Part shown: positions 1-64,000 of the stretch, in pieces
Numbering within the stretch: position 1 is the stretch's first letter
Layout: each line of letters starts with the position of its first letter
Assembly (NCBI GenBank): GCA_003290165.1
Contig: QNQO01000642.1
Coordinates: 558,001 to 622,000, forward strand
Reading direction: 5' to 3'
DNA from: Berberis thunbergii
Lineage: Eukaryota; Streptophyta; Magnoliopsida; Ranunculales; Berberidaceae
Length of the DNA stretch: 64,000 nucleotides
The notes under the pieces: generated by a model
What the model was told of the DNA's origin: nothing
The model's input: the letters and a program-made list of their open reading frames with translations, nothing else
The model's database searches: none
Program-made: the position numbers and the translations under genes

Positions 1-36
1 CAGGCTGAACAACAAAAGCAAATACAAGAGTTTCAG
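1..36 (+). pseudogene. 3' end of a captured exon, gene not recognised
   Basis: The frame reads QAEQQKQIQEFQ and ends exactly at a GTAAG donor at 37. The glutamine-rich stretch suggests a coiled coil. Too little is present to name a gene. It is on the same strand as the other captured exons of this element. Confidence 0.4.
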
Positions 37-1085
37 GTAAGAAATTCACCAGTTTGCATATCTTTCACTTTGGTTACTTCGTCATCATTTCAAACCAGCT
101 GAAAGTGACTTTTATTTTGTCTACATAACCAGTTCTAATCTGTTTCGGTCTGCTTTTTATTTCTTGACCAATGCATACTACTAGCTGTCTTTTCCCCTGA
201 TTCTGTTGTATTCAATTCAAGTGAACTTATTCTATTTAGAATAGCATAATTGTGATTATTGGAGAAACTCTTACGAATCATCAACATGGAAATTACAAGG
301 AAATACGTATAATGTGGTTATGATCTCAAACTGAAACTGCAGCATGGATTTTTTGTAATATTTTTGGTTTTCAATCTGGAATTTTGTTAACTGACAAGTT
401 ATGCTTGATTTGTAGTTGCTATTGCTTTTGCTTTTATTTGTATGGATATATGTTTGGTCAAAAGTTTTCATATATGTAATTGTAATGCATTAACGAGTGG
501 AGCGGTCTAGTAAAATGTTAACATTGCCAATTTAAAATTAACATTTTACTACACTGATTGTATAGTTTGGAGACGATGAGTTTGGCCACATGTTGGTGAA
601 CATACTAAAGAGCAACGAGGTGAATGCTGACGGAGTATGTTATGACAAGGATGCAAGGATGTTGTGAATCCTGACCTCTCACAATTGTTGCAGTTCCAAG
701 AAAAAAGCAATTCTGAGTTGCTTATATTAATACAATTATTAGAAAAATGTTGTATATTTTTTATAATTTGAGAAAATATTGAATTCTGCAGGTCGAATTG
801 TGTTTTGCAAGTGGAGCATAATGGCAAAGAGTCCTGGCAAGGTGCTGTCTTGGCTTGGGACAGAGTTGTTTTGCTCTGTTTCTGTTCAGAAACAGGGCAG
901 CGATGGCTGGAAGGTGCAAGGCGCAGGCGCAGAGTTAAACTATTGTAATGAAGATGATTAGTTATCAACCTATTGTAATGATATTCATTGTGTATTTGGT
1001 GCTTGTTTTTATGTTCTCATGCGGAAGAGTTAAACTTGGTTGTACAATGTAATGATATTCTGATTGATCTATTTTTATGTTGCAG
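37..1085. other. Noncoding stretch of CACTA-1
   Basis: AT-rich sequence with no recognisable protein similarity. A short open frame on each strand around 780-960 has no known motif and is treated as chance. Confidence 0.5.
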
Positions 1086-1223
1086 GATATCTGTGCTTGT
1101 GCTCGGTGTTCAAGCACAGGATCTCTCATTCGTGTTGAGCCAGTGGCAACCATCAATGTTGGAGGTCAACCACTGTCCCCGCCTAGAACTGAAAGATGTT
1201 CCAACTGTTCAGGGGCAGGAAAG
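1086..1223 (+). pseudogene. Captured exon: DnaJ-type cysteine-rich zinc-finger protein
   Basis: A TTGCAG acceptor precedes 1086 and a GTATGA donor follows 1223, giving a 46-codon exon open in frame. It has two cysteine clusters, CACARC near the start and CSNCSGAGK at the end, the latter resembling the CxxCxGxG knuckle of DnaJ/BSD2-type plastid proteins. The linker reads GSLIRVEPVATINVGGQPL. In the family this domain binds two zincs and acts in plastid chaperoning or assembly. Only this exon is present, so no functional protein is expected. The family-level call is fair; the exact gene is not known. Confidence 0.55.
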
Positions 1224-1569
1224 GTATGAAATCCACAAAAAACATTTTTTCTTTTCTTTTCTCACATGTATGTTCAAGAGTGATGTGTTTTTACTGGGTG
1301 TCTGGAACCAATGTTTTTCCATGCTTCTGCCAGTGACGTGTTTAGGAGCTTTCATAGTCTGACAAGTTAATCTTGGAAGGTTGTATAGGATATCATTCAG
1401 ACTGGATGTACATGTTAATCTATTGTGATATTTTTGTTATAGTCTTAACTAGAAGTACCACCTGAGTCGTTCTTTGAAGTATTCATGCTGTTCTACAATC
1501 TTCTCCCAGGCTCTCTCCACCTGAAATTCTATCTATTTTCTTGTTTAGCAAACCATCTATAAATTTTAG

Positions 1570-1664
1570 GTTAAATTGATTGCTTATGATGGACAACTAT
1601 CCTATCCGATAACTCTTCATGCCCTTGTTAGTTTGCCAAATGTTGGTGATGATAGTCGTGTCAG
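1570..1664 (+). pseudogene. Possible captured exon, not recognised
   Basis: A TTTTAG acceptor and a GTTGGC donor bound 95 bp that are open in one frame, including the run KLIAYDGQLSYPITLHALVS. The composition is protein-like and the strand agrees with the other captured exons. I do not recognise the family, and the splice assignment is inferred from consensus only. Confidence 0.35.
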
Positions 1665-2227
1665 GTTGGCAGCTAGTGTAAATTCTTATACCATAACATC
1701 CGACCCTTTATATTTTCCTAACACATCTCAACTCTTCAATTACTTGCTGATATGATGAACCTCTAAACACGGTGTCTGTATTGAAATGTTTCATGTTTAG
1801 ATGGCAAAATAAAGAGTAGAAACAAAGGAATCGTACATAAAAGATAAAAGAGAAGCAAATGAATGCTTCCTTGTTTTCAGCTGTTTTATGCGAGGTTTGT
1901 TGCTGACAAGACATTAGGGAATATAATCTTTGTTTTTAGCATGTAACATAAAAAGTTCAAAGATTTTATGTTCATGATGTCTTCATATAGTCTTAGGTGG
2001 CCACCTCCACTGTGACGACATGAAGGCTCTTGAGGTGTCTCGCCTGGCCTCACGCCTAGATTAATAGATTTTATGAGAGAAAATAGTATTCAAGTTTTTG
2101 ATGGTGAAACGTCAGCACAACTCTTCGGAACTTTTAACAAATCTCTTTCTTAATGCTGTTCTCTGTGGCTGTAATATGTTTTTAAGCTTGTTGCATTTTG
2201 GTAATGATCATCGCCTCTTCTATGCAG

Positions 2228-2386
2228 AAACCATTGGGGTTATTGTCTCTATTGGATGAGGAATCAACTTTTCCTAAAGCCACTGATTTGACCTTTGCCA
2301 ATAAGCTTAAGCAGCATCTAAGCACTAATCTCTGCTTTAAAGGAGAAAGGAGTGGGGCTTTCCGTGTTTGCCATTATGCTGGAGAG
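2228..2386 (+). pseudogene. Captured exon: class VIII myosin motor domain
   Basis: The exon follows a TATGCAG acceptor and ends at a GTTAGT donor, 159 bp or 53 codons with no stop. It contains KPLGLLSLLDEESTFPKATD and ends in VCHYAGE. These are the relay-region and HYAGEV motifs of the myosin head, most like plant class VIII myosins, which are actin motors at plasmodesmata and the cell plate. A full protein exceeds 1000 residues, so this is about 5 percent of one. Flanking exons are absent, so it is a carried fragment. Frame and splice sites are intact. Confidence 0.85.
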
Positions 2387-2784
2387 GTTAGTTCTAGCTT
2401 TTTTTTTTTTTTTTTTTGCTTGGAGTTTTATGTTGCTGTTTGAGTATTTTAAATAAAGTGTAATTTATGCTGCTCATGCTTTTCTGTACTTGACCAAGGA
2501 TTTATATTATGCATTCATAATATGACCATACATTTATTATAGTAGAAACTAAGACAATGGGTCTTACAAAACCAAGTTTAGTATGGAAAAAGATCTTTAT
2601 GTTGGCAAGACTCAACACTTGGCTCCTTTCTTTGCAGGTTAGTATGAACCTTGACAAGGTGGAACTAGATATGCTTGGCACTTGCAAAAAGATAAGCTAT
2701 ACTCTTGAAACTAGTTTTTTTTTCTTCTCCATGTTGACCTAACTTCACTGCAGAATAGGCCATAACATGCGACAGAATTTGCAG

Positions 2785-2860
2785 GTAACTATCTCCAAGG
2801 ATGACAATGTCATTCTTCATGGGGCTGGTGACAAGAAGGCCATTGAGGAAAGATGAGCAG
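2785..2860 (+). pseudogene. Captured exon: mitochondrial chaperonin CPN60, with a stop
   Basis: The exon starts after a TTTGCAG acceptor and reads VTISKDDNVILHGAGDKKAI then EER. That is the apical/intermediate region typical of mitochondrial HSP60/CPN60, the chaperonin that folds matrix proteins. Where the family has a cysteine codon after EER this copy has TGA, a stop, then GCAG and a GTTTGT donor. The exon edges are preserved although the frame is broken. It sits about 400 bp after the unrelated myosin exon on the same strand, as expected of serial capture. Confidence 0.8.
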
Positions 2861-3097
2861 GTTTGTACCGTCTTCTCCTACTTGCGATGTTGTATATTTA
2901 CGGTTTGTCATATGTTGGGTTATGGTTTGGTGTTTAATGGTTCAGTAGTTGTCTTTCTGTTGGATCAATCTAGTTTTTCAGCTTTGTGGCTGCGAGGTTT
3001 GGGGATTATGGCAGCTTTCGCAGTCCGGGAAATGGCGATATTCTGCGAGTCTCTCTGCTGCTCGCAGGGGCAGATGCTGTGTGGTTTAGGCAGAGCT

Positions 3098-3245
3098 CTC
3101 TGCTGATCTGCTGTTGCTGTTCTGCTGATCTGCTGCTGCTGCTGATCCGCTGTTGCTGTTCTGCTGTTGCTGATGCGCGGTTGCTGCGCTGCGTGTTGAT
3201 GCGACGGCTGCGGTGCTATTTTCTGCTGCTGCTGATGCGCGGCTT
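3098..3245 (+). repeat. CTG-rich imperfect microsatellite
   Basis: The stretch is dominated by TGCTG, CTGTTG and GATCTGCTG units on the plus strand. It creates long glutamine- or leucine-rich open frames on both strands that are repeat artefacts. It lies in the intron-like spacer between the CPN60 and TGA exons. Confidence 0.7.
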
Positions 3246-3435
3246 TGTTGCTGCTGGATACATTGCAGTTGTTTTGTCGCAGCGTTGACATGCTGAGATG
3301 CGGCGTCATGTGGTTGGCGCGTGTGTTCGCCGGTTGATTTAGGCACTACGGTGTCATTTCGGGATTTGTCGCAGAAACGCGCGGGTGCCGCGTGTGCATT
3401 GGCAGCTGGTTGGAATGTGACTCTACATGTTGCAG

Positions 3436-4603
3436 ATGGGGACTGCAATGGAGAAGTTGAATGATCTTTTAAGATTTGTGAACCAGGTACGTACATATTA
3501 TAAGGGCACGTTGCTTATTGTGATAACAACTAATTGATATAGCACCATAAAATATATTCTGGAGCATTTTCTTAAATCTTTTAAAGAAGTACTTGCTAAC
3601 AAATTAATCTGATATTCTCAATAATAGGGAACAATTGTTATGATTAGGCATACGAATTCTGCAATCTCATGATAAGTTTATCTATTAATATTGCAGAAAG
3701 ATAATGTTGAATTGAAAAAATGTCAGGACCTTGCAAGACTTTCAACTTGAAGGTTTTAGAGTAGTATGAGCTAGAAATAGTACTTCCTAACACCTGATTA
3801 TTTATTTATTCTCTGTTTAGTTTTTCTTCATGGACCATAATCATCTGAGAAAATGCAAGATACTAAGAATGTTATGCTATTTACAAAAGAAAAATTTAGC
3901 TCAATACTTGCAGACAAAGCCCAATTTAACAGAATAATTGACTTAGATTTACTTAACTTACGGCTTCGTGATCAATTCGCTTTTTCTCAAGACTTCAAAA
4001 ATGTTAACACTTGAATGTAAAGCATTCAAACTGTCATTTTATTGAACTTGTACTTGGTATGTAGTTCAATTCACAAGAGGTATGGCTAAATAATATGACA
4101 AGGGTGGGGGACAGTTTTGGTACAAGCATGAGTAATATTTTACTGTTGAACTCCGAAAGGGTACTTTCTAATGTACTAGGCCATCTTTGGTTGTTGAAAA
4201 CTATTTAGGAACTCTTTTGTAAATCTGTTGGTGAAATGTTGTTGTGTTATGTCAGATTGTCTGATTAACTATTGAAAATACTGATTGGTGGCTCATCATA
4301 TTCAAGCAGTAATAAGAGGATCAAATAGTCAGGTTTTTGCATATAGAAATTTCCCTTTGAACTAGCAACTCCCTTCTTTCAGCCATTATCTTCTTAAACC
4401 CCCTTTGGTTGTAATTTGGCTGATTCTTATTGGTTATTGATGCTGAACAGGCAGACAGCCTTCGCCATATGACCTTGCAGCAGATGGCTAAAATCCTTAC
4501 TACCCGGCAGGCAGCCAGAGGCTTGCTTGCCTTGGGGGACTACTTCCAGCGCCTTCGGACCCTAAGTTCAATCTGGTATGCTCGTCCTCGTGAACCAACC
4601 TGA
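3436..4603 (+). pseudogene. Captured two-exon 3' end of a TGA-type bZIP transcription factor (DOG1 domain)
   Basis: Exon 1 (3436-3486) reads MGTAMEKLNDLLRFVNQ and ends in phase 0 at GTACGT. A 964-bp intron ends in AACAG. Exon 2 (4451-4603) continues ADSLRHMTLQQMAKILTTRQ and ends SSIWYARPREPT plus a TGA stop. This is the conserved C-terminal DOG1/glutamine-rich region of TGA bZIP factors, which bind as-1 TGACG elements and NPR1 or glutaredoxins. The C terminus is complete with the family's usual ending. The DNA-binding bZIP half is absent. The intron is retained, so capture was of genomic DNA, not of a reverse-transcribed message. PERIANTHIA or the TGA9/10 group are possible sources. Confidence 0.88.
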
Positions 4604-5344
4604 TAAAACTCAAAATGTACAAGTTTCACTGTCTTAAACAATAGGAATTATACCTCATCAGCAACGATGATGTTTTAAGCTTAAAGGAATTCTCTTGCAT
4701 CTAGAATGCTGCGTAATCTGAGCTGCTGAATATTCTGAAGCCGTCTCTGATGAAGGAGACAGAGTTGTACATATGAATCTTTGTAGAAGAGGAAAAATCA
4801 TGGCAGGAGGAGCAGCTCCAGCACCCAAGCAGGATGAGTTGCAGCCGCATCCAGCCAAGGATCAGCTGCCTAACATTGCTTATTGCATCACCAGTCCACC
4901 TCCATGGCGCGAGTTTTTTTTTTTTTTTTTTTTTTGTTGTTGTAACATGGTTAATTGGTTTAGCTGTTAGCTGGAAATGGATCTGAATTCCACATCTTCA
5001 ATTTGAGTTCTCTTTGGGAATTTGACAGTTACCAATCACAGATTTACAGCTCCAAATGTTTGCTTTCTAATTATTAGTCTATCTCAGATTGTATTATCTT
5101 TCCAATTATTGTTTACTTAAGTGAAACCTAATTGCCTATTTGGATGATCATCTCAATTTGTTGGTCTTCTTCTTTAGTAATTCTGGTCGTATTAATTCCA
5201 CTTATTGATTATTCTCAAATGTGCATGTATTCTCAAAGTAAAATTAACACATTAAAAACATAATCTTCTCTTTATTATATGTTGTTTAACTTCAAAAATA
5301 CTTCTAAAACAATTTTGACTCAATGACTCAAAGTCATTTGATAG
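4604..5344. other. Noncoding spacer in CACTA-1
   Basis: This may include 3' UTR of the captured TGA gene. There is a long T run near 4914-4935 and otherwise AT-rich DNA. No supported feature was seen. Confidence 0.5.
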
Positions 5345-5345
5345 G

Positions 5346-5376
<31 letters not shown>

Positions 5377-5397
5377 TATTAAAAAAAAAAAAAAAAA
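5345..5397. repeat. Long poly(A) tracts
   Basis: Two A runs are separated by a short AT stretch, directly before the subterminal repeat array. They may be a retroposon tail or slippage; no target duplication was identified. Confidence 0.6.
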
Positions 5398-5808
5398 TTT
5401 GCTACGGTTTTAAACCGTGGCTAACTATCACAACGGCTCAAAACCGTGGCTACATTGCCACGGCTTAAAACCGTGGCTAAAGTTAGCCACGGTTTAAAAC
5501 CGTTGCTACTTAATTAGGCACGGTTTAGAACCGTTGCTATTGTCCACACCTTATCACGGCTTGAAACCGTGGCTAATCTTGCCACGGCTAAAAACCGTTG
5601 CTACCTTCTTAGCCACGGTTTAAAACCGTTGCTAATATCTACACCTTGTCACGGCTTAGAATCGTGGCTATTTTTTCCACGGCTTAGCAACGGTTTATGG
5701 CCGTTGCAACAAATTTCGCGACGCCTCTGTAGCCAACGGCTCTTAGCCGTGGCAATGGGTTACGCCCACGGTACAGAACCGTTGCTAAAGGGGGTTTTTG
5801 GTGTAGTG
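5398..5808 (+). repeat. CACTA-1 subterminal palindromic repeats and type-1 terminus
   Basis: About 12-15 units of CCACGGNTTNAAACCGTGG and the variant with AACGG/CCGTT recur at short spacing, ending in the terminal GGTGTAGTG. In CACTA elements such repeats bind the TnpA protein. Each unit is a near-perfect inverted repeat, so the array can fold into hairpins. Confidence 0.85.
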
Positions 5809-6215
5809 GTAGTTTCACTATCTCTTATGTAATCGGTAATACCAAAATTGAATATGCAATGTTAGATTTAGATGTTTTCATTAATGTTATATCATATTCT
5901 ATTTATCGCACTATGAATCTCGGTAAGTTTAAAAATGATGGTATTATAATTCAATTAGCTGACCGTTCTAATGCATATCTTCGAGGTTTGTTGGAAGATT
6001 TTTTGGTACAAGTTAACCATTTGATCTTTCCGACGGATTTATATGTTCTCAAAATGGACGATTTGCATTTTCAGCACCTTTGCCTTTTATTTTAGGCCAT
6101 CCTTTCATGAACAGCAATGCCAGATATTAATGTGTATGCAGGGAAATTGACCATGGAATTTTATGGTGATGAGATTGGTTTCAAAAATAATTTAATCCAT
6201 GAGGTATCCTATTGA
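5809..6215 (+). pseudogene. Element X: Gypsy retropepsin remnant
   Basis: The frame runs from about 5825 through YAMLDLDVFINVISYSIYRT, IIQLADRSNAYLRGLLEDFL and VLKMDD, then drifts. It aligns with the aspartic protease of Athila/Tat-type Ty3-Gypsy polyproteins, which process gag-pol. The usual active-site DLGAS is DLDVF here, so catalysis is lost. Reverse transcriptase, RNase H and most of integrase, expected next, are missing. CACTA-1 ends directly at its left edge. Confidence 0.75.
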
Positions 6216-6225
6216 TAATATTTTT

Positions 6226-6442
6226 TCAATCATGTCTTCGACCTAGTAAGTTACATTCTAGATGGGTTGGTCCTTTCATGGTTACTAATATTTTTCCCCA
6301 TGGTGCTATACAGGTTAAGAATTTCACAACCAGTAAGGAGTTAAAGGTGAATGTGCATCGACTTAACTTATATTATCAGTCATTTTTGGAGCATGACGTG
6401 GAGGACGTATCACTCCATGTTCCAGCTTATTCTGAGGATTAA
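6226..6442 (+). pseudogene. Element X: integrase C-terminal tail
   Basis: An open frame reads KLHSRWVGPFMVTNIFPHGA, then QVKNFTTSKELKVNVHRLNL and ends at TAA. This is the SH3-like DNA-binding end of Gypsy integrase (usual pattern LxSRWxGPFxVxxVFPxGAV). It follows the protease remnant after about 10 bp, so an internal deletion of some 3 kb removed RT, RNase H and the integrase core. Confidence 0.8.
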
Positions 6443-7355
6443 TTACAGATACCATCAGGCTGCACGATGTTAAAAGTGCATTTTGGGAGGCAACCCAATC
6501 ATATTTTTCTTTCTCAATCCCCTTATTTCATTTTTATTATTTTGCTTTTGTGTATTGCTTGTTTTTCCTCTTTTAAATCTTTCATTGCATGTCCTCTAAT
6601 CTGTCAACATTCAGGACAATGTCAAGTTTAAGTGGGGGGAATAACATTGTTTTTATTTTGAAATAAAAATGTCAGTCCATTAAAATATAAAAAATGTCGA
6701 TTTTTGTTTTCTTTGTTGGTATTAGTGTCAGTTAAAAAGTTCTCATCATTATGTTGGAAAGTATCATAATACTCGAAATAACTACGAATTTTTTTTCTTC
6801 TTTTCAAAACCTTTCTTCTTTAACAACTCTTTTCTTCTTGAATACCTTAGGGTCGTCCCCACACTTGCTTTTCAACACGCCTTGAACCACAATAAAGTTT
6901 ACAAATCAATTATGCTTCACTCTTCTGATTATATTAGGTATGGAAAATGAGGGTAATGAAATAAAAATGCTTAAGAAAATGCTCAATGAGGGTTAACCTA
7001 AAGGAAATTTATTATGGACACAAGCTTATTTTGCAATGGTAAAAACTGGATGCATATATCATGTCAAACATGTTGTGTAATTCTGCAAAATGCTTTGACC
7101 AAAATTAAACCAAGTTCCAATGTTTAGATCTAAATTATGAAAGCAATCCAAGTAGCAACTAAAGCAAACAAAAATAAAATCATGCAATGGATTATTATGG
7201 ATACGAAAGTGAAAGAAGAACTAACTAAAAACTCTTGGAATCAATGAACATTTGGCTCAAAGACTTACACAAGGGTTATATTGAGTTAAATTCAACTAAG
7301 CATGCTCATAGTACCAATTACTAAGTTGCTTACATGTGAACTCACATATGATAAG
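6443..7355 (+). other. Element X post-pol region
   Basis: After the pol stop comes TTTTGGGAGGCAACCCAA (about 6482-6499), then AGGACAATGTCAAGTTTAAG followed by TGGGGGGAA (about 6612-6642). Both are hallmark post-pol sequences of Athila-like elements. The rest is AT-rich noncoding DNA, interrupted at 7356 by element A and resumed after 17445. Confidence 0.65.
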
Positions 7356-8043
7356 TGATGATACATAAAAATGGTCTCAACCCTGAGTCGTACACGTGTC
7401 ATGATGAACTCGAGGGACTACGGGTTCAAGCAACAGCACAATACTGATCCAGCCCGAGCGGTTCACAGCACGCTCAACTTCGGCACGCCAGACAGGCCCA
7501 AACTCTCATAGCATGCTAGGCCCACACGTCTCACAGCTATCCTCAATACACGTAAGCCCTTTTCAGGCAAGTATCTTGAGGATCTACTTCGGACCGGCAA
7601 TCACAGCTGCTCTTTGCTCCCAACTAGAAAGCAAACACCAGAGTATCTTCCACACAGGGAAACTCCCTTCCACAGAATGCTCTCGGATTGGGAACTCTTT
7701 CCCGCGTATCTATGAGCAAGGAGTTAACATGGAACTTCCCTCCTACAACACGACTCCTAATTAGAAAGGGATCTCCACGAAGATCTCCTCCCTAATCTAC
7801 GCCTACTATGGCCTAGTTAAACCAAGACTCTTCGCACTATAAATAAGACATGAGGTTGGTAAGCTAAGGTACGCCACAAATTTCCTTTTACAGCATTACA
7901 CTTTCCTCATATCCTTGTCTAACTTTAGCATTTGAGTGCCATCGGCCACCCCACGGTGGTATGTGGCTCACGTGTACTACATGTGCAGGTTAAACAAGTA
8001 AGCAGGACTAGGTAAGAGTAGGGAGCAAAAAATGACTGTATCA
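7356..8043 (+). repeat. 5' LTR of Tat-like element A
   Basis: It starts TGATGATACATAAAA and is followed by a primer-binding-like site. It aligns along most of its length with 16795-17445 (TGATGATCCATAAAA...), showing about 80-85 percent identity by eye. A TATA box, CTATAAATA, lies at about 7837. The left edge is clear by comparison. The right edge at TCA/8043 is inferred from the adjacent primer site. No convincing 5-bp target duplication was found. Confidence 0.8.
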
Positions 8044-8066
8044 GTTTGGCGTCGTCCATGGGAACG
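8044..8066 (+). other. Primer-binding-like site of element A
   Basis: TTTGGCGTCGTCCATGGGAA directly follows the LTR. It resembles the TTGGCGCCGTCTGTGGGAA motif found at this position in Tat-lineage elements, with several mismatches in the core. Confidence 0.6.
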
Positions 8067-8118
8067 ACATTGTTTTTTACTTTACACTAAGCGTCGTCTC
8101 CTACCAAATCCCGGAAAG

Positions 8119-9337
8119 ATGGTGACCACTAGGTCATGCAACAACAAACCAGGGGACACGTCCAACTCTCCGGCTGTCCCTATACCAGTTTCTGCCATGC
8201 ACGGGCAACCTACTCACGCCCCTGCACAAAATGCAACAACGGCAGACCCCAGAATCGAGGTGTTGGCATCCCCAATACAACCGGTTATCAAGGCGGTGGA
8301 GACACTCACAACACAGAATTTACCCGCTGCTAATGGAAACTGGGTATAGCATGGACCTCCACTTCCAGTAGACGATAAGAAACAAGCGCAGGAGAGCCAA
8401 ACCCCCACCAGTTCCTATTGGACTAAGGGAGATTGTGCGGCTAACGTTGATCTAGCCGCTAGGATAGAGAGGCTCAACCCCGGGAATCCCCTTTGCAGAG
8501 GAGGTCATGATCCTTATGTCCTGTATAGCATCTCCTTCCCGCCATTCGTAGACCGGATAATGAACGAGGCCCTCCCAAGGAAGGTTCACTCCCCCGAAGC
8601 TAGATTCCTAAGACGGGACCACCGATCCCTTCAATCATCTATGCCACTACCTGACGTGATGGCTCTCAAGGAAGGGTCTGAATCCATCATGTGTAGAACA
8701 TTTCCTACCAGTCTCAAAGGCCTTGCATTGACGTGGTTCCACAACCTTCAGCCGAAGTTAATTGATTCTTTCAAAATGCTGACGAAGGAATTCCTGACTC
8801 GCTTTGTCAGAAGCTAGCATTTAAGAAAAGGCCCGAACTACATACTCTCTCTAAGACAAAGGTCTGGTGAGATGCTCCGAGAGTATGTCACGCGCTTCAA
8901 CAACGAGCAACGATGATACATCTATGATTGCCTTCACTACGAGCCTCAGATAAGGAAAGCTCTACGAGGACCTCACCTTGGAGCCCCCTCTGGACATGGT
9001 GGAGCTCCTCAAAAGCGTTCAAAGACACATCACCCTGGAGGAATCAAGGACATCCAAGAGGGAAACTGAAGGCGACGGAAAGCTATCTGCTTCGAGGGAT
9101 AAGAAGGAAAGAAAGAAACACGAGGAAGAGGAATGGAGCAAGAGGAAACACACTTACAACAGACTGGATCCTGATCGTCCTAGGTCAGAGAAGTCATCCA
9201 ATTACGTTGGATCTAAAGTCGTGACACTTGTGAATGCTAGTCTGTCGAATGTATTAAACCTCATGAAATATTGGGAGGAATTAAAGTGGCCCCTGAAGAA
9301 ACGTGGAAACCCTGCCAGAAGGGATAACGGCAAGTAA
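8119..9337 (+). pseudogene. Element A gag (broken)
   Basis: A start at 8119 opens MVTTRSCNNK. The frame stops near 8348, resumes around 8560-8817 and again at 8978-9337 in shifted frames. The middle piece has the Retrotrans_gag signature: CRTFPTSLKGLALTWFHNLQ followed by SFKMLTKEFLTRFVRS. The last piece is lysine- and glutamate-rich, as expected of the basic gag tail. Several stops and shifts make it nonfunctional. Copies B1 and B2 carry the same domain order. Confidence 0.8.
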
Positions 9338-9389
9338 TGTGTGTACCACAAAGAAGGCAGACTCAACACCAATGACTGCAAAAGTCCGA

Positions 9390-9760
9390 GCGCCACATAA
9401 CGACGCCTTGGTCATCTCTGTGTCCCTTACAAAATTGGAAGTAAAGAGAGCCCCCGTTGACACAGGAAACTCACTCAACGTTCTATTCTACAATGTTTAC
9501 CGCAGCATGGACCTCAAGGAGGAAAGCCTAACGCCATCAGAGCACTCGTTGATCGGATTCAGTGGGGATAACTGCTTCTCTATCCGAAGGATAAGGCTAG
9601 CCACAGTAGCTGCCCTGAGAAGGATACAAAAGATTACATACTGCAAACGGTCTACAAATGATAGCAAAGATAAAAGCGTCTCGACCCCTTCCGAAGGCGG
9701 CAACGGAGTCAAAAGAATGGGAGATGCTCGACCCCTTCCCAAGATAAAGACAAAGTGTTA
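9390..9760 (+). pseudogene. Element A protease remnant
   Basis: The frame contains VDTGNSLNVLFYNVYRSMDL and later GFSGDNCFSIRRIRLATVA, the retropepsin layout (active site DTGSSxxxLF, then GFSGE...I..I.L.VVAG). The active-site serine is replaced by asparagine and the downstream YNIILGRP block is missing. No RT, RNase H or integrase follows. Confidence 0.75.
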
Positions 9761-10525
9761 GAGGGGATTGAAAGGACTAAGCAGACGGATTGCTCTTTCA
9801 CATCACCCCATGGAGACACCCTTGTTGTGGCGTTGAACTCCTCCCAAAGAGCTCCGATCTCCTTCAGGAACATCTCACTCCTTCTCACTGCTTCGAACCT
9901 AGTGGATAAGATGTCCACAAGAGGTCTCACAATCCTACCAAGGGAGGCACTTTTCACACATGCGATACCCGGTGTGGCTGAGAGATACCACATCAGAAGA
10001 CATCGCACATCAACCAACACTTTGATTAACCATTGGTCAGCCACGGGATCCGAGCGCACGAGGATACAAGTGGTACAATGTAACACCAGGCCTCCTTTGG
10101 TAATAAATCCGTACTACTTCTCCGCGATATGAGAAGGAACTATGAGACCTCAGCGGATCAACTACATGCCCACCCATATTAGGTAACCACGCATAACTGC
10201 AACTTTCCCCATGCTTGAACGGCATAAACATTAGAACACTCAGAGACTCCAGACACAGAGATACAGCTTCAACCTTTGGAAAATCCAAAGCGACTTCTTC
10301 AAACAAAAAAAATTAAAAGAGATAAACTTTGCGAAAGATATTGCCTACAACGATTGGGAAACACCATTATAGAGACGTAAGGGTTCACCAAAAGGGCACT
10401 CAATCATTAAATGCCAAGCATTGAATAGCGTCTGGAAAATAGGAAGACGACGGTTCCCAAGGAAACTACGCATAACACGTCAATCAATTAATGGCGCTAC
10501 GCACAACCCCATCAATTGAGGAGGA
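9761..10525 (+). other. Element A 3' noncoding region and polypurine tract
   Basis: No pol domain is visible on either strand. The stretch from about 10250 resembles 23200-23530 in B1 and 54600-54950 in B2, including the shared end CCCATCAATTGAGGAGGAGT at 10507-10526. That end has the form of a polypurine tract where an LTR would begin. Confidence 0.55.
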
Positions 10526-10915
10526 GTAACCGATACTCAATCGTCACGAAACCTGCATCATACACGTGTCACCACACGATCTACACTATACACACAACGC
10601 ACCGTGCAAGAAACCCTTGCCCTTCCTCTACGGGCCCATGGGCCCAGCCTGATAATCAAACAACACCTCGTCACATGCATGGCATGAGCACCAAAAGATC
10701 CTAGTCAACCCTGACGTTCGAATCGTACCTATAAATCACTAGTCAGTTTAAGGTAACTTCCTCCACACCATATGCCACGCAGATGAATCCGATTCACACA
10801 CCCCTTAGCAGACGGAACCTTCTTTCAAACCAGGCAAGCTTAGTCGGCCATGACTGATGATGATAGCTTCTGGTTCATCCCGACACCTAGTCCGCCTAGC
10901 ACGGGCATCGACGGT
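10526..10915 (+). repeat. LTR-like segment inside element A
   Basis: It follows a polypurine-like tract, shows loose likeness to the start of the A-type LTR (CATACACGTGTCACCACACG), and has a TATAAAT box near 10732. It may be the 3' LTR of a gag-protease-only element or a diverged internal LTR. Boundaries are approximate. Confidence 0.4.
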
Positions 10916-10939
10916 TTTAGAAGTGGAAGTTTAATTAGT

Positions 10940-11640
10940 GTTATCACGCTTGGTGACAACAACTTGCCAGGGATCATTGCCCTCTTCGCGGACAGTGATC
11001 GCTGAACCTAATCAGGTAAGCCTAGCTGGTAACGACTGGCGATAAAGCTTTTCATCAAACCTTGGACTTATAGTCCCCCAATGCAAGGGTGTAGATAGTC
11101 CAGAAGGTGGGAGCCCAGTCAGTCCCAAACTGATTCCGATTGCTCGCCACGGGACCACAACTCTTCAGCGTGGTCGTTGAATCACCAACCCTAGACTTGT
11201 AGCCTCGACTCAAGGGCGTAGATAGTCTAGAAGGTGGAAACTCAATCAATCCTGAACTGATCTCGACGATTTGCAACAGGACCGCTGCTTTTTAGCGCGA
11301 CCGCCGAAACACTCCCAAATTTGTAGCCTGGTGTACTCAAGTGTAGATAATTTGGATGATGGGAGCCTAGTCAGCCATGAACTGATTTCGACAGCTTACC
11401 ACAGAACCAATGCTCTTCAGTCTGGTCGCTAAACACTTACTTCTTGACTCTATCGTCCGCCTTGATCCTTCATAAATTATTCGGATGGTGAAAGTCTAGT
11501 CAGTCCCGAACTGATTCCGATGGCTTGCCATGAGACCACTGCTCTTTAGCATGGTCGCCAAACCTTTACTCCCCTAATCTATCACTCGCCTTGATCGGTC
11601 ATAAATGATTCGGATGGTGGGAGTCTCAAGCAGCTCGCAA
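10940..11640 (+). repeat. Tandem array of about five diverged 125-129-bp units
   Basis: The phase marker (A)AGGTGG/ATGGTGG with a nearby CAGTCAGTC..GAACTGATT recurs at 11104, 11231, 11356, 11485 and 11614, giving periods of 127, 125, 129 and 129 bp. A more degenerate unit precedes from about 10940. Units keep GACC..TGCTCTTTAGC..GGTCGC. Such arrays are known in the 3' untranslated region of Tat/Ogre-type elements, where they can seed satellite DNA. Confidence 0.85.
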
Positions 11641-12043
11641 CACGGCTTCCACTATCCTCTCAACCAGAGGACGCAAATATGAATCTTGCCAAGTCAACAC
11701 CTTCACGCTCAAACGGATTGGTATTCTAACATCAAAAAATGCCACTCGTGCCAATACAAGGATAGTATAGTCGGCGTCGGCATAAAAGCTGATTAGGATG
11801 CCAACTCAAGCTTATGGCGCCTGAGTCAGCACGAACGCTCTGACACAAACACTCAGCCACCACAAGTTTCCAAGGCAACTACTATAGCCGACTAGTCAGA
11901 AAAACAAGCAATGACCTAGGTCATTCACAATAAAAATGTCAAGCCTTTTACTGCAGACAGACCAGTCAACGTCCTAGGCAAAATGGAAAAGCATGCAATA
12001 GAGACAAAAGGAGTAAAATGGATAACACTAATTTCATCAATGG

Positions 12044-15000
12044 TCAAGACAAAAAGAGTACAAGCACACAAAATCGCTCGTAATAAGGAAAAGGCACAAA
12101 AACAAAAGAGTTAAGCCTATTAGAAACAGGGGCGAAAATTGCATCCATATGCGCTTCAACCCGGATGTCAAGGACTGAATCATCCACCTTGTTCGACGAC
12201 ATAGAAGAAACAAACAAGTCTACATATGACATCTTCTTATAACGATCAAGGTCCCACTCCGGATTCTCCTCCGTCATCGGCTACAACAACTCCAGTCGAC
12301 CATGTACGACTTAGCAGAACTCACATTTGCCTTGTTTCTGGAGAAGCTCTTCCACTCACACCTTTGCATCAATAAGTTCACGCTTCAACTTACCAGTCAG
12401 CGCATCAATCTGAGACTGCTCTTCACACCACTAAGTTTATAACACCTCAGCTGGTCTTCGGCCATTCCTAGCTTCTCGAGCATAGAAATCCACATCGAAT
12501 TCCAACTGTTGATTCTCAATGGCCCAGCCAGCTTCCCTTGAAGCACTCTTTTTCAGCAAAGGATTGCATCTCAAAACGTGCTTTATCAGCATCCTCCTGC
12601 GCAACCTAGACTTCTTGGCGTATCCGGCTAAACTCTTGTCTGAGTATGTCCCCATCGGACACTGCCTCTGCTAGTTTGTCTTCAAGGTCCACCAGACGAC
12701 CCTTCTGAGCCTCAGAGGCCACAGTTGATTGATCCAACCACATCTTTTCGGCCTGCTTATTAAGTCGTTCAATTTCATGGAGTGTGTCAGAATACAACAT
12801 CTACACATGCGAGAAGACACGCTCGAAGATGTACACTCTCTCACGAGCCACCTCGACTTCCAATCCAGCAACGGCTGCATGGCTCATATGAGACATACCC
12901 AGCATAAGGTACTTCAAACCCTTATCCATACACCCTTCAAGTGAATCCTCCTCGGGTTTCAGAGCGTGATCCATCAGCCAGCTATGACGCCTGTTTATAT
13001 GCTTCCTACGAAGCATACTCTATATCCACCTCTCGATGCTAGACCTGCAAGCTCTTCTTCACAAAGTCCGATGCAAACATGTTTATCCGCGCATTAGGAT
13101 GAAGCATCCTCTGATCTGGAACTACGCAAGCACCACCCTTCATGGTAACCACCGTCCTCAAACTCTCCTCTGTGGTTTTTCCTTTATCAAGAGCAGTCAA
13201 GCCTTTACTGGGAGACGGCTCAACAGGATTTGGAAGCAAATAAGGAAGCAAAATATCCAAAGGGCTCTCCAACACTTCTAACCGTGACCTTCGACGAGAC
13301 GGTGAACCACGCGACTACAGAAAACACAATCGGTACCATGGCTACTCTCAGGCAAATCATCGGTGGGGCGATCATATTCAATTACCTCGGGCGAATCATC
13401 AAAATGGCCTTCTATCGGAACGACCCCACACGAATCAGTGCCAGTAGAAGCCGCCATTGCAACCTGCACCTGTCGGTCATTCGAGCCTCGACCTGCACGT
13501 CACTAAGTTTCGATCCATCTGTGATTCCCGCCAACTGCAAATAATCTTCCTCCAAACCGGGAACGTTAGACTCCGCCTCAACAGGCCTAGCAGGCTCGCT
13601 CTCATTTCTCAGTGAAGCGGTTCGTGCCGAAGACAAACCAGTTCTGACACGAAACTTCTTCTTCATAAACAAAGCAAACGTCCCAGACGACTCCTTTACA
13701 TCAGACAGGACAATAGCATTGGCCCTAGCAACCTTCCTCTTTCTGGAAGGGGCATCTTCCAACTTGATGCCCGCGTCTCGATACAACGTGGGGGCTATGT
13801 GCCAATTGTCCCACAGCCCACTGCTAATGAAATTGGAAACTCTGATTACATCAATCACCCCCGTTTGAGGCAAGTCACGGAATTTCTCCATTGCAGTTCA
13901 CTCCTCCAAAATAAAAGGAGTAGTGGGAAACCTTTGATGCAAATTTAACTAACCTAAATAAATAGGTTAATTTAGCCTAATTTTAAAAACTGCAAGTGCA
14001 CAGTGTCTAACTGGTAGACAAGGGCAAGTACAGGTCGATCCCACAAGGACTGTGGTTGCAATTAAATTTTCCAAGTTGACTTAAACTAATTTAAATGGGG
14101 TTACAACAATTAAAATATCTAAATAAAAATCAAATTAAAAACAAAATAAAAAGTTTTAAAGAATATGAGAAAGGAAACCAAGGCATTGAATCCACCACAG
14201 GTTCTTTGAGATTTGTGTAATCAAAAATATTGTTTTCAAGATTTAACATGATTAACCTAAAGATTAATCTAAGTTCGCAATTGATTTTAGCAAAGGTATA
14301 AATCCCTAGCATTGCGTGTCTTCTTACGGCACACACAATCACAGGTTTATTTTAACTAATCCTAAATCCCTAGCATTGCGTGTCTTCTTACAGCACACAC
14401 AAACACATATTCAGATTAATTGATTAAATCAGATTTTAATTTCAACAAAGGGTATTTCTAACTACCGACTAGTCTAGATAATTAATCAGGATATAATTGG
14501 TTAAAGCAAGTTATTGAAAATCATAAATCAAATGTGTTTAACGTTCAAGCATAAAGAAAACAATAAATGTAAATACACAAACTCTAGGAAATCTTGTGGT
14601 TTCATCGTAGCCTTGGCGAAGGGTTTAGTTATCCATAGTAGCGGTGGTCACAGCATCAATGGAGGTGGAAGTCATCTCTGCATGGACACGAATCCCAAGA
14701 AAAAGGACTACACAAGCTCTGTGGTGGCTCAGAGAGAACTCGTGGGTGTCAGTAGTGAAAACTGATTCAAAAATCAATTTTTCTCCCGCCAGAAATCGCG
14801 CGGCTCCCCTGCACCTTCGTCTCCAGCCCGAATGCGTCTGCTCCACCGCTAATCTTCGCTCCTCGCGAGATTCCTCCTGCCCCAACCTGGTTCTGAACCT
14901 GCAAAAGAGAGATAGGATGAAGAAAGAATGAGATAACACAAAGAAAACGAAGGAGGATGCGAAACAGGGAGCCTCTGTCGCGAGCTCTGTCTCGCGTGGT

Positions 15001-16560
15001 CTGTTTGAGACGGTGGTCGTGAGAGAGAGAGGCAGGAAGGAGGTCGAGACGAAGAGAAGCCGAGAGAAGAGGAGAAGGATCTGTGGCGAGGCGGAACAGA
15101 GTCGTGGTGGTTGTGGCTCTGTTTCGCGGCAGTGGCGGCTGATGGCGTGTTCTTTTGTGGTCTGGTGGTGAGGTTGGAGCAGAGAGAGAGAAGTGCAGGA
15201 GGTAGAGACCGTGGAGAAGAGAGGAAAACAGGAAGGAGGGAGGCTGCGAGGGAGGAAAACAGGGACTCTGCGCGCGGTGGTGGTGGTGTTCGTTGCTAGG
15301 AATGAACAACAGGGACAGATGGATGGTGGTGTCTGGTGGAGATGCCGGTTGTGGTTGTCGAGGAGGGAAGAAAGGGGGACAGATGCGAGGTGACGTGAGA
15401 GGAGAAAGAAGAGAGTATTGGTGAGATGAGGTGGTGATGGTGATGATTGCGGGATGATCACCCTGCCGGTTTCCCTATCGAGCGAGGATTGCCGGTAGGG
15501 AGAATTAGTGTGGTGGCTGGAAAAGAGAAGAGGGGAGAAAAAAACGTAGAAAAGGAGAGGAAAAGAGAAGGGATGTGGAAGAAGAGAGAATAAGAGATGA
15601 GCTCCTTTCTCTAAGATGGGGAGGCTAAATAGGGTTCTCATATTATATTGGGCTTGGGTTTTTAGGTTAGCATTTTTTTTGGTTTGGGCTGGACCTAGGT
15701 TTATTAGGGTTAGGTTTAGATATGTGTCTCTTTGTTTTGTACCACCACTAGAATCGACCAATTTTCATTCCTTAAATTGTCGCCTTAATATCATTTCATC
15801 GTTAACGCTCAAATTCCTGCCAAGATATGAAAACGAAATAATTATTATAAATTATACTAATCGAAACATTAACATATATAAATTAAGAGATATATTATGT
15901 AATAATTACGTGAATATCAACCTCCCTGCAGAAGAACATGAGCAACGGTTAGTCAATCTATCGTCAAACAAAACAAAGTTGCAAGAAAAGAGTCGAACTT
16001 ACGAAGCTGTCTAAACTGTCGTTCGAGCGGACAACCCTTGCATTGGAAATACTTCAAATCTACAGGGGCCAATAAATAAATCTTCTGCTAAAACTTGAAG
16101 TCATCAAGCAGTCTACCAAAGCACTTCGGCATCCTCAACTTACAGACAACATTGCTCTACAGTCGAGAAGCGGTAAGCAACTGGATCACCCGCGGTATCA
16201 CGCTAACGTCGGCCTCGTTAGCACGAAGTAGAATCATGAGGATAACCCTGTATCCATTGGGTCCCAACTGAGTCGAAAAAATCCCTAGCAAATTCAAGAA
16301 CTCTCAGATCACGTCCAGAACCACGAAACACACTAAGCATCCCCCGGTGTAAACAAATAAGACCATCCGAAGGCGACATTCGCGTCTGGTCGCCCGATAT
16401 AAGGTACAACAACAAATCCTCTGGGACTCCAAACCTAGTACAGATTTTAGCCAAGCTATGTCTAAACAACAACCTGTCTTCAAAACACTCTAGGCCCTCG
16501 GACAAAATAGCATCATCAAGAAGATCTTCTCGGGCCATGGAGAAGACGAACAACTCTTAT
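12044..16560 (-). pseudogene. Element A antisense ORF (PF04195-like), split by a solo LTR
   Basis: Read on the minus strand from about 16560. The first part has CTRFGVPEDLLLYLISGDQT and FFDSVGTQWIQGY, then in another frame VILMILLRANEADVSVIPRV. This is the layout of the plant 'putative gypsy type transposon' domain (VPE.., ..HPF..FL..LxxAPxQLxxNG.R). After the LTR insertion at 13935-15919 it resumes at 13891 with MEKFRDLPQTGVIDVIRVSN and GLWDNWHIAPTLY, a charged middle, and a coiled-coil-like tail near 12606-12800 (LHEIERLNKQAEKMWLDQ). Frameshifts are present. Tat-lineage elements often carry an antisense ORF between gag-pol and the 3' LTR; function unknown. B1 carries a second copy at 26258-28530. 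Confidence 0.65.
13935..15919 (-). repeat. Solo LTR, inverted, with target duplication
   Basis: Reverse complement starts TGATATTCACGTAATTATTA and ends ATTTGCATCA. Flanks are ACCTT at 13930-13934 and ACCTC at 15920-15924, a 5-bp duplication with one mismatch. The same LTR family occurs at 24298-26257 and 51128-53046. No internal retroelement sequence remains, so this is a solo LTR left by recombination. It lies inside the antisense ORF of element A and is therefore younger than it. A 378-residue open frame on its minus strand is proline- and serine-rich LTR sequence, not a recognised protein. Confidence 0.88.
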
Positions 16561-16775
16561 AATCAAAACGATATCTTTGAAAGAAAGAAGTAGAAGAGTC
16601 AGACGCTGCACTGTGGATGACCTATATATGAGATGGGTTCCCGCCATTTTTTTGCCAAACCAACGCACATTCAAGTAATGCAGCGCACGACTCAAGCAAC
16701 GATTCAATTTCAATCATCAGTAGCACATCCCTTCCAGATATGACTTAGCAAACCGATGTGACGGCCCACTAACTC

Positions 16776-16794
16776 GGGGGGGGGGGGGAGTAGC
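16776..16794 (+). other. Polypurine tract of element A
   Basis: A run of 13 G residues then AGTAGC lies directly before the 3' LTR. It is the expected plus-strand primer site. The pure G run is longer than in the B copies (CTCGAGTGAAGTAAT at 28536-28550). Confidence 0.75.
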
Positions 16795-17445
16795 TGATGA
16801 TCCATAAAAACGATCACACCCCTGAGTCATACACATTTCATGATGATCTCGAGGTACTACGGGTTCAAGCAACAGCCTGAGTGATTCTCAGCCCACTCAA
16901 GTTCAACCCGCTAGACAGGCCCAGACTCTCACAGCATGTTAGGCCCACGCGTCTCACAAGTATCCTCGATACCCGTAAGCCCTTTTCAGGCAAGTATATC
17001 GAGGATCTGCTTCGGACGGGCACCACAACTGCTCTTTGCTCCTAACTAGGAAGCAAACACCAGAGTATCTTCTACACAGGGGAACTCCCTTCCACGGAAT
17101 GCTCTCAGATTGGAAACTATCTCGTACGTATCTAGAAGCACGGAGCTAACATGGAACTTCCCTTCTACAACACGACTCCTAATTAGAGAGAGATCTCCAT
17201 GAAGATATTCTCCCTAATCTACGCCTACGATGGTCTGGTTAAGCCAGGACTCCTTGCACTATAAATAAGACATGAGGTTAGTAAGCTAAGGTATGCTACA
17301 AATTCCCTGTTACGGCATTACACCTTTCTCAGATCCTTGTCTGACTTTAGTATTGGAGTGTCATCGGCCATCCCATGGTGGTATATAGCTCACGTGTGTT
17401 ACTTGTGTTGGTCAAATAGGTCAGCGGGACTAGGTCAGAGCAAGA
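16795..17445 (+). repeat. 3' LTR of element A
   Basis: It starts TGATGATCCATAAAA and parallels 7356-8043, including CACTATAAATAAGACATGAG at about 17257. The right edge, near GTCAGAGCA, is approximate because the 5' LTR diverges in its last 25 bp. After it, element X sequence resumes. Confidence 0.78.
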
Positions 17446-18461
17446 TAACCATGGATAATTATTAACAAAAAAATAATGTTAGACCTCAAATTATGCTTAT
17501 AAATCACCTTAAATTCATGTAATTAAAAACAAAATCTCATCATTGTGTTGGAAAGTATCCTAAGACTCAAAACAACTACAAATTTTTTTTTCATAAAGAT
17601 TGGTACAAAGCTACATAAGTGATATAAACAAGTATCTTGTCTATATTCATCAGTATTTCAGTACTATACAGATAATACATTTCTTTTCATTTTCAGTAGA
17701 TACAAAATAATGTCTGGAAACTCTTCATTATAGTATGTCGTTTCTTCCATGTTATGCATAAGTTGATGTGGCGGTTTGCATTATGTGTATTCTTGAATCA
17801 TGTAATTTCTTGCTAATGTCTCTAATTTCATTGCATGTTTTCACCATTTCATTAAACCATTTGTAATTTTCTTATCTGTTCTTTCTTTTCCCTTGACCCA
17901 TTGGCCCCATTACAATCTTGCTTAAGACATTTTGATTGAGTGTGTTATGCAATGTCAAGATGTGGAGATTCGAATGAAGTATGAACATATGGTGTCACTA
18001 ATTCTTGCATTCAGATAGTAGCATTCCTTCCATTAGATCATATATCCAAAAATAGTCAAAAAATGCATTTTTTTCTTGTTATATCATACGTAAGCAATTT
18101 GCTTCCCTTTTACATCAATCCTCTCACATATAACTAGAATAGGAAGAATGATTTAACCAAACAATCAATGGAAAAAGAGTGCATCTAGTGGGATTTTTGG
18201 ATTAATTCTTTTCGACGTGTGTATAAGTTTCATTATTGCATGGATTGATTTAATTGTGGGGTTTCATATCATTGCTATTAATGTCTATAAGTTTTTTAAT
18301 GATGCCGACTTTACCTTGTGTTTGTAAAGAGACTTGATATGTCATGATCCATTGAATATTTTGAGACAAATGTTGGAATGTTTAGGTTCAGTCATTGAGT
18401 CTTTTATCTTTGTTTTTTATAATTTTCTCGAGGACTAACAAAAACTAAGTGTGGGGAGATT
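17446..18461 (+). other. Element X 3' untranslated region and polypurine tract
   Basis: AT-rich noncoding DNA that ends in CTAAGTGTGGGGAGATT (18445-18461), a polypurine tract, directly before an LTR. A 50-bp stretch at 17533-17592 (TCATCATTGTGTTGGAAAGT) repeats 6745-6800 on the other side of element A. Confidence 0.6.
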
Positions 18462-20268
18462 TGATAAGAGGATATTTATCCAATTTTATTGACGTATTTT
18501 TCTATACTTTCTTAGCTAGTTTGCGTTAATTTTTTGTAATTTATATTTTTGTGGTTTTGTAGGTTGCAATAGCAGAATTCCAAAATATAAGCTAAATGAT
18601 ACAAATTGGCTTGAATTATGAAGGCTTGAACTAGAAAGAAATTGCACAAACCAAGAAACCTAGAGAGAATGTATATAAAAGGGACAATACATGTCTCTCG
18701 AGTTATCACCCCCATAACACCCTTGCTTACAATCTCACAACCACCAATCAAATCGCCATCATCCCCTTCTCCTTGCAACAACAACCATAGCCAGCCTCCA
18801 TAGCCATCCATCTTCTTCATCTCATCGCCCACTCATCGTCCTAGCTAGTCAACATTAGCCATCGTCATTTCTTTTTTCTCACCATCACTTGGTTCAGTCC
18901 CCTCTCCATCGATCAACCACAATCATCTGTCCCATCAGCACCATCTCATCAACCTAGTTATCCACAACTCTCTTGTAACCCCTTTCATTTACCTTTCTTT
19001 CCCACACGACAGTAACGATCACACAGTCACTGTCGACCTCCCATTCGTTGATTGTCTTATTCCCCATCAGCACCCCGACAGTCACTTATCCTTTTAGATT
19101 CATATTTTATTATGTATTGCTATCCAAACATGATTAAAATGTATCTTTAAATCCCTTTTTAGCTAGGGGTGGATTCTAAGCCTCGAGCATGTGTGATGGA
19201 TTAATTAAATTCAATCTTTCTTTGCTAATTAGTGAATGTGTTTTGCTTAACTGTTTTATAGAGAACATATCCTTGTAGCGTACCTTAGCTTAACAACCTC
19301 ATGTCTTATTTATAGTGCAGGAGTCCTGGTTCAACCAGACCATCGAAGGCATAGTTTAGGAAGGGGATCTTCTTAGAGATCCTTCTCTAATTAGGAGTCA
19401 TGCTGCAAAAGGGAAGTTCCCTATTAGCACTGTGCTTCTAGATACGCAAGAGATAGTTCCCTATATGAGTCGTAAGAGGAAGTTTCCATGTGTGTTATGT
19501 ACTCTAGTATTTTCTTCCTAGTCGGAAGCGAATAGCTGTTGTAATTACCTGTTCAAAGCTGATCCTCGAGATACTTGCCATAATAGGGCTTACGGGTATT
19601 GAGGATAGTTGTGAGACATGTGGGCTTAGCAAGCTGTAAGGGTTCAGTGAATGTGTTCTACTCAACTGCTTTATCGAGATGTGTGGGCTTAGATAGCTTA
19701 TCCTTGAGATACTTGCCATAAATTCAGTATTTCCTTGCTAATTAGTGACTCTGTTTTGCTTAACTGCTTTATAGAGAATTTATATTTGTATGTTTGTTAA
19801 GGTTGCCAACTTAGCAAGCATGCTAGGATTTGGTGATAGAGTATAGAAGAGTTTCACTCAATAGTTATAATCATATATTCACAAGTAGCTAATACCAATG
19901 AATGTTGGAAAGGTGAAGTCAAAACCTAGGTTAAGAACAACATGTTCATACTTGTAATTACATGCTTAGTCTGTGTTCATATTTTCCATAGAACTTAATG
20001 ATCTTAGATTATTTATCTAACTTGCGATTCCTGATTAAATTGCATGAAAAGAATATTTTGAAAGCAGCGTTGAGATTAATTCAACGAAATTGGAAAAATA
20101 ATAAGGTTAATGCAAAGCGGTCACAGTTAATCTTGAGCATTGTCATTCACGAATTAATAAATGAATTATTGCAGTTTAGTTCATTAGCATATGTTTGCGG
20201 TGTGGACATAAAACCCTTAACTAATTTCTCATAATCTATTTCCTTAAAGTTTTTACTAGTCCTATAGT
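18462..20268 (+). repeat. LTR of element X (first copy)
   Basis: It starts TGATAAGAGGATATTTATCC right after a polypurine tract. A second, 5'-truncated copy is at 28941-30021. In this copy the right end is cut off at AGTTCTCTTCTTCCACC, where B1 gag leader begins. An inverted piece of A-type LTR sits within it at 19275-19722. No protein is encoded. Confidence 0.75.
19275..19722 (-). repeat. Inverted A-type LTR fragments inside the X LTR
   Basis: The reverse complement of 19275-19645 matches the 3' half of the A LTR (GGTAAGCTAAGGTACGC and CTTGAGGATC regions). About 35 bp of duplicated X LTR follows (GAATGTGTTCTACTCAACTG). A second short inverted A fragment at about 19681-19722 follows, and then X resumes with another duplication. 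Confidence 0.7.
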
Positions 20269-20274
20269 TCTCTT

Positions 20275-21740
20275 CTTCCACCTGTAGAACGAGACCTTAA
20301 GCAGTGGAAGGGCCCGCTCCCCAAAAAGTTCTAGAGAGCACGTTCAGGAGAGCCATGTTTCCCCAACAACTTCTCAATGGAGAAGAGGCGGAGGCGTGGC
20401 CGATAGAGGTCCATCGTCCAGAGCCGACAGGCACGTCTCGTACAACCCCATCCGCAATGGGGCCTCAAACCTAAACGTGTTGTTTAATCCCACGATCCCT
20501 CTGTTCATGGACCATATCATGGATGAACTGCTGCCAAAAAATACACCCCATCGAAGTTTAAGTTTTAAGACGGGACATGAGACCCGTCCGATCACCTGCG
20601 CCACTTCCAACACGTTATGGAGCTCAAGGAAGGGTTTGATGCAATAATGTGCCAATCATTCCCTGCAAGCTTGAAAACGTTAGCAATGACGTTGTTCCAC
20701 AGCCTTCATTTCGGACATTGGCATTGGCGTTCCTCACACGCTCCGTGGGCAGCCAACGACTCATAAGGGGTATGCATTATCTGCTAACCTTAAAACAAAA
20801 GTAGAATGAGACGTTGAAGGAGTACGTCACTCGTTTTAATGATGAGTTGACCCTCATCGACGACTGTAGTGATGACACCACCATCACGGCTATCACTTTG
20901 GGTCTGAGAAAAGGCAAGCTCTATGACTTCCTCACCCTTGACCCCCAACCAATATGACAAATTAGCTCAGAGATGCCCAAAGGTACATCACTCTGGAAGA
21001 AAGCTGGCTGCCAAGAGGCAGGCGGAGTCAGAGAAAAAACCCTATGTTCAAAAGGATAGGAAAGAGGGGAAGAAGAAAAATGATGATGACAGTAACAAAA
21101 GGAAGTGCACAGACAACAAAACCAACTCGGGCACCCCAGGCAAGACAAGACAAGACAAGGACACGAATTACGTTGGGTCCAGGTCTATCACCCATATCAA
21201 CACCAATCTGTTTGACATCCTTGATTCCATCAAGGATTGGAAAGAGCTGACGTGGCCACTTAAGTAGCAAGGAGACCCTGCTCGATGCAACAACAACGAA
21301 TATTGTGCCTGCCTCAAAGAAGGCAGACATGATAATTTGGATTACAGAAACCTCAGAGGAGAAGTCGAGTACTGGATTAGGGAAGGAAAACTCAAGGAGT
21401 TTCTATGCTCCAACAGGAGGTAGGGTCGAGCAAATAAAAGAGCTGATGTTGTCAAGGAGCTCGAGAGCTGATGTTGTCAAGGAGCTCGAAATGGAAGCTC
21501 CTGGCATAATTTACGTCCTCCATGGGGTCGGTCTCGAGGGAGAGCAATCAAACAGGTCCCGCAAGAGGACACTAACCGAGATGCAGACATCATCTCAGTA
21601 TGACGACCGACAAGTGCAGTATGCACGAATTCATAGTCCGGTCCCATCACTGACGTTTTCGGAGAGGGATCTCCAGGGGGTACAGTCTCCTTACAAGAAA
21701 GCCATAGTCATCTCTTTCCTATCGCTAAGTCGGAGGTAAA
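20275..21740 (+). pseudogene. Element B1 gag (broken)
   Basis: Pieces read RADRHVSYNPIRNGASNLNV, PLFMDHIMDELLPKNTPH and then SFPASLKTLAMTLFHSL, the P-SL-x-x-A-x-x-W/F-F-x-x-L core of Retrotrans_gag. A lysine-rich tail follows near 21000-21170 (EKKPYVQKDRKEGKKKN). Stops and frameshifts interrupt it. It matches B2 gag (30585-31850) along its length at roughly 80-85 percent by eye. The leader is fused directly to a truncated X LTR. Confidence 0.78.
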
Positions 21741-21744
21741 TAAA

Positions 21745-22280
21745 GTTTTGTGGACACTGGAAGAACACTACATGTCATGTTCCTCAGTGCACTCCGCAAC
21801 ATGCAACTACAGGTGAAAGACCTAACGCCTTCCAGCCACCCTATGCTTAGATTCAGCAGAGAGAAATGTTTTTCCATCGGGAAGATCAATCTAATGGTAG
21901 TGGCAGGAGAGCCACAACTACAGAAGTACCTTGTCCAAAAGTTCATGATAGTTGACGCCCGGTCCACTTATAACATCATTCTGAGAAGGTCGTGGATGCA
22001 TCCAATAAATAAAATATACAGCCAACCATGCCCAAAGTACTATCCGAGATCACCCAACAGCAAGAGACTGCCATTATACAGCCTTAAAATAGTTGAACCG
22101 TTGCCAGTTACAGCGCGGTCCCACATAACAAACATGTCAGGCATTAGGCCTAGAAAAAGTGGTGGACCACTCTATGAGGGCGGAGGAGCTCAAATAACCA
22201 AGGTGCATCTATGCAGAGATCCAGAAGTCAAAGCTAGCAAGGAAATCCAGACTAACAAAGAGCTAAGTAACAATACTTAA
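21745..22280 (+). pseudogene. Element B1 protease
   Basis: The frame contains VDTGRTLHVMFLSALRNMQL, then REKCFSIGKINLMVVAGEPQ and FMIVDARSTYNIILRRSWMH. This is the full retropepsin layout: the DTG catalytic loop and the hydrophobic-hydrophobic-G block near YNIILGR. DTGSS is DTGRT and the ILGR glycine is arginine, so it is probably inactive. The ORF ends at 22280 with no reverse transcriptase after it. Confidence 0.82.
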
Positions 22281-23562
22281 GCAAATGGGCACCAATTCCA
22301 AAAGTTGTTAATCAGTAAGGAACTGCTTGCCAGCACGAATTCCACTATTTAGTAACTTCGTTAACTTTAAAAAAACTTTGCTAGAGAGACCACGCAATCT
22401 GAGCCAATACCATTTACACCTCCTTCAGGGCTAAGATTAGTTATGTATCCTTTGTTGTTTTGATCTCATATCTTGTTTTCTGTTTTTCATTTCAGTGTAG
22501 AAAAGTTGTTCGTACAGGACACATTTCAGAAATAAAATAGATTTTAGTGATTGCAATGAGAATTATTACAAAGCTTGCCAACCAAATAGTACATCAGTTT
22601 ATACACTACATGTATGTAAATCCAATGCAAGCATATATCGGCTGAAACAATGGTAGAGATTATGATCTGCTAGTCTGCATCCATAAAAGAATGTGGTTAG
22701 AGTAAAGCGTTCGGAGTAGAAAGCGAATTAATGCACTCAATTCATTGCTCCGTCAAATCACCTCGCGGGGATGATCCAAATGAGGTAACACGTTCTTCGA
22801 ACCAAAATGCAGACGTCTTCAACCGGCTGGATTACCCTACGAAAACGGGAAGAAAACTATAACATGAGGAGGCAAGAGGAGGATAACCCTCTTGACGGAA
22901 GTGCCTGAAAGGCAGCTGAGCTAACGTCACAGGAAAAATGGTCAAATTCATCAGAGTTTCGCCATGCCAACCTGCCCTCCGTTTGGGGCGTAAAGCGCGA
23001 AACCCAGAGCGAATAAATGCCACAAACTAGCTGCATGTATTATCACCCAATAGCACTGGCAAATGGAAACTCGGGAGCCATAAAATAGGGAAACAAACTT
23101 GTCCCCTGATGAACAGTCTATATTTCTTCTACGAAGATATTACAAGATCTCAGGAGATCAATCTGATGCCTCCAAGATTAGGCGGCATCGCATAATAGCA
23201 AGTATTATCAAGACTCATCGGCGCAAATGTCAAAACATTCGAAGACTTCAGTGGAGGAGATCTTCCTTCAGCCTTTGGAAAACTCAAAGCAAACTCTCTT
23301 TTAAGAAGAATTTGATTAACATGTTCTACTATTTTCATTGTTGTGTTTGAACGCAGAATAACCAGCTCATATATAAGCGAAATAGTTTACAAAGACGAGT
23401 CAACAAATAATTACTTCAACATTAAATGTCGTACGGGAAATTAGAAAAACGACGGTTCCAATTACAACTACACAAGTCCACACCCTGCCAGCAGCCCCAT
23501 TAACTTGGGGGAGTAATCGATTCTGAATCGTCTCGCAAAATGCGCCATATCTCTGATTGATC
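22281..23562 (+). other. B1 3' noncoding region with the intact 'empty site' and polypurine tract
   Basis: No RT or integrase motif in any frame. Positions 22821-22840 (AACCGGCTGGATTACCCTAC) are the uninterrupted version of the place where the outer CACTA sits in B2. A polypurine tract, ACTTGGGGGAGTAATCGA, lies at about 23512-23532. B1 sequence stops near 23562, where another element begins. Confidence 0.7.
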
Positions 23563-24297
23563 TCAAAGAATTATTATATTGTCTTTTTTCATTCTTGTTA
23601 GCCATAATATTAGCTTTATTACAACCTAATAAAGACTTGATTGATCTTAAGTAAAGATTCGGTTCGTAGATGTGGAGATTGAATAGACAAGAACTATAGT
23701 GTTTGATTCAACATACTCAAATTAATTGGTGTTCTTGTTCATGAGATCATATTCGTTTCATTATTTGAAAAGTCTATTTTTCATGATAATTATATATGAG
23801 ATATTTGTGTTCCATAATTTACTATTTTTCTCACATATAAACTGAATGATGAATAACCAATCTCTGAGTGATAAGAGAGAATTGTAGTCGAAACGTATTT
23901 TCTAAAGGTTATCTAGTCTTGTCTCTACTGTGAAAAGGAAAGTTATGTTGATGAGGCGATGCACACACATATTTTGAGTTGAGAATCGTTAATAAAATTT
24001 ATTTAACCTTTGGATATTAAATTGTTGTTAAAATCTATTGATATATGACTGTGACACTGTTAGTTGTTTTCTAAAATTTGTGGCAATTAGATGATTACTT
24101 TGAGGAAAATAAATAAGAGTGACCATGTTTTAAAATTTGTTGAGTCAGTAATGTGTGTGAGTAATATTTCTACAAACTCTCACGAGACTATAACTCATCC
24201 ACTAGAGGTAATCTAAGGGTTCAAAACATTGTTGCACGTTTAAGGTAAGTGTATTTGTTTTGCACAAGGACTAGCAAAATATAGGTTTGGGGGTATT
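23563..24297 (+). other. 3' noncoding remnant of a third LTR element
   Basis: AT-rich DNA ending GCACAAGGACTAGCAAAATA then GGTTTGGGGGTATT. That ending is a polypurine tract typical of the end of Gypsy internal regions. The 5' part of this element is absent. Confidence 0.6.
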
Positions 24298-26257
24298 TGA
24301 TATTCACATAATTATTACATAAAATATCTCTTAATTTATATTTGTTTGTATTTCAAATGTCATATTTTATTTTAATTATTTCGTTTTTATGTTTTTTGCG
24401 GGAATTAAAGCTTAAACGATGAAATCACCTTAGCGCAATGAGTTTGGAAGAACCAGCTCGAAGTGGTACAAAATGACAATGATGGGTAAAATTAGGAGGA
24501 ATGATTAAACCCAAACCCATCTTGACCTAAACCCAAGCCCAAGTTTTAACCTAAATTCCCAAATTCTATTTATTCTCCCATCTGCCTGACACATCTCTTA
24601 ACCCTTTTTCAACCATATTTTTTCGGGCTTTCCAAACGTCGAGGAAACCAGCGACGGATGGGTTACACCCACCTCCCTCGAAATCAGTTTCAATGCGCAT
24701 CTCGAAGGGGATGGGTCCCTCGCTGGCTTCCTCGTCTTTTAGAAAAGCTGTCTCTTTTCACGTCTCTCTTTTTCTAATCTCATTTTCCAGCCACCGACAC
24801 CATCTCATCACCCCTTCTCGCTCACCAGAAACACGGGCAGCCACCCCATCTCTTCCTCTTTTATTCATCTTGCAACTGTCCAGCCGCCACAATACCACGC
24901 CAACCAGCCCCTGCTCTTCATCTTCATAGCCACAATTGTACAACAACAGAGATCGCAGCCCCAACTCGCACCCTTTCTGTTTCATCTCATCTCGACAACC
25001 CCTCTTCTCCACATAGCTTCCATCTCCTCACGACTTATCTTCTCCTCATGATCTCACCTTCCTATTTACCTTTCTCTCATAGACCATCCCCTCCTCTCGT
25101 CTTCAACCAACAATGAACAGAGCCACCTCGCCATGTTTTCTCCTCGCCTGAATTTTTTGTCTCTCTTCCTTCACACACCATCTCCCTGACGCTATCTTTT
25201 CTCTCTCACAGCCCCTTCTCGATTATCTTCTTCCTCTCTGCTTTGTTTCGTCACTTTAACAAAGCAACAGACACAACAACTCCATCTCTCGCAGCAGGTG
25301 TGTTACAGAAATAGATTCAACGAGCACCTCACAACTTTTGTTCCCTCTCTCTCTCACCCATCCTCTGTTTTTCCCTCTTTCAAAAGCACAAACAGACGTA
25401 GCAATAAAGATGCAGAACAGGGAAGAAAAGCTCGTGGAGAAAAAGAAATTTTTTTTAGGAAAGAAACTGTTTTTCAAAATTTCGCTATTTGGACCCAGCT
25501 TCTTTATTCGGTACCACCACATGTTGCCTTCCACTAATTGCACCTGCTATTCGCATCCACGATTTTAGTCAGATCCACCACAGTACACCCACGAGAAGAG
25601 GAGATGGAGTTCCACCACATAACCGTCGGATTCACCACCACCATGGGCTTCTAAACCAGCGTTGAAGCGAAGATGAAACCATGAATTTTTAGAGTTTGTT
25701 GCATTTAAATTATTGTTTTCTCTATGGTGTTAGATACAAATTAATTTCTTAATATTGATAAAATTCTTTCACCGATATATCCGGTATAATATCTAGACTA
25801 GTTAGTAGTTAGAGTACTTTTGTTGATATTCGAAGCATGTTTTGATTAATTATATTAAAACTGTGATTGTGTGTGTCGTAGAAATACACTCAATGCTAAG
25901 GTTTGGACTTTTGATGAAATTAATTGTGAATTTGAATTAATCATTCTCGAAAAAAAAAATTTAGGTTAAACAAGTCTCGAAGAACTTGTGGTGGATTTGA
26001 TGCTTCAGTTCACTTTCTATTAATCTTATTAATTAAATTTTTTGTTGCTCAATTTAGTTTTGTTAATTTAGGAATTTTCAATTGTTATAACCCTTACTTT
26101 ATATTAGTTTGAATAGATTTTAAAATTTGGTTGTTTCTTCAATCCTCGTGGGATTGACCATTATTTGTCATTGTCAACTAGTTAAACAACCATGCACTTG
26201 CGGTATAATAAATAGAGTTTATTAGCTTATTAATTTAAGTTAGTAAAATCTGCATCA
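24298..26257 (+). repeat. 3' LTR of the third element
   Basis: It starts TGATATTCACATAATTATTA after a polypurine tract and ends ATCTGCATCA. It is the same family and length class (1960 bp) as 13935-15919 (1985 bp) and 51128-53046 (1919 bp). Its left neighbour is its own 3' UTR, so it is a true 3' LTR of a truncated element, not a solo LTR. Confidence 0.85.
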
Positions 26258-28530
26258 CCTGCACTCCTCCCCCATAATCATGGGCAAGCTGCAAGTCACG
26301 ACGAACAAGGTTCAATTCTTTTTAGATCTGATCCCTTGCGGACACTACCCCCGCCAAGTCAGACTCAAGCGCTTCCAACTGAGCCTCCAACCCAATGGAC
26401 CTGGACTCCGCAACAGTGTCTGAGAAAGCTTCGAGATGTTTTTCAACTACTCAATCTCGTGAAGAACGTCAAAGTATGACTTCTACAAGTTTGTGAATAC
26501 TCGCTCCATGGTGTACATCCTCTCATGAGTGGTCTCGACCTCAATTCCAGATGCGGTCACATGATTTAGATATAACATCCCCAGCACAAGGTGTTTCTGC
26601 CATTTATCCAAACGCTCTCCTAGCGTTTCTCCCATTGGCTTCGGAGCACAGTTCACCAGTCAGACATTCCACTTGCTAAAATGCTTCCTCGTAGCGTAAG
26701 AGATGTCAACCTCCTAATGCCAAGCTTGGCTACTCAACCTTATTGCATCTGGAGCAAACAAACTGATCCGAGTATCCGGATGAAGGTCATTCAAAACAAG
26801 AATCATTCCAGCACCACCCTTAGCCATTTTCACTACAACAGGGCCCATATCAACAACTTCCCTTTTGCCTGCGATAGCCGGTTCTCTCTCACGTGTCGGT
26901 CCAACTTCAGTTGAAGGAGAAGAGTGAAGCGAGTTATTCCTTGGACCTGTCATCAGTTGAATATGAGGATGGGAATGAGATGAAGCACAAGAAAAGCGAC
27001 AATCAGGATAACCTTCACCATGACGCTAATGATCAGACGACTCTTCAACAGGTTCATGATCCAGAGAGGCGGAACAAAAAGCCCTTTATTGAAAAATGAC
27101 AACAGTTCAAAACTTTCGTGCCCGTCTACAGCAGCATCTTATTCATAAACTCCACCTACTTGGTGCTTAGTTTGGTAACATCCTCCACTCCCACCATTTG
27201 CAGATATTTTGTCTCCAAGTCAGAAAGAGGGATAGGGGCCACTACTTGAGCATCACGCCTTTCAGAAATTACGGTCTCATCAGGCTCTTGCCTGACAGCA
27301 TCACGTCCTTCGGACGAGGCTAGACGCCTACTGACGAACCTAGACAAAACACGAGATATCTTTGCATGCACAAGAGAAGGACGCGCCACATCTATTTCTG
27401 CCCTCATCGAAGAGCTTGGAATCATGATCTTGGGAAGCTTCCTCTTCTGCAAAACAAATGCACCCTCAGGTTTTTGGCTTCTTCATCTGATACACAATGG
27501 GAGCCACGTGCCAATGAGCCCACAGACCGCTGCGCTCAATATTAGAAGGCTTAACGACATCCTCTACCTCCTGACAAGGCATGTCACGAAACGCATCCAA
27601 AGTTGTTTTATCTTTAGCATAAAGAGACGAAGTAGAGAATCTCCCTGCAAAAATCACAATATGTCAATCTAACATGCAGTTAACACAAGCGAGACCGGAG
27701 AATGAATCAACTTACTTAGTGGTCTAAATTCACGCTCGACAGGACGACTAACAAGCTCAAAATTCGTTGAGTCCGCCGGAGCCATGAAATAGAACTTCTG
27801 CCATGATTTAAAATCATCAGGCAGTTTGCCAAATTAGTCTAGCAACATTAGCACACACACTGTGTGCTCATTTATCTGAGGAGAAGTGAGCAATTGCATC
27901 GCCCTCGCCGACACTCGGACATAAGTGTCCTTAGTACTAATCAGAATTGCAATCACAATCCTATACCCGTTCAGCAGAAGTTGAGTGGGTGCAATGTCGA
28001 GGTACACTAGGAACTCCCAGATCTCCTAGATGACAGGAAAGCGGACACCCAATTGAAGCATACATCGATGAAGACACATAAACCCTTCAAGAGGGTACAA
28101 TGGCATCAATTCAACTCCCAAAGTTCTGAACACCAGATCATCGGGAATCCCATACGTCTTACGGAGGACGTCCAAATCAAATTCAGAGAGCAACCTCTCC
28201 TAAAAAAACTAAGGGCTCTTGGCGAACAGTTCATCAGAAAGTTGATCCCGCCCCGCCATGAAAGAAAGTACAAATTTTTCGAATACAAAGGTTGAGCAAA
28301 GTCAAAATAATAACAGACAATACAACAAACCAGGATCTCTGAGATTGAAAAAGTAAAAGAGTTATACTCCACAAGCAGGAGATCTATATAGAAAGTTGAA
28401 CTCACGCCTTTCTTACTTTCAAGCGGGCGCAAACCCAATTAATGCAATTTGCCGCTCAAGGAAATCACTCGGACTCAATTATCATGACTGCACAACTACT
28501 TCGTGAAATGACCTAGTGGGTTATCGGCCA
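26258..28530 (-). pseudogene. Second antisense ORF remnant (PF04195-like), B1 side
   Basis: On the minus strand near 28060-27900 the frame gives GVRFPVI, a stop, then EIWEFLVYLDIAPTQLLLNG and YRIVIAILISTKDTYVRV. That is the conserved core of the plant 'putative gypsy type transposon' family. Further along are APADSTNFELVSRPVEREFR, then GLWAHWHVAPIVYQ near 27500 and a charged tail. The order matches element A (12044-16560). Stops and shifts make it a pseudogene. It is interrupted upstream by the third LTR element and followed by a polypurine tract and an A-type LTR at 28551. Confidence 0.65.
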
Positions 28531-28550
28531 ACTAACTCGAGTGAAGTAAT

Positions 28551-28940
28551 TGATGATACATCAAACTGTCATCCAATCAGCAACGTACACATGTCATGAT
28601 AATCTCATCAACAGAACGAAACGTGCCCAATTGCACGCTCAATCCAACAAGGCCGAAATAACAATAAGCCCATCATTGGCAGTATCCAGACAGTCGGGTC
28701 CAAGTTGTAATGTGCCAGTAAGCCCACATGTCACGCGATCATGCCTAATATTCGTAAGACTTCTAAGGCAAGTATCTAATAGATCTACCCAAGACAGGCA
28801 TGCCAACAACACATTGGATTCGACTTGGAAACATAAATTAGAGTATAAGTCGGGGAAGGAAACTTCCTTGCATGGACAACACTCAGAAATGAAAACTTTT
28901 GCCACACATCTAGGGGCACGAGTCATGTAGGGAAATTATC
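28551..28940 (+). repeat. A/B-type LTR, 3'-truncated
   Basis: It starts TGATGATACATCAAACTGTC directly after the polypurine-like CTCGAGTGAAGTAAT. It is broken off near 28940 at CCACA, where X LTR sequence continues. Confidence 0.7.
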
Positions 28941-30021
28941 CCACAGCTCTCTCACAACCCCTTTAATTTACCTATTTCTCCCACACGACAATAACAATCA
29001 CGCAGTCACCATCGACCTCCCATTTATTGATTGTTTCATTCCCAATCAGCACCTCGGCAGTCAACTCATCACCACCACACAAACAACAGTGTTCATTTAT
29101 CTTTTTAGATTCATATTTTATTATGTATTTCCATCCAAACATGATTAAAATGTCTAGTTAAGTCCCTTTTTAGCTAGGGGTGGATTCTAAGCCCCGAACA
29201 TGTGTTTATGGATTAATTAAATTCAATATTTCATTGTTAATTAATGAATGAGTTTTGCTTAACTGTTTTATAGAGAACTTATCCTTGTATGTTTGTTAAG
29301 GTGGCCAACTTAAGAAGCATGCTAGGATTTGGTGCTCGAGTATAGAAAAGTTTCACCCAATAGTTATAATCATATACAAGTAGTTACTACCAAGGAATGT
29401 TTGTAAGGTTAAGTAAAAACCTAGGTTAAGAGCAACATGTTGTTCATACTTGTAATTACATGCCGAGTCACTGTTCATATTTTCCGTAGAACTTAATGAT
29501 CTTGGATTGTTTATCTAACTTGCGATTCCTGATTAAATTGCATTAAAAAAAAGATTAGTTTGAAAGTCGCGTTGAGTTTAATTCACCAAATTCGGAAAAA
29601 TAATAAGGTTAATGCAAAGCGGTCACGGTTAATCTTGAGCATTGTCATTCACGAGTTAGTAAATGAATTATTAGAGTTTAGTTCATTAGCATTTGTTTGG
29701 TATGTGAACATAAAACCCTTAACTAATTTCTCATAATCTATTTCCCTAAAGTTTTTACTAGTCCTACAGTAATCTTCTTAGAAATTTTCTTAGTTTAAAA
29801 TTAGAAAAGTTCAATCCGCCAACATTTTCTTATTTAGTTTGTTAGTTGTCTTTTAGTTACCCTTAGTGTTAGTTAGTGAACCCTTTAATCCCTGGTCTAA
29901 AATGATTCTTACTTATTCTATACTATAACTACAAAGTAGGGTATTAAGTTACGTACTAGTAAAATAATGCATCTAGGTTGTTGGGCAATCTTTTTTTCTT
30001 CATAGTGTGAGTGAAATTAAA
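28941..30021 (+). repeat. X LTR (second copy, 5'-truncated)
   Basis: It matches 18963-20268 from CCACA.CTCTC onward, including the TTTTAGATTCATATTTTATT stretch. It lacks the inverted A-LTR patch of the first copy, so it shows the ancestral order (GAGAACTTATCCTTGTATGT). It extends about 240 bp beyond the point where copy 1 is cut. Confidence 0.75.
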
Positions 30022-30480
30022 GTACATCATACTGTCCTCTGATCAGCACCATACACCTGTCATTATAATCTCGTCAACTTAACGAAGCAGACCTAATTGC
30101 ACGTTCGATCTAGCGAGGCCCAAACAACAGTAAGCCTATCATTGGCAAAATCTAGACAGTCGGGTCCAAGTTGCAATGAGCCAGTAAACCTACACGTCAC
30201 GCGGTCAGACCCAATACTCGTAAGACCTCTAAGGCAAGTATCTAAGAGATCTACCCAAGACAGGCTGGTTAGCAACACAATGGATCTGACTAAGAAACAT
30301 ATATTAGAGTATAAGTTGGGCAAGGAAACATCCTTGCTTTGACAACACTAAAAAAGGGAAACCTCTCACAAATCTAGGGGCACAAGTCTTGTAGGGAAAC
30401 TATTCCATAGGGACAACTCCCAATTATGAAAGGGCATCCACAACAAGATCATTTTCCCTAAACCTCTTTAGACCCCCGGT
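30022..30480 (+). repeat. B2 5' LTR
   Basis: It begins at about ACATCATACTGTCCTC and is parallel to 28551-28940, continuing past it (GTAGGGAAACTATTCCATAG). It leads into the B2 gag leader. The first few bases of the LTR appear lost. Confidence 0.6.
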
Positions 30481-30549
30481 CAGTGGTGGCAGCGGAAGAC
30501 TCAAGGGTGGACCTATTTCAACACAGATGCGATAAATCTCAAAAATGAT

Positions 30550-31900
30550 GGAAGCTTTCAAGCAGAGGAATCTTCCACCTGCAGGTGAAGACCGTAAGTA
30601 GCGAAGGGCTCGCTTCCCAAAAAGTTCCAGAGAGCATGTTCAGCAGAGCCGTGCTGGCCCAACAACTTCTCAATGGACAAGAGGCGGAGGTGCGACAAAT
30701 AGAGACCCAATGTCCAGAGCCGATATGCACATCTCGCACAACCCCATCCGCAACGGGGCCACAAACCTAGACATGTTGTTTAATCCCGTCCCTCCGTTCA
30801 TGGACCATATCATAGATGAATCACTACCAAAAAATACACCCCTCCGAAGTTGGAGATTTACTACGGGGCATGAGACCCATCCGATCATCTGCACCATTTT
30901 TAGCACTTTATGGCGCTCAAGGAAGGGTCTGATGCAATAATGCGTCGATCATTCCTTGCAAGCCTGAAGATGTTAGCACTGACGTGGTTCCACAGCCTTC
31001 CTCCGAAATCCATTGATTCATTCTGAATCTTGGCCTTGGCATTCCTCACACGCTTCGTGGGCAGCCAACGGCTCAAAAAGGGTCTGCACTATCTGCTGAC
31101 CTTAAAACAAAACAAAACGAGACGTTGAGGAGTATGTCACTCGTTTTAATGATCAGTTGACCCTCATCGATGACTGTAGTGATGACACCGCCGTCAAGGC
31201 TTTCACTTCGGGTCTAAGAATATGCAAGCTCTATGACTTCTCACCTTGGACCCCACAACAAATATGATGGATTTGCTCAGAGATGCCAAGAGGTACATCA
31301 CTCTAGAGGAAATGTTGGCCGCTAAGAGAAAGGCAGAGTCAGAGAAGAAACCTTATATACAAAGGGACGGGAAATAGGGGAAGGAGAAATAGGACGATGA
31401 TAGTAACAAGTGAAAGCGCATAGACAGCAAGACCGACTTGGGCCGCCACAGGAGGAACAAGGTCTCGAATTACGTCGGGTCTAGGTCTATCACCCTTTCA
31501 ATACCAATCTGTCCGACATTCTTGATTCCATCGAGGATTTGGAAGAGCTGAAGTGGCGGCCTAAGCAACGATGAGACCATGCTCGACGCGACAACAACAA
31601 ATATTCCGCCTACCACAAAGAAGACGAACAAGATACAGAGGATTGCAAAAACCTCAAAGGAGAAGTTGATTACTGGATCAGGAAAGAAAAACTCAAGGAG
31701 TTCCTAAGCTCGGACAGAAGGCTAGGCCAAGCAAAGGAAAGAGCGAACACTGTCAAGGAGATCGAAAAGGAAGCTCCTAGCATCATTTACGTCATCGACG
31801 AGGTTGGTCCCAAGGGAGAGCAATTAAACTGTCCCGCAAGAGGACACTGACCGAGATGCAAACATCAACTCAATATGAGGATTGACAAGTGCAACACGCA
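30550..31900 (+). pseudogene. Element B2 gag (broken)
   Basis: Pieces include SRADMHISHNPIRNGATNLD, PPFMDHIIDESLPKNTPLRS and then SFLASLKMLALTWFHSLPPK, the Retrotrans_gag core with its tryptophan kept. A basic tail is near 31300-31480. Several stops split the frame. It is a close paralogue of B1 gag, and the leader keeps the segment that B1 lost by deletion (30022-30560). Confidence 0.78.
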
Positions 31901-31984
31901 CGAGTTCATATCCCGATCTCATCACTGACGTTTATGGAGAGAGGTCTCCAAGGGATACATTTTCCTCACAATGACGCCCTGATC

Positions 31985-32560
31985 GTCTCCATCCTTATCG
32001 CTAAGTAGGAGGTAAATAGAGCTTTGGTGAACACTGGAAGCTCACTAAATGTCATGTTCCTCAGTGTATTCTACAACATGCAACTACAGGAGAAAGACCT
32101 AATGCCCGCCAACCACCCTATGGTCTTATTCAACGAAGATAAATGTTTTCCCATCGGGAAGATCAATTTAATGGTGGTGGCAGGAGAGCCACAGCTAAGG
32201 ATGTACCTTGTCCAAGAGTTCATGGTAGTTGATACCCTGTCCACCTACAACATAATTCTGGGACGGTTGTGGCATCATCATATGGAAGCAATGGTATTCA
32301 CCCTACACCAATGCATAAAATATAAAACCAACCATGCCCAAGGGACTATCCGAGGAAATCAGCCAGCAGCAAAAGACTGCCATTATACAATCCTAAAACA
32401 GCCAAACTGTTGTGAGTTACAGTTCAAGCCCACAGAACCAACATGTCACGCATCAAGCCTAGACAAAAGAAGTGGATCACTCTATGAGAGCGGAGAAGCC
32501 CAAATAATTAAGGCGCAGCTATGCGGAGATCCAAAAATCAAAGCTAGCAAGGCAGTCTAG
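31985..32560 (+). pseudogene. Element B2 protease
   Basis: The frame reads MVNTGSSLNVMFLSVFYNMQ, FPIGKINLMVVAGEPQLRMY and FMVVDTLSTYNIILGRLWHH, a complete retropepsin layout. The catalytic aspartate of DTGSS is asparagine, so it should be inactive, while the ILGR block is intact. The frame ends at 32558 (TAG) and no RT follows, as in A and B1. Confidence 0.85.
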
Positions 32561-33192
32561 ACTAACAAATAGCTAAGTAACAATACTTCAGCAAATGGGC
32601 ACCAACTCCATGAGATGTTAATCAGCAAGGAACTACCCATCAGCACGAAGTCCACTATTTAGTAACTTCGTTAGCTTTAAAAAAAAACTTTGTTAGAGAG
32701 ACCATGCAATCCAAACCAGGACCATTTGTGCGTCTTTTAGGCCCAGATTAGCTCAGTCTCCGCTCGGAGATAAATTATTTGTTGCTTTGATTTTATTTCT
32801 TGTTTTCAGTTTTTCATTTCAGTGTAGAAGAGTTATTCATACAGGACACATTCCAGAAATAAAACAGATTTTATTGATTGCAATGAGAGTTATTACAAAA
32901 TTTGTTGACCAACTGGTACATCAATTTATACACTACATGTATCTAAATCTGATGCAAACATCTATCCACTGAAACAAGGGTAGAGACTTTGATCTGCTAG
33001 TCCGCCTTCAAAAAAGAAGGTGGTTAGAGAAAAAAAGTATTGAACTAAAAGCGATTAGAGTAAAGCGTTCGGTTCAGAAGGTGAAGGAACACACTCAATC
33101 CATTGCTTCGTCAAATCACTTCTCGCGGATGATCCAAAAGAGGCAACACGATCCTCGAAATGAAATGCAGACGTCTTCAACCTGCCGGATTA
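32561..33192 (+). other. B2 3' noncoding region, left of the CACTA insertion
   Basis: It parallels 22281-22834 in B1 (for example the CATTTCAGTGTAGAAGAGTT stretch). It stops at CCTGCCGGATTA, where the outer CACTA begins. The same region resumes at 54272. Confidence 0.7.
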
Positions 33193-33515
33193 CACTACAC
33201 CAAATTTCCCCATCAACAACGGTTTGGAACTGTGGGGGTAACCGATGGCCACGGCTAAGAGGTGTGGGCTGTAGAGGAGACCCGAAATCATCCGTGACGG
33301 CTATAAACCGTGGCTAAAATTTTAGCAACGGTTTTATGTTCAAGACGGTCGATGATTTAGCAACGGTTTTAAACCATGGCAAGTACTAGCCATGGCCTAA
33401 AACCGTGGCCAGACTTGCCACTGCTTAAAATCGTTGCTAAAATTTTAGCCACGGTTTTAAGCCGTGGCAAGTACTGGCCACGATTTTAAGCCGTGGCTAG
33501 TAAAAACAAAATTCA
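33193..33515. repeat. Outer CACTA type-1 subterminal repeats
   Basis: Units such as AGCAACGGTTTTAAACCATGG and GCCACGGTTTTAAGCCGTGG repeat about eight to ten times after the CACTA end. Several have single changes (CCATGGC for CCACGGC), so this array is older than the inner one. Confidence 0.85.
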
Positions 33516-34529
33516 ATTTTTTTTAAATTAACCTCCAGTGGGAAGGGGCAACTATGGAATGCCAGACCTTTATTACTTATAAAAAATTGACTTACAAATG
33601 CTACGGGGGTACATTACGACGTTACCCGTATTAAAACCAAAACAATAGAAAAAACCTGTCCTTAAAACAATTGCCATGAAAAAGACAGAACTTAAAACAT
33701 CAAAAAGACTTGAGGCCCAAACAAATGACCCAACCAGAATGCGCGTAAATCTGCCCAAGCAGCTAGCACACACTGAAACACCAACGCCATCTGAATAATC
33801 ACCTTGAAAAACAGCCAACAGGACACTGCATCGTACCCACGCGAACTGTGTTTCGGAGCAGCATGCAGTAACCATCCCTCGCATCCACCATCTCGACGCT
33901 GGGCACAACAACAACATCTCCTCAATAGGCCGCAGCATCTCAATAGGCCGCAGAAAACCATCAGTCCGTAACATCTCAGTTCCCAGCATACACTCTGTTT
34001 TGCAACCGAGTGTTCCAGCCAACAACCTGTTGGATGTGGTACTAGAGTGTAGGTGCGCTGCAAGCCTGCTAGACCCGCATCCTCACTTCTGCAGAAAAAA
34101 CAACAGCATCCTATACACCAGAGAAATGTACAGCTCCAGTGCGAACCGCACACTTGCAGTCCAGCAAGTATAACATGCTGAGTGCCTGAAATCATTGTGA
34201 TTCCCGCAACTGCCTTTCCTACAATGCCCCTGCAGTCCAAAACAGACCCGCAAAACAGAACTTGTTGTTGAGCAGCAATACGCAAGAATATGTCCGCATT
34301 CTATCAGACCATCCTCGACCCAGATGAACCTTGTTCGACGCCACAGACTGCCCCATCCTCGACCTAGATGAACCTTGGAAATAACTTGCATGGCGAGAAC
34401 ACCGCTACAATTCAGGATCTCAAGTACTTCAATTTGACAAATAAATATGATATATTTTGCTGAACCATATTAAAAACGAGAACTCCTGTATAAACTAAAT
34501 AAATTATGATATCAATCCCAAACCTCAAC
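33516..34529. other. Noncoding region of the outer CACTA
   Basis: Long minus-strand frames at 33573-34391 overlap one another in different phases, are rich in cysteine and tryptophan and show no family motif. I treat them as chance frames. Confidence 0.5.
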
Positions 34530-35059
34530 CTGCCTTTGAAGCGATTGGACATAATTAATGATCTCATCAAGCAGTCCTCCCATACTGGCTGAGCGCACAG
34601 TCCCACACATACTGAACAGTTGCTTAAACTCTTCCTCTTCCACATCATCATTTATATTCTTTACATAGATATTCAATCACTGAATGGCACATTTCAAAAA
34701 CTTGTAAGCAATGCAAATGCGAATGTTTGTGATGAAATGAATAACCAGTAAACTACCTTATATCTATATTTTTTTTCCTCTCGCTCCTCAAAATAGCGGC
34801 TCAACATTCTCTCCTGCTCCTCTTTCTTCAATGCCCTTGCCACATATAAAGCCTTTGATCCTACACAAGAAATAAACAACATTTAATATGACAAATAGAA
34901 CCACATTTCATTAATCACAGAAAATTATATTACACTTCTAAATTACCAAGTTCCACTCCCTTCATCCCCTCAATAGCATTTTTGGCACTGTCATGCATTG
35001 CGTAATTCACAAATCCAACGCCCTTTGAACAACCATATTCATCCTTCAGGATCACTAGG
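34530..35059 (-). pseudogene. Captured poly(A)-binding-protein exons, the last fused to a bHLH helix
   Basis: Three minus-strand exons with consensus splice sites. 35059-34947 reads LVILKDEYGCSKGVGFVNYA then MHDSAKNAIEGMKGVEL, an RRM RNP-1 region. 34860-34757 reads SKALYVARALKKEEQERMLS then RYFEEREEKKYRYK, the PABP linker after an RRM. 34679-34530 starts IYVKNINDDVEEEEFKQLFS then MCGTVRSA, the start of the next RRM. Without an intron it continues SMGGLLDEIINYVQSLQRQ, helix 2 of a bHLH transcription factor of the CIB1/BPE type. PABP binds mRNA poly(A) tails; bHLH helix 2 dimerises. Exon order in PABP is natural, the bHLH join is not. Confidence 0.82.
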
Positions 35060-36369
35060 CTTTTGATCACACATAGGAGTCCCTATTTTCGAGACAATCT
35101 ACCCTAGTATTGTTTTCATCCACCTAATCAGACTGTAAAATAGAAACTTTAAAAGGGTCATTTTGTCACATAGGAGTCTCAACAAACAAATAATTTTTTC
35201 CAACATAATAATTTTTTCAACTATATGATTTTTCTATGATATATCAAACAATTAAGTGCCTAGCATTTAAAAGAAAATTACTATTAAGGTAAGTCATTCT
35301 CACTTCTGTGAAAGTTGATGATGGCACCGCGCATGAAGTTTGGTCAGACTGTAACCAGCCTTCCCATGCCTCTAGCTTTCAGTTAAGTACCCATTAGCCT
35401 GAAGAGTCTGAAATTAGCAAAACAAGTATACAACTCATCAATTTTAGAAATTAGGAAACTCAACTTCACAAAAAAGAATAACATTCACTTACATTAGCTG
35501 TTTGAACTTTGGAGAATAACAAAGTGGTCAAGCAGAAGACTTAACAGGGAATAATAAATTGGAAGTCAACTCAAACAAGATGGATTTATATAGACCAAGG
35601 AGGATATGTGATATGCCCACGCAAATGGAAACTTCCTTCCTTCATATATCACAACAACTTCCTTGCACTACAACCACACTTTCTACACTTTCCACATCAA
35701 GATATAAGCTGATTAATTCTTGCAAATCATTATTGCAAGTTCTTCCAAATAATGAAATCATTGAATACTAATGGTCAGCAAGCAAATAAAAGTCAATGAA
35801 ATAGCCTACAATGTTTAGTAATTGCACCCACAACTAGACCCTTTTTCATATAGTTCTAATCAAACCTATGTGATATTATAACTTGTAATATATGGTTATC
35901 ACTTGGATTTGATTGTAAGAAATTTCACCATACCAAGGGCCTCCAAACACTTTTAATATTATAATGGCAATGAAAACCACTAGAATAGGAAAGGCACATT
36001 TTATAGACCATTTGAGCCTTGTGAGGTAGGAGCTTCATGAATCCAAAATGCATTAAAACAAACATCTGTCAAGGCACTGCCTATTGCAACTAACCTCTGA
36101 GTTCGCAGCACTATCAATCCATTTTCTTGTAATTGTAGTGACACAAAGTCTCATTTGTCCTTCAGGATTCTGATAACTGCACTCAAATAAATGATTATGT
36201 AGATCAGTTTAGATTAGATCAGCATTACCCTGAAGTAAATAGATAGAGTGGAAGTCCTATGATGAACAAAGAAACATACTTCGTTAGAAATTGATTGCTC
36301 TTCAAAAACCTGAATACAAATGGATCAATAAACCTTATTATCACACTTACCCTTTGAATATCAAATACT
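35060..36369. other. Outer CACTA interior, nothing recognised
   Basis: AT-rich DNA. Short minus-strand frames near 35290-35345 and 36100-36180 could be decayed exons or introns of the captured genes. No motif supports a call. Confidence 0.4.
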
Positions 36370-36545
36370 TGTGCGTATTCTGTAGAACTCGAACGTTCTA
36401 CTGTCATTCTTGTCATCTTCTGCCGAAACCAAATACTTTTCACCCTCTTCTTTTCCCGTTTGAACCTTTTCCTTTATACAATCTTCTTTTGGGACATTCA
36501 GCTCAGAAGCTTTCAATCTTACAAGATGCAAAGCATCACCAAGGT
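36370..36545 (-). pseudogene. Possible captured exon, not recognised
   Basis: The minus-strand frame is open over about 55 codons (LGDALHLVRLKASELNVPKE then DCIKEKVQTGKEEGEKYLVS) with high lysine and glutamate, unlike the surrounding AT-rich DNA. It is on the strand of the other captured exons. I do not recognise it and the edges are uncertain. Confidence 0.4.
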
Positions 36546-36869
36546 ATTTCTCTTCATCGCATCAAAAACCCTTTGGCTGATCTGGTCAGAGAAAAGAAAA
36601 AAAAATCTTAATTAGTTACTCTTCCATTTTTCACCATAATGTAGAAACTATTGAAACACAACCAGGAAATTAATTAACTTTCAATCTTCCACAAGAAAAC
36701 TACAGAATCAATAACAAACCATATCTTTTATTGAAAACATACAATTATTAATTAATATTATCTAAACAAGGACATTTGAGCTTGAGGGTGTATATAGCAA
36801 AATCATTAGAGTTCAGATAAGTTGGCATTTGACATCCGAATGGAGCCTGCCTCATCTTGACATTCTTAA

Positions 36870-37165
36870 CAAGAGGTCCATAACCTATACCTCCAAGGCT
36901 AAGACTACCAGAAATGATAGGGGATGTAAGGATAGAATATTCTCTCTCCAACGTCAAAGCATCAAAACAATGTATCTGCCATAAAACCATAGCAGAAAAA
37001 TACACTATCATTCTCTGATAAAACAAGATCTATTAATGACATGAGTGAACATATGCATACCTGAGATGCTTGACAAATGGCTACAACTCGAGGACTCGAT
37101 CTTACTGCATAAACATCAGATTTGAACTTCGGGGAATGTACATAAGAATGGGACTTCAAGGAATA
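36870..37165 (-). pseudogene. Captured ATG18-type (BCAS3-domain) autophagy gene fragment
   Basis: The upstream exon (about 37165-37061) reads QFYSLKSHSYVHSPKFKSDV then YAVRSSPRVVAICQASQ and ends at a GTATGC donor. The next exon, from 36975 after GGCAG, reads IHCFDALTLEREYSILTSP then GGIGYGPL. This order (YSLxSxxYVHxLKF..VRxSxRVVAICQAxQIHCFDAxTLE.. GYGP) is the beta-propeller signature of plant ATG18f/g/h proteins, which bind PI3P in autophagy. After GYGPL the sequence leaves the family. About 105 bp of the upstream exon is tandemly duplicated next to the inner CACTA end. Confidence 0.8.
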
Positions 37166-37277
37166 AAATTGAACAACTATTGGCAAAATTACATAAGAAT
37201 GAGAATTGCATGTCTTCATGGCGAATTGAATGAGAATTACATAAGAATGGGGACTTCAAGGAATAAAATTGAACAAT

Positions 37278-37640
37278 CACTACACCAAAAACCCCCATTA
37301 GCAACGGTTCTATACCGTGGGCGTAACCCATTGCCACGGCTAAGAGCTGTGGGCTACAGAGACGTCGCGAAATTCTTTGTAACGGCTATAAACCGTTGCT
37401 AAACATTGTAGCAACGGTTTTATGCTTGAGTAGGGGTGGTGATTTTCAGCATTTAGCCACGGTTTTAAATCGTTGCAAGAAGAATAGCAACGGTTTTAAG
37501 CTGTGACAAGGTGTAGATATTAGCAACGGTTTTTAGCCGTGGCTAACCCTGGCCACGGTTTTAAGCCGTGGCTAAACAGTGAGAAATAAACCGTGGCAAA
37601 CGTGATAGCAACGGTTTTTAGCTGTGGCAAATTTATTTAT
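37278..37640. repeat. Inner CACTA type-1 subterminal repeats
   Basis: About ten palindromic units (TAGCAACGGTTTTTAGCCGTG and variants) extend to about 37625, followed by a TTTATTTATTTATTTTT tract. The outermost 100 bp, read in inverse, is nearly the same as the end of CACTA-1 at 5700-5808. Confidence 0.88.
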
Positions 37641-37933
37641 TTATTTATTTTTATTTTTTATTTTTTTTGCTATCAAATGACTAAAAGCATAAGCATCCAA
37701 ATTTTAGTAAAAACCAATACCTAATCAAATAGACAATGGGATTATTGAATTGATGGGTTTTAATTCCTCAATAACTAAGAAAGAGCATTGTTATATATAC
37801 AACCTAAAAAATGAGTCTATACAAGAATGCCAATCCAATATACATATAACAGTTTCAAGACTCCACAACTAAGAAATGCCAGTTATGCAGAACTCGATTG
37901 AACATAACAAAATTACAGGGCGTCACAAGTAAC

Positions 37934-39055
37934 CTTAAGCTTGATGTTCTCCTTCTCTAGGGTTGCAATCACTCCATTGAAAATTTCAGCACTTTCAACT
38001 TCTTGCTCTTCATCATTCCTTCTAGTCAACTCTAATTGCAGTCGCTTTATTTCTAATATTTTTTCATTCAATTCATTTTGTAAAGCTGTCATATCTGCCA
38101 TAGACTTCTACCCCTACAGACATAAAAATCATAGAAATTAGAAAGAATTCTACCGAAAGGCACATGGTAAACACGAAGATGGTCAATAATCAACAGACAC
38201 AAAGATAAACACACATAATTATCATAAATAACTATTCATTAATATTATCCATTCACCAAGGGTACATGGGGAACCATGCAAGTGAGGGGGAAGGTAAGAG
38301 AGAGGGGACATATAGCCTCTTGTTTTAAGGTAATGAACATCAAATTTCCTATTGTTTAGTTCTTGGGTTTTATATTTCCAGATTGAACTACCAAACAGTT
38401 AAGTCAACTAGACAAACACAAACAAACCTTTGTATCAAAGACTCTTCACTTCCACAAGAAATATATAAACAATAACAACCAAAATATGAGCTTTGTAGCC
38501 AGGACAAGTACTCCACGCTTAAGGGGGAAAAAATATGAATGTTATGACTTATGAATATATGGCAATATAGAAAATGATCAATTTAAAAATGACTAACAAA
38601 ATGAAGTTTATAAAAGTAAAAATATTGCACCCTCAATTTGGTTAACATGTCTGACATGCCATACGGCCCATACCCAAGTTCGTCACTGACATGTATTAGC
38701 CAGTGTTACATAGAAGAATTACACCAAAGCGTATTTTGATCAAGATTCATAAGGGTTCCCTTTCAATAAGTCAATCTTTCAACTAATTGACTGGGTATAA
38801 ATGTACCTAGGACAGATATGCATAAAACATCAGGTAGCCAATGATCAAGGGTCATTTAGTGAAACATAAAAACATGGTAATAGACTGTAATCAACAAAAA
38901 AAAAACCCTGGAAAGGTGCCAGCGTGGACTACATTATGCATCTCATCAAGAATAAATTAGTTAAGTTCTAGAAATTGAAGTAAAACTTACTGTATCCTTG
39001 CTCAACTTTAAAATATGGACTTCCTTCTGAAGGTCTTCATTTAGTTTGTGTTCCT
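37934..39055 (-). pseudogene. Captured coiled-coil exons (golgin-like)
   Basis: Exon 39055-38991 reads EHKLNEDLQKEVHILKLSKD. Exon 38107-37934 reads KSMADMTALQNELNEKILEI, KRLQLELTRRNDEEQEVESA and VIATLEKENIKLK. Both have consensus splice sites and heptad spacing of leucine and isoleucine. The second resembles the coiled coil of plant GRIP-related golgins (golgin candidates 3 and 4), but coiled coils are easily confused. The two exons are not in compatible phase, so at least one exon between them is missing or misplaced. Confidence 0.5.
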
Positions 39056-39606
39056 CTGGAAAGTAAGCAAAAACTTATTAAAGAAATTGTAAACAACAAA
39101 AGGTAAGGAGCAACATTTCAGCTCTGGTATTAAAAAAAAAAAACCTTGCAGCTGATGATGCCCCTAGAAGGTTAAAAATGCATTCCAACAGTGCATATGA
39201 CCGATATGTATATTACTTTTCTAGACCAAATGTCCCTAATTTTTTTAATGTGAATTAGAATCACCATTTTTTTTAATTAAAAACATTAGTATTGTTGCCC
39301 CACTTCAAAATGGCATGGTACATTAAATTTATGTTTATTGAGTGTTACTCACTTCTCAGATACTCCATAAACATGCATTGCTCCAAAAAGTACTAATTGG
39401 ATCGCAGCTATTTAGTTCAGCCCAATAACTATAGGATCTAAATTTTATAAACCGGATCCAAGTTTGAAATACAAAAATATTGTCCCATTATTGGTTTTAA
39501 GAGTTTAGAACAAATGGGATATTAAGTCTTAATGGTCCATTGTCAATTCTAGACATTGGCCATAAAGGGGTATTATCCAAAAGAAAATAAAGGCTTTTGA
39601 AGTTTA

Positions 39607-39625
39607 CCCCCCCCCCCCCCCCCCC
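39607..39625. repeat. Run of 19 C residues
   Basis: A pure C homopolymer inside the inner CACTA intron-like DNA. It is a slippage-prone site and its exact length in an assembly is unreliable. Confidence 0.9.
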
Positions 39626-40110
39626 GAACCACCATCTCCTATCCAAAAAAGAATAGAATCAGAATTGAGCTCTCTCCACTGCCTCTGTTACTGAAATGAA
39701 ACTATCTTCATAATAATTAAATCAACAATATCTACCCCCTCGGTTTCACGCTTTTTGTTGAATGCGTTTGGGCCTCTCTTTTTTCATACATAAATGCCCT
39801 TGTTGCTACCTCGGAATAAATTAAACTAGAAGCTTCAGTGTGAAAAATGCCTTCAAATCAACAGTCAAAATCCTATTTCACTCTACATCACAAAAATCTG
39901 GAGAAAATACAACACTAATTTAAACAGATGCATAATTTCCCCGAATCAAAATATCAAGTCTAACCCACTTGACAACGCCATAAAAGGCCTATAACACATT
40001 ATATATGAAAGAGAATCATTCATCGTCTGGAATAGAATGAATAACTTAACAAGCCTCGAAATAAGAATGGGAAAAAAACAAGAAAAGAAGATACAATTAC
40101 TAGAACTGAC

Positions 40111-40252
40111 CTTTTTGCTTATCTTTACAGCCAATGAATTTGTGTCCCACAAAACAGAGAGTCTAAGTTGTAGAGGATAAACATCTGCCATATCATCTTC
40201 TACAACTGATAAGCCCCCAGCATCCTTTGCTGCTGCATTAAAGTCACTATGC
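40111..40252 (-). pseudogene. Captured exon, not recognised
   Basis: It is bounded by a TTTATGTAG acceptor and an AAAAAG/GTCAGT donor and is open for 47 codons (HSDFNAAAKDAGGLSVVEDD then MADVYPLQLRLSVLWDTNSL). The other two minus frames have stops. Strand matches the neighbours. No family recognised. Confidence 0.5.
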
Positions 40253-40734
40253 CTACATAAAAATTTGAAGCAAACAGTCAAAGACAACACCAAAACCAAT
40301 ACCTTACAACACCAGCAACCAATTGCTTAGTGCATCATGAGTTGTATCACCTATCACATGGCAAATGTATCGCAGATTGAAATTTGAAAACACAACTTCA
40401 TATTTAAAAACACAGTTATTGGTACATATCACTAACATGTCAATGTTCTTGTTGCATGGCACAAGGAAGCAATATATCATTGATGAAATAGCTAGCTATT
40501 GGCAATTCCAATATTCTTGGATCCTTGGGTTTTCATTTCCATGTTAATCTATTATTTCCGCTAAAAATGACTTTATACCCTAATACCACAAATGAATTAA
40601 CACACGAGAATTCTAATGACCCTTGAACAGATTCAGTCCATTGCCAAACATAAGAATGGATTGTAATAAAGGCATTTAAAAAAAATGTAAGAAGTTTATG
40701 TAAGGCCACTTAAGGAAGCCACATACCTAATGAA

Positions 40735-40990
40735 GCCACTCACGCAGCCACGCAGCCCTCAGCACTCAGCACCCACGCAACACTCAGCACCCACGCAGCC
40801 ACGTACTCACGCAGCACTCAGCACTCACGCAGCACTCAGCACCCACTCATCACTCAGCACTCACGCAGCACTCAGCAGCCACACAGCAAGTCAGGCCGCA
40901 ATAACCGCATCCACGCAGCCGCAGAATCTCAAAAACCGCAACCACGCAGCAAGTCAGGCCGCAACACTCAGCACTCAGCCAGAACACAGC
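40735..40990. repeat. Minisatellite of CACGCAG/CACTCAGCAC units
   Basis: Imperfect repeats of CACGCAGCACTCAGCACCCA, about 10-20 bp per unit, give artefactual long frames on both strands. It lies between the unrecognised exon and the isoamylase fragment. Confidence 0.8.
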
Positions 40991-41582
40991 ATCGCAGCAG
41001 CAGTCCATGTCATCGCAGCTTCGGACCGCAGTAAACGCAACACCCATCCAAACAGAGAACACTCTGTTTTGCGACAGACTGCCCAGTCCAGTGCGCACCC
41101 ACCGTGCTGCTGCTCGTCCCCCTAATTGCAATTCTGTTTTGCAGTTCCCTGCAGTCCAAAAAACAGAGATATTCCCAGTTTAGAAAGCATACCAAGCACA
41201 TTAGATTTGCATTAGATAACTACAACATACCAAGCACATTCCAGTTTTCAATCCCTTATGTTCATCACATAAGTGTGCCAGAATCATCCTTCCCTGTAAA
41301 TTCAACATTAGCCTTCTTACATGATAAGATGAGAACATTGTTGTATAAATACACGCAAGTACATGGATGAAGAGCTTTATGTTCTTAGATCCATTAGCAC
41401 CCTGTGAACCAACAAGAAACATGTCAAGAGGCTCCTTTGGGCCTCCTTCATTGGGTTTTGTAATGTAGTTGAAGACCTGTAGAAGTGCAAATGGCAAACA
41501 ATAAGAAAATAAATATGAATACAAAGACAGAACAAGCCAAACATGCAAATGGAACATCTTATATGTTTCAAAGAGTTGCCAC

Positions 41583-42508
41583 CTCAATCCCTCTTTTATG
41601 TGCTTCCCTAACCAGAGTCTTAACTTCATTTATAGCGTCACGGCCACAATTACGTGTGCCAGCAGAAGAATATCTTAGCATTGGTGAAAAAAAATTGATA
41701 GTTGAATATCCCCAAAAGTTCAGCCTGAATAAAAAAATCAACAATGACATATCATGACTAATAAGATGGAATTTGATTTTATCGAGGGGAAAACAAGCGA
41801 ATATGAAGAAGATAACAGCATATAGTGTATTCCAAAATGACTATTTATAAACACTTCTATTTCTGCATTCTATCATGGATAATATACCTTAGTCTATCCC
41901 AACTGGCTAGCACAGTTCAGCTTATTTGTCTAATATGACCTAAGACACCACTAAGTGAAAATTTTCCCTTGAAACATCAGAAGACTTCATAAAACATAAC
42001 TGTAGAGATAAGGGTGCCTAATGATTCATCAAATCCCAGAAGACTTCCTACTTATTTGACTTAATGAAGTAGATACCCAATGCTTCAATTGAATTGCTTA
42101 AAAACAAATATATTCCAGAACAACATGCAAGTACCCTAGCTTGAATCTCCAGAAAATCTAAATCACTAATCAACTTGTACCTTTAAGTGATCAAGTTTCT
42201 CTACTACACCAAGGTATGTCCCCGGGAAGTTCGTGTTGCTTGAGTCATGTTTCGTAAACCCACGAACATGCATTTCATAAATTATGAGGTCTTTTTTAGG
42301 ATTGTTCAACGACAAATCCCCCTCCCAATCAAACTGCAAAATTTAAATGGTCAAGGGCTATTGCAGCAAATAAAGTAAAATGGACGGAACCAACATATAT
42401 GAATTTGTATTATACCTCATTACCAGATGAAGGCACCATGCCAGCCATTTGAGGCCAGCAATTACCATCAGGTCCCAAGGCACCATACGCCTCTCTGCTT
42501 ACAACTGC
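41583..42508 (-). pseudogene. Captured isoamylase (starch debranching enzyme) exons
   Basis: Three minus-strand exons with splice sites. 42508-42416 reads AVVSREAYGALGPDGNCWPQ then MAGMVPSSGNE. 42333-42181 starts FDWEGDLSLNNPKKDLIIYE then MHVRGFTKHDSSNTNFPGTY. 41724-41583 reads NFWGYSTINFFSPMLRYSSA, ending EAHKRGIEV. These are consecutive blocks of the GH13 alpha-amylase barrel of isoamylase (YEMHVRGFT and NFWGYST are diagnostic), closest to ISA3-type plastid starch-debranching enzymes. The exon encoding the ELMPCHEFNE block between the second and third is missing. The catalytic residues further on are not present. An open stretch at about 41480-41370 (VFNYITKPNEGGPK) may be a decayed next exon. 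Confidence 0.88.
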
Positions 42509-43653
42509 CTAAAATAAGGATTTGTTTTTCCATTTACTTTAAATGCATAGAAAGAAAAACAATTTTAACACTGTGAAGAGGGCACTAATGACTCTAAAAT
42601 TGCAACAATAGAATCAATCAATTTTAACACTGTGCAGGGGATGAAAATGTCTTTCTCAAAAACTAAAAGGTTCTATTCAAACACAGAAACAACTAAAAGA
42701 AATGTTTGCAGCAGACTTGCTAAAAACTCAAAGTTTCATCAAATTTCCTACTATGAAAATCAATAAGTAACAAAATATTGTGAACCAACTTCATTATCAT
42801 ATCTTTGAACTTCAAAAGAAGCACCATTTCCATCCTATAAGGGAATTTCAAAATCCTCGACTCAAAATATATAAATGAAAATTAACACCCCTCTACACTG
42901 TCCTCACTTAGTCAACATCGCACAACAAGGTGTGGGATTTTCTCAAAAGGCTGAGTTGCTAATAGGGGATTCACCACAATTGTGGATCGTTACCACTGTA
43001 ATTTCCCATTCGAAGTGGGGGGATAATACCCCAAGTGCTCGTGCACTATGCGTATTAGACAGGATGTTATATCTATTCTCACTGATATTAACCCATTAGA
43101 CGATGCCAACACTGGTGTTTATTTTGTGACAATCAGAGAAGATTTTAATACTCTTTCATTGTTACCACAGTCGACTGAATGTGGGAAAACACTAACATCT
43201 GAAAGACATTATATATGGGTCACATAGTGAATTAATACAGTAGTGATGAGCCCCACACAGCCCAAGGAAGAACAACACAAAAATTTATTGATAGGCACTC
43301 CTAATACACTATCACATAGCTAGGCAGGGTGCTTCCTCCCCCTTGAGAAAAAAAAAAGAACAGTATGCCTTGGTATATTGAAGCCAAATGATGATTCAGA
43401 ATGGTTATAGTTTCTTAAGCACTTCTCTGATTCTCATAAAATGCTAGAACAGGGAAGAAACTGAGCTGTATCATGTATAACAAATCAGAAATATCTATCT
43501 TCAGCACATAACTTAATTAAATAACACTATACACCACCATTGAACCAGAAAGGTCTACCTTCCTATTTCGTATAGACTTAGACATATAAAAATAATCAAA
43601 CAAACAAACAGAAAATAAATAAATAAAAACAAATGTACAATACTCACCACCAC
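42509..43653. other. Spacer between captured genes in the inner CACTA
   Basis: AT-rich DNA. A region near 42880-43260 (GTGTGGGATTTTCTCAAAAG) looks like a fragment of another repeat, with no protein support. Confidence 0.4.
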
Positions 43654-45155
43654 CTTTGTTCTCCTCATTTGGGGAGATGAGTGACAGAGAACCAATAAAG
43701 CTGGACATTCTCTCCAGTGTTGTCTCGGAGATATATCTCTTGAAGGGCTGCAAGAAAAAAAAAAAAAGACCTTTATACACCAAATGCATAGAATGTATGA
43801 GATATAAAAATTAACTGGGATGAAACTCCTCACAGGCAAAAGAAATGCACTCATATGCCTACAAACTATTACTACCAAGGGCTGGGCTAGAAGTTTAACT
43901 TGGCCCAGCTAATAACGCCACCTTAATTTATTTATTGTCTGGTCATAGAAGAATATTTACACGAAATTGTATAAAATATATGAGTTAATGTTCCATTTCC
44001 TACAAACCTTTAAAAAGAATAAATAAATTGTGTCCAGAAACTTTATTGTGTATTGTGTTTGTATTTGGGAGAGGTGTAAACAAAAACTTTCTTGAAGTTA
44101 TATATATCATGTAACATAATTTTGAATGATTGATTCTATTTCTGCCTCTTGCCACTCCCTTCCAAAACAAAAAATTTGAAAATCGACTGAACTGCGAATC
44201 CTGTAACATAAAACATATAATGAAATAGATACTCGTATTCATTTAAATACATTTTGAATGAAATAAATATTTGGTTTGGTTATAAATATAAAGAAAGTTT
44301 TGACATCGTTGATATATTAATAGTTTGTGTAGCATATGTGGACTGGAACCCTAAATATGGATGTTAATTCTAAAACAAATAGAGATCAGAACCAAACGTT
44401 AAGCATTTCATGCCTGGTCACGATGGTGTTTATAGTTCTAAACTTGGAAGTGGTCGCCAGTGTGAGATGACGCCTGTTTGCAAAAATTTTGTCTAAGCTA
44501 ACGCCAAAGGACCCACTGGGCTAAATGAAATATTTTTTACTTTAGCCCTAAGGTAAGCAATTTATCCTTCTCTGTCAATTCAATTTTCTTTTGTAAATAT
44601 GTTACCAAGCCTATAATCAGGGTAATTTTTGAATGGTAGCACCCACATACAAAAATATATAACATAATATCAAGAAACCATACTCATTCGAAGAATTTAA
44701 ATTTAAGAATCTTACAGTTTCTTTATTGCTGCAGCCATATTTGCTTTGTATCTGTAGGAAGCCAATGACAAAATCCAAAAAAGTGTTTAGGGAAGATAAG
44801 GAGTAAGCATTTAGGTAGGGTAAGTAGATGACTGTGTCTACTAACCTTGAGGGAAAATTCGGTTGCATCTAATAACAACAGCTTGGCTTCAAAATAATGT
44901 GCTAAAGCTTTGGCAAGCATTTGTTGGTACATCTCTTTGCCAATCAAAAAAATGCCAATTAGGATGACAACCAAATGATGAATGAATGCAAACTTCCAAC
45001 ATATCAAACAGATTACATGTAAGAAGCAACTTACCAGCAAGGCCTGAGAGCAATATCGAACGACTTGCAGGTGATAAATTCCGGGTGTACTTGGAGAACT
45101 CAGCTTGCTTCAAATGAACAAATGCAGCACTTGTCAATAACACCCGTGTCAGTAA
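43654..45155 (-). pseudogene. Captured four-exon segment of an AAA-ATPase (DAA1-like)
   Basis: Minus-strand exons in natural order. 45155-45035 reads RVLLTSAAFVHLKQAEFSKY then TRNLSPASRSILLSGLA. 44934-44846 reads EMYQQMLAKALAHYFEAKLL then LLDATEFSLK. 44751-44716 reads IQSKYGCSNKET. 43748-43654 reads PFKRYISETTLERMSSFIGS then LSLISPNEENK. Phases match across the first junctions (G then AG rebuilds the glutamate of SGxAE). This is the N-terminal AAA region of plant DUO1-activated ATPase 1-like proteins, probably membrane-associated AAA proteins. The Walker-like SGPA is SGLA here. The main ATPase core is not included. Introns are retained, so capture was of genomic DNA. Confidence 0.85.
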
Positions 45156-46804
45156 GAAAGACCCATTTTGTGCTTCCCGGTAAACAAATATCCTAGACCT
45201 TCAAATGGGATTGTCGAAGCTAAATTCCATGATAAACCAGGTTGACAAGTACCTGGAACATGCATTTGAAATTCATTTATCAAGCAAAGATGAGGCCTAG
45301 GGTTTGAGATAGGTGGGCATCATAAGAGTGCTTACTACAAGTAGAAAAGCTATGCAGAAAAAACATTGATGATCTTAATTAGCTGGGGCTCGTGATATGA
45401 ACACATAAGGAATGCTCTTGTAGCTCATCAACGTAATAAGGATGTTTTGGTTTGACCTCTGATATATAAATATTGTTTGATAACTTTAAAAAAAAAAAAA
45501 AAAAGAGTACGACCGTATCTTTAAAAAAATGCATGTTATAGAAGCTAAATCATGCATTCTTAAACTTCGATGTGGGCAAATAATTGTTGATCTAAGCTGA
45601 ATCAAATATCAATCGAGGAGGAGTAAATGGCTCCTTTTCTCTCTGGCATCATGCCTTGAAGACCCACCCCTTTGAGAAACAAATACAGTTGGAGAAACAA
45701 AAATGCATGGTAAAGAAAGACTATAATGTTTGACAAGTAATCAATCTTCATATTAGATACTCACGAACTTGGCCCTTAAGCTTTATGTATTGCATAACTT
45801 ATAAAGGTTACACTTGCATAACTGAACTACTGAAGTGATTGTGATTGTATAGTGTAGCATCTACGACTATATTTTGGGCTCCTCAAGCACCTAGGCCACA
45901 TGAGGAGAGATACAAGATGAAATGCATCATGCCCCAAACTACCCAACTCATAACAATATTGCCCAAGCTCAAAGAATTCTAAAGAAACAAATACTATGAA
46001 AGTTTGTTGAAAATTGATGATCTAAGAATGGTGTCGATGAGTGTCTCAACAAATGCCCCTTTGTACGACTGCCCAATTCATATGGAATACGAACAAGGAA
46101 TTTCTTTGAAAATGGAGTGTGGTTAAACAGATTTGTTTAGCTTAGACAAAATTCTCACATGAGATCAATCTCGACTAAAGGCTATGGATAAATAATGCTC
46201 ATCGAGTTTACTTGGAATTTTTCAACAGCTAAACGAGGAACAAAAAAAACACTAACTAACTAATGAGCACTTCGAATAGATGATTACAAATATGTATCAC
46301 TTTTTTGTAAAGCATGAATTGATCATTCGAAGAAAAAGTGACCCAAAAAACTAAATGGTGCTGATATATCAACTGTACAATTAAATTTCGTCCCAATGAA
46401 ATCTGTGTTTTGGTGACAAAAAAACTAAACAAAAAAAGGTAAATTTGGATGTAGTCTAAATAATGAAGGTATGTCTTTTGACTTGAAAAAAGCTCTATGG
46501 TTCAAGTCACTGGTTGTCCAACTAAATGGTGCATTCGTGCTGAATACGAGAATTCATCAACCATTAGAGGGTAAAATTCAACAAATAACAAAGTACATAA
46601 ATAAGAATATTGATAAGAATAAGAATATTGCCAAAAGGAGATTGATTCCACCTTTTAAGTTTCATGCTAGTTAGGTCAGACATCAATAAAAAAACAATCA
46701 TCGATTGCAGTGGCTAATTTCATGCTAGTTAGATCAGAGATTGATTCCCTAATTTCATCATAAATAAAAGAGAGTGAGAGAGATAGTACCTGTTCGGTTG
46801 CAGT
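45156..46804. other. Inner CACTA interior, nothing recognised
   Basis: AT-rich noncoding DNA. A short plus-strand frame at 46471-46674 has no motif and opposes the element's gene direction. Confidence 0.5.
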
Positions 46805-47035
46805 GGTTGATCGATTTTGAAGTCGAGGGAAGTCGATTGAAGTCGAGGGAGGAACAGGGAAGTCGAGGGAGCATGGAAGGAGGGGAGGAGGGAAGTCGAG
46901 GGAGGGAGCAGCGAAGGAGAAGCAGCAGGGAAGTCGAGTCGATGGAGGGAGCAGGGAAGGAGACAAAGTCGAGTGGAGGGTTTGTGGAGGGGAGCTTCGT
47001 TTTTGTCGATGGAAGTCGAATGGAGGGAAGGTCGA
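46805..47035. repeat. Inner CACTA polypurine minisatellite
   Basis: Units of GGGAAGTCGAGGGAGCAG and shorter variants repeat about ten times on the plus strand. The equivalent array is at 53690-53890 in the outer element. Read in the transcription direction it is a pyrimidine-rich CTCCCTCGACTTCC leader. Confidence 0.8.
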
Positions 47036-47043
47036 GCGCCAAA
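47036..47043 (-). promoter_or_regulatory. E2F-type site at the inner type-2 end
   Basis: TTTGGCGC on the minus strand matches the plant E2F consensus TTTSSCGC. It lies about 525 bp inside the terminus, between the subterminal array and the polypurine minisatellite. The same octamer is at 53900-53907 and 55598-55605. Function is inferred only from consensus and position. Confidence 0.45.
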
Positions 47044-47084
47044 ATAGCTCGCCCAATTTTTTTTTCAGCTTTTCATGTAGCCAT

Positions 47085-47568
47085 GGTTTTGAGCCGTTGC
47101 TAGAGCTAGCCACGGTTTAGAACCGTTGCTAATTTTTTTTTGCAACGGTTTTGAGCCGTTGCTAGAGTTAGCCACGGTTTAAAACCGTTGCTAAATTTTT
47201 TTGTTGCAACGGTTTTGACCCGTTGCTAAATCTAGCCACGGTTTAGAACCCTTGCTACATTTTTTGTTGCAACGGTTTTGAGCCGTTGCTAGATTTAGCC
47301 ACGGTTTATAACCGTTGCTAAATTTTTTTGTTGCAACGGTTTTGAGCCGTTGTGAATGATGCCCACGGTTTGGAGCCGTTGCTACTATTAGCCACGGTTT
47401 TTAGCCGTGCCAACTATACCAACAGTTTTAAACCATGGCCAGGTTGTTTTTTACCCACGGTTTTAAGCCGTTGGTACTTATAGCTACGGTTTCTGGCCGT
47501 GGCAAATACACCAACGGTTTAGAACCGTGGCCAGCTCGGCATAGCTAAACAGCCCATTTGGTGTAGTG
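47085..47568. repeat. Inner CACTA type-2 subterminal repeats
   Basis: At least 14 units such as GCAACGGTTTTGAGCCGTTGC and GCCACGGTTTAGAACCGTTGC, spaced by T runs, lead to the end CTAAACAGCCCATTTGGTGT then AGTG. Confidence 0.9.
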
Positions 47569-47742
47569 AATGCAAATAAACTTTGTATTATTTTCTCATT
47601 AACTGCATATAAGATAAATAAAAAGATGCAAAATGCAATAACCTTCATAAAAAGCTTGCAAATTTTACAACAAAGCAGTTGATTTAGAATGGAAAAATGT
47701 TCCCAAACATAATTTAAGTCTATAGATACTTGCACTTAAGCT

Positions 47743-49463
47743 TCAGCTAGTTACCTTAAAATGAACAATCACGTGCCCGTAGTGTATTTTACTCTGCTCC
47801 TCTTTTGCTGCCACCATTACATTGCTTCCAACATAGTTGTAACTATCAATCCTCAAGTTCCACATGATTTTTACACCATACGAAGAAATCACCAACATCC
47901 AAATCCCCCATCATGTCTCCTTTTGGATCACTCTTGTAAAGTTTCACCTCAGTCCTATATTTGAAGTATAAGGAAAGTCTGATCTCTGTTGCGGGGTTCA
48001 ATGATCCATGACAATCGCAAGAGAATCGATGGATAGGATCTACAACCTCTATTGCTATCGCAATGACATTCTTTTCCCAATCACAAACTTTGTAAGTCCT
48101 TGACACTGAAGGAACAAGATTGCTTGAAGAAGGAAACCTTGCAACACCTTGAGAAGATGGTGGAATGGGGTAATGGAGATGGAGGTAATGGATCTTCAGG
48201 TTGCCTTGTTGATTGTGCACGGGATGAAGGTGTATCTTCAGTTCTTTGTGCCCCTCCTTGTGTTCCCTCACATGTTGATGGTCTCACATATAAGTTCCAT
48301 TTTCAAGACTCTCTCGTATCCATCTAACATTTTCTTCCAATCTATCACATTTTTTGCTAAATCTTTTTACTTCCAATGTTTTATCCAAAAGCAATGAACG
48401 AGCGGGAAGTGTAGCGTCATACTTCCTTTTAGAGATGGTGGTTCCAACACAACGAGTACGTCCCCTCGCTTCTTGGCCAAACACTTGGCTTAGAGGATCA
48501 TCATCAATAGTGAGGTCAGTGGTACCCTGGGTTGAAAATTCTTGTAAGGCGACTTTTTTTGCTTTAACTTGTTCCTTCAAAAGAATGAAAAAAATAAAAT
48601 AAATCAGGACACAGATAATTTCAATTAACTACAAAGTAAATTAAGAATTGTGTATAAAAGACATCAGTGGGCACATACCATATATAGTTCAGCACCATGC
48701 GTGGGTTTTCCATCCTTTCCCGTGTGACAAGCAATCCATATGTCAGTGCGTGTGACTGGTTCCCCATCAGGGTTCTTCTCAACCTATATACTTGAAAGAT
48801 TAGTCTCAGCCTATATAGTTAAATGGTTATTATTGTACTAGTAGCTAGAAACTCAATTACCATTTCATACTCTACTTTTGCAGCACTCTTTTGGCCACCC
48901 CCCATACATACTTTGAAGCCTTTTTGTTTTTTGCATTTTGGGCTCTAATTGCCTTCACTTCAGAGGTGCTCTCATAGCAAACAAATTCCTTCCAATCCTC
49001 CTCTCTTACACCATTTGGAACATGTTTCTCTTGTTCCTCAATGGTAGGATACTTATCCAAATAATTCTTCCTAAGATCTGCCTTGAACCTTCTATAATAT
49101 TCAGGCATTTTCAAATCCACACTCCTTTACACATAATTTGGGATGTCGTGTTCACGCTGCAAATAAGCCATTGAGATATAAGTTGACAATAAAATAAGAC
49201 ATTATGAAAATCAATGACGTAAAATCTCACCTTGAGGCCATTCCACACATCCTCTTTGTAGTTGTCAGTAACATGGTGCCAACCCTTGAATTTGATGGGC
49301 ACAAGGGTTTCAACAAGCTTTCCAATGTTTTTATTGAAATTTCTAGCACCAGGTCCAACTGCTAAACCATGGAGTTTGAACTATATGGTCTTTTAACTTC
49401 ACTGTCATCATTTGTAGATGTAGTGACATCATTGGTGGAGAGATTGCCGTGAGTACTATCCAT
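47743..49463 (-). pseudogene. TnpA-like CACTA transposase gene (Ptta/En/Spm family), broken
   Basis: Minus strand, start ATG at 49463. Exon 1 (49463-49231) reads MDSTHGNLSTNDVTTSTNDD, then after a frameshift GLAVGPGARNFNKNIGKLVE and GWHHVTDNYKEDVWNGLK. Exon 2 (49156-48861) has an early TAA, then YYRRFKADLRKNYLDKYPTI and NGVREEDWKEFVCYE, and a shift in a G run near its end. Exon 3 (48783-48679) reads EKNPDGEPVTRTDIWIACHT then HGAELYM. Exon 4 (from 48574) reads DDDPLSQVFGQEARGRTRCV, a signature of plant Transposase_24/Ptta proteins, then a coiled coil, a frameshift, and SRTYKVCDWEKNVIAIAIEV to a stop at 47743. TnpA-type proteins bind subterminal repeats. The TnpD catalytic partner is not seen. 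It belongs to the outer element and begins about 2.9 kb from its type-2 end once the solo LTR is removed. Confidence 0.85.
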
Positions 49464-51127
49464 TTCTATCAATGACATTATAGATATTAACCATTATCAA
49501 ACAAAAAGAAATAAGAAACAACTATATACACCACATTTATAGATAATTTCCTTCCACAACATATCACCACAAATAGATTTTTATAAAGCATTCGAAAAGC
49601 CAATCTGAATACATAGCTACAAAGCTTCCCTTTCCCAACTCAAAAGTCAAAATAAAAACAAAGACAAAATAATTGGTCTCAAACAAAGAAAAAATAATTG
49701 GTCTACAAAGCTTCCCTTTCCCAGAAACAATTATCACTCACCTCACACCAATAGTAAAACCAACCAGAACTCATTTTTGAAAGTCATCATCATGAATTCC
49801 ATATGCCAGAGGTGTTTACAATCACCTTAAAAAATCCTAACACCAATCATCCTACTTTGAATACCACTGGTTACATCAAAAATACATGTTTTGGCATGGT
49901 AAGTGTTTTAAGTGGGGGTCTAGTGTTACATAAAACTTTTGCATGTTCAATCATGTCCCCAGAATTGATGTGAGGAAACCCCAAAGGAGGGGGGCATACC
50001 AAGTTACGTGTAAAATGGAACACATAGCAGGAGGAGTCACTATTATATTAGCCCCCCTCCCCTATTATATTTTTCTCTTTGCCCTGCTCTCACATGGTTT
50101 CAAAGACCATGCAGATGTTTTTATTTGTTCCCCAAGCATCTTTGAGCTATAAGACTTCATGTGAAGCCCACATGGCACATTACCTTGATGAAAATACCTA
50201 ACTTTTAGGGTTGTCAATTGATCGGATTCAAATCGTATATCCATATGTTTGGCTCAAATTTTGGTAACACGTTATTAGATAAGATTCTTATATTCAAGAA
50301 GGTCAAAGCCAGGTTTGTATATAGATGATGATTATTTTTTTAAAGAAAAGAGAGAGTTTATATATATATGAAGCTTGGCTTCAACCTATGGAATTCTTGG
50401 AATATTAAATACATTTTTAATCCAAAATTTTCATTTGCCACTCACAAATTAAGGATAGGAAGCGGACCTCTAAGTCACTAGAGTTTACAATGCTAGTACA
50501 TATTTAACTACTAATCAGCAGTTGGAGTACATGTGCATCACGAAAACTACTCCGACCTCTTTTCCATCTATTGGAAGAAAAACATCTTAAGCGTATGACC
50601 TAGTTATAAAGATGATTAAAACAACTGAATTGTTGCCTACGAGCAAAGCAAGCATGGGCATCATGGTAGAAACTCATTTTGATCTTAGCTTGAATGTCTC
50701 AGGGCTATCTCCAAAGTTTTTAAGGAAATTCATTTATGTTTACAATGGGGCATACTATAATTCATCTTTTGTTTTAATAGCCATGTTTTCGTTCCAAAAG
50801 TTATACTTGCATCCAACTTTGATAAATATGAGAACTTTGATCAATGAGTAAACAAAAGTACACACTTCAAATAAAAAATATCAACCTACTACTTTTTTTC
50901 CACTACACCATGTCACATACATATTTCTTTCACAATATCAACATCAGATTAGATTCTTATCAGACCAAGTGTTGTGCTAGATCCAAAAATGTTACTCATC
51001 ACAAATTGAACCCTAAACTTGAGTTTCAGATTGGGTTTAACTAGGATGAAGGACTGGTCCTCCCTTTGAAAAGCCTACCTAGAATAATAGAAGAGATGTA
51101 ATAATTACCTAGACATACTAGGGGAGA
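49464..51127. other. Outer CACTA between the TnpA-like gene and the solo LTR
   Basis: AT-rich DNA without a recognised exon. A TnpD-like gene would be expected in an autonomous element, but I see no trace of it here. Confidence 0.5.
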
Positions 51128-53046
51128 TGATATTCACATAATTATTACATAATATATCCCTTAATTTATACATGTTAGTGTTTCGATTATTATATTTATA
51201 GTAATTATTTCGTTTTAATGTCTTTGTAGGAATTTGAGCGTAAACGATGAAATCATATTAAGGCGACAAGTTAAGGAACGACAATTAGTCGATTCCAATG
51301 GTGGTATAAAGTAGTCACAAACCTAAACCTGAAACCTAATTCATAACCTAAATCCAAAACCTAATTCATAACCTAAACCCAATCCATAACCTAAACCCAA
51401 ACCTAATGCCAAGCCCAATCCTTCTCCTACCCTCATTGATGAATCATTCCCTCATTTCATCACTATTCATCTTGATAAGTTTTTATAAATAGAAGATAAT
51501 AGGGTGGAAAAGAGGGGAGGAGGAAGAGAAGGGAAAAGAAGAGAATTAGAAAAAAAATCATAACCTCTTCCTCAATGGAGATTTCCTCAAAGGAGTTCCT
51601 CTCCCAAGTGATTCTCACAATCACCATCACCACCTAACCATCTCTCATTCACTCAGCAATCACCCCCACGCCACCACCATCACCCTAGCACCACCTCCAC
51701 CTCCAGACAGCACAACCGCCACCGCCACCACCGTGAAACAGAAATGTGACAACCCTGTTTCACGTCAAACCTTCACTCTGCCACCGTCCCTGTCCCTCTC
51801 CCTATCCATCATCCATCACCTCCGCCACCACCTCCGCACTGACCACCGTCACAGACCGAGAACCAGCACGAGAATCACCTCGCGAAACAGAGCTCACCGC
51901 GGCTCTGTTCCGCCACGCCACATACCCTGCTCCTCTTCTTTCTCGGCCTCCCTTCATCTCGAGCTCCTTTCTACCTCCATCTCTCGCGACCACCGTCACG
52001 ACCAGACCGAGAATCACCGCCACCACCTCGCGAGACGGAACCAGCAAGCTGAAACAGGGGGACTCCTGTTCCTCATTTTTCTCATCTATTTTCTCTTTTT
52101 GGTATTTCCTCACCTTCTCTCTTCTTGCGCAGGTTCTGGAAGCATTTTGGAGGTCGAGGACGATCGCGAGGAGCGAAGGAAGGCCGCGAGAGCAGCGCTG
52201 TCACGTTGGAGACGAAGGCTTCCCTGTAGCGCTACTGTAGCAGAGGCGAGAATTGGTCAATTCGGTTATTTGGCTATTCACACCCCAGCTATCAGTAAGA
52301 TCCACCACAGAGTGCTTTTGACCAGTTTTCCCGGGATTCATGTTCGGACCACCTGCTGATCTGCTGAGTGCCACCACATCGAGTTTGTGACAAACTAAAT
52401 GGGTTGTATAAGTTATTTTGATTTATTTTACTGAATTGTGTGCGTAATTGTTAATTACAATTTATTTCTGAATTTTTGATAATTTGCTTTCACCTTGCAT
52501 GTTCGAGAAATTAAACTTGATATGTTTGGTAGTTAGAATTACCTTTTATCAATATTCAAAGCATGTGCTAAAAATATTAAGCTTAAACTTTGATTAAGTG
52601 TGCCCTAAAAAGACACTTAATACTTGGTAAGAGCGTATTTGCTTGAAATAATTTGTTAATGTTTGAAAGAAACATGATATAATTTGAATTAGATTTTAAC
52701 GATCACATATTCGGTGTAAGCAAGGGATTCTCATTCCTAACGCTTCTCATTTTTAAATTCAGTAATTTAGATTTAAATAATTTTGCTAACTAATTGGTGA
52801 GTCCAAGCCCACAAAAATTCATCTCATCTATCTTTTATTTTTCTTATTTTAATTTATTTTTAGTTTAGATTTAAAAATGCTGTAACCCCATTTTCTCTAA
52901 ATTAAATTTTAAAATTCAATTTAATCCACCTTCCTCGTGGGATCGACCCGTACTTGCCGTTGTCTACCAGTTAGACACCGTGCACTTGCGGTTATTACAA
53001 GTGGGCTGAATTAACCTATTAATTTAGGTTAGTTAAACTCGCATCA
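51128..53046 (+). repeat. Solo LTR in the outer CACTA
   Basis: It starts TGATATTCACATAATTATTA and ends AAACTCGCATCA, with flanks GGAGA (51123-51127) and GGAAA (53047-53051), a 5-bp duplication with one mismatch. Same family as 13935-15919 and 24298-26257. An open frame at 51733-52359 is serine-, proline- and arginine-rich LTR sequence with no known domain. Confidence 0.88.
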
Positions 53047-53689
53047 GGAAACAGTGACTTAGGTAGCTCTAGTAGTTAGTTCAATGTCTTATCTCTGTGT
53101 GGTAAAGTCCTGCATATTGTTAAGGTTGATATATGTGATGAGAAGAGAAACTCCTCTTCTCTTCAGCAAACTGCCAAGGGAGGGGACCCTTTTGAGTTGG
53201 TGTTTTGTATTGGGGATCCAAACACCATAGCAAACTCAAACTCACTCTTCATCTAATAGGGGATCATTTACCTGACGACACTGCACATTACAACCACTAT
53301 GATTATAATACAAGTGAACAGGGAACACGAATATTTCCTGGTTTGAAATTATATCAGGAATTTCATACAAAAATTAAAGATTCAAAAAATTAAATTATAT
53401 CAGAATTTTTCAGGCATACGGTTTTGAGCCCTAGAGATTCAAACCCTAATTTCAAAAAACCTCTAAATAAAACCTACAGATTCAAAAAACAATTCAGGAA
53501 CCCTAGAGATTCAAAACCTCTAAATAAAAAAACTCTAGATTCAGGAACCCTAATTTCATAAAAAAGAAACCAGAGAGAGAGTACCTGTACGAGAGAATGG
53601 TTTGGAGGTTGCAGTCGCTGATCGATTTTGCAAATGGTTTGGAAGTTGAAGACGCAGAGTAAGGAGGGAAGACCAGGGAAGGAGGGGAA
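53047..53689. other. Outer CACTA between the solo LTR and the polypurine array
   Basis: Noncoding. It includes short direct repeats of AGATTCAAAAAACAATTCAG type (AACCCTAGAGATTCAAA occurs several times, 53420-53560). Confidence 0.5.
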
Positions 53690-53890
53690 GAGCAGGGAAG
53701 TCGAGGGAGGAGGAAAGGAGGTAAGTTGAGGGAGGGAGCAGGGAAGTCGAGGGGAGTGAGCAGGCGAGTAGAGTAGAGTCGAGGGAGGGAGGGAGCAGGG
53801 AAAGAGGAGCTTCGAGTGGAGTGGAGGGGAACAGAGAGGGTCGATGTCAAGTTGAGGGAGCAGGCGAGTGGAGTCGAGTGGAGGGAAGGT
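53690..53890. repeat. Outer CACTA polypurine minisatellite
   Basis: GGGAAGTCGAGGGAGGAG-type units, homologous to 46805-47035. This shows the array is an ancestral part of the type-2 end. Confidence 0.8.
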
Positions 53891-53899
53891 GGAAGTCGA

Positions 53900-53907
53900 G
53901 CGCCAAA
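53900..53907 (-). promoter_or_regulatory. E2F-type site at the outer type-2 end
   Basis: TTTGGCGC on the minus strand, 364 bp inside the terminus, in the shared context GAGCGCCAAAATAG found also at 47034. Inferred from consensus match and conservation of position. Confidence 0.45.
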
Positions 53908-53939
53908 ATAGCCTGCCCAATTTTTTTCATCTTTTTAGT

Positions 53940-54271
53940 GTAGCCACGGTTTTGTACTGTGGCCAAATTTTTTTTTTTGCAACAGTTTTGAGCCGTTGCT
54001 ACTAATAGCCACAGTTTTTAGCCATAGCAAATAAACCAACGGTTCTGAGCCGTGGCAATTGTTTTAGCCACGATTGTAGGCCGTTGCTAATTATAGCCAT
54101 GGTTTTTTGTCGTGGCCAATAAACCAACGGTTTTCAACCGTGGCCAGTTTTTTTTACCCACGGTTTTAAGTCGTTGGTCATTATAGCTACGGTTTTTTGC
54201 CATGGCAAATAAACCAACGGTTTAGAACCGTGGCCATGTCGGCGTAGCTAAACTGGCCTTTTGGTGTAGTA
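53940..54271. repeat. Outer CACTA type-2 subterminal repeats
   Basis: About ten palindromic units with more mismatches than the inner array, ending GGCGTAGCTAAACTGGCCTT then TTGGTGTAGTA. Confidence 0.88.
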
Positions 54272-54956
54272 TTACCCTACGGAAATTGACGGAAACTAGA
54301 ACAAAATGAGGCAAAAAGAAGATGAATCTCCAAATGGAAGTATCTGAAATGCAGTCTAGCTAACATCACTGAAAAAAAGGTCGCATTCATTAGAGTTCCG
54401 CCACACCAACCTGCCCTCCCATTGGGGTGTAACACGTGAAACCCAGAACGAACAAACACCTCAATGGCGAATGAGAACTCGAGAGCCACAAATGATGGAA
54501 GACGGACCTATCCCCTGAGGAACAATTTGTATTTCTGTACAAAGTATAAGAATATATCACAAGATCTCATGAGATCAATCCGATGCCCCCCATATCAAGC
54601 GGCATCGCATGATAGCAAGTCTTATCATGACTCATCAACGCAAATGTCAGAACATTCGAAGACTCCAGTGGAGGAAATCTTCCTTCAGCCTTGGAAAACT
54701 CAAAGCAAACTCTCTGGTAAAAAGCATTTGATTAACATGTTCTACTATTTTCATTGCAATGCTTGGACGTAGAATAGCCATCCTATATATAGGCCAAATG
54801 GTTAACCAAGAGGTGTCAACAAGCAACTACTCCAGCATTAAACGTCGTATGGAAAAATCGGGAAAATGATGATTCCAATTAAAACTACACAAGTCCACAT
54901 CTTTTGAATTAATGACCCTACAAGTAGCTCCATTAGTTGGGGGAGTAATCGATAAT
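54272..54956 (+). other. B2 3' noncoding region resumes, with polypurine tract
   Basis: TTACCCTACGGAAATTGACG continues the B2 sequence broken at 33192 and parallels B1 from 22832. It ends in TTAGTTGGGGGAGTAATCG, the counterpart of the B1 tract at about 23512-23532. Confidence 0.75.
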
Positions 54957-55229
54957 GAACCATCTTGCAAAATGCGCTATATCCCTAGCATGTTGATCCA
55001 TAAAAAAATTTCTAGTTGAGCCCCTCAACTAATGAGCCCAGACTTATGCCCAGCTAGATCTGGCCCAACACACACAAAGAAACTAACAACAAAGGCCCTG
55101 AACGCCCACATAACTAGGAGCACGCCTACAAAATGTTGTCATTAAACCCTAGGCATCAGCTCTAGTATTACTCTGTTGTTGTTCATCGAAGCGAATCAAT
55201 CTATTATTAGTCCAATCAATCGATTTGAC
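54957..55229 (+). repeat. B2 3' LTR beginning
   Basis: After the polypurine tract comes LTR-like sequence including TGTTGATCCATAAAAAAATT (near 54992), similar to TGATGATCCATAAAAACGAT at 16795. It is cut off at 55229 by CACTA-4. Confidence 0.5.
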
Positions 55230-55575
55230 CACTACACCAAAAGGCTTGTTTAGCTACGGGGAGGTGGCCACGGCTCTAAACCGTTGGCTAATTTGCCACG
55301 GCCAAAAACCGTGGCTATAACGACCAACGGGTTAAAACCGTGGCTAAAAAAAAGTTGCCACGGCCAAAAACAGTGGCTAACTACCAACGGTTAAAAACCG
55401 TGGCTATAACGAGCAACGGTTTAAAACCGTGGCTAAAAAAAGGATTACCAAGGCCAAAAACCTTGGCTAAATGCCAACGGTTTAAAGCCGTTGCTAAGCT
55501 TTTGTTTTTCACGGTTTGGCTTTTGCAAAATTTTTCAAAACGTTTTAGCTTAGCAAAAGTCAAAACCGTTGCAAA
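55230..55575. repeat. CACTA-4 type-2 subterminal repeats
   Basis: Units such as ACCAACGGTTTAAAGCCGTTG and GCCACGGCCAAAAACCGTGG repeat about eight times. The open frame 55340-55717 through them is a repeat artefact. Confidence 0.85.
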
Positions 55576-55597
55576 CCTTGGCTTTTGCAAAAAAAAA

Positions 55598-55605
55598 TTT
55601 GGCGC
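55598..55605 (+). promoter_or_regulatory. E2F-type site at the CACTA-4 type-2 end
   Basis: TTTGGCGC on the plus strand, 368 bp inside the terminus, after an A run as in the other two type-2 ends. It is in the direction of the captured exons. Confidence 0.45.
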
Positions 55606-56756
55606 TTTGGAGGGAGCCGTTTTGTTCAAGCTGGCGAAAAGAATTGAACAGAAGAAGCTGGCGAGGTGTTTTGTTCAAGTGTTCGTGAGGTTCGCGAGGT
55701 GCTTGAAGGCGAGGTGAGTTTCTTGAGTTTCGCGAGGTGTTTTGTTCAAGTTGGCGAGGTGAGTTCGCAAGGAAAGAGTAAGGAGAAAGTTTTGTTCTTC
55801 ATCAGGTAACAAATAAAGAATGTTTGTTTATTGTTCTGGTTGTTTGATTCGTTTAGTTTGATTGGTAGATGAAGTGTCCGGGGTTTTGAAGCAAGGGAGT
55901 GTTTGGATTTGTGGTTAGAAATGTTGGGTGTTATTCAATTTCTGATTTTTATGTGTTTCAAGTTTGAAGGGATGTTAGTCAGATTTGGGGTTTAAGTTAT
56001 TAGGAAGGTTTGGGTTTTGATGAGTTTATTGATTTTGAATAAATGGGGTTTCAGATTTGTGGTTATTGATGAGTTAGAGATGTTGGGGTTTTGTTCAATA
56101 TGCGAAAAGTTGAGATTTTGAAGGTCAGATTTGGAGATTTCAGTGGTTAGGAAGCTTTGGGTTTTGATGGGTTTAGCGGTTTTGAATTAATGGGGTTTCA
56201 GACTCGTGGTTATTGACGAGTTAGAAATGGTGGAGTTTTGTTTATTCTGCAGAAAGTTGGGATTTTGGAAGGAAGAATATCATCTTTGGGGATTTTGGTG
56301 GTTGAGGGGTTTGTTCATTTGGGGTTCAATACATATGGTTGTTGATTTGTTTCAGTGTTTTGAAATGGACTATTTGGTTGCTTGTTGTTTGTGTTTAGCA
56401 CAATGAGGTGATATGTTTATTTCATAGTTGGTTTTAGGGGTTTTCAATGTAGAAATTTGGTGTCTTTGAAGGTTGAGGTTTTGAGGATTTTGTTTCAGTT
56501 GGGTTTAACAATTGTTTGCTTATTTACTTGTGTAATTTAGGGTTTTGAATAGTTTGATTTGCGGCTTATCTTAGTTGAGAAATTAAGGGTTTGCATGGTT
56601 GAGGGATTTGATTTGGTTTTGGCTATTGTTCAACTTCATGATAAAAAAAAATGATTGGTTGTTTATGTGAAATTGGGGCTTTTTGTATGTTGTTATTAAC
56701 TTCAAAGTACTTTATCCAATGATACAAATCTAAGCTTGGAGTTTAAAGAATAAAGA
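55606..56756 (+). other. CACTA-4 leader region
   Basis: GT-rich noncoding DNA that may be promoter, 5' UTR and first intron of the element transcript (for example GAGGTGAGTT and CAGGTAACAA could be donors near 55710 and 55805). No protein motif. The GT-rich, stop-rich composition resembles the 5' region of a host gene and could have been captured with the F-box exon. Confidence 0.4.
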
Positions 56757-56975
56757 ATGGCATTGTCAATAACTTGCCCCAATAAGATGATGGATTTTGA
56801 TATTGATGAAGGGAAAAAAGTATATGGCGTAGTTAGGCGCATGGGATCAATGGGGAGGAAGCGAGTGGAACCATTGTGTCTCTACTCCCCTTCTAAAACT
56901 CCATTGAAGAATCCATGTCGTGCGAGGAAGAGCTCGTACATGTCAATGTTGGAGAGGCTACCAGAAGACTTATTG
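56757..56975 (+). pseudogene. Captured F-box gene first exon (FBS1/SKIP27-like)
   Basis: ATG at 56757 opens 73 codons to a TTG/GTAGGT donor. The product reads MALSITCPNKMMDFDIDEGK, KVYGVVRRMGSMGRKRV, SPSKTPLKNPCRARKS and MLERLPEDLL. The KRV and TPLKxxC segments before an LExLPxDLL F-box start are the layout of small plant F-box stress-induced/SKIP27-like proteins, which join SCF ubiquitin ligases through SKP1. The rest of the F-box is absent, replaced after the intron by an unrelated exon. This is the only captured exon here that keeps a natural start codon. Confidence 0.75.
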
Positions 56976-57086
56976 GTAGGTATTATGATGATTTTTTCTT
57001 TTCCAAACTAAAAAACTATGTTGTCTACTTTGATTGATTGTGAGTTATTACAGAGCTCTGGCTAATATTTGTTTGTTATATTTCAG

Positions 57087-57889
57087 ATTAGAGTTTCTGT
57101 TGTTTGTAACCAAGTGGTGTCAGACAATTGAGCAAATGGAAGATCAAGTTTCTGTTGTTCTCGAGGAAGAAAGGTTATTATTGTCTCATACCTGCATTTT
57201 CTCTACTTGTGAGTTTTTTTTGGTGTTATTTGAAAATAAAAGTTCCATATGTTTGCAGGGAAGAGAGAGCTTTAAGAAAAGCTGAAATGGAGGCAACAAA
57301 GGTTCGTTTTATTAGTGGGCTAATGTAAAAACTTTGATACACAAATAATTTTCGAAGTTATGTCTCTTGCAAATCTTTTGGCCCATTCCTTTGTGTCCAA
57401 CTTTGCAAGTTGGTTTATATTGTGGAGACAAAATTATCTTTTGGTTCTTTTTATTCCTCACTAGTGTGCACGGCTACAGCTGCTCCTGTATTTAAGATAT
57501 CAAGGGGAGTCAAATAATAATCTGAGAATCACCCATAATGAATAGTGTGTTAGTCTATGAACTCTAATATGTTTTACTAAGTGTTCATGTTCTTGTATCA
57601 TGAAGATGTGCATTTTCTTTTTACAGGCCTCTGTTGGAAACAACAAAATGGGGAAGGAAGTGATCAGTGCCCAGCAAGCGGAAGATCTCAAAATGAAAGA
57701 AAAGCGAAGCGGGAGCGAGAGGTTTCATAATTTTTCCCTCTAGTTTGTTTCATTTCTGGATGCTTGTTACGACATAAATGTTGATTATGTGGAGGCACTA
57801 CTTTTATGTAGAAAAACTTGCCACGAAAGAAGTGTCGTAGGCTAGAAGCTGCTCAAGAGATGGAGGACGAAGGCGATGACATAAAACAG
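57087..57889 (+). pseudogene. Captured four-exon fragment, gene not recognised
   Basis: Exons 57087-57173, 57259-57301, 57627-57721 and 57812-57889 have consensus splice sites. The first three join in one frame: KWCQTIEQMEDQVSVVLEEE, then REERALRKAEMEATK, then ASVGNNKMGKEVISAQQAED and LKMKEKRSGSE. The fourth reads LPRKKCRRLEAAQEMEDEGD. The product would be a charged, helix-rich, probably nuclear protein segment. I cannot name the family. Confidence 0.5.
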
Positions 57890-59056
57890 GTTTGTTTTAT
57901 CATCGCTTTTGCAGATGCATTAACTGAATCATATTCCTTGTTGGTGGGGAGTTTGTCTAGAGTCATTAAGTACGTGGACACTGAAAAATTGCAGGGTGGA
58001 CACCGTGGTAAGAAAGAGAAAGAATTATATCCAAGCGAAAGTTCATTGCATTTGATCTATGTGCTTTGTGAGATAAAAGTTCATTGCTCATGTAAGGTTT
58101 TATTTGCAGCTACAAGTGAAAGTAGCGGTGACAATTATTTTGCATCTTAACGCTCCTATACCCATAGCTTCAAAGTGACCAAAATCAACCCTCATTTTCA
58201 TCGGGTTTCATGTCCTTGGTGCCAAGCTCTTCATCCATTGCTAATTTATTCTGCAATCACCAACTTTTGTGATGTAGACCCATATCTGCAGCCAGGTATT
58301 TAAGATCTAGAATGAATAAACATCTAGAATGAATAAAGTTAAGTCATCTACTTCTTATAGAAATATAGTATAGTCTTTCTTACAATCAAAACCTGGTGGA
58401 GTAAAAGAAATTTGATGTTTGATTTGTTATGAGAGTTGCCTCCATTATGTCTCTCTGCATGCACCTTAAGTATATCCAAAAAAACCTTTTCTTTTAGCTC
58501 AGCTGAAAAATTCCGATCGAAACTATTTGTGTATTCTCCTGCATATATACTTTACTAGTTTGTCTATCATGTCTTGAAACGTATATACATTACTAGTTTG
58601 TATGATGTCACTGTTTCAGAGAGACCATGTGGCACTATTGTCTGCATTTTCAGAGATAACGAATGACTATTTGTATAACTCGCTTGCATGTATGCCAATA
58701 ATTTATTTATATTTTTTTTATTGCTCTTTTTTTTTCCAGAACCTGAATATTCATTTCATCTAAAATGTTGATCTTGGTGAAATGCTCACTAAAATTTCCA
58801 CAACAATTATGATTATTTAGTCTAAACCAATTTTTATTAATTAGAAAACAGAAATGCTTAAAACAAAATGAAAAGTTGCATATGAACCGTAGCTCCATTG
58901 AAATGTTTAAAGACCAAGCAATTTTATCTGTGAGAGTATGCACAACAAGGAACTAATATTTTTCTGTTTTGGAAATATCTGAAGATTTACTACTATGATC
59001 TCTGTATTGCTCATTGTTCAATTTGGCTAAGTCTTTCTTTTCTTTTCTATTTTAAG
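57890..59056. other. Spacer in CACTA-4
   Basis: AT-rich DNA. No supported exon; an 18-bp direct repeat (ATCTAGAATGAATAAA..) lies near 58308-58337. Confidence 0.5.
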
Positions 59057-59214
59057 GTATGTGTGTATAAAGATGGAGAGGTTATTATAGATACTGCTGC
59101 TGGCGTGCTTGGAAAATATGATCCTCGTCCTGTTCAGCCAGATAGCTTATTTTCTGTTTTCTCAGTAACAAAGGGAATAAATACAGGAATGTTACACTGG
59201 CTAGTTGACAATGA
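59057..59214 (+). pseudogene. Captured exon: ABC1K/beta-lactamase fusion protein (ABC1K11 type)
   Basis: TTTTAAG acceptor, GTATGT donor, 158 bp open in frame: VCVYKDGEVIIDTAAGVLGK, YDPRPVQPDSLFSVFSVTKG, INTGMLHWLVDN. This is the start of the beta-lactamase-like domain of the plant ABC1 kinase/beta-lactamase fusion (Arabidopsis At5g24810 type). SVTK is the serine-x-x-lysine active-site motif of the serine beta-lactamase/penicillin-binding family and is kept. The rest of the fold is absent. The two-domain protein is a predicted atypical kinase of organelles. Confidence 0.88.
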
Positions 59215-60423
59215 GTATGTTACAGTTTCCAGTTCTCCCTAATTTCATTTTGATCCCTTTCTTTTTTCAAGTTTAGTGGTTCCACTACCAAGCTTCGTTT
59301 AACAAGAATTTAACAAGAATACAACTGAAACTTTGAAAATAGTAAAGCATGCATCAGCAAAAAATCTTTTCCTAGAGCATGAAGGTTTGATTCAACTATA
59401 TAAAACGAATTATAAGTAGTTGGGAAGGGCATTTGAGCACATCCACTGTAAAAATAGTTGCTTACCCATCCTTGTCTGACAGGTTTTGTATTTATCTTTT
59501 TGTAAACTCTCCATGATCACCATATAGTTTTTTGAGGATTTATTTTAGGAATTCGTAAATATATGTTATGTGTTTCTTAATGTGTAGGAAGCTCCAAGCC
59601 AAGATTTATTTATCTTCTTTGTTTCTAATGTTGCTACAAGCACAATTGATTATGTCAAAAGCTTCCTAGATGAAAAGTATGATTATTGCTAAGAGATAAG
59701 TTTGCATAACAATTGATTATTGCTGGTTTTATGGCTTTTCATTAAAAGAGAAATCAAAAGTTTGCATAAGTGGTGTTGTTGTGGTATGTTGTATGTAGTT
59801 AATACTATATGATCTTTTGCTACAAGGAGTTAAGTTTGGAAATGATGAATACAAGAAAAGTGGTAAGCTCTATCTATCCTTTCTCGTTTTCTGACTTCTT
59901 TTCTTATACAACCAATTCCCAAAATATGACAGAGAGTGAAATAACAAGAAGTTTGAAAATATGACAATCTGATATTATGTACAAACTCACTCACCATTGT
60001 TACTACTAGTCCCATCTTTTGTATAGTTTTCATGCCCACCACCCCACATGGCATTTGATTTTTATCACTTTTTAAACCATTTTTATCCTTTGTCTGCATG
60101 GGCAGATTCGCCTGCTATCATTCTGCAGTCTTCTTATGCTTCAAGTTCAAGCACTGCTGACTAGAATGGACGGACACCATCTTCTGAATTGGAAGATGTG
60201 GAATCTGGGGATGATCTCGGAACTTCCTCCCATGCTGAAAACATTCCTAGTTCAGGATGTGAGAATGCTTCTGTATACATGCATAACGTAGCAGGTAAAA
60301 GTGGTATGTGATAATAAATTAACCCTAAAAAATCTGCTCTCAGTAATTCTATATGTTTATATTGGAGCATTTTATTTGCTTCGTAATCTTTAGATACCAG
60401 CTCTTGTCTTTACTGCTTTTCAG
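59215..60423. other. Spacer in CACTA-4 with a possible decayed exon
   Basis: A plus-strand stretch near 60165-60295 reads PSSELEDVESGDDLGTSSHA and ENIPSSGCENASVYMHNVAG. It could be an upstream exon of the next fragment; a stop precedes it. Otherwise AT-rich. Confidence 0.4.
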
Positions 60424-62374
60424 GACATTTGAGTTCATCTAGGATTCCACTTGAAAGAAGGTTTGATGGTGCTCATTCTATTCAGTTTCCAAGCACATCT
60501 GTTTGGTATGAACTTCACATCCCGAGCGGAAACATCGGCAGCGTCCAAGAAAATTTCACTTTTTATGACCGCCAAAATGGTACTGAAGCCATCGCTAGAA
60601 AATCGACAGAGTCGAAGTTGGATGTCTGTAACTTGCTCAAAGACGACATCAGTGGTGGAAACCTAGTTTTTCCTGATATGCATCTGCAGACATCAGTTTC
60701 TCAAGGACTAGTTCAGGTTTGCTGTCATCTCACGCTCCTTTAGATGATTTGTTGTTCTCAAGAGTTAGCAAATTTCAAAAGAGAATCTCATCTACATTTG
60801 CATTGATCTAATCTAAAAGGGCCCTAAAGCTTCTATTATGGTGTTATCTCAGTGTGTAAGATAATGGAGTGTTGGAAGAAAAAATTTGTAAATGGAAGAA
60901 GGTGCAACATTTGTCAAATTATATGAAAGGATGAATTTTCTTTGTTCAGCTGATCCCATATAAACTGATATAAACTTTAATTATGATTACCACCCTAGTT
61001 GTCAAGCATTGTAATCTCAGAATTCATTCTATACACATTACATTCTTACTAAATCAGTCTTCACTGAACATATAATCTTTGCAGTTGTTATCAACTTTAC
61101 ATGCAGGGTCTTGAAAAATCCATAGCATGGGATGGTGAAGGAGCAGTGTGCTTGATTGAGGTATTGTATTACCAAAACAGTTCTTAAACACAAAGCATGT
61201 TCTTTTATACACTTTGTTGTGTTGAATGTTTTTTTATTTTGCCCCTTCAATGTTATATCTTGAGTTTTGCATTGCATTTGGCATGATGACTAGTCATTAG
61301 CTAACAAAATAAATAGACAAGCAACTTATTACGCGAATTGATTCGGTTCTTTTCATCTATCTATTTCTGAGAATTTTGGTTCTTTTCATCTATCTTGTGT
61401 TGGTTGAACCCGAAAAAGTATGAAGTATAATGGAGGAATGCTTAAGCTCCATGTTTTGACATACTTTGGCACTAAATGCTTAGAATATAATGCAAAAGAA
61501 TAGGTAGTTATTAACATTGTGGAATTTTAGAAGGTGAGTATAGGAAGAAGAATATTATAAGAAGAATTTTTAGTTGTTACAAGGGTATGATTAATTTTCA
61601 GTTGCAAAGCACCAAATTATTATAGGGTGGATTTGGGATGCTTTTTCAGTATATGAAACAGAGATGTATACCCTGTTTTTTGCTGCAACAAAAAACAGAG
61701 AATGCTCTGGTTTCGAGCTTTGTTTTGTAGAGTGTTTGGAGTTTTCTTTGAGGCGTTTGGTGGTCTCTTGGCTGTGGTTTGTAATGACAGAGTTAGGATG
61801 CAGTAAGGACCTATTTTCCTAATAAGATTCGAGGGTGGGTTTGCTTCAAAACTTCTGACTTATGTGTTGGTTTATTGATTTTTTATTTGTGATTGTGGTA
61901 TTTTATTGTATGGGTTTTGTATTTGTGATTGTTGCATTGACTGGATCAGTTTGAGTCTTTTATTGTTTAAAGGGTTTTCATAATCTGATCCATATTGTGA
62001 ATTGTTGAGGGACTTGCCCAATGATGTTAATGAAGCAATGTTGACATTGATGATTTTTGTGAGAAGGTAAAACAACAGATATCTTCATCTTGCCTGCATT
62101 TGTGCATGATTTCTCCCTTGGTCTTGTTCTCACTTTAGCTTGATTGTTGTCTCAGGCACAACTTGTTAACTACATCCAGTATAGAGCTCTGCTGGAGGGA
62201 TGGACTTCTCGTATGTGGACAAAATATATGGGCGTTTCTAATATGGAAGACTCAGAATCCTTGGATGGTCTTAGAGGTCAAATCTATGATCATCTCCATG
62301 ACCAAACAGCAGGATTCTATGGCTGCCGCTCTGCAGCAGAACCAATTCATGTCCAACTGAATCTGGCAACAAAG
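60424..62374 (+). pseudogene. Captured three-exon fragment, gene not recognised
   Basis: Exon 60424-60716 includes SSSRIPLERRFDGAHSIQFP, SVWYELHIPSGNIGSVQENF and DISGGNLVFPDMHLQTSVSQ. Exon 61107-61160 reads [18 protein letters not shown]. Exon 62156-62374 reads [40 protein letters not shown] and [14 protein letters not shown]. All splice sites fit the GT..AG rule and phases are compatible from GLE to AQL. The coding quality is high, with no stop in about 560 bp, so the capture seems fairly recent. I do not recognise the protein. Confidence 0.6.
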
Positions 62375-63399
62375 GTACCATTTATTTATTAGGAAGCAAC
62401 TCTAACACCGTGAAGACATGTTTCCTCATTTGTTTTCGAAAAAAAAAAAGTTATTTATCATTGACTAGCTGCATTTTCTGGATGTGATGGCTTGGCTGAT
62501 AAGATTTATCTTGTCGATTGAGAATGCAAGTGCTATATTACATAGTCTCCCCTATTTCCCTGATGTCGATCTCATCCTTCGGAATGCCTCTTAAGGCTTT
62601 TTTTCATGCCTATAATCCTCACCTATAAACTTTTATTAATTGTTGTTTTCTTTTTATAAGCCTATGAATGCAATGTTTTAATATTCTCCTCTAGCCTTTC
62701 ACTAAAGGCATGCCTCTCGACTGCATGACCATATATAGTTGATTCTCTTTATTCTTTCATATAAATTAAAACATACACTACTAATTACTCTCATTGCATT
62801 TAAATACATCCACCTAGTTCAAATGGCATGTCACAGGTCAAGGTAGTAAAACTGATCAGAACCCGATCGGTGTAACCAGTCAGGTGGGTCAACCTGAAAT
62901 GACACGGAAATACAAAAACTTATGACCTGAACTCATTTATATCGAGCCAGTTTTGATTGTGTTATCGTGTTCTGATTCTACCCTGACCTGACCGGACCTG
63001 ACCATTGGTAGGGCCAGGATTGAAAGATGGAAATGATTATCTACATCTGAGTTCTGCTCAAAATATTTGCATATACGTGTTTTTGCAAAGATCTGTTCCA
63101 TGCTCACGGAGTTGGGATTCTTACGATTCTCTTACTGTATTATATGAATGAGCTTGAGTTGGCTAGAATATGTCTCATTAGTCCATAGTGTGGGACTTGA
63201 CAACCCTGTTTTGACTGAGAAAGCATGTTAACAGTAGTACATGAACATATTTATAAAAAATCTACATTTCCTTAAATTTCTATGCGTTTGGTTGCTATGT
63301 TCTTATGTTTGTGTTAAGCTGTAATCTGGCAGCTAAGTTGATTTTGAAGTATTTTACACAAGCTAAGCATAGTTATGGTCATGGTTTTTTCACTCTCAG
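62375..63399. other. Spacer in CACTA-4
   Basis: AT-rich intron-like DNA with no supported feature. Confidence 0.5.
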
Positions 63400-63486
63400 G
63401 TTCAGAGCTGCAACTTTGAGGAATTTTTCGCCCCTGAATTGGATAAACATGGTTATCAAGCTCTCTACAAGAAAAAAACAACAGAG
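63400..63486 (+). pseudogene. Captured exon: CCR4 deadenylase
   Basis: CTCTCAG acceptor, ACAGAG/GTTGTC donor, 29 codons: VQSCNFEEFFAPELDKHGYQ then ALYKKKTTE. This is the block after the LQEV catalytic motif in the endonuclease/exonuclease/phosphatase domain of plant CCR4 proteins, the deadenylases of the CCR4-NOT complex that shorten mRNA poly(A) tails. The usual VQxDHFEEFFAPELDKHGY is nearly intact; DH is changed to CN. Other exons may lie beyond the window. Confidence 0.88.
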
Positions 63487-64000
63487 GTTGTCTTATGAAT
63501 TTATTTGTTCTTAAGAGTTTTTTTTTCTGTGGAATTTTGTTGTTATTTTTTAACTTTACTTTTGGATCTTGTTACTCTAATTAGCTAGAGCTCGATGTTG
63601 ATCACTAGGGAGAGGACCCAAACTGGCACCTACATCAATTTTATTTAAAATTATATCTTTAACCTTAATGAAGTATTGGATATTGAAATTTTGGAGCCTA
63701 TTTGATTGTCTGATGCTTCAGTGATATCATTGAAGGACAGGCAAAAGGATCATAAATGATCGATCCCTCAAGATTTCGTTGTTTCATTTCAATGTTTTGC
63801 AAATGTGGATTGCATATTATTGCTTGTTTCCGTGATTGCACCCATTGGCAAAGACAAGCTAGGTCTATGAATGTCCCTTCAGTTTGGAAGATTTGATTTT
63901 GTATGTTTAAGAATTGTTGATTTCTCTTCATTTATTCTACCATGTCATTCTCATGTGTCATGGCTGTTTTACAGATTTTCAAGTGAAACAATTATACTTG
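63487..64000. other. Right margin, intron-like DNA
   Basis: It could be the intron following the CCR4 exon. ATTTTACAG at the very end (about 63967-63975) could be an acceptor leading to an exon that leaves the window. Confidence 0.35.

Follow-up and report, generated by a model that had tools for sequence, protein, structure and literature searches.

Gene pieces captured by a CACTA transposon family of Berberis thunbergii lie in one orientation relative to the transposon ends

In the elements sampled, recognisable gene pieces captured by a family of CACTA transposons in Berberis thunbergii read in a single direction, from the type-2 end (5′) to the type-1 end (3′) of the element, and we regard this polarity as practically certain. 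The observation comes from four elements in the window, by which we mean the whole 64,000-nucleotide stretch analysed (contig QNQO01000642.1, positions 558,001 to 622,000), and from 27 further elements, all fetched from contig C1, giving a total of 31 elements from two contigs. The family is high-copy, mostly non-autonomous, En/Spm-like (CACTA) and gene-capturing, and the interiors of its elements are mosaics of host gene pieces in which exons are accompanied by introns. The polarity implies a strong bias in capture, in survival or in both.

The four elements in the window are real, each being flanked by matching 3-bp target duplications (4/4; Table 1). The two classes of end given in a preliminary description of this DNA were found again, type 1 at 5808 (-), 33193 (+, diverged) and 37278 (+), and type 2 at 47568 (-), 54271 (-) and 55230 (+), as were the orientations of the elements, CACTA-1 and CACTA-4 reading on the + strand and CACTA-2 and CACTA-3 on the - strand. 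All 8 ends carry termini of the CACTACACC type; those at 33193, 47568 and 54271 (TACTACACC) and that at the far end of CACTA-4 are variant forms. The type-2 end at 47568 reads CACTACACCAAATGG..TTTAGCTATG, and the first base of the type-2 end at 54271 is T. Subterminal repeats of the AGCAACGG/GCCACGG type recur inside those window ends that were read. An Rfam scan of the window returned nothing at gathering score.

Table 1. Elements, captured exons and donor-like sites in the window (a slash marks the putative splice point)
Feature	Position	Strand	Remarks
CACTA-1, 3′ part	1..5808	+ (sense +)	type-1 end at 5808
CACTA-1 whole	C642:554962-563808, 8847 bp	+	type-2 end at L001:6962, left of window; TSD GTA both sides
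CACTA-2	33193..54271	- (sense -)	ends at 33193 (type 1) and 54271 (type 2); TSD TTA; interrupted by nested CACTA-3
CACTA-3	37278..47568	- (sense -)	nested in CACTA-2, same orientation; TSD AAT
CACTA-4, 5′ part	55230..64000	+ (sense +)	type-2 end at 55230
CACTA-4 whole	C642:613230-623583, 10354 bp	+	type-1 end at L002:1583, right of window; TSD GAC both sides
Captured myosin-head exon	2225..2392	+	sense in CACTA-1; PF00063 E 1.7e-12; PDB myosins, best E 3.1e-9
Captured isoamylase 1 exon	41580..41729	-	sense in CACTA-3; phmmer to 9j60_A, E 1.7e-24
Captured beta-lactamase-domain exon	59057..59215	+	sense in CACTA-4; PF00144 E 4.6e-9
Possible captured UBP8-like ubiquitin domain exon	40111..40167	-	sense in CACTA-3; PF25242 E 2.4e-5, 24.3 bits vs curated cut-off 27
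Possible poly(A)-binding-protein-like exon, weak	34697..34882	-	sense in CACTA-2; phmmer to 6r5k_D, E 0.0064 in total, with no stretch significant by itself; no Pfam match
TnpA-like exons of CACTA-2	47849..49380	-	sense; by tblastn common to L025, L032, L034, L038
Donor-like site CAG/GTACTC	53577..53595	-	0.7 kb inside CACTA-2 type-2 end; similar leader donor in C3, L003, L036
Donor-like site CAG/GTACTATC	46783..46799	-	0.8 kb inside CACTA-3 type-2 end
Donor-like site CAG/GTAACAA	55798..55812	+	0.6 kb inside CACTA-4 type-2 end

All captured exons in the window with a formal match (myosin head, isoamylase 1 and beta-lactamase domain) are in the sense orientation, as had been described. When sense ORFs of the window were scanned singly, most remained without a Pfam match even at E 0.05 (9/10 in one set and 8/10 in another). 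CACTA-2 contains TnpA-like exons, and its one host-gene match is the weak one to poly(A)-binding protein. The name TnpA-like was given to these exons because of their position and relatives; the window ORFs themselves have no Pfam match. PF03004 and PF13952 are present among sense ORFs of the wider sample, and a homologous-protein search started from the L034 TnpA-like ORF found a single match, annotated as no more than 'hypothetical protein'. Pieces named by eye were left out of the counts where searches gave no match, namely an HSP60-like piece and AAA-ATPase-like pieces (PDB) and PSA2-like and TGA-factor-like pieces (Pfam).

Genome-wide, CACTACACCAAAA occurs 14295 + 14208 times, compared with 123 + 113 for the reversed pattern, and no occurrence of the 13-base end motif was found in the literature searched. 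The ends of the 27 fetched elements belong to the same two classes as those of the window; since the elements were selected by the end motif at both ends, their CACTA termini are given by construction. Their 3-bp target duplications match in 23 of 27 cases, the mismatched ones being L018, L025, L027 and L030. Of 30 elements, five carry TnpA-like exons, always on the sense strand, and Transposase_24 is found in two sense ORFs. Transposase_21 was not found among the families listed for 600 scanned ORFs (25 of 27 families being listed in the first sense batch); the genome contains at least 150 scored matches to it, counted without regard to the ends described here.

Protein annotation of more copies had been proposed as a measure of strand bias, and in 30 elements all recognised pieces were found to run from type 2 to type 1. 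The scan covered 300 long ORFs per strand with a Pfam cut-off of E≤0.001. Sense ORFs gave 27 + 13 Pfam families, with at least 34 host-type families listed, and host gene exons, including that of isoamylase 1, are thus present between the ends. The 300 antisense ORFs from the 30 elements gave 0 families at the same cut-off. At E≤0.1 the antisense strand gave 23 families per batch (best 0.0076 and 0.0012), little more than the 15 that chance would give, scattered and mostly non-plant, and the second sense batch gave 62. In 31/31 elements the sense strand has a positive T-minus-A skew. In 200-bp bins from 30 elements, 963 were T-rich and 245 A-rich, and of 2270 bins of 600 bp, 1213 were T-rich (>0.10) and 30 A-rich (< -0.10).

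The polarity could be due to chance or to an artefact of end typing, as ends were typed by a scripted motif, one element failed typing and was typed by its other end, and L014, both ends of which the first script read as type 2, was typed from its left end. The element that failed is nevertheless also sense-skewed (0.14), and neither the family counts nor the uniform skews are chance-like, so we give this explanation hardly any credence. On the same counts, the earlier judgement that so strict a polarity is improbable under random capture holds.

Orientation is also kept where elements share sequence. ORF matches between elements comprised 374 sense-to-sense and 0 sense-to-antisense, and shared internal blocks kept their orientation in 87 of 88 cases, the 87 spanning 60 element pairs. 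An apparent antisense match of 187 bp between L008 and L027 was rejected; it falls within a self-complementary stretch of L008, 621 bp long, and in such a palindrome a match has no orientation. Element C1 is chimeric, with one part resembling L019 and another resembling L015, and the isoamylase stretch is present in at least 40 places in the genome at 97–100% DNA identity, the window included. As modules are common to several elements, the four window elements, which the preliminary description treated as separate cases, are real but less independent than it supposed. Such wide sharing is in keeping with inherited polarity, whereby homologous exchange between elements, which preserves orientation, would have reshuffled a small number of initial sense captures. 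We consider this quite improbable, as each of the host-type families listed would need its own first capture, all of them sense, and as recent exchange has non-homologous junctions.

Three DNA searches for parental genes listed 78, 81 and 40 matches, and two places were read as candidate parents. Neither was recognisable as a gene: L041 resembled a stretch lying between a LINE-like ORF and a further type-2 end and may be an element remnant, and L042 resembled a short CACTA-4 relative of the same family. The end regions of both match the ends of many elements, on both strands, among the matches listed.

Recent module exchange was seen at a site in L014. The site is uninterrupted in 8 copies among those listed, L014 included, and is filled in L011, L043, L044, L046 and L048 by 457–709 bp with filler repeats; L045, L047, L049 and L050 have the left junction in common with the filled copies, followed by a different continuation. 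Empty and filled versions have near-identical flanks plus filler DNA, and the junctions are non-homologous and filler-bearing. The L011 and L014 backbones are nearly identical (26 substitutions over 5749 aligned bases), which indicates that the module change is recent, and we infer from the sequences compared that it probably took place by non-homologous template switching. The identified pieces at the filled site are all sense; the insert has relatives in other elements, and its orientation may be inherited.

The sense orientation already seen in the newest module changes speaks for polarised capture, in which uptake would be confined to pieces of transcribed genes and to a single polarity, as might happen if one broken element end invaded an R-loop or nascent-transcript bubble and copied the displaced coding strand. 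The interiors of the sampled elements, which look genic almost throughout in the 600-bp bins, point the same way. However, the invading strand has left no direct trace, and the modules inserted at the L014 site have relatives in other elements rather than in a demonstrated gene, and we think this account unlikely. Slightly less doubtful, and still tentative, is directional capture in which sense-only uptake from transcribed genes, by transcription-linked one-ended gap repair, would make the element a self-assembling gene whose promoter and first splice donor lie at one end, with foreign exons stacked behind them.

The junctions also bear on the proposal that elements settle in introns mostly in the sense orientation and that two tandem neighbours then fuse, carrying the gene piece between them; this hybrid-element idea is reportedly the Pack-CACTA model of Catoni et al. 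2019. Both orientable nested insertions are sense in sense (CACTA-3 in CACTA-2, and one beside gene-like DNA in L041, itself perhaps an element remnant). In the text available of the respective papers, the hybrid model is described (PMC13317346), and in most local Pack-TYPE pairs both members face the same way (12/15 hAT and 12/13 PIF; PMC8903248). However, the nested cases number only two, the junctions read carry filler DNA and not old element ends, and a relaxed end motif found no inner end inside 31 elements. On balance we judge the proposal improbable.

Splice signals are unevenly distributed within the elements. Between 450 and 1500 bp inside the type-2 end, a region that can include captured introns, 23 donor-like motifs were counted in 19 of 30 elements, compared with 7–8 motifs in 6–7 of 30 in three control settings. 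All ten splice motifs tested were commoner on the sense strand, eight of them at p<0.05, with CAGGTA found 83 times in sense and 20 in antisense, and AGGTAAG 32 and 5 times. These motifs suggest that transcription proceeds from the type-2 end, the sense-strand position of the TnpA-like exons also favours an element-driven transcript, and our best reading is that the element may build itself as one sense-oriented, spliceable transcription unit. Selection against premature polyadenylation was considered and is not clearly supported, as AATAAA is hardly rarer on the sense strand than in the reversed control (167 vs 194; antisense, 434 vs 462). Of protein-level selection after capture there is no sign, third codon positions showing no excess of substitutions in three copy pairs (2,5,3 / 3,2,3 / 9,4,5 by codon position; small numbers, from sense ORFs of at least 70 codons that are verified exons only in part).

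The main cause of the polarity may be a sense-only filter, a proposition on which we are evenly divided. New pieces, derived from genes and from fellow members of the family, would be acquired when gap repair following excision aborts and switches template; the element would be a single transcription unit starting near the type-2 end, and inserts that are not sense and spliceable would be removed, because antisense gene DNA would break processing of the element transcript and yield RNA complementary to host mRNAs. The sense orientation of all the newest module changes counts against a slow selective filter, which would not predict it. Of the earlier interpretation, the strictness of the polarity stands, and neither of the two causes then proposed, selection for sense splicing or capture tied to transcription, is singled out.

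The present family makes orientation at capture and later selection testable against each other, as it combines a defined polarity and end motifs in the tens of thousands with very young copies and with a site that exists in both empty and filled versions. If the polarity is true family-wide, exon shuffling by these transposons would be directional, with a better prospect of captured exons ending up in usable chimeric transcripts.

Gene capture by CACTA elements was already known. The Tpn1 family of Ipomoea nil likewise consists of CACTA elements that are non-autonomous, have conserved ends as well as subterminal repeats and carry host genic DNA in place of their interior, and transcription of some of the captured regions yields chimeric RNAs; its copy number is estimated at 500–1,000, whereas about 28,500 end motifs were found here, and a strict polarity is not stated in the part of that paper available (PMC5105172). 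The parallel drawn earlier with soybean Tgm elements is a fair one, as Tgm-Express1 of Glycine max contains five unrelated gene fragments with introns that are spliced as exons of one transcript and must therefore share one orientation. It differs in being a single element transcribed from the host F3H1 promoter, and the orientation relative to the element ends is not stated in the available text (PMC1947982). Pack-CACTA and other Pack-TYPE elements of Arabidopsis, rice and other plants also have captured chromosomal DNA between transposon ends, and in the passages available capture is proposed to result from aberrant events that involve adjacent elements (PMC8903248, PMC13317346); according to their authors the orientation of non-autonomous elements is not easily defined (PMC8903248), whereas here two end classes define it. 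Cactavine-5 of grapevine is a CACTA element with captured PPR gene sequence, and its capture, described in the available text as opposite to the transposase, is a published exception to sense-only capture (PMC2528002). Given that antisense capture, the strictness of the polarity in the present family appears to be new. Helitrons transpose by a different chemistry, without TIRs and without target duplication. Those of maize resemble the present family in the stepwise capture of many gene fragments, as reported in the part of the source available (PMC3288121).

The window (C642:558001-622000; genome 2.24 Gb) contains four CACTA elements. Reading of their ends agreed with the end positions and two end classes of the preliminary description, although the letters differ slightly. 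All four elements have matching 3-bp target duplications (GTA, TTA, AAT and GAC). Their far ends, located in the DNA flanking the window, give CACTA-1 a length of 8847 bp and CACTA-4 one of 10354 bp, and CACTA-3 is nested within CACTA-2 in the same orientation. Here type 2 is the element 5′ end and type 1 the 3′ end, and the sense strand reads from type 2 to type 1.

Genome-wide, the 13-base end motif was counted 14295 + 14208 times and its reversed control 123 + 113 times; for a stricter type-2 pattern the count was 1229 + 1206, against none. The sample comprised 31 elements, the four of the window and 27 from contig C1; the latter were a subset of the listed end-motif pairs resembling single elements of approximately 3.5-14 kb, and target duplications matched in 23 of these 27. 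Orientation was set by the end motifs alone. One element, L030, was untypable by the motif script and stayed outside the ORF test (30 elements), but entered the skew and shared-block tests (31 elements) with an orientation taken from the type-1 end.

Stop-to-stop ORFs were collected from the 30 elements, excluding the terminal 600 and 800 bp and ORFs spanning the border between two fetched pieces. The 300 longest per strand (sense at least 70 codons, antisense at least 67) were compared with Pfam in batches of 150. At E ≤ 0.001 the sense ORFs matched 27 families (25 displayed) in batch one and 13 in batch two, whereas neither antisense batch matched any (0 + 0); the strict type-2 to type-1 polarity proposed for captured exons in the window is thus borne out by protein search. 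Two families were common to both sense batches, leaving 36 distinct families among those displayed. Two of the 36 are element genes, Transposase_24 and DUF4216, the latter a transposon-associated family. The other 34 are host-like, and include K+ transporter, neutral invertase, YTH, RdRP, EF-Tu GTPase, myosin, O-fucosyltransferase, HSP90, SNF2, PP2C and peptidase M18. A single ABC-transporter gene may account for two of these 34, and one or more of them, UBP8 included, score below the curated cut-off. At E ≤ 0.1 each antisense batch gave 23 families, against a chance expectation of about 15, and the second sense batch gave 62. The antisense matches (best E 0.0076 and 0.0012) were scattered, and most were to families unlikely in a plant.

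The polarity was also seen without recourse to protein families. Plant introns have T-rich sense strands. Mean T-minus-A skew on the sense strand was positive in 31 of 31 elements, and in 600-bp bins from 30 elements it exceeded +0.10 in 1213 of 2270 and fell below -0.10 in 30. All ten donor and acceptor motifs tested were commoner on the sense strand, eight of them at p < 0.05. Internal sequence blocks (100 bp or longer) were shared in the same orientation 87 times, across 60 element pairs; the one block shared in opposite orientation (187 bp) falls within a palindromic stretch. Translated ORFs gave 374 sense-to-sense matches between elements and no sense-to-antisense match. Further local features are listed in the table.

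Features of the window, the sampled elements and an inspected place
Location	Observation	Reading
Window 5809-33192	CACTA-1 to CACTA-2 interval; by eye only, retrotransposon-like around 8-9 kb	
Window 51170-53050	CACTA-2 interior block whose skew is antisense-like; ends LTR-like by eye	Perhaps a later solo-LTR-type insertion, because of these ends
Window 51550-52356 (+)	269-codon ORF in this block, without Pfam match	
Element L008, ~2207-2827	621-bp stretch, 94% match to its own reverse complement; also matches L027	Foldback or MITE-like insert
Element C1 (not the contig), 6432 and 6434	L019-like to 6432, L015-like from 6434	Chimeric
Element L014, junction 5355/5356	Filled in at least six different ways in copies whose flanks are nearly identical	
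L041 (inspected as a possible parent), 1466-3292	DNA homologous to part of L009, bordered directly by a type-2 CACTA end and, opposite, by a LINE-like endonuclease ORF (named by eye); a match on contig C1449 stops at the same query position	

Between 450 and 1500 bp inward of the type-2 end, 19 of 30 elements carry donor-like motifs ([CA]AG|GTA[ACT]), 23 in all. The antisense strand of that region, and each strand of the corresponding region at the type-1 end, gave 7-8 motifs in 6-7 of 30. Several leaders are common to groups of elements and others are single within the sample. TnpA-like exons were found in five of 30 elements, always sense. Transposase_21 was absent from the displayed Pfam families of the sample ORFs. 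Genome-wide it gave at least 150 scored matches (the best 150 of 7809 candidates), many in open frames of about 770-800 codons, which makes it probable that one CACTA family or another has autonomous members; the near-equal length of many frames (about 769-798 codons) suggests recently active autonomous families.

A filter admitting only sense pieces would act on a spliced transcript driven by the element. Such a filter fits the donor-like motifs, the abundance of introns in the sense content and the position of the TnpA-like exons on the same strand. It would need to act early, because very young copies already lack recognisable antisense pieces. Substitutions in three copy pairs did not indicate protein function after capture, and AATAAA counts did not clearly indicate a poly(A)-signal filter. 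Alternatively, capture itself may be directional, or the elements may insert preferentially in one orientation. Genome DNA searches and inspection of two candidate places identified no parental gene of the captured pieces.

Elements L011 and L014 have a common backbone, with 26 substitutions in 5749 aligned bases, and are set apart by blocks of 709 and 1179 bp. The L014 junction was searched genome-wide and the best 40 of 344 candidate places were scored. Eight, L014 included, were uninterrupted, and many others were interrupted exactly at the junction. Among eight interrupted copies read in part, four carried inserts of 709, 709, 696 and 457 bp, set between one and the same pair of flanks. 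The other four had the filler and module start in common and then diverged, one rejoining the element farther on, one entering another part of an L019-like element and two an L004-like module. The left junction carries a short filler repeat in two or three copies. Most simply the empty site is ancestral, since the alternative requires exact loss at both borders. Filler-bearing interrupted junctions of this kind are characteristic of abortive gap repair accompanied by template switching, through which the fillings would arise. For this mechanism Rubin and Levy are cited in PMC8978399. Such joins need no homology, so orientation is not automatically kept on insertion. All pieces identified at the site are sense, but the identified inserted modules have relatives in other family elements, where orientation is already sense. 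The copies of this site offer a natural series for studies of template switching.

That CACTA elements capture genes is well established, with examples in the Tpn1 family (PMC5105172), Chenopodium (PMC8978399), lettuce (PMC8195511) and Tgm-Express1, in which five captured fragments are spliced as exons (PMC1947982). The words 'orientation', 'antisense' and 'polarity' are absent from the main text of a 2026 review (PMC13317346), and the portions consulted of the openly licensed literature on captured-fragment orientation did not state such a CACTA polarity, which is no proof of absence. In grapevine Cactavine-5, a PPR piece is opposed to the element's own transposase (PMC2528002), in contrast to the sense-only captures of the sampled Berberis family. 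Sense-only capture is therefore not a rule of the superfamily.
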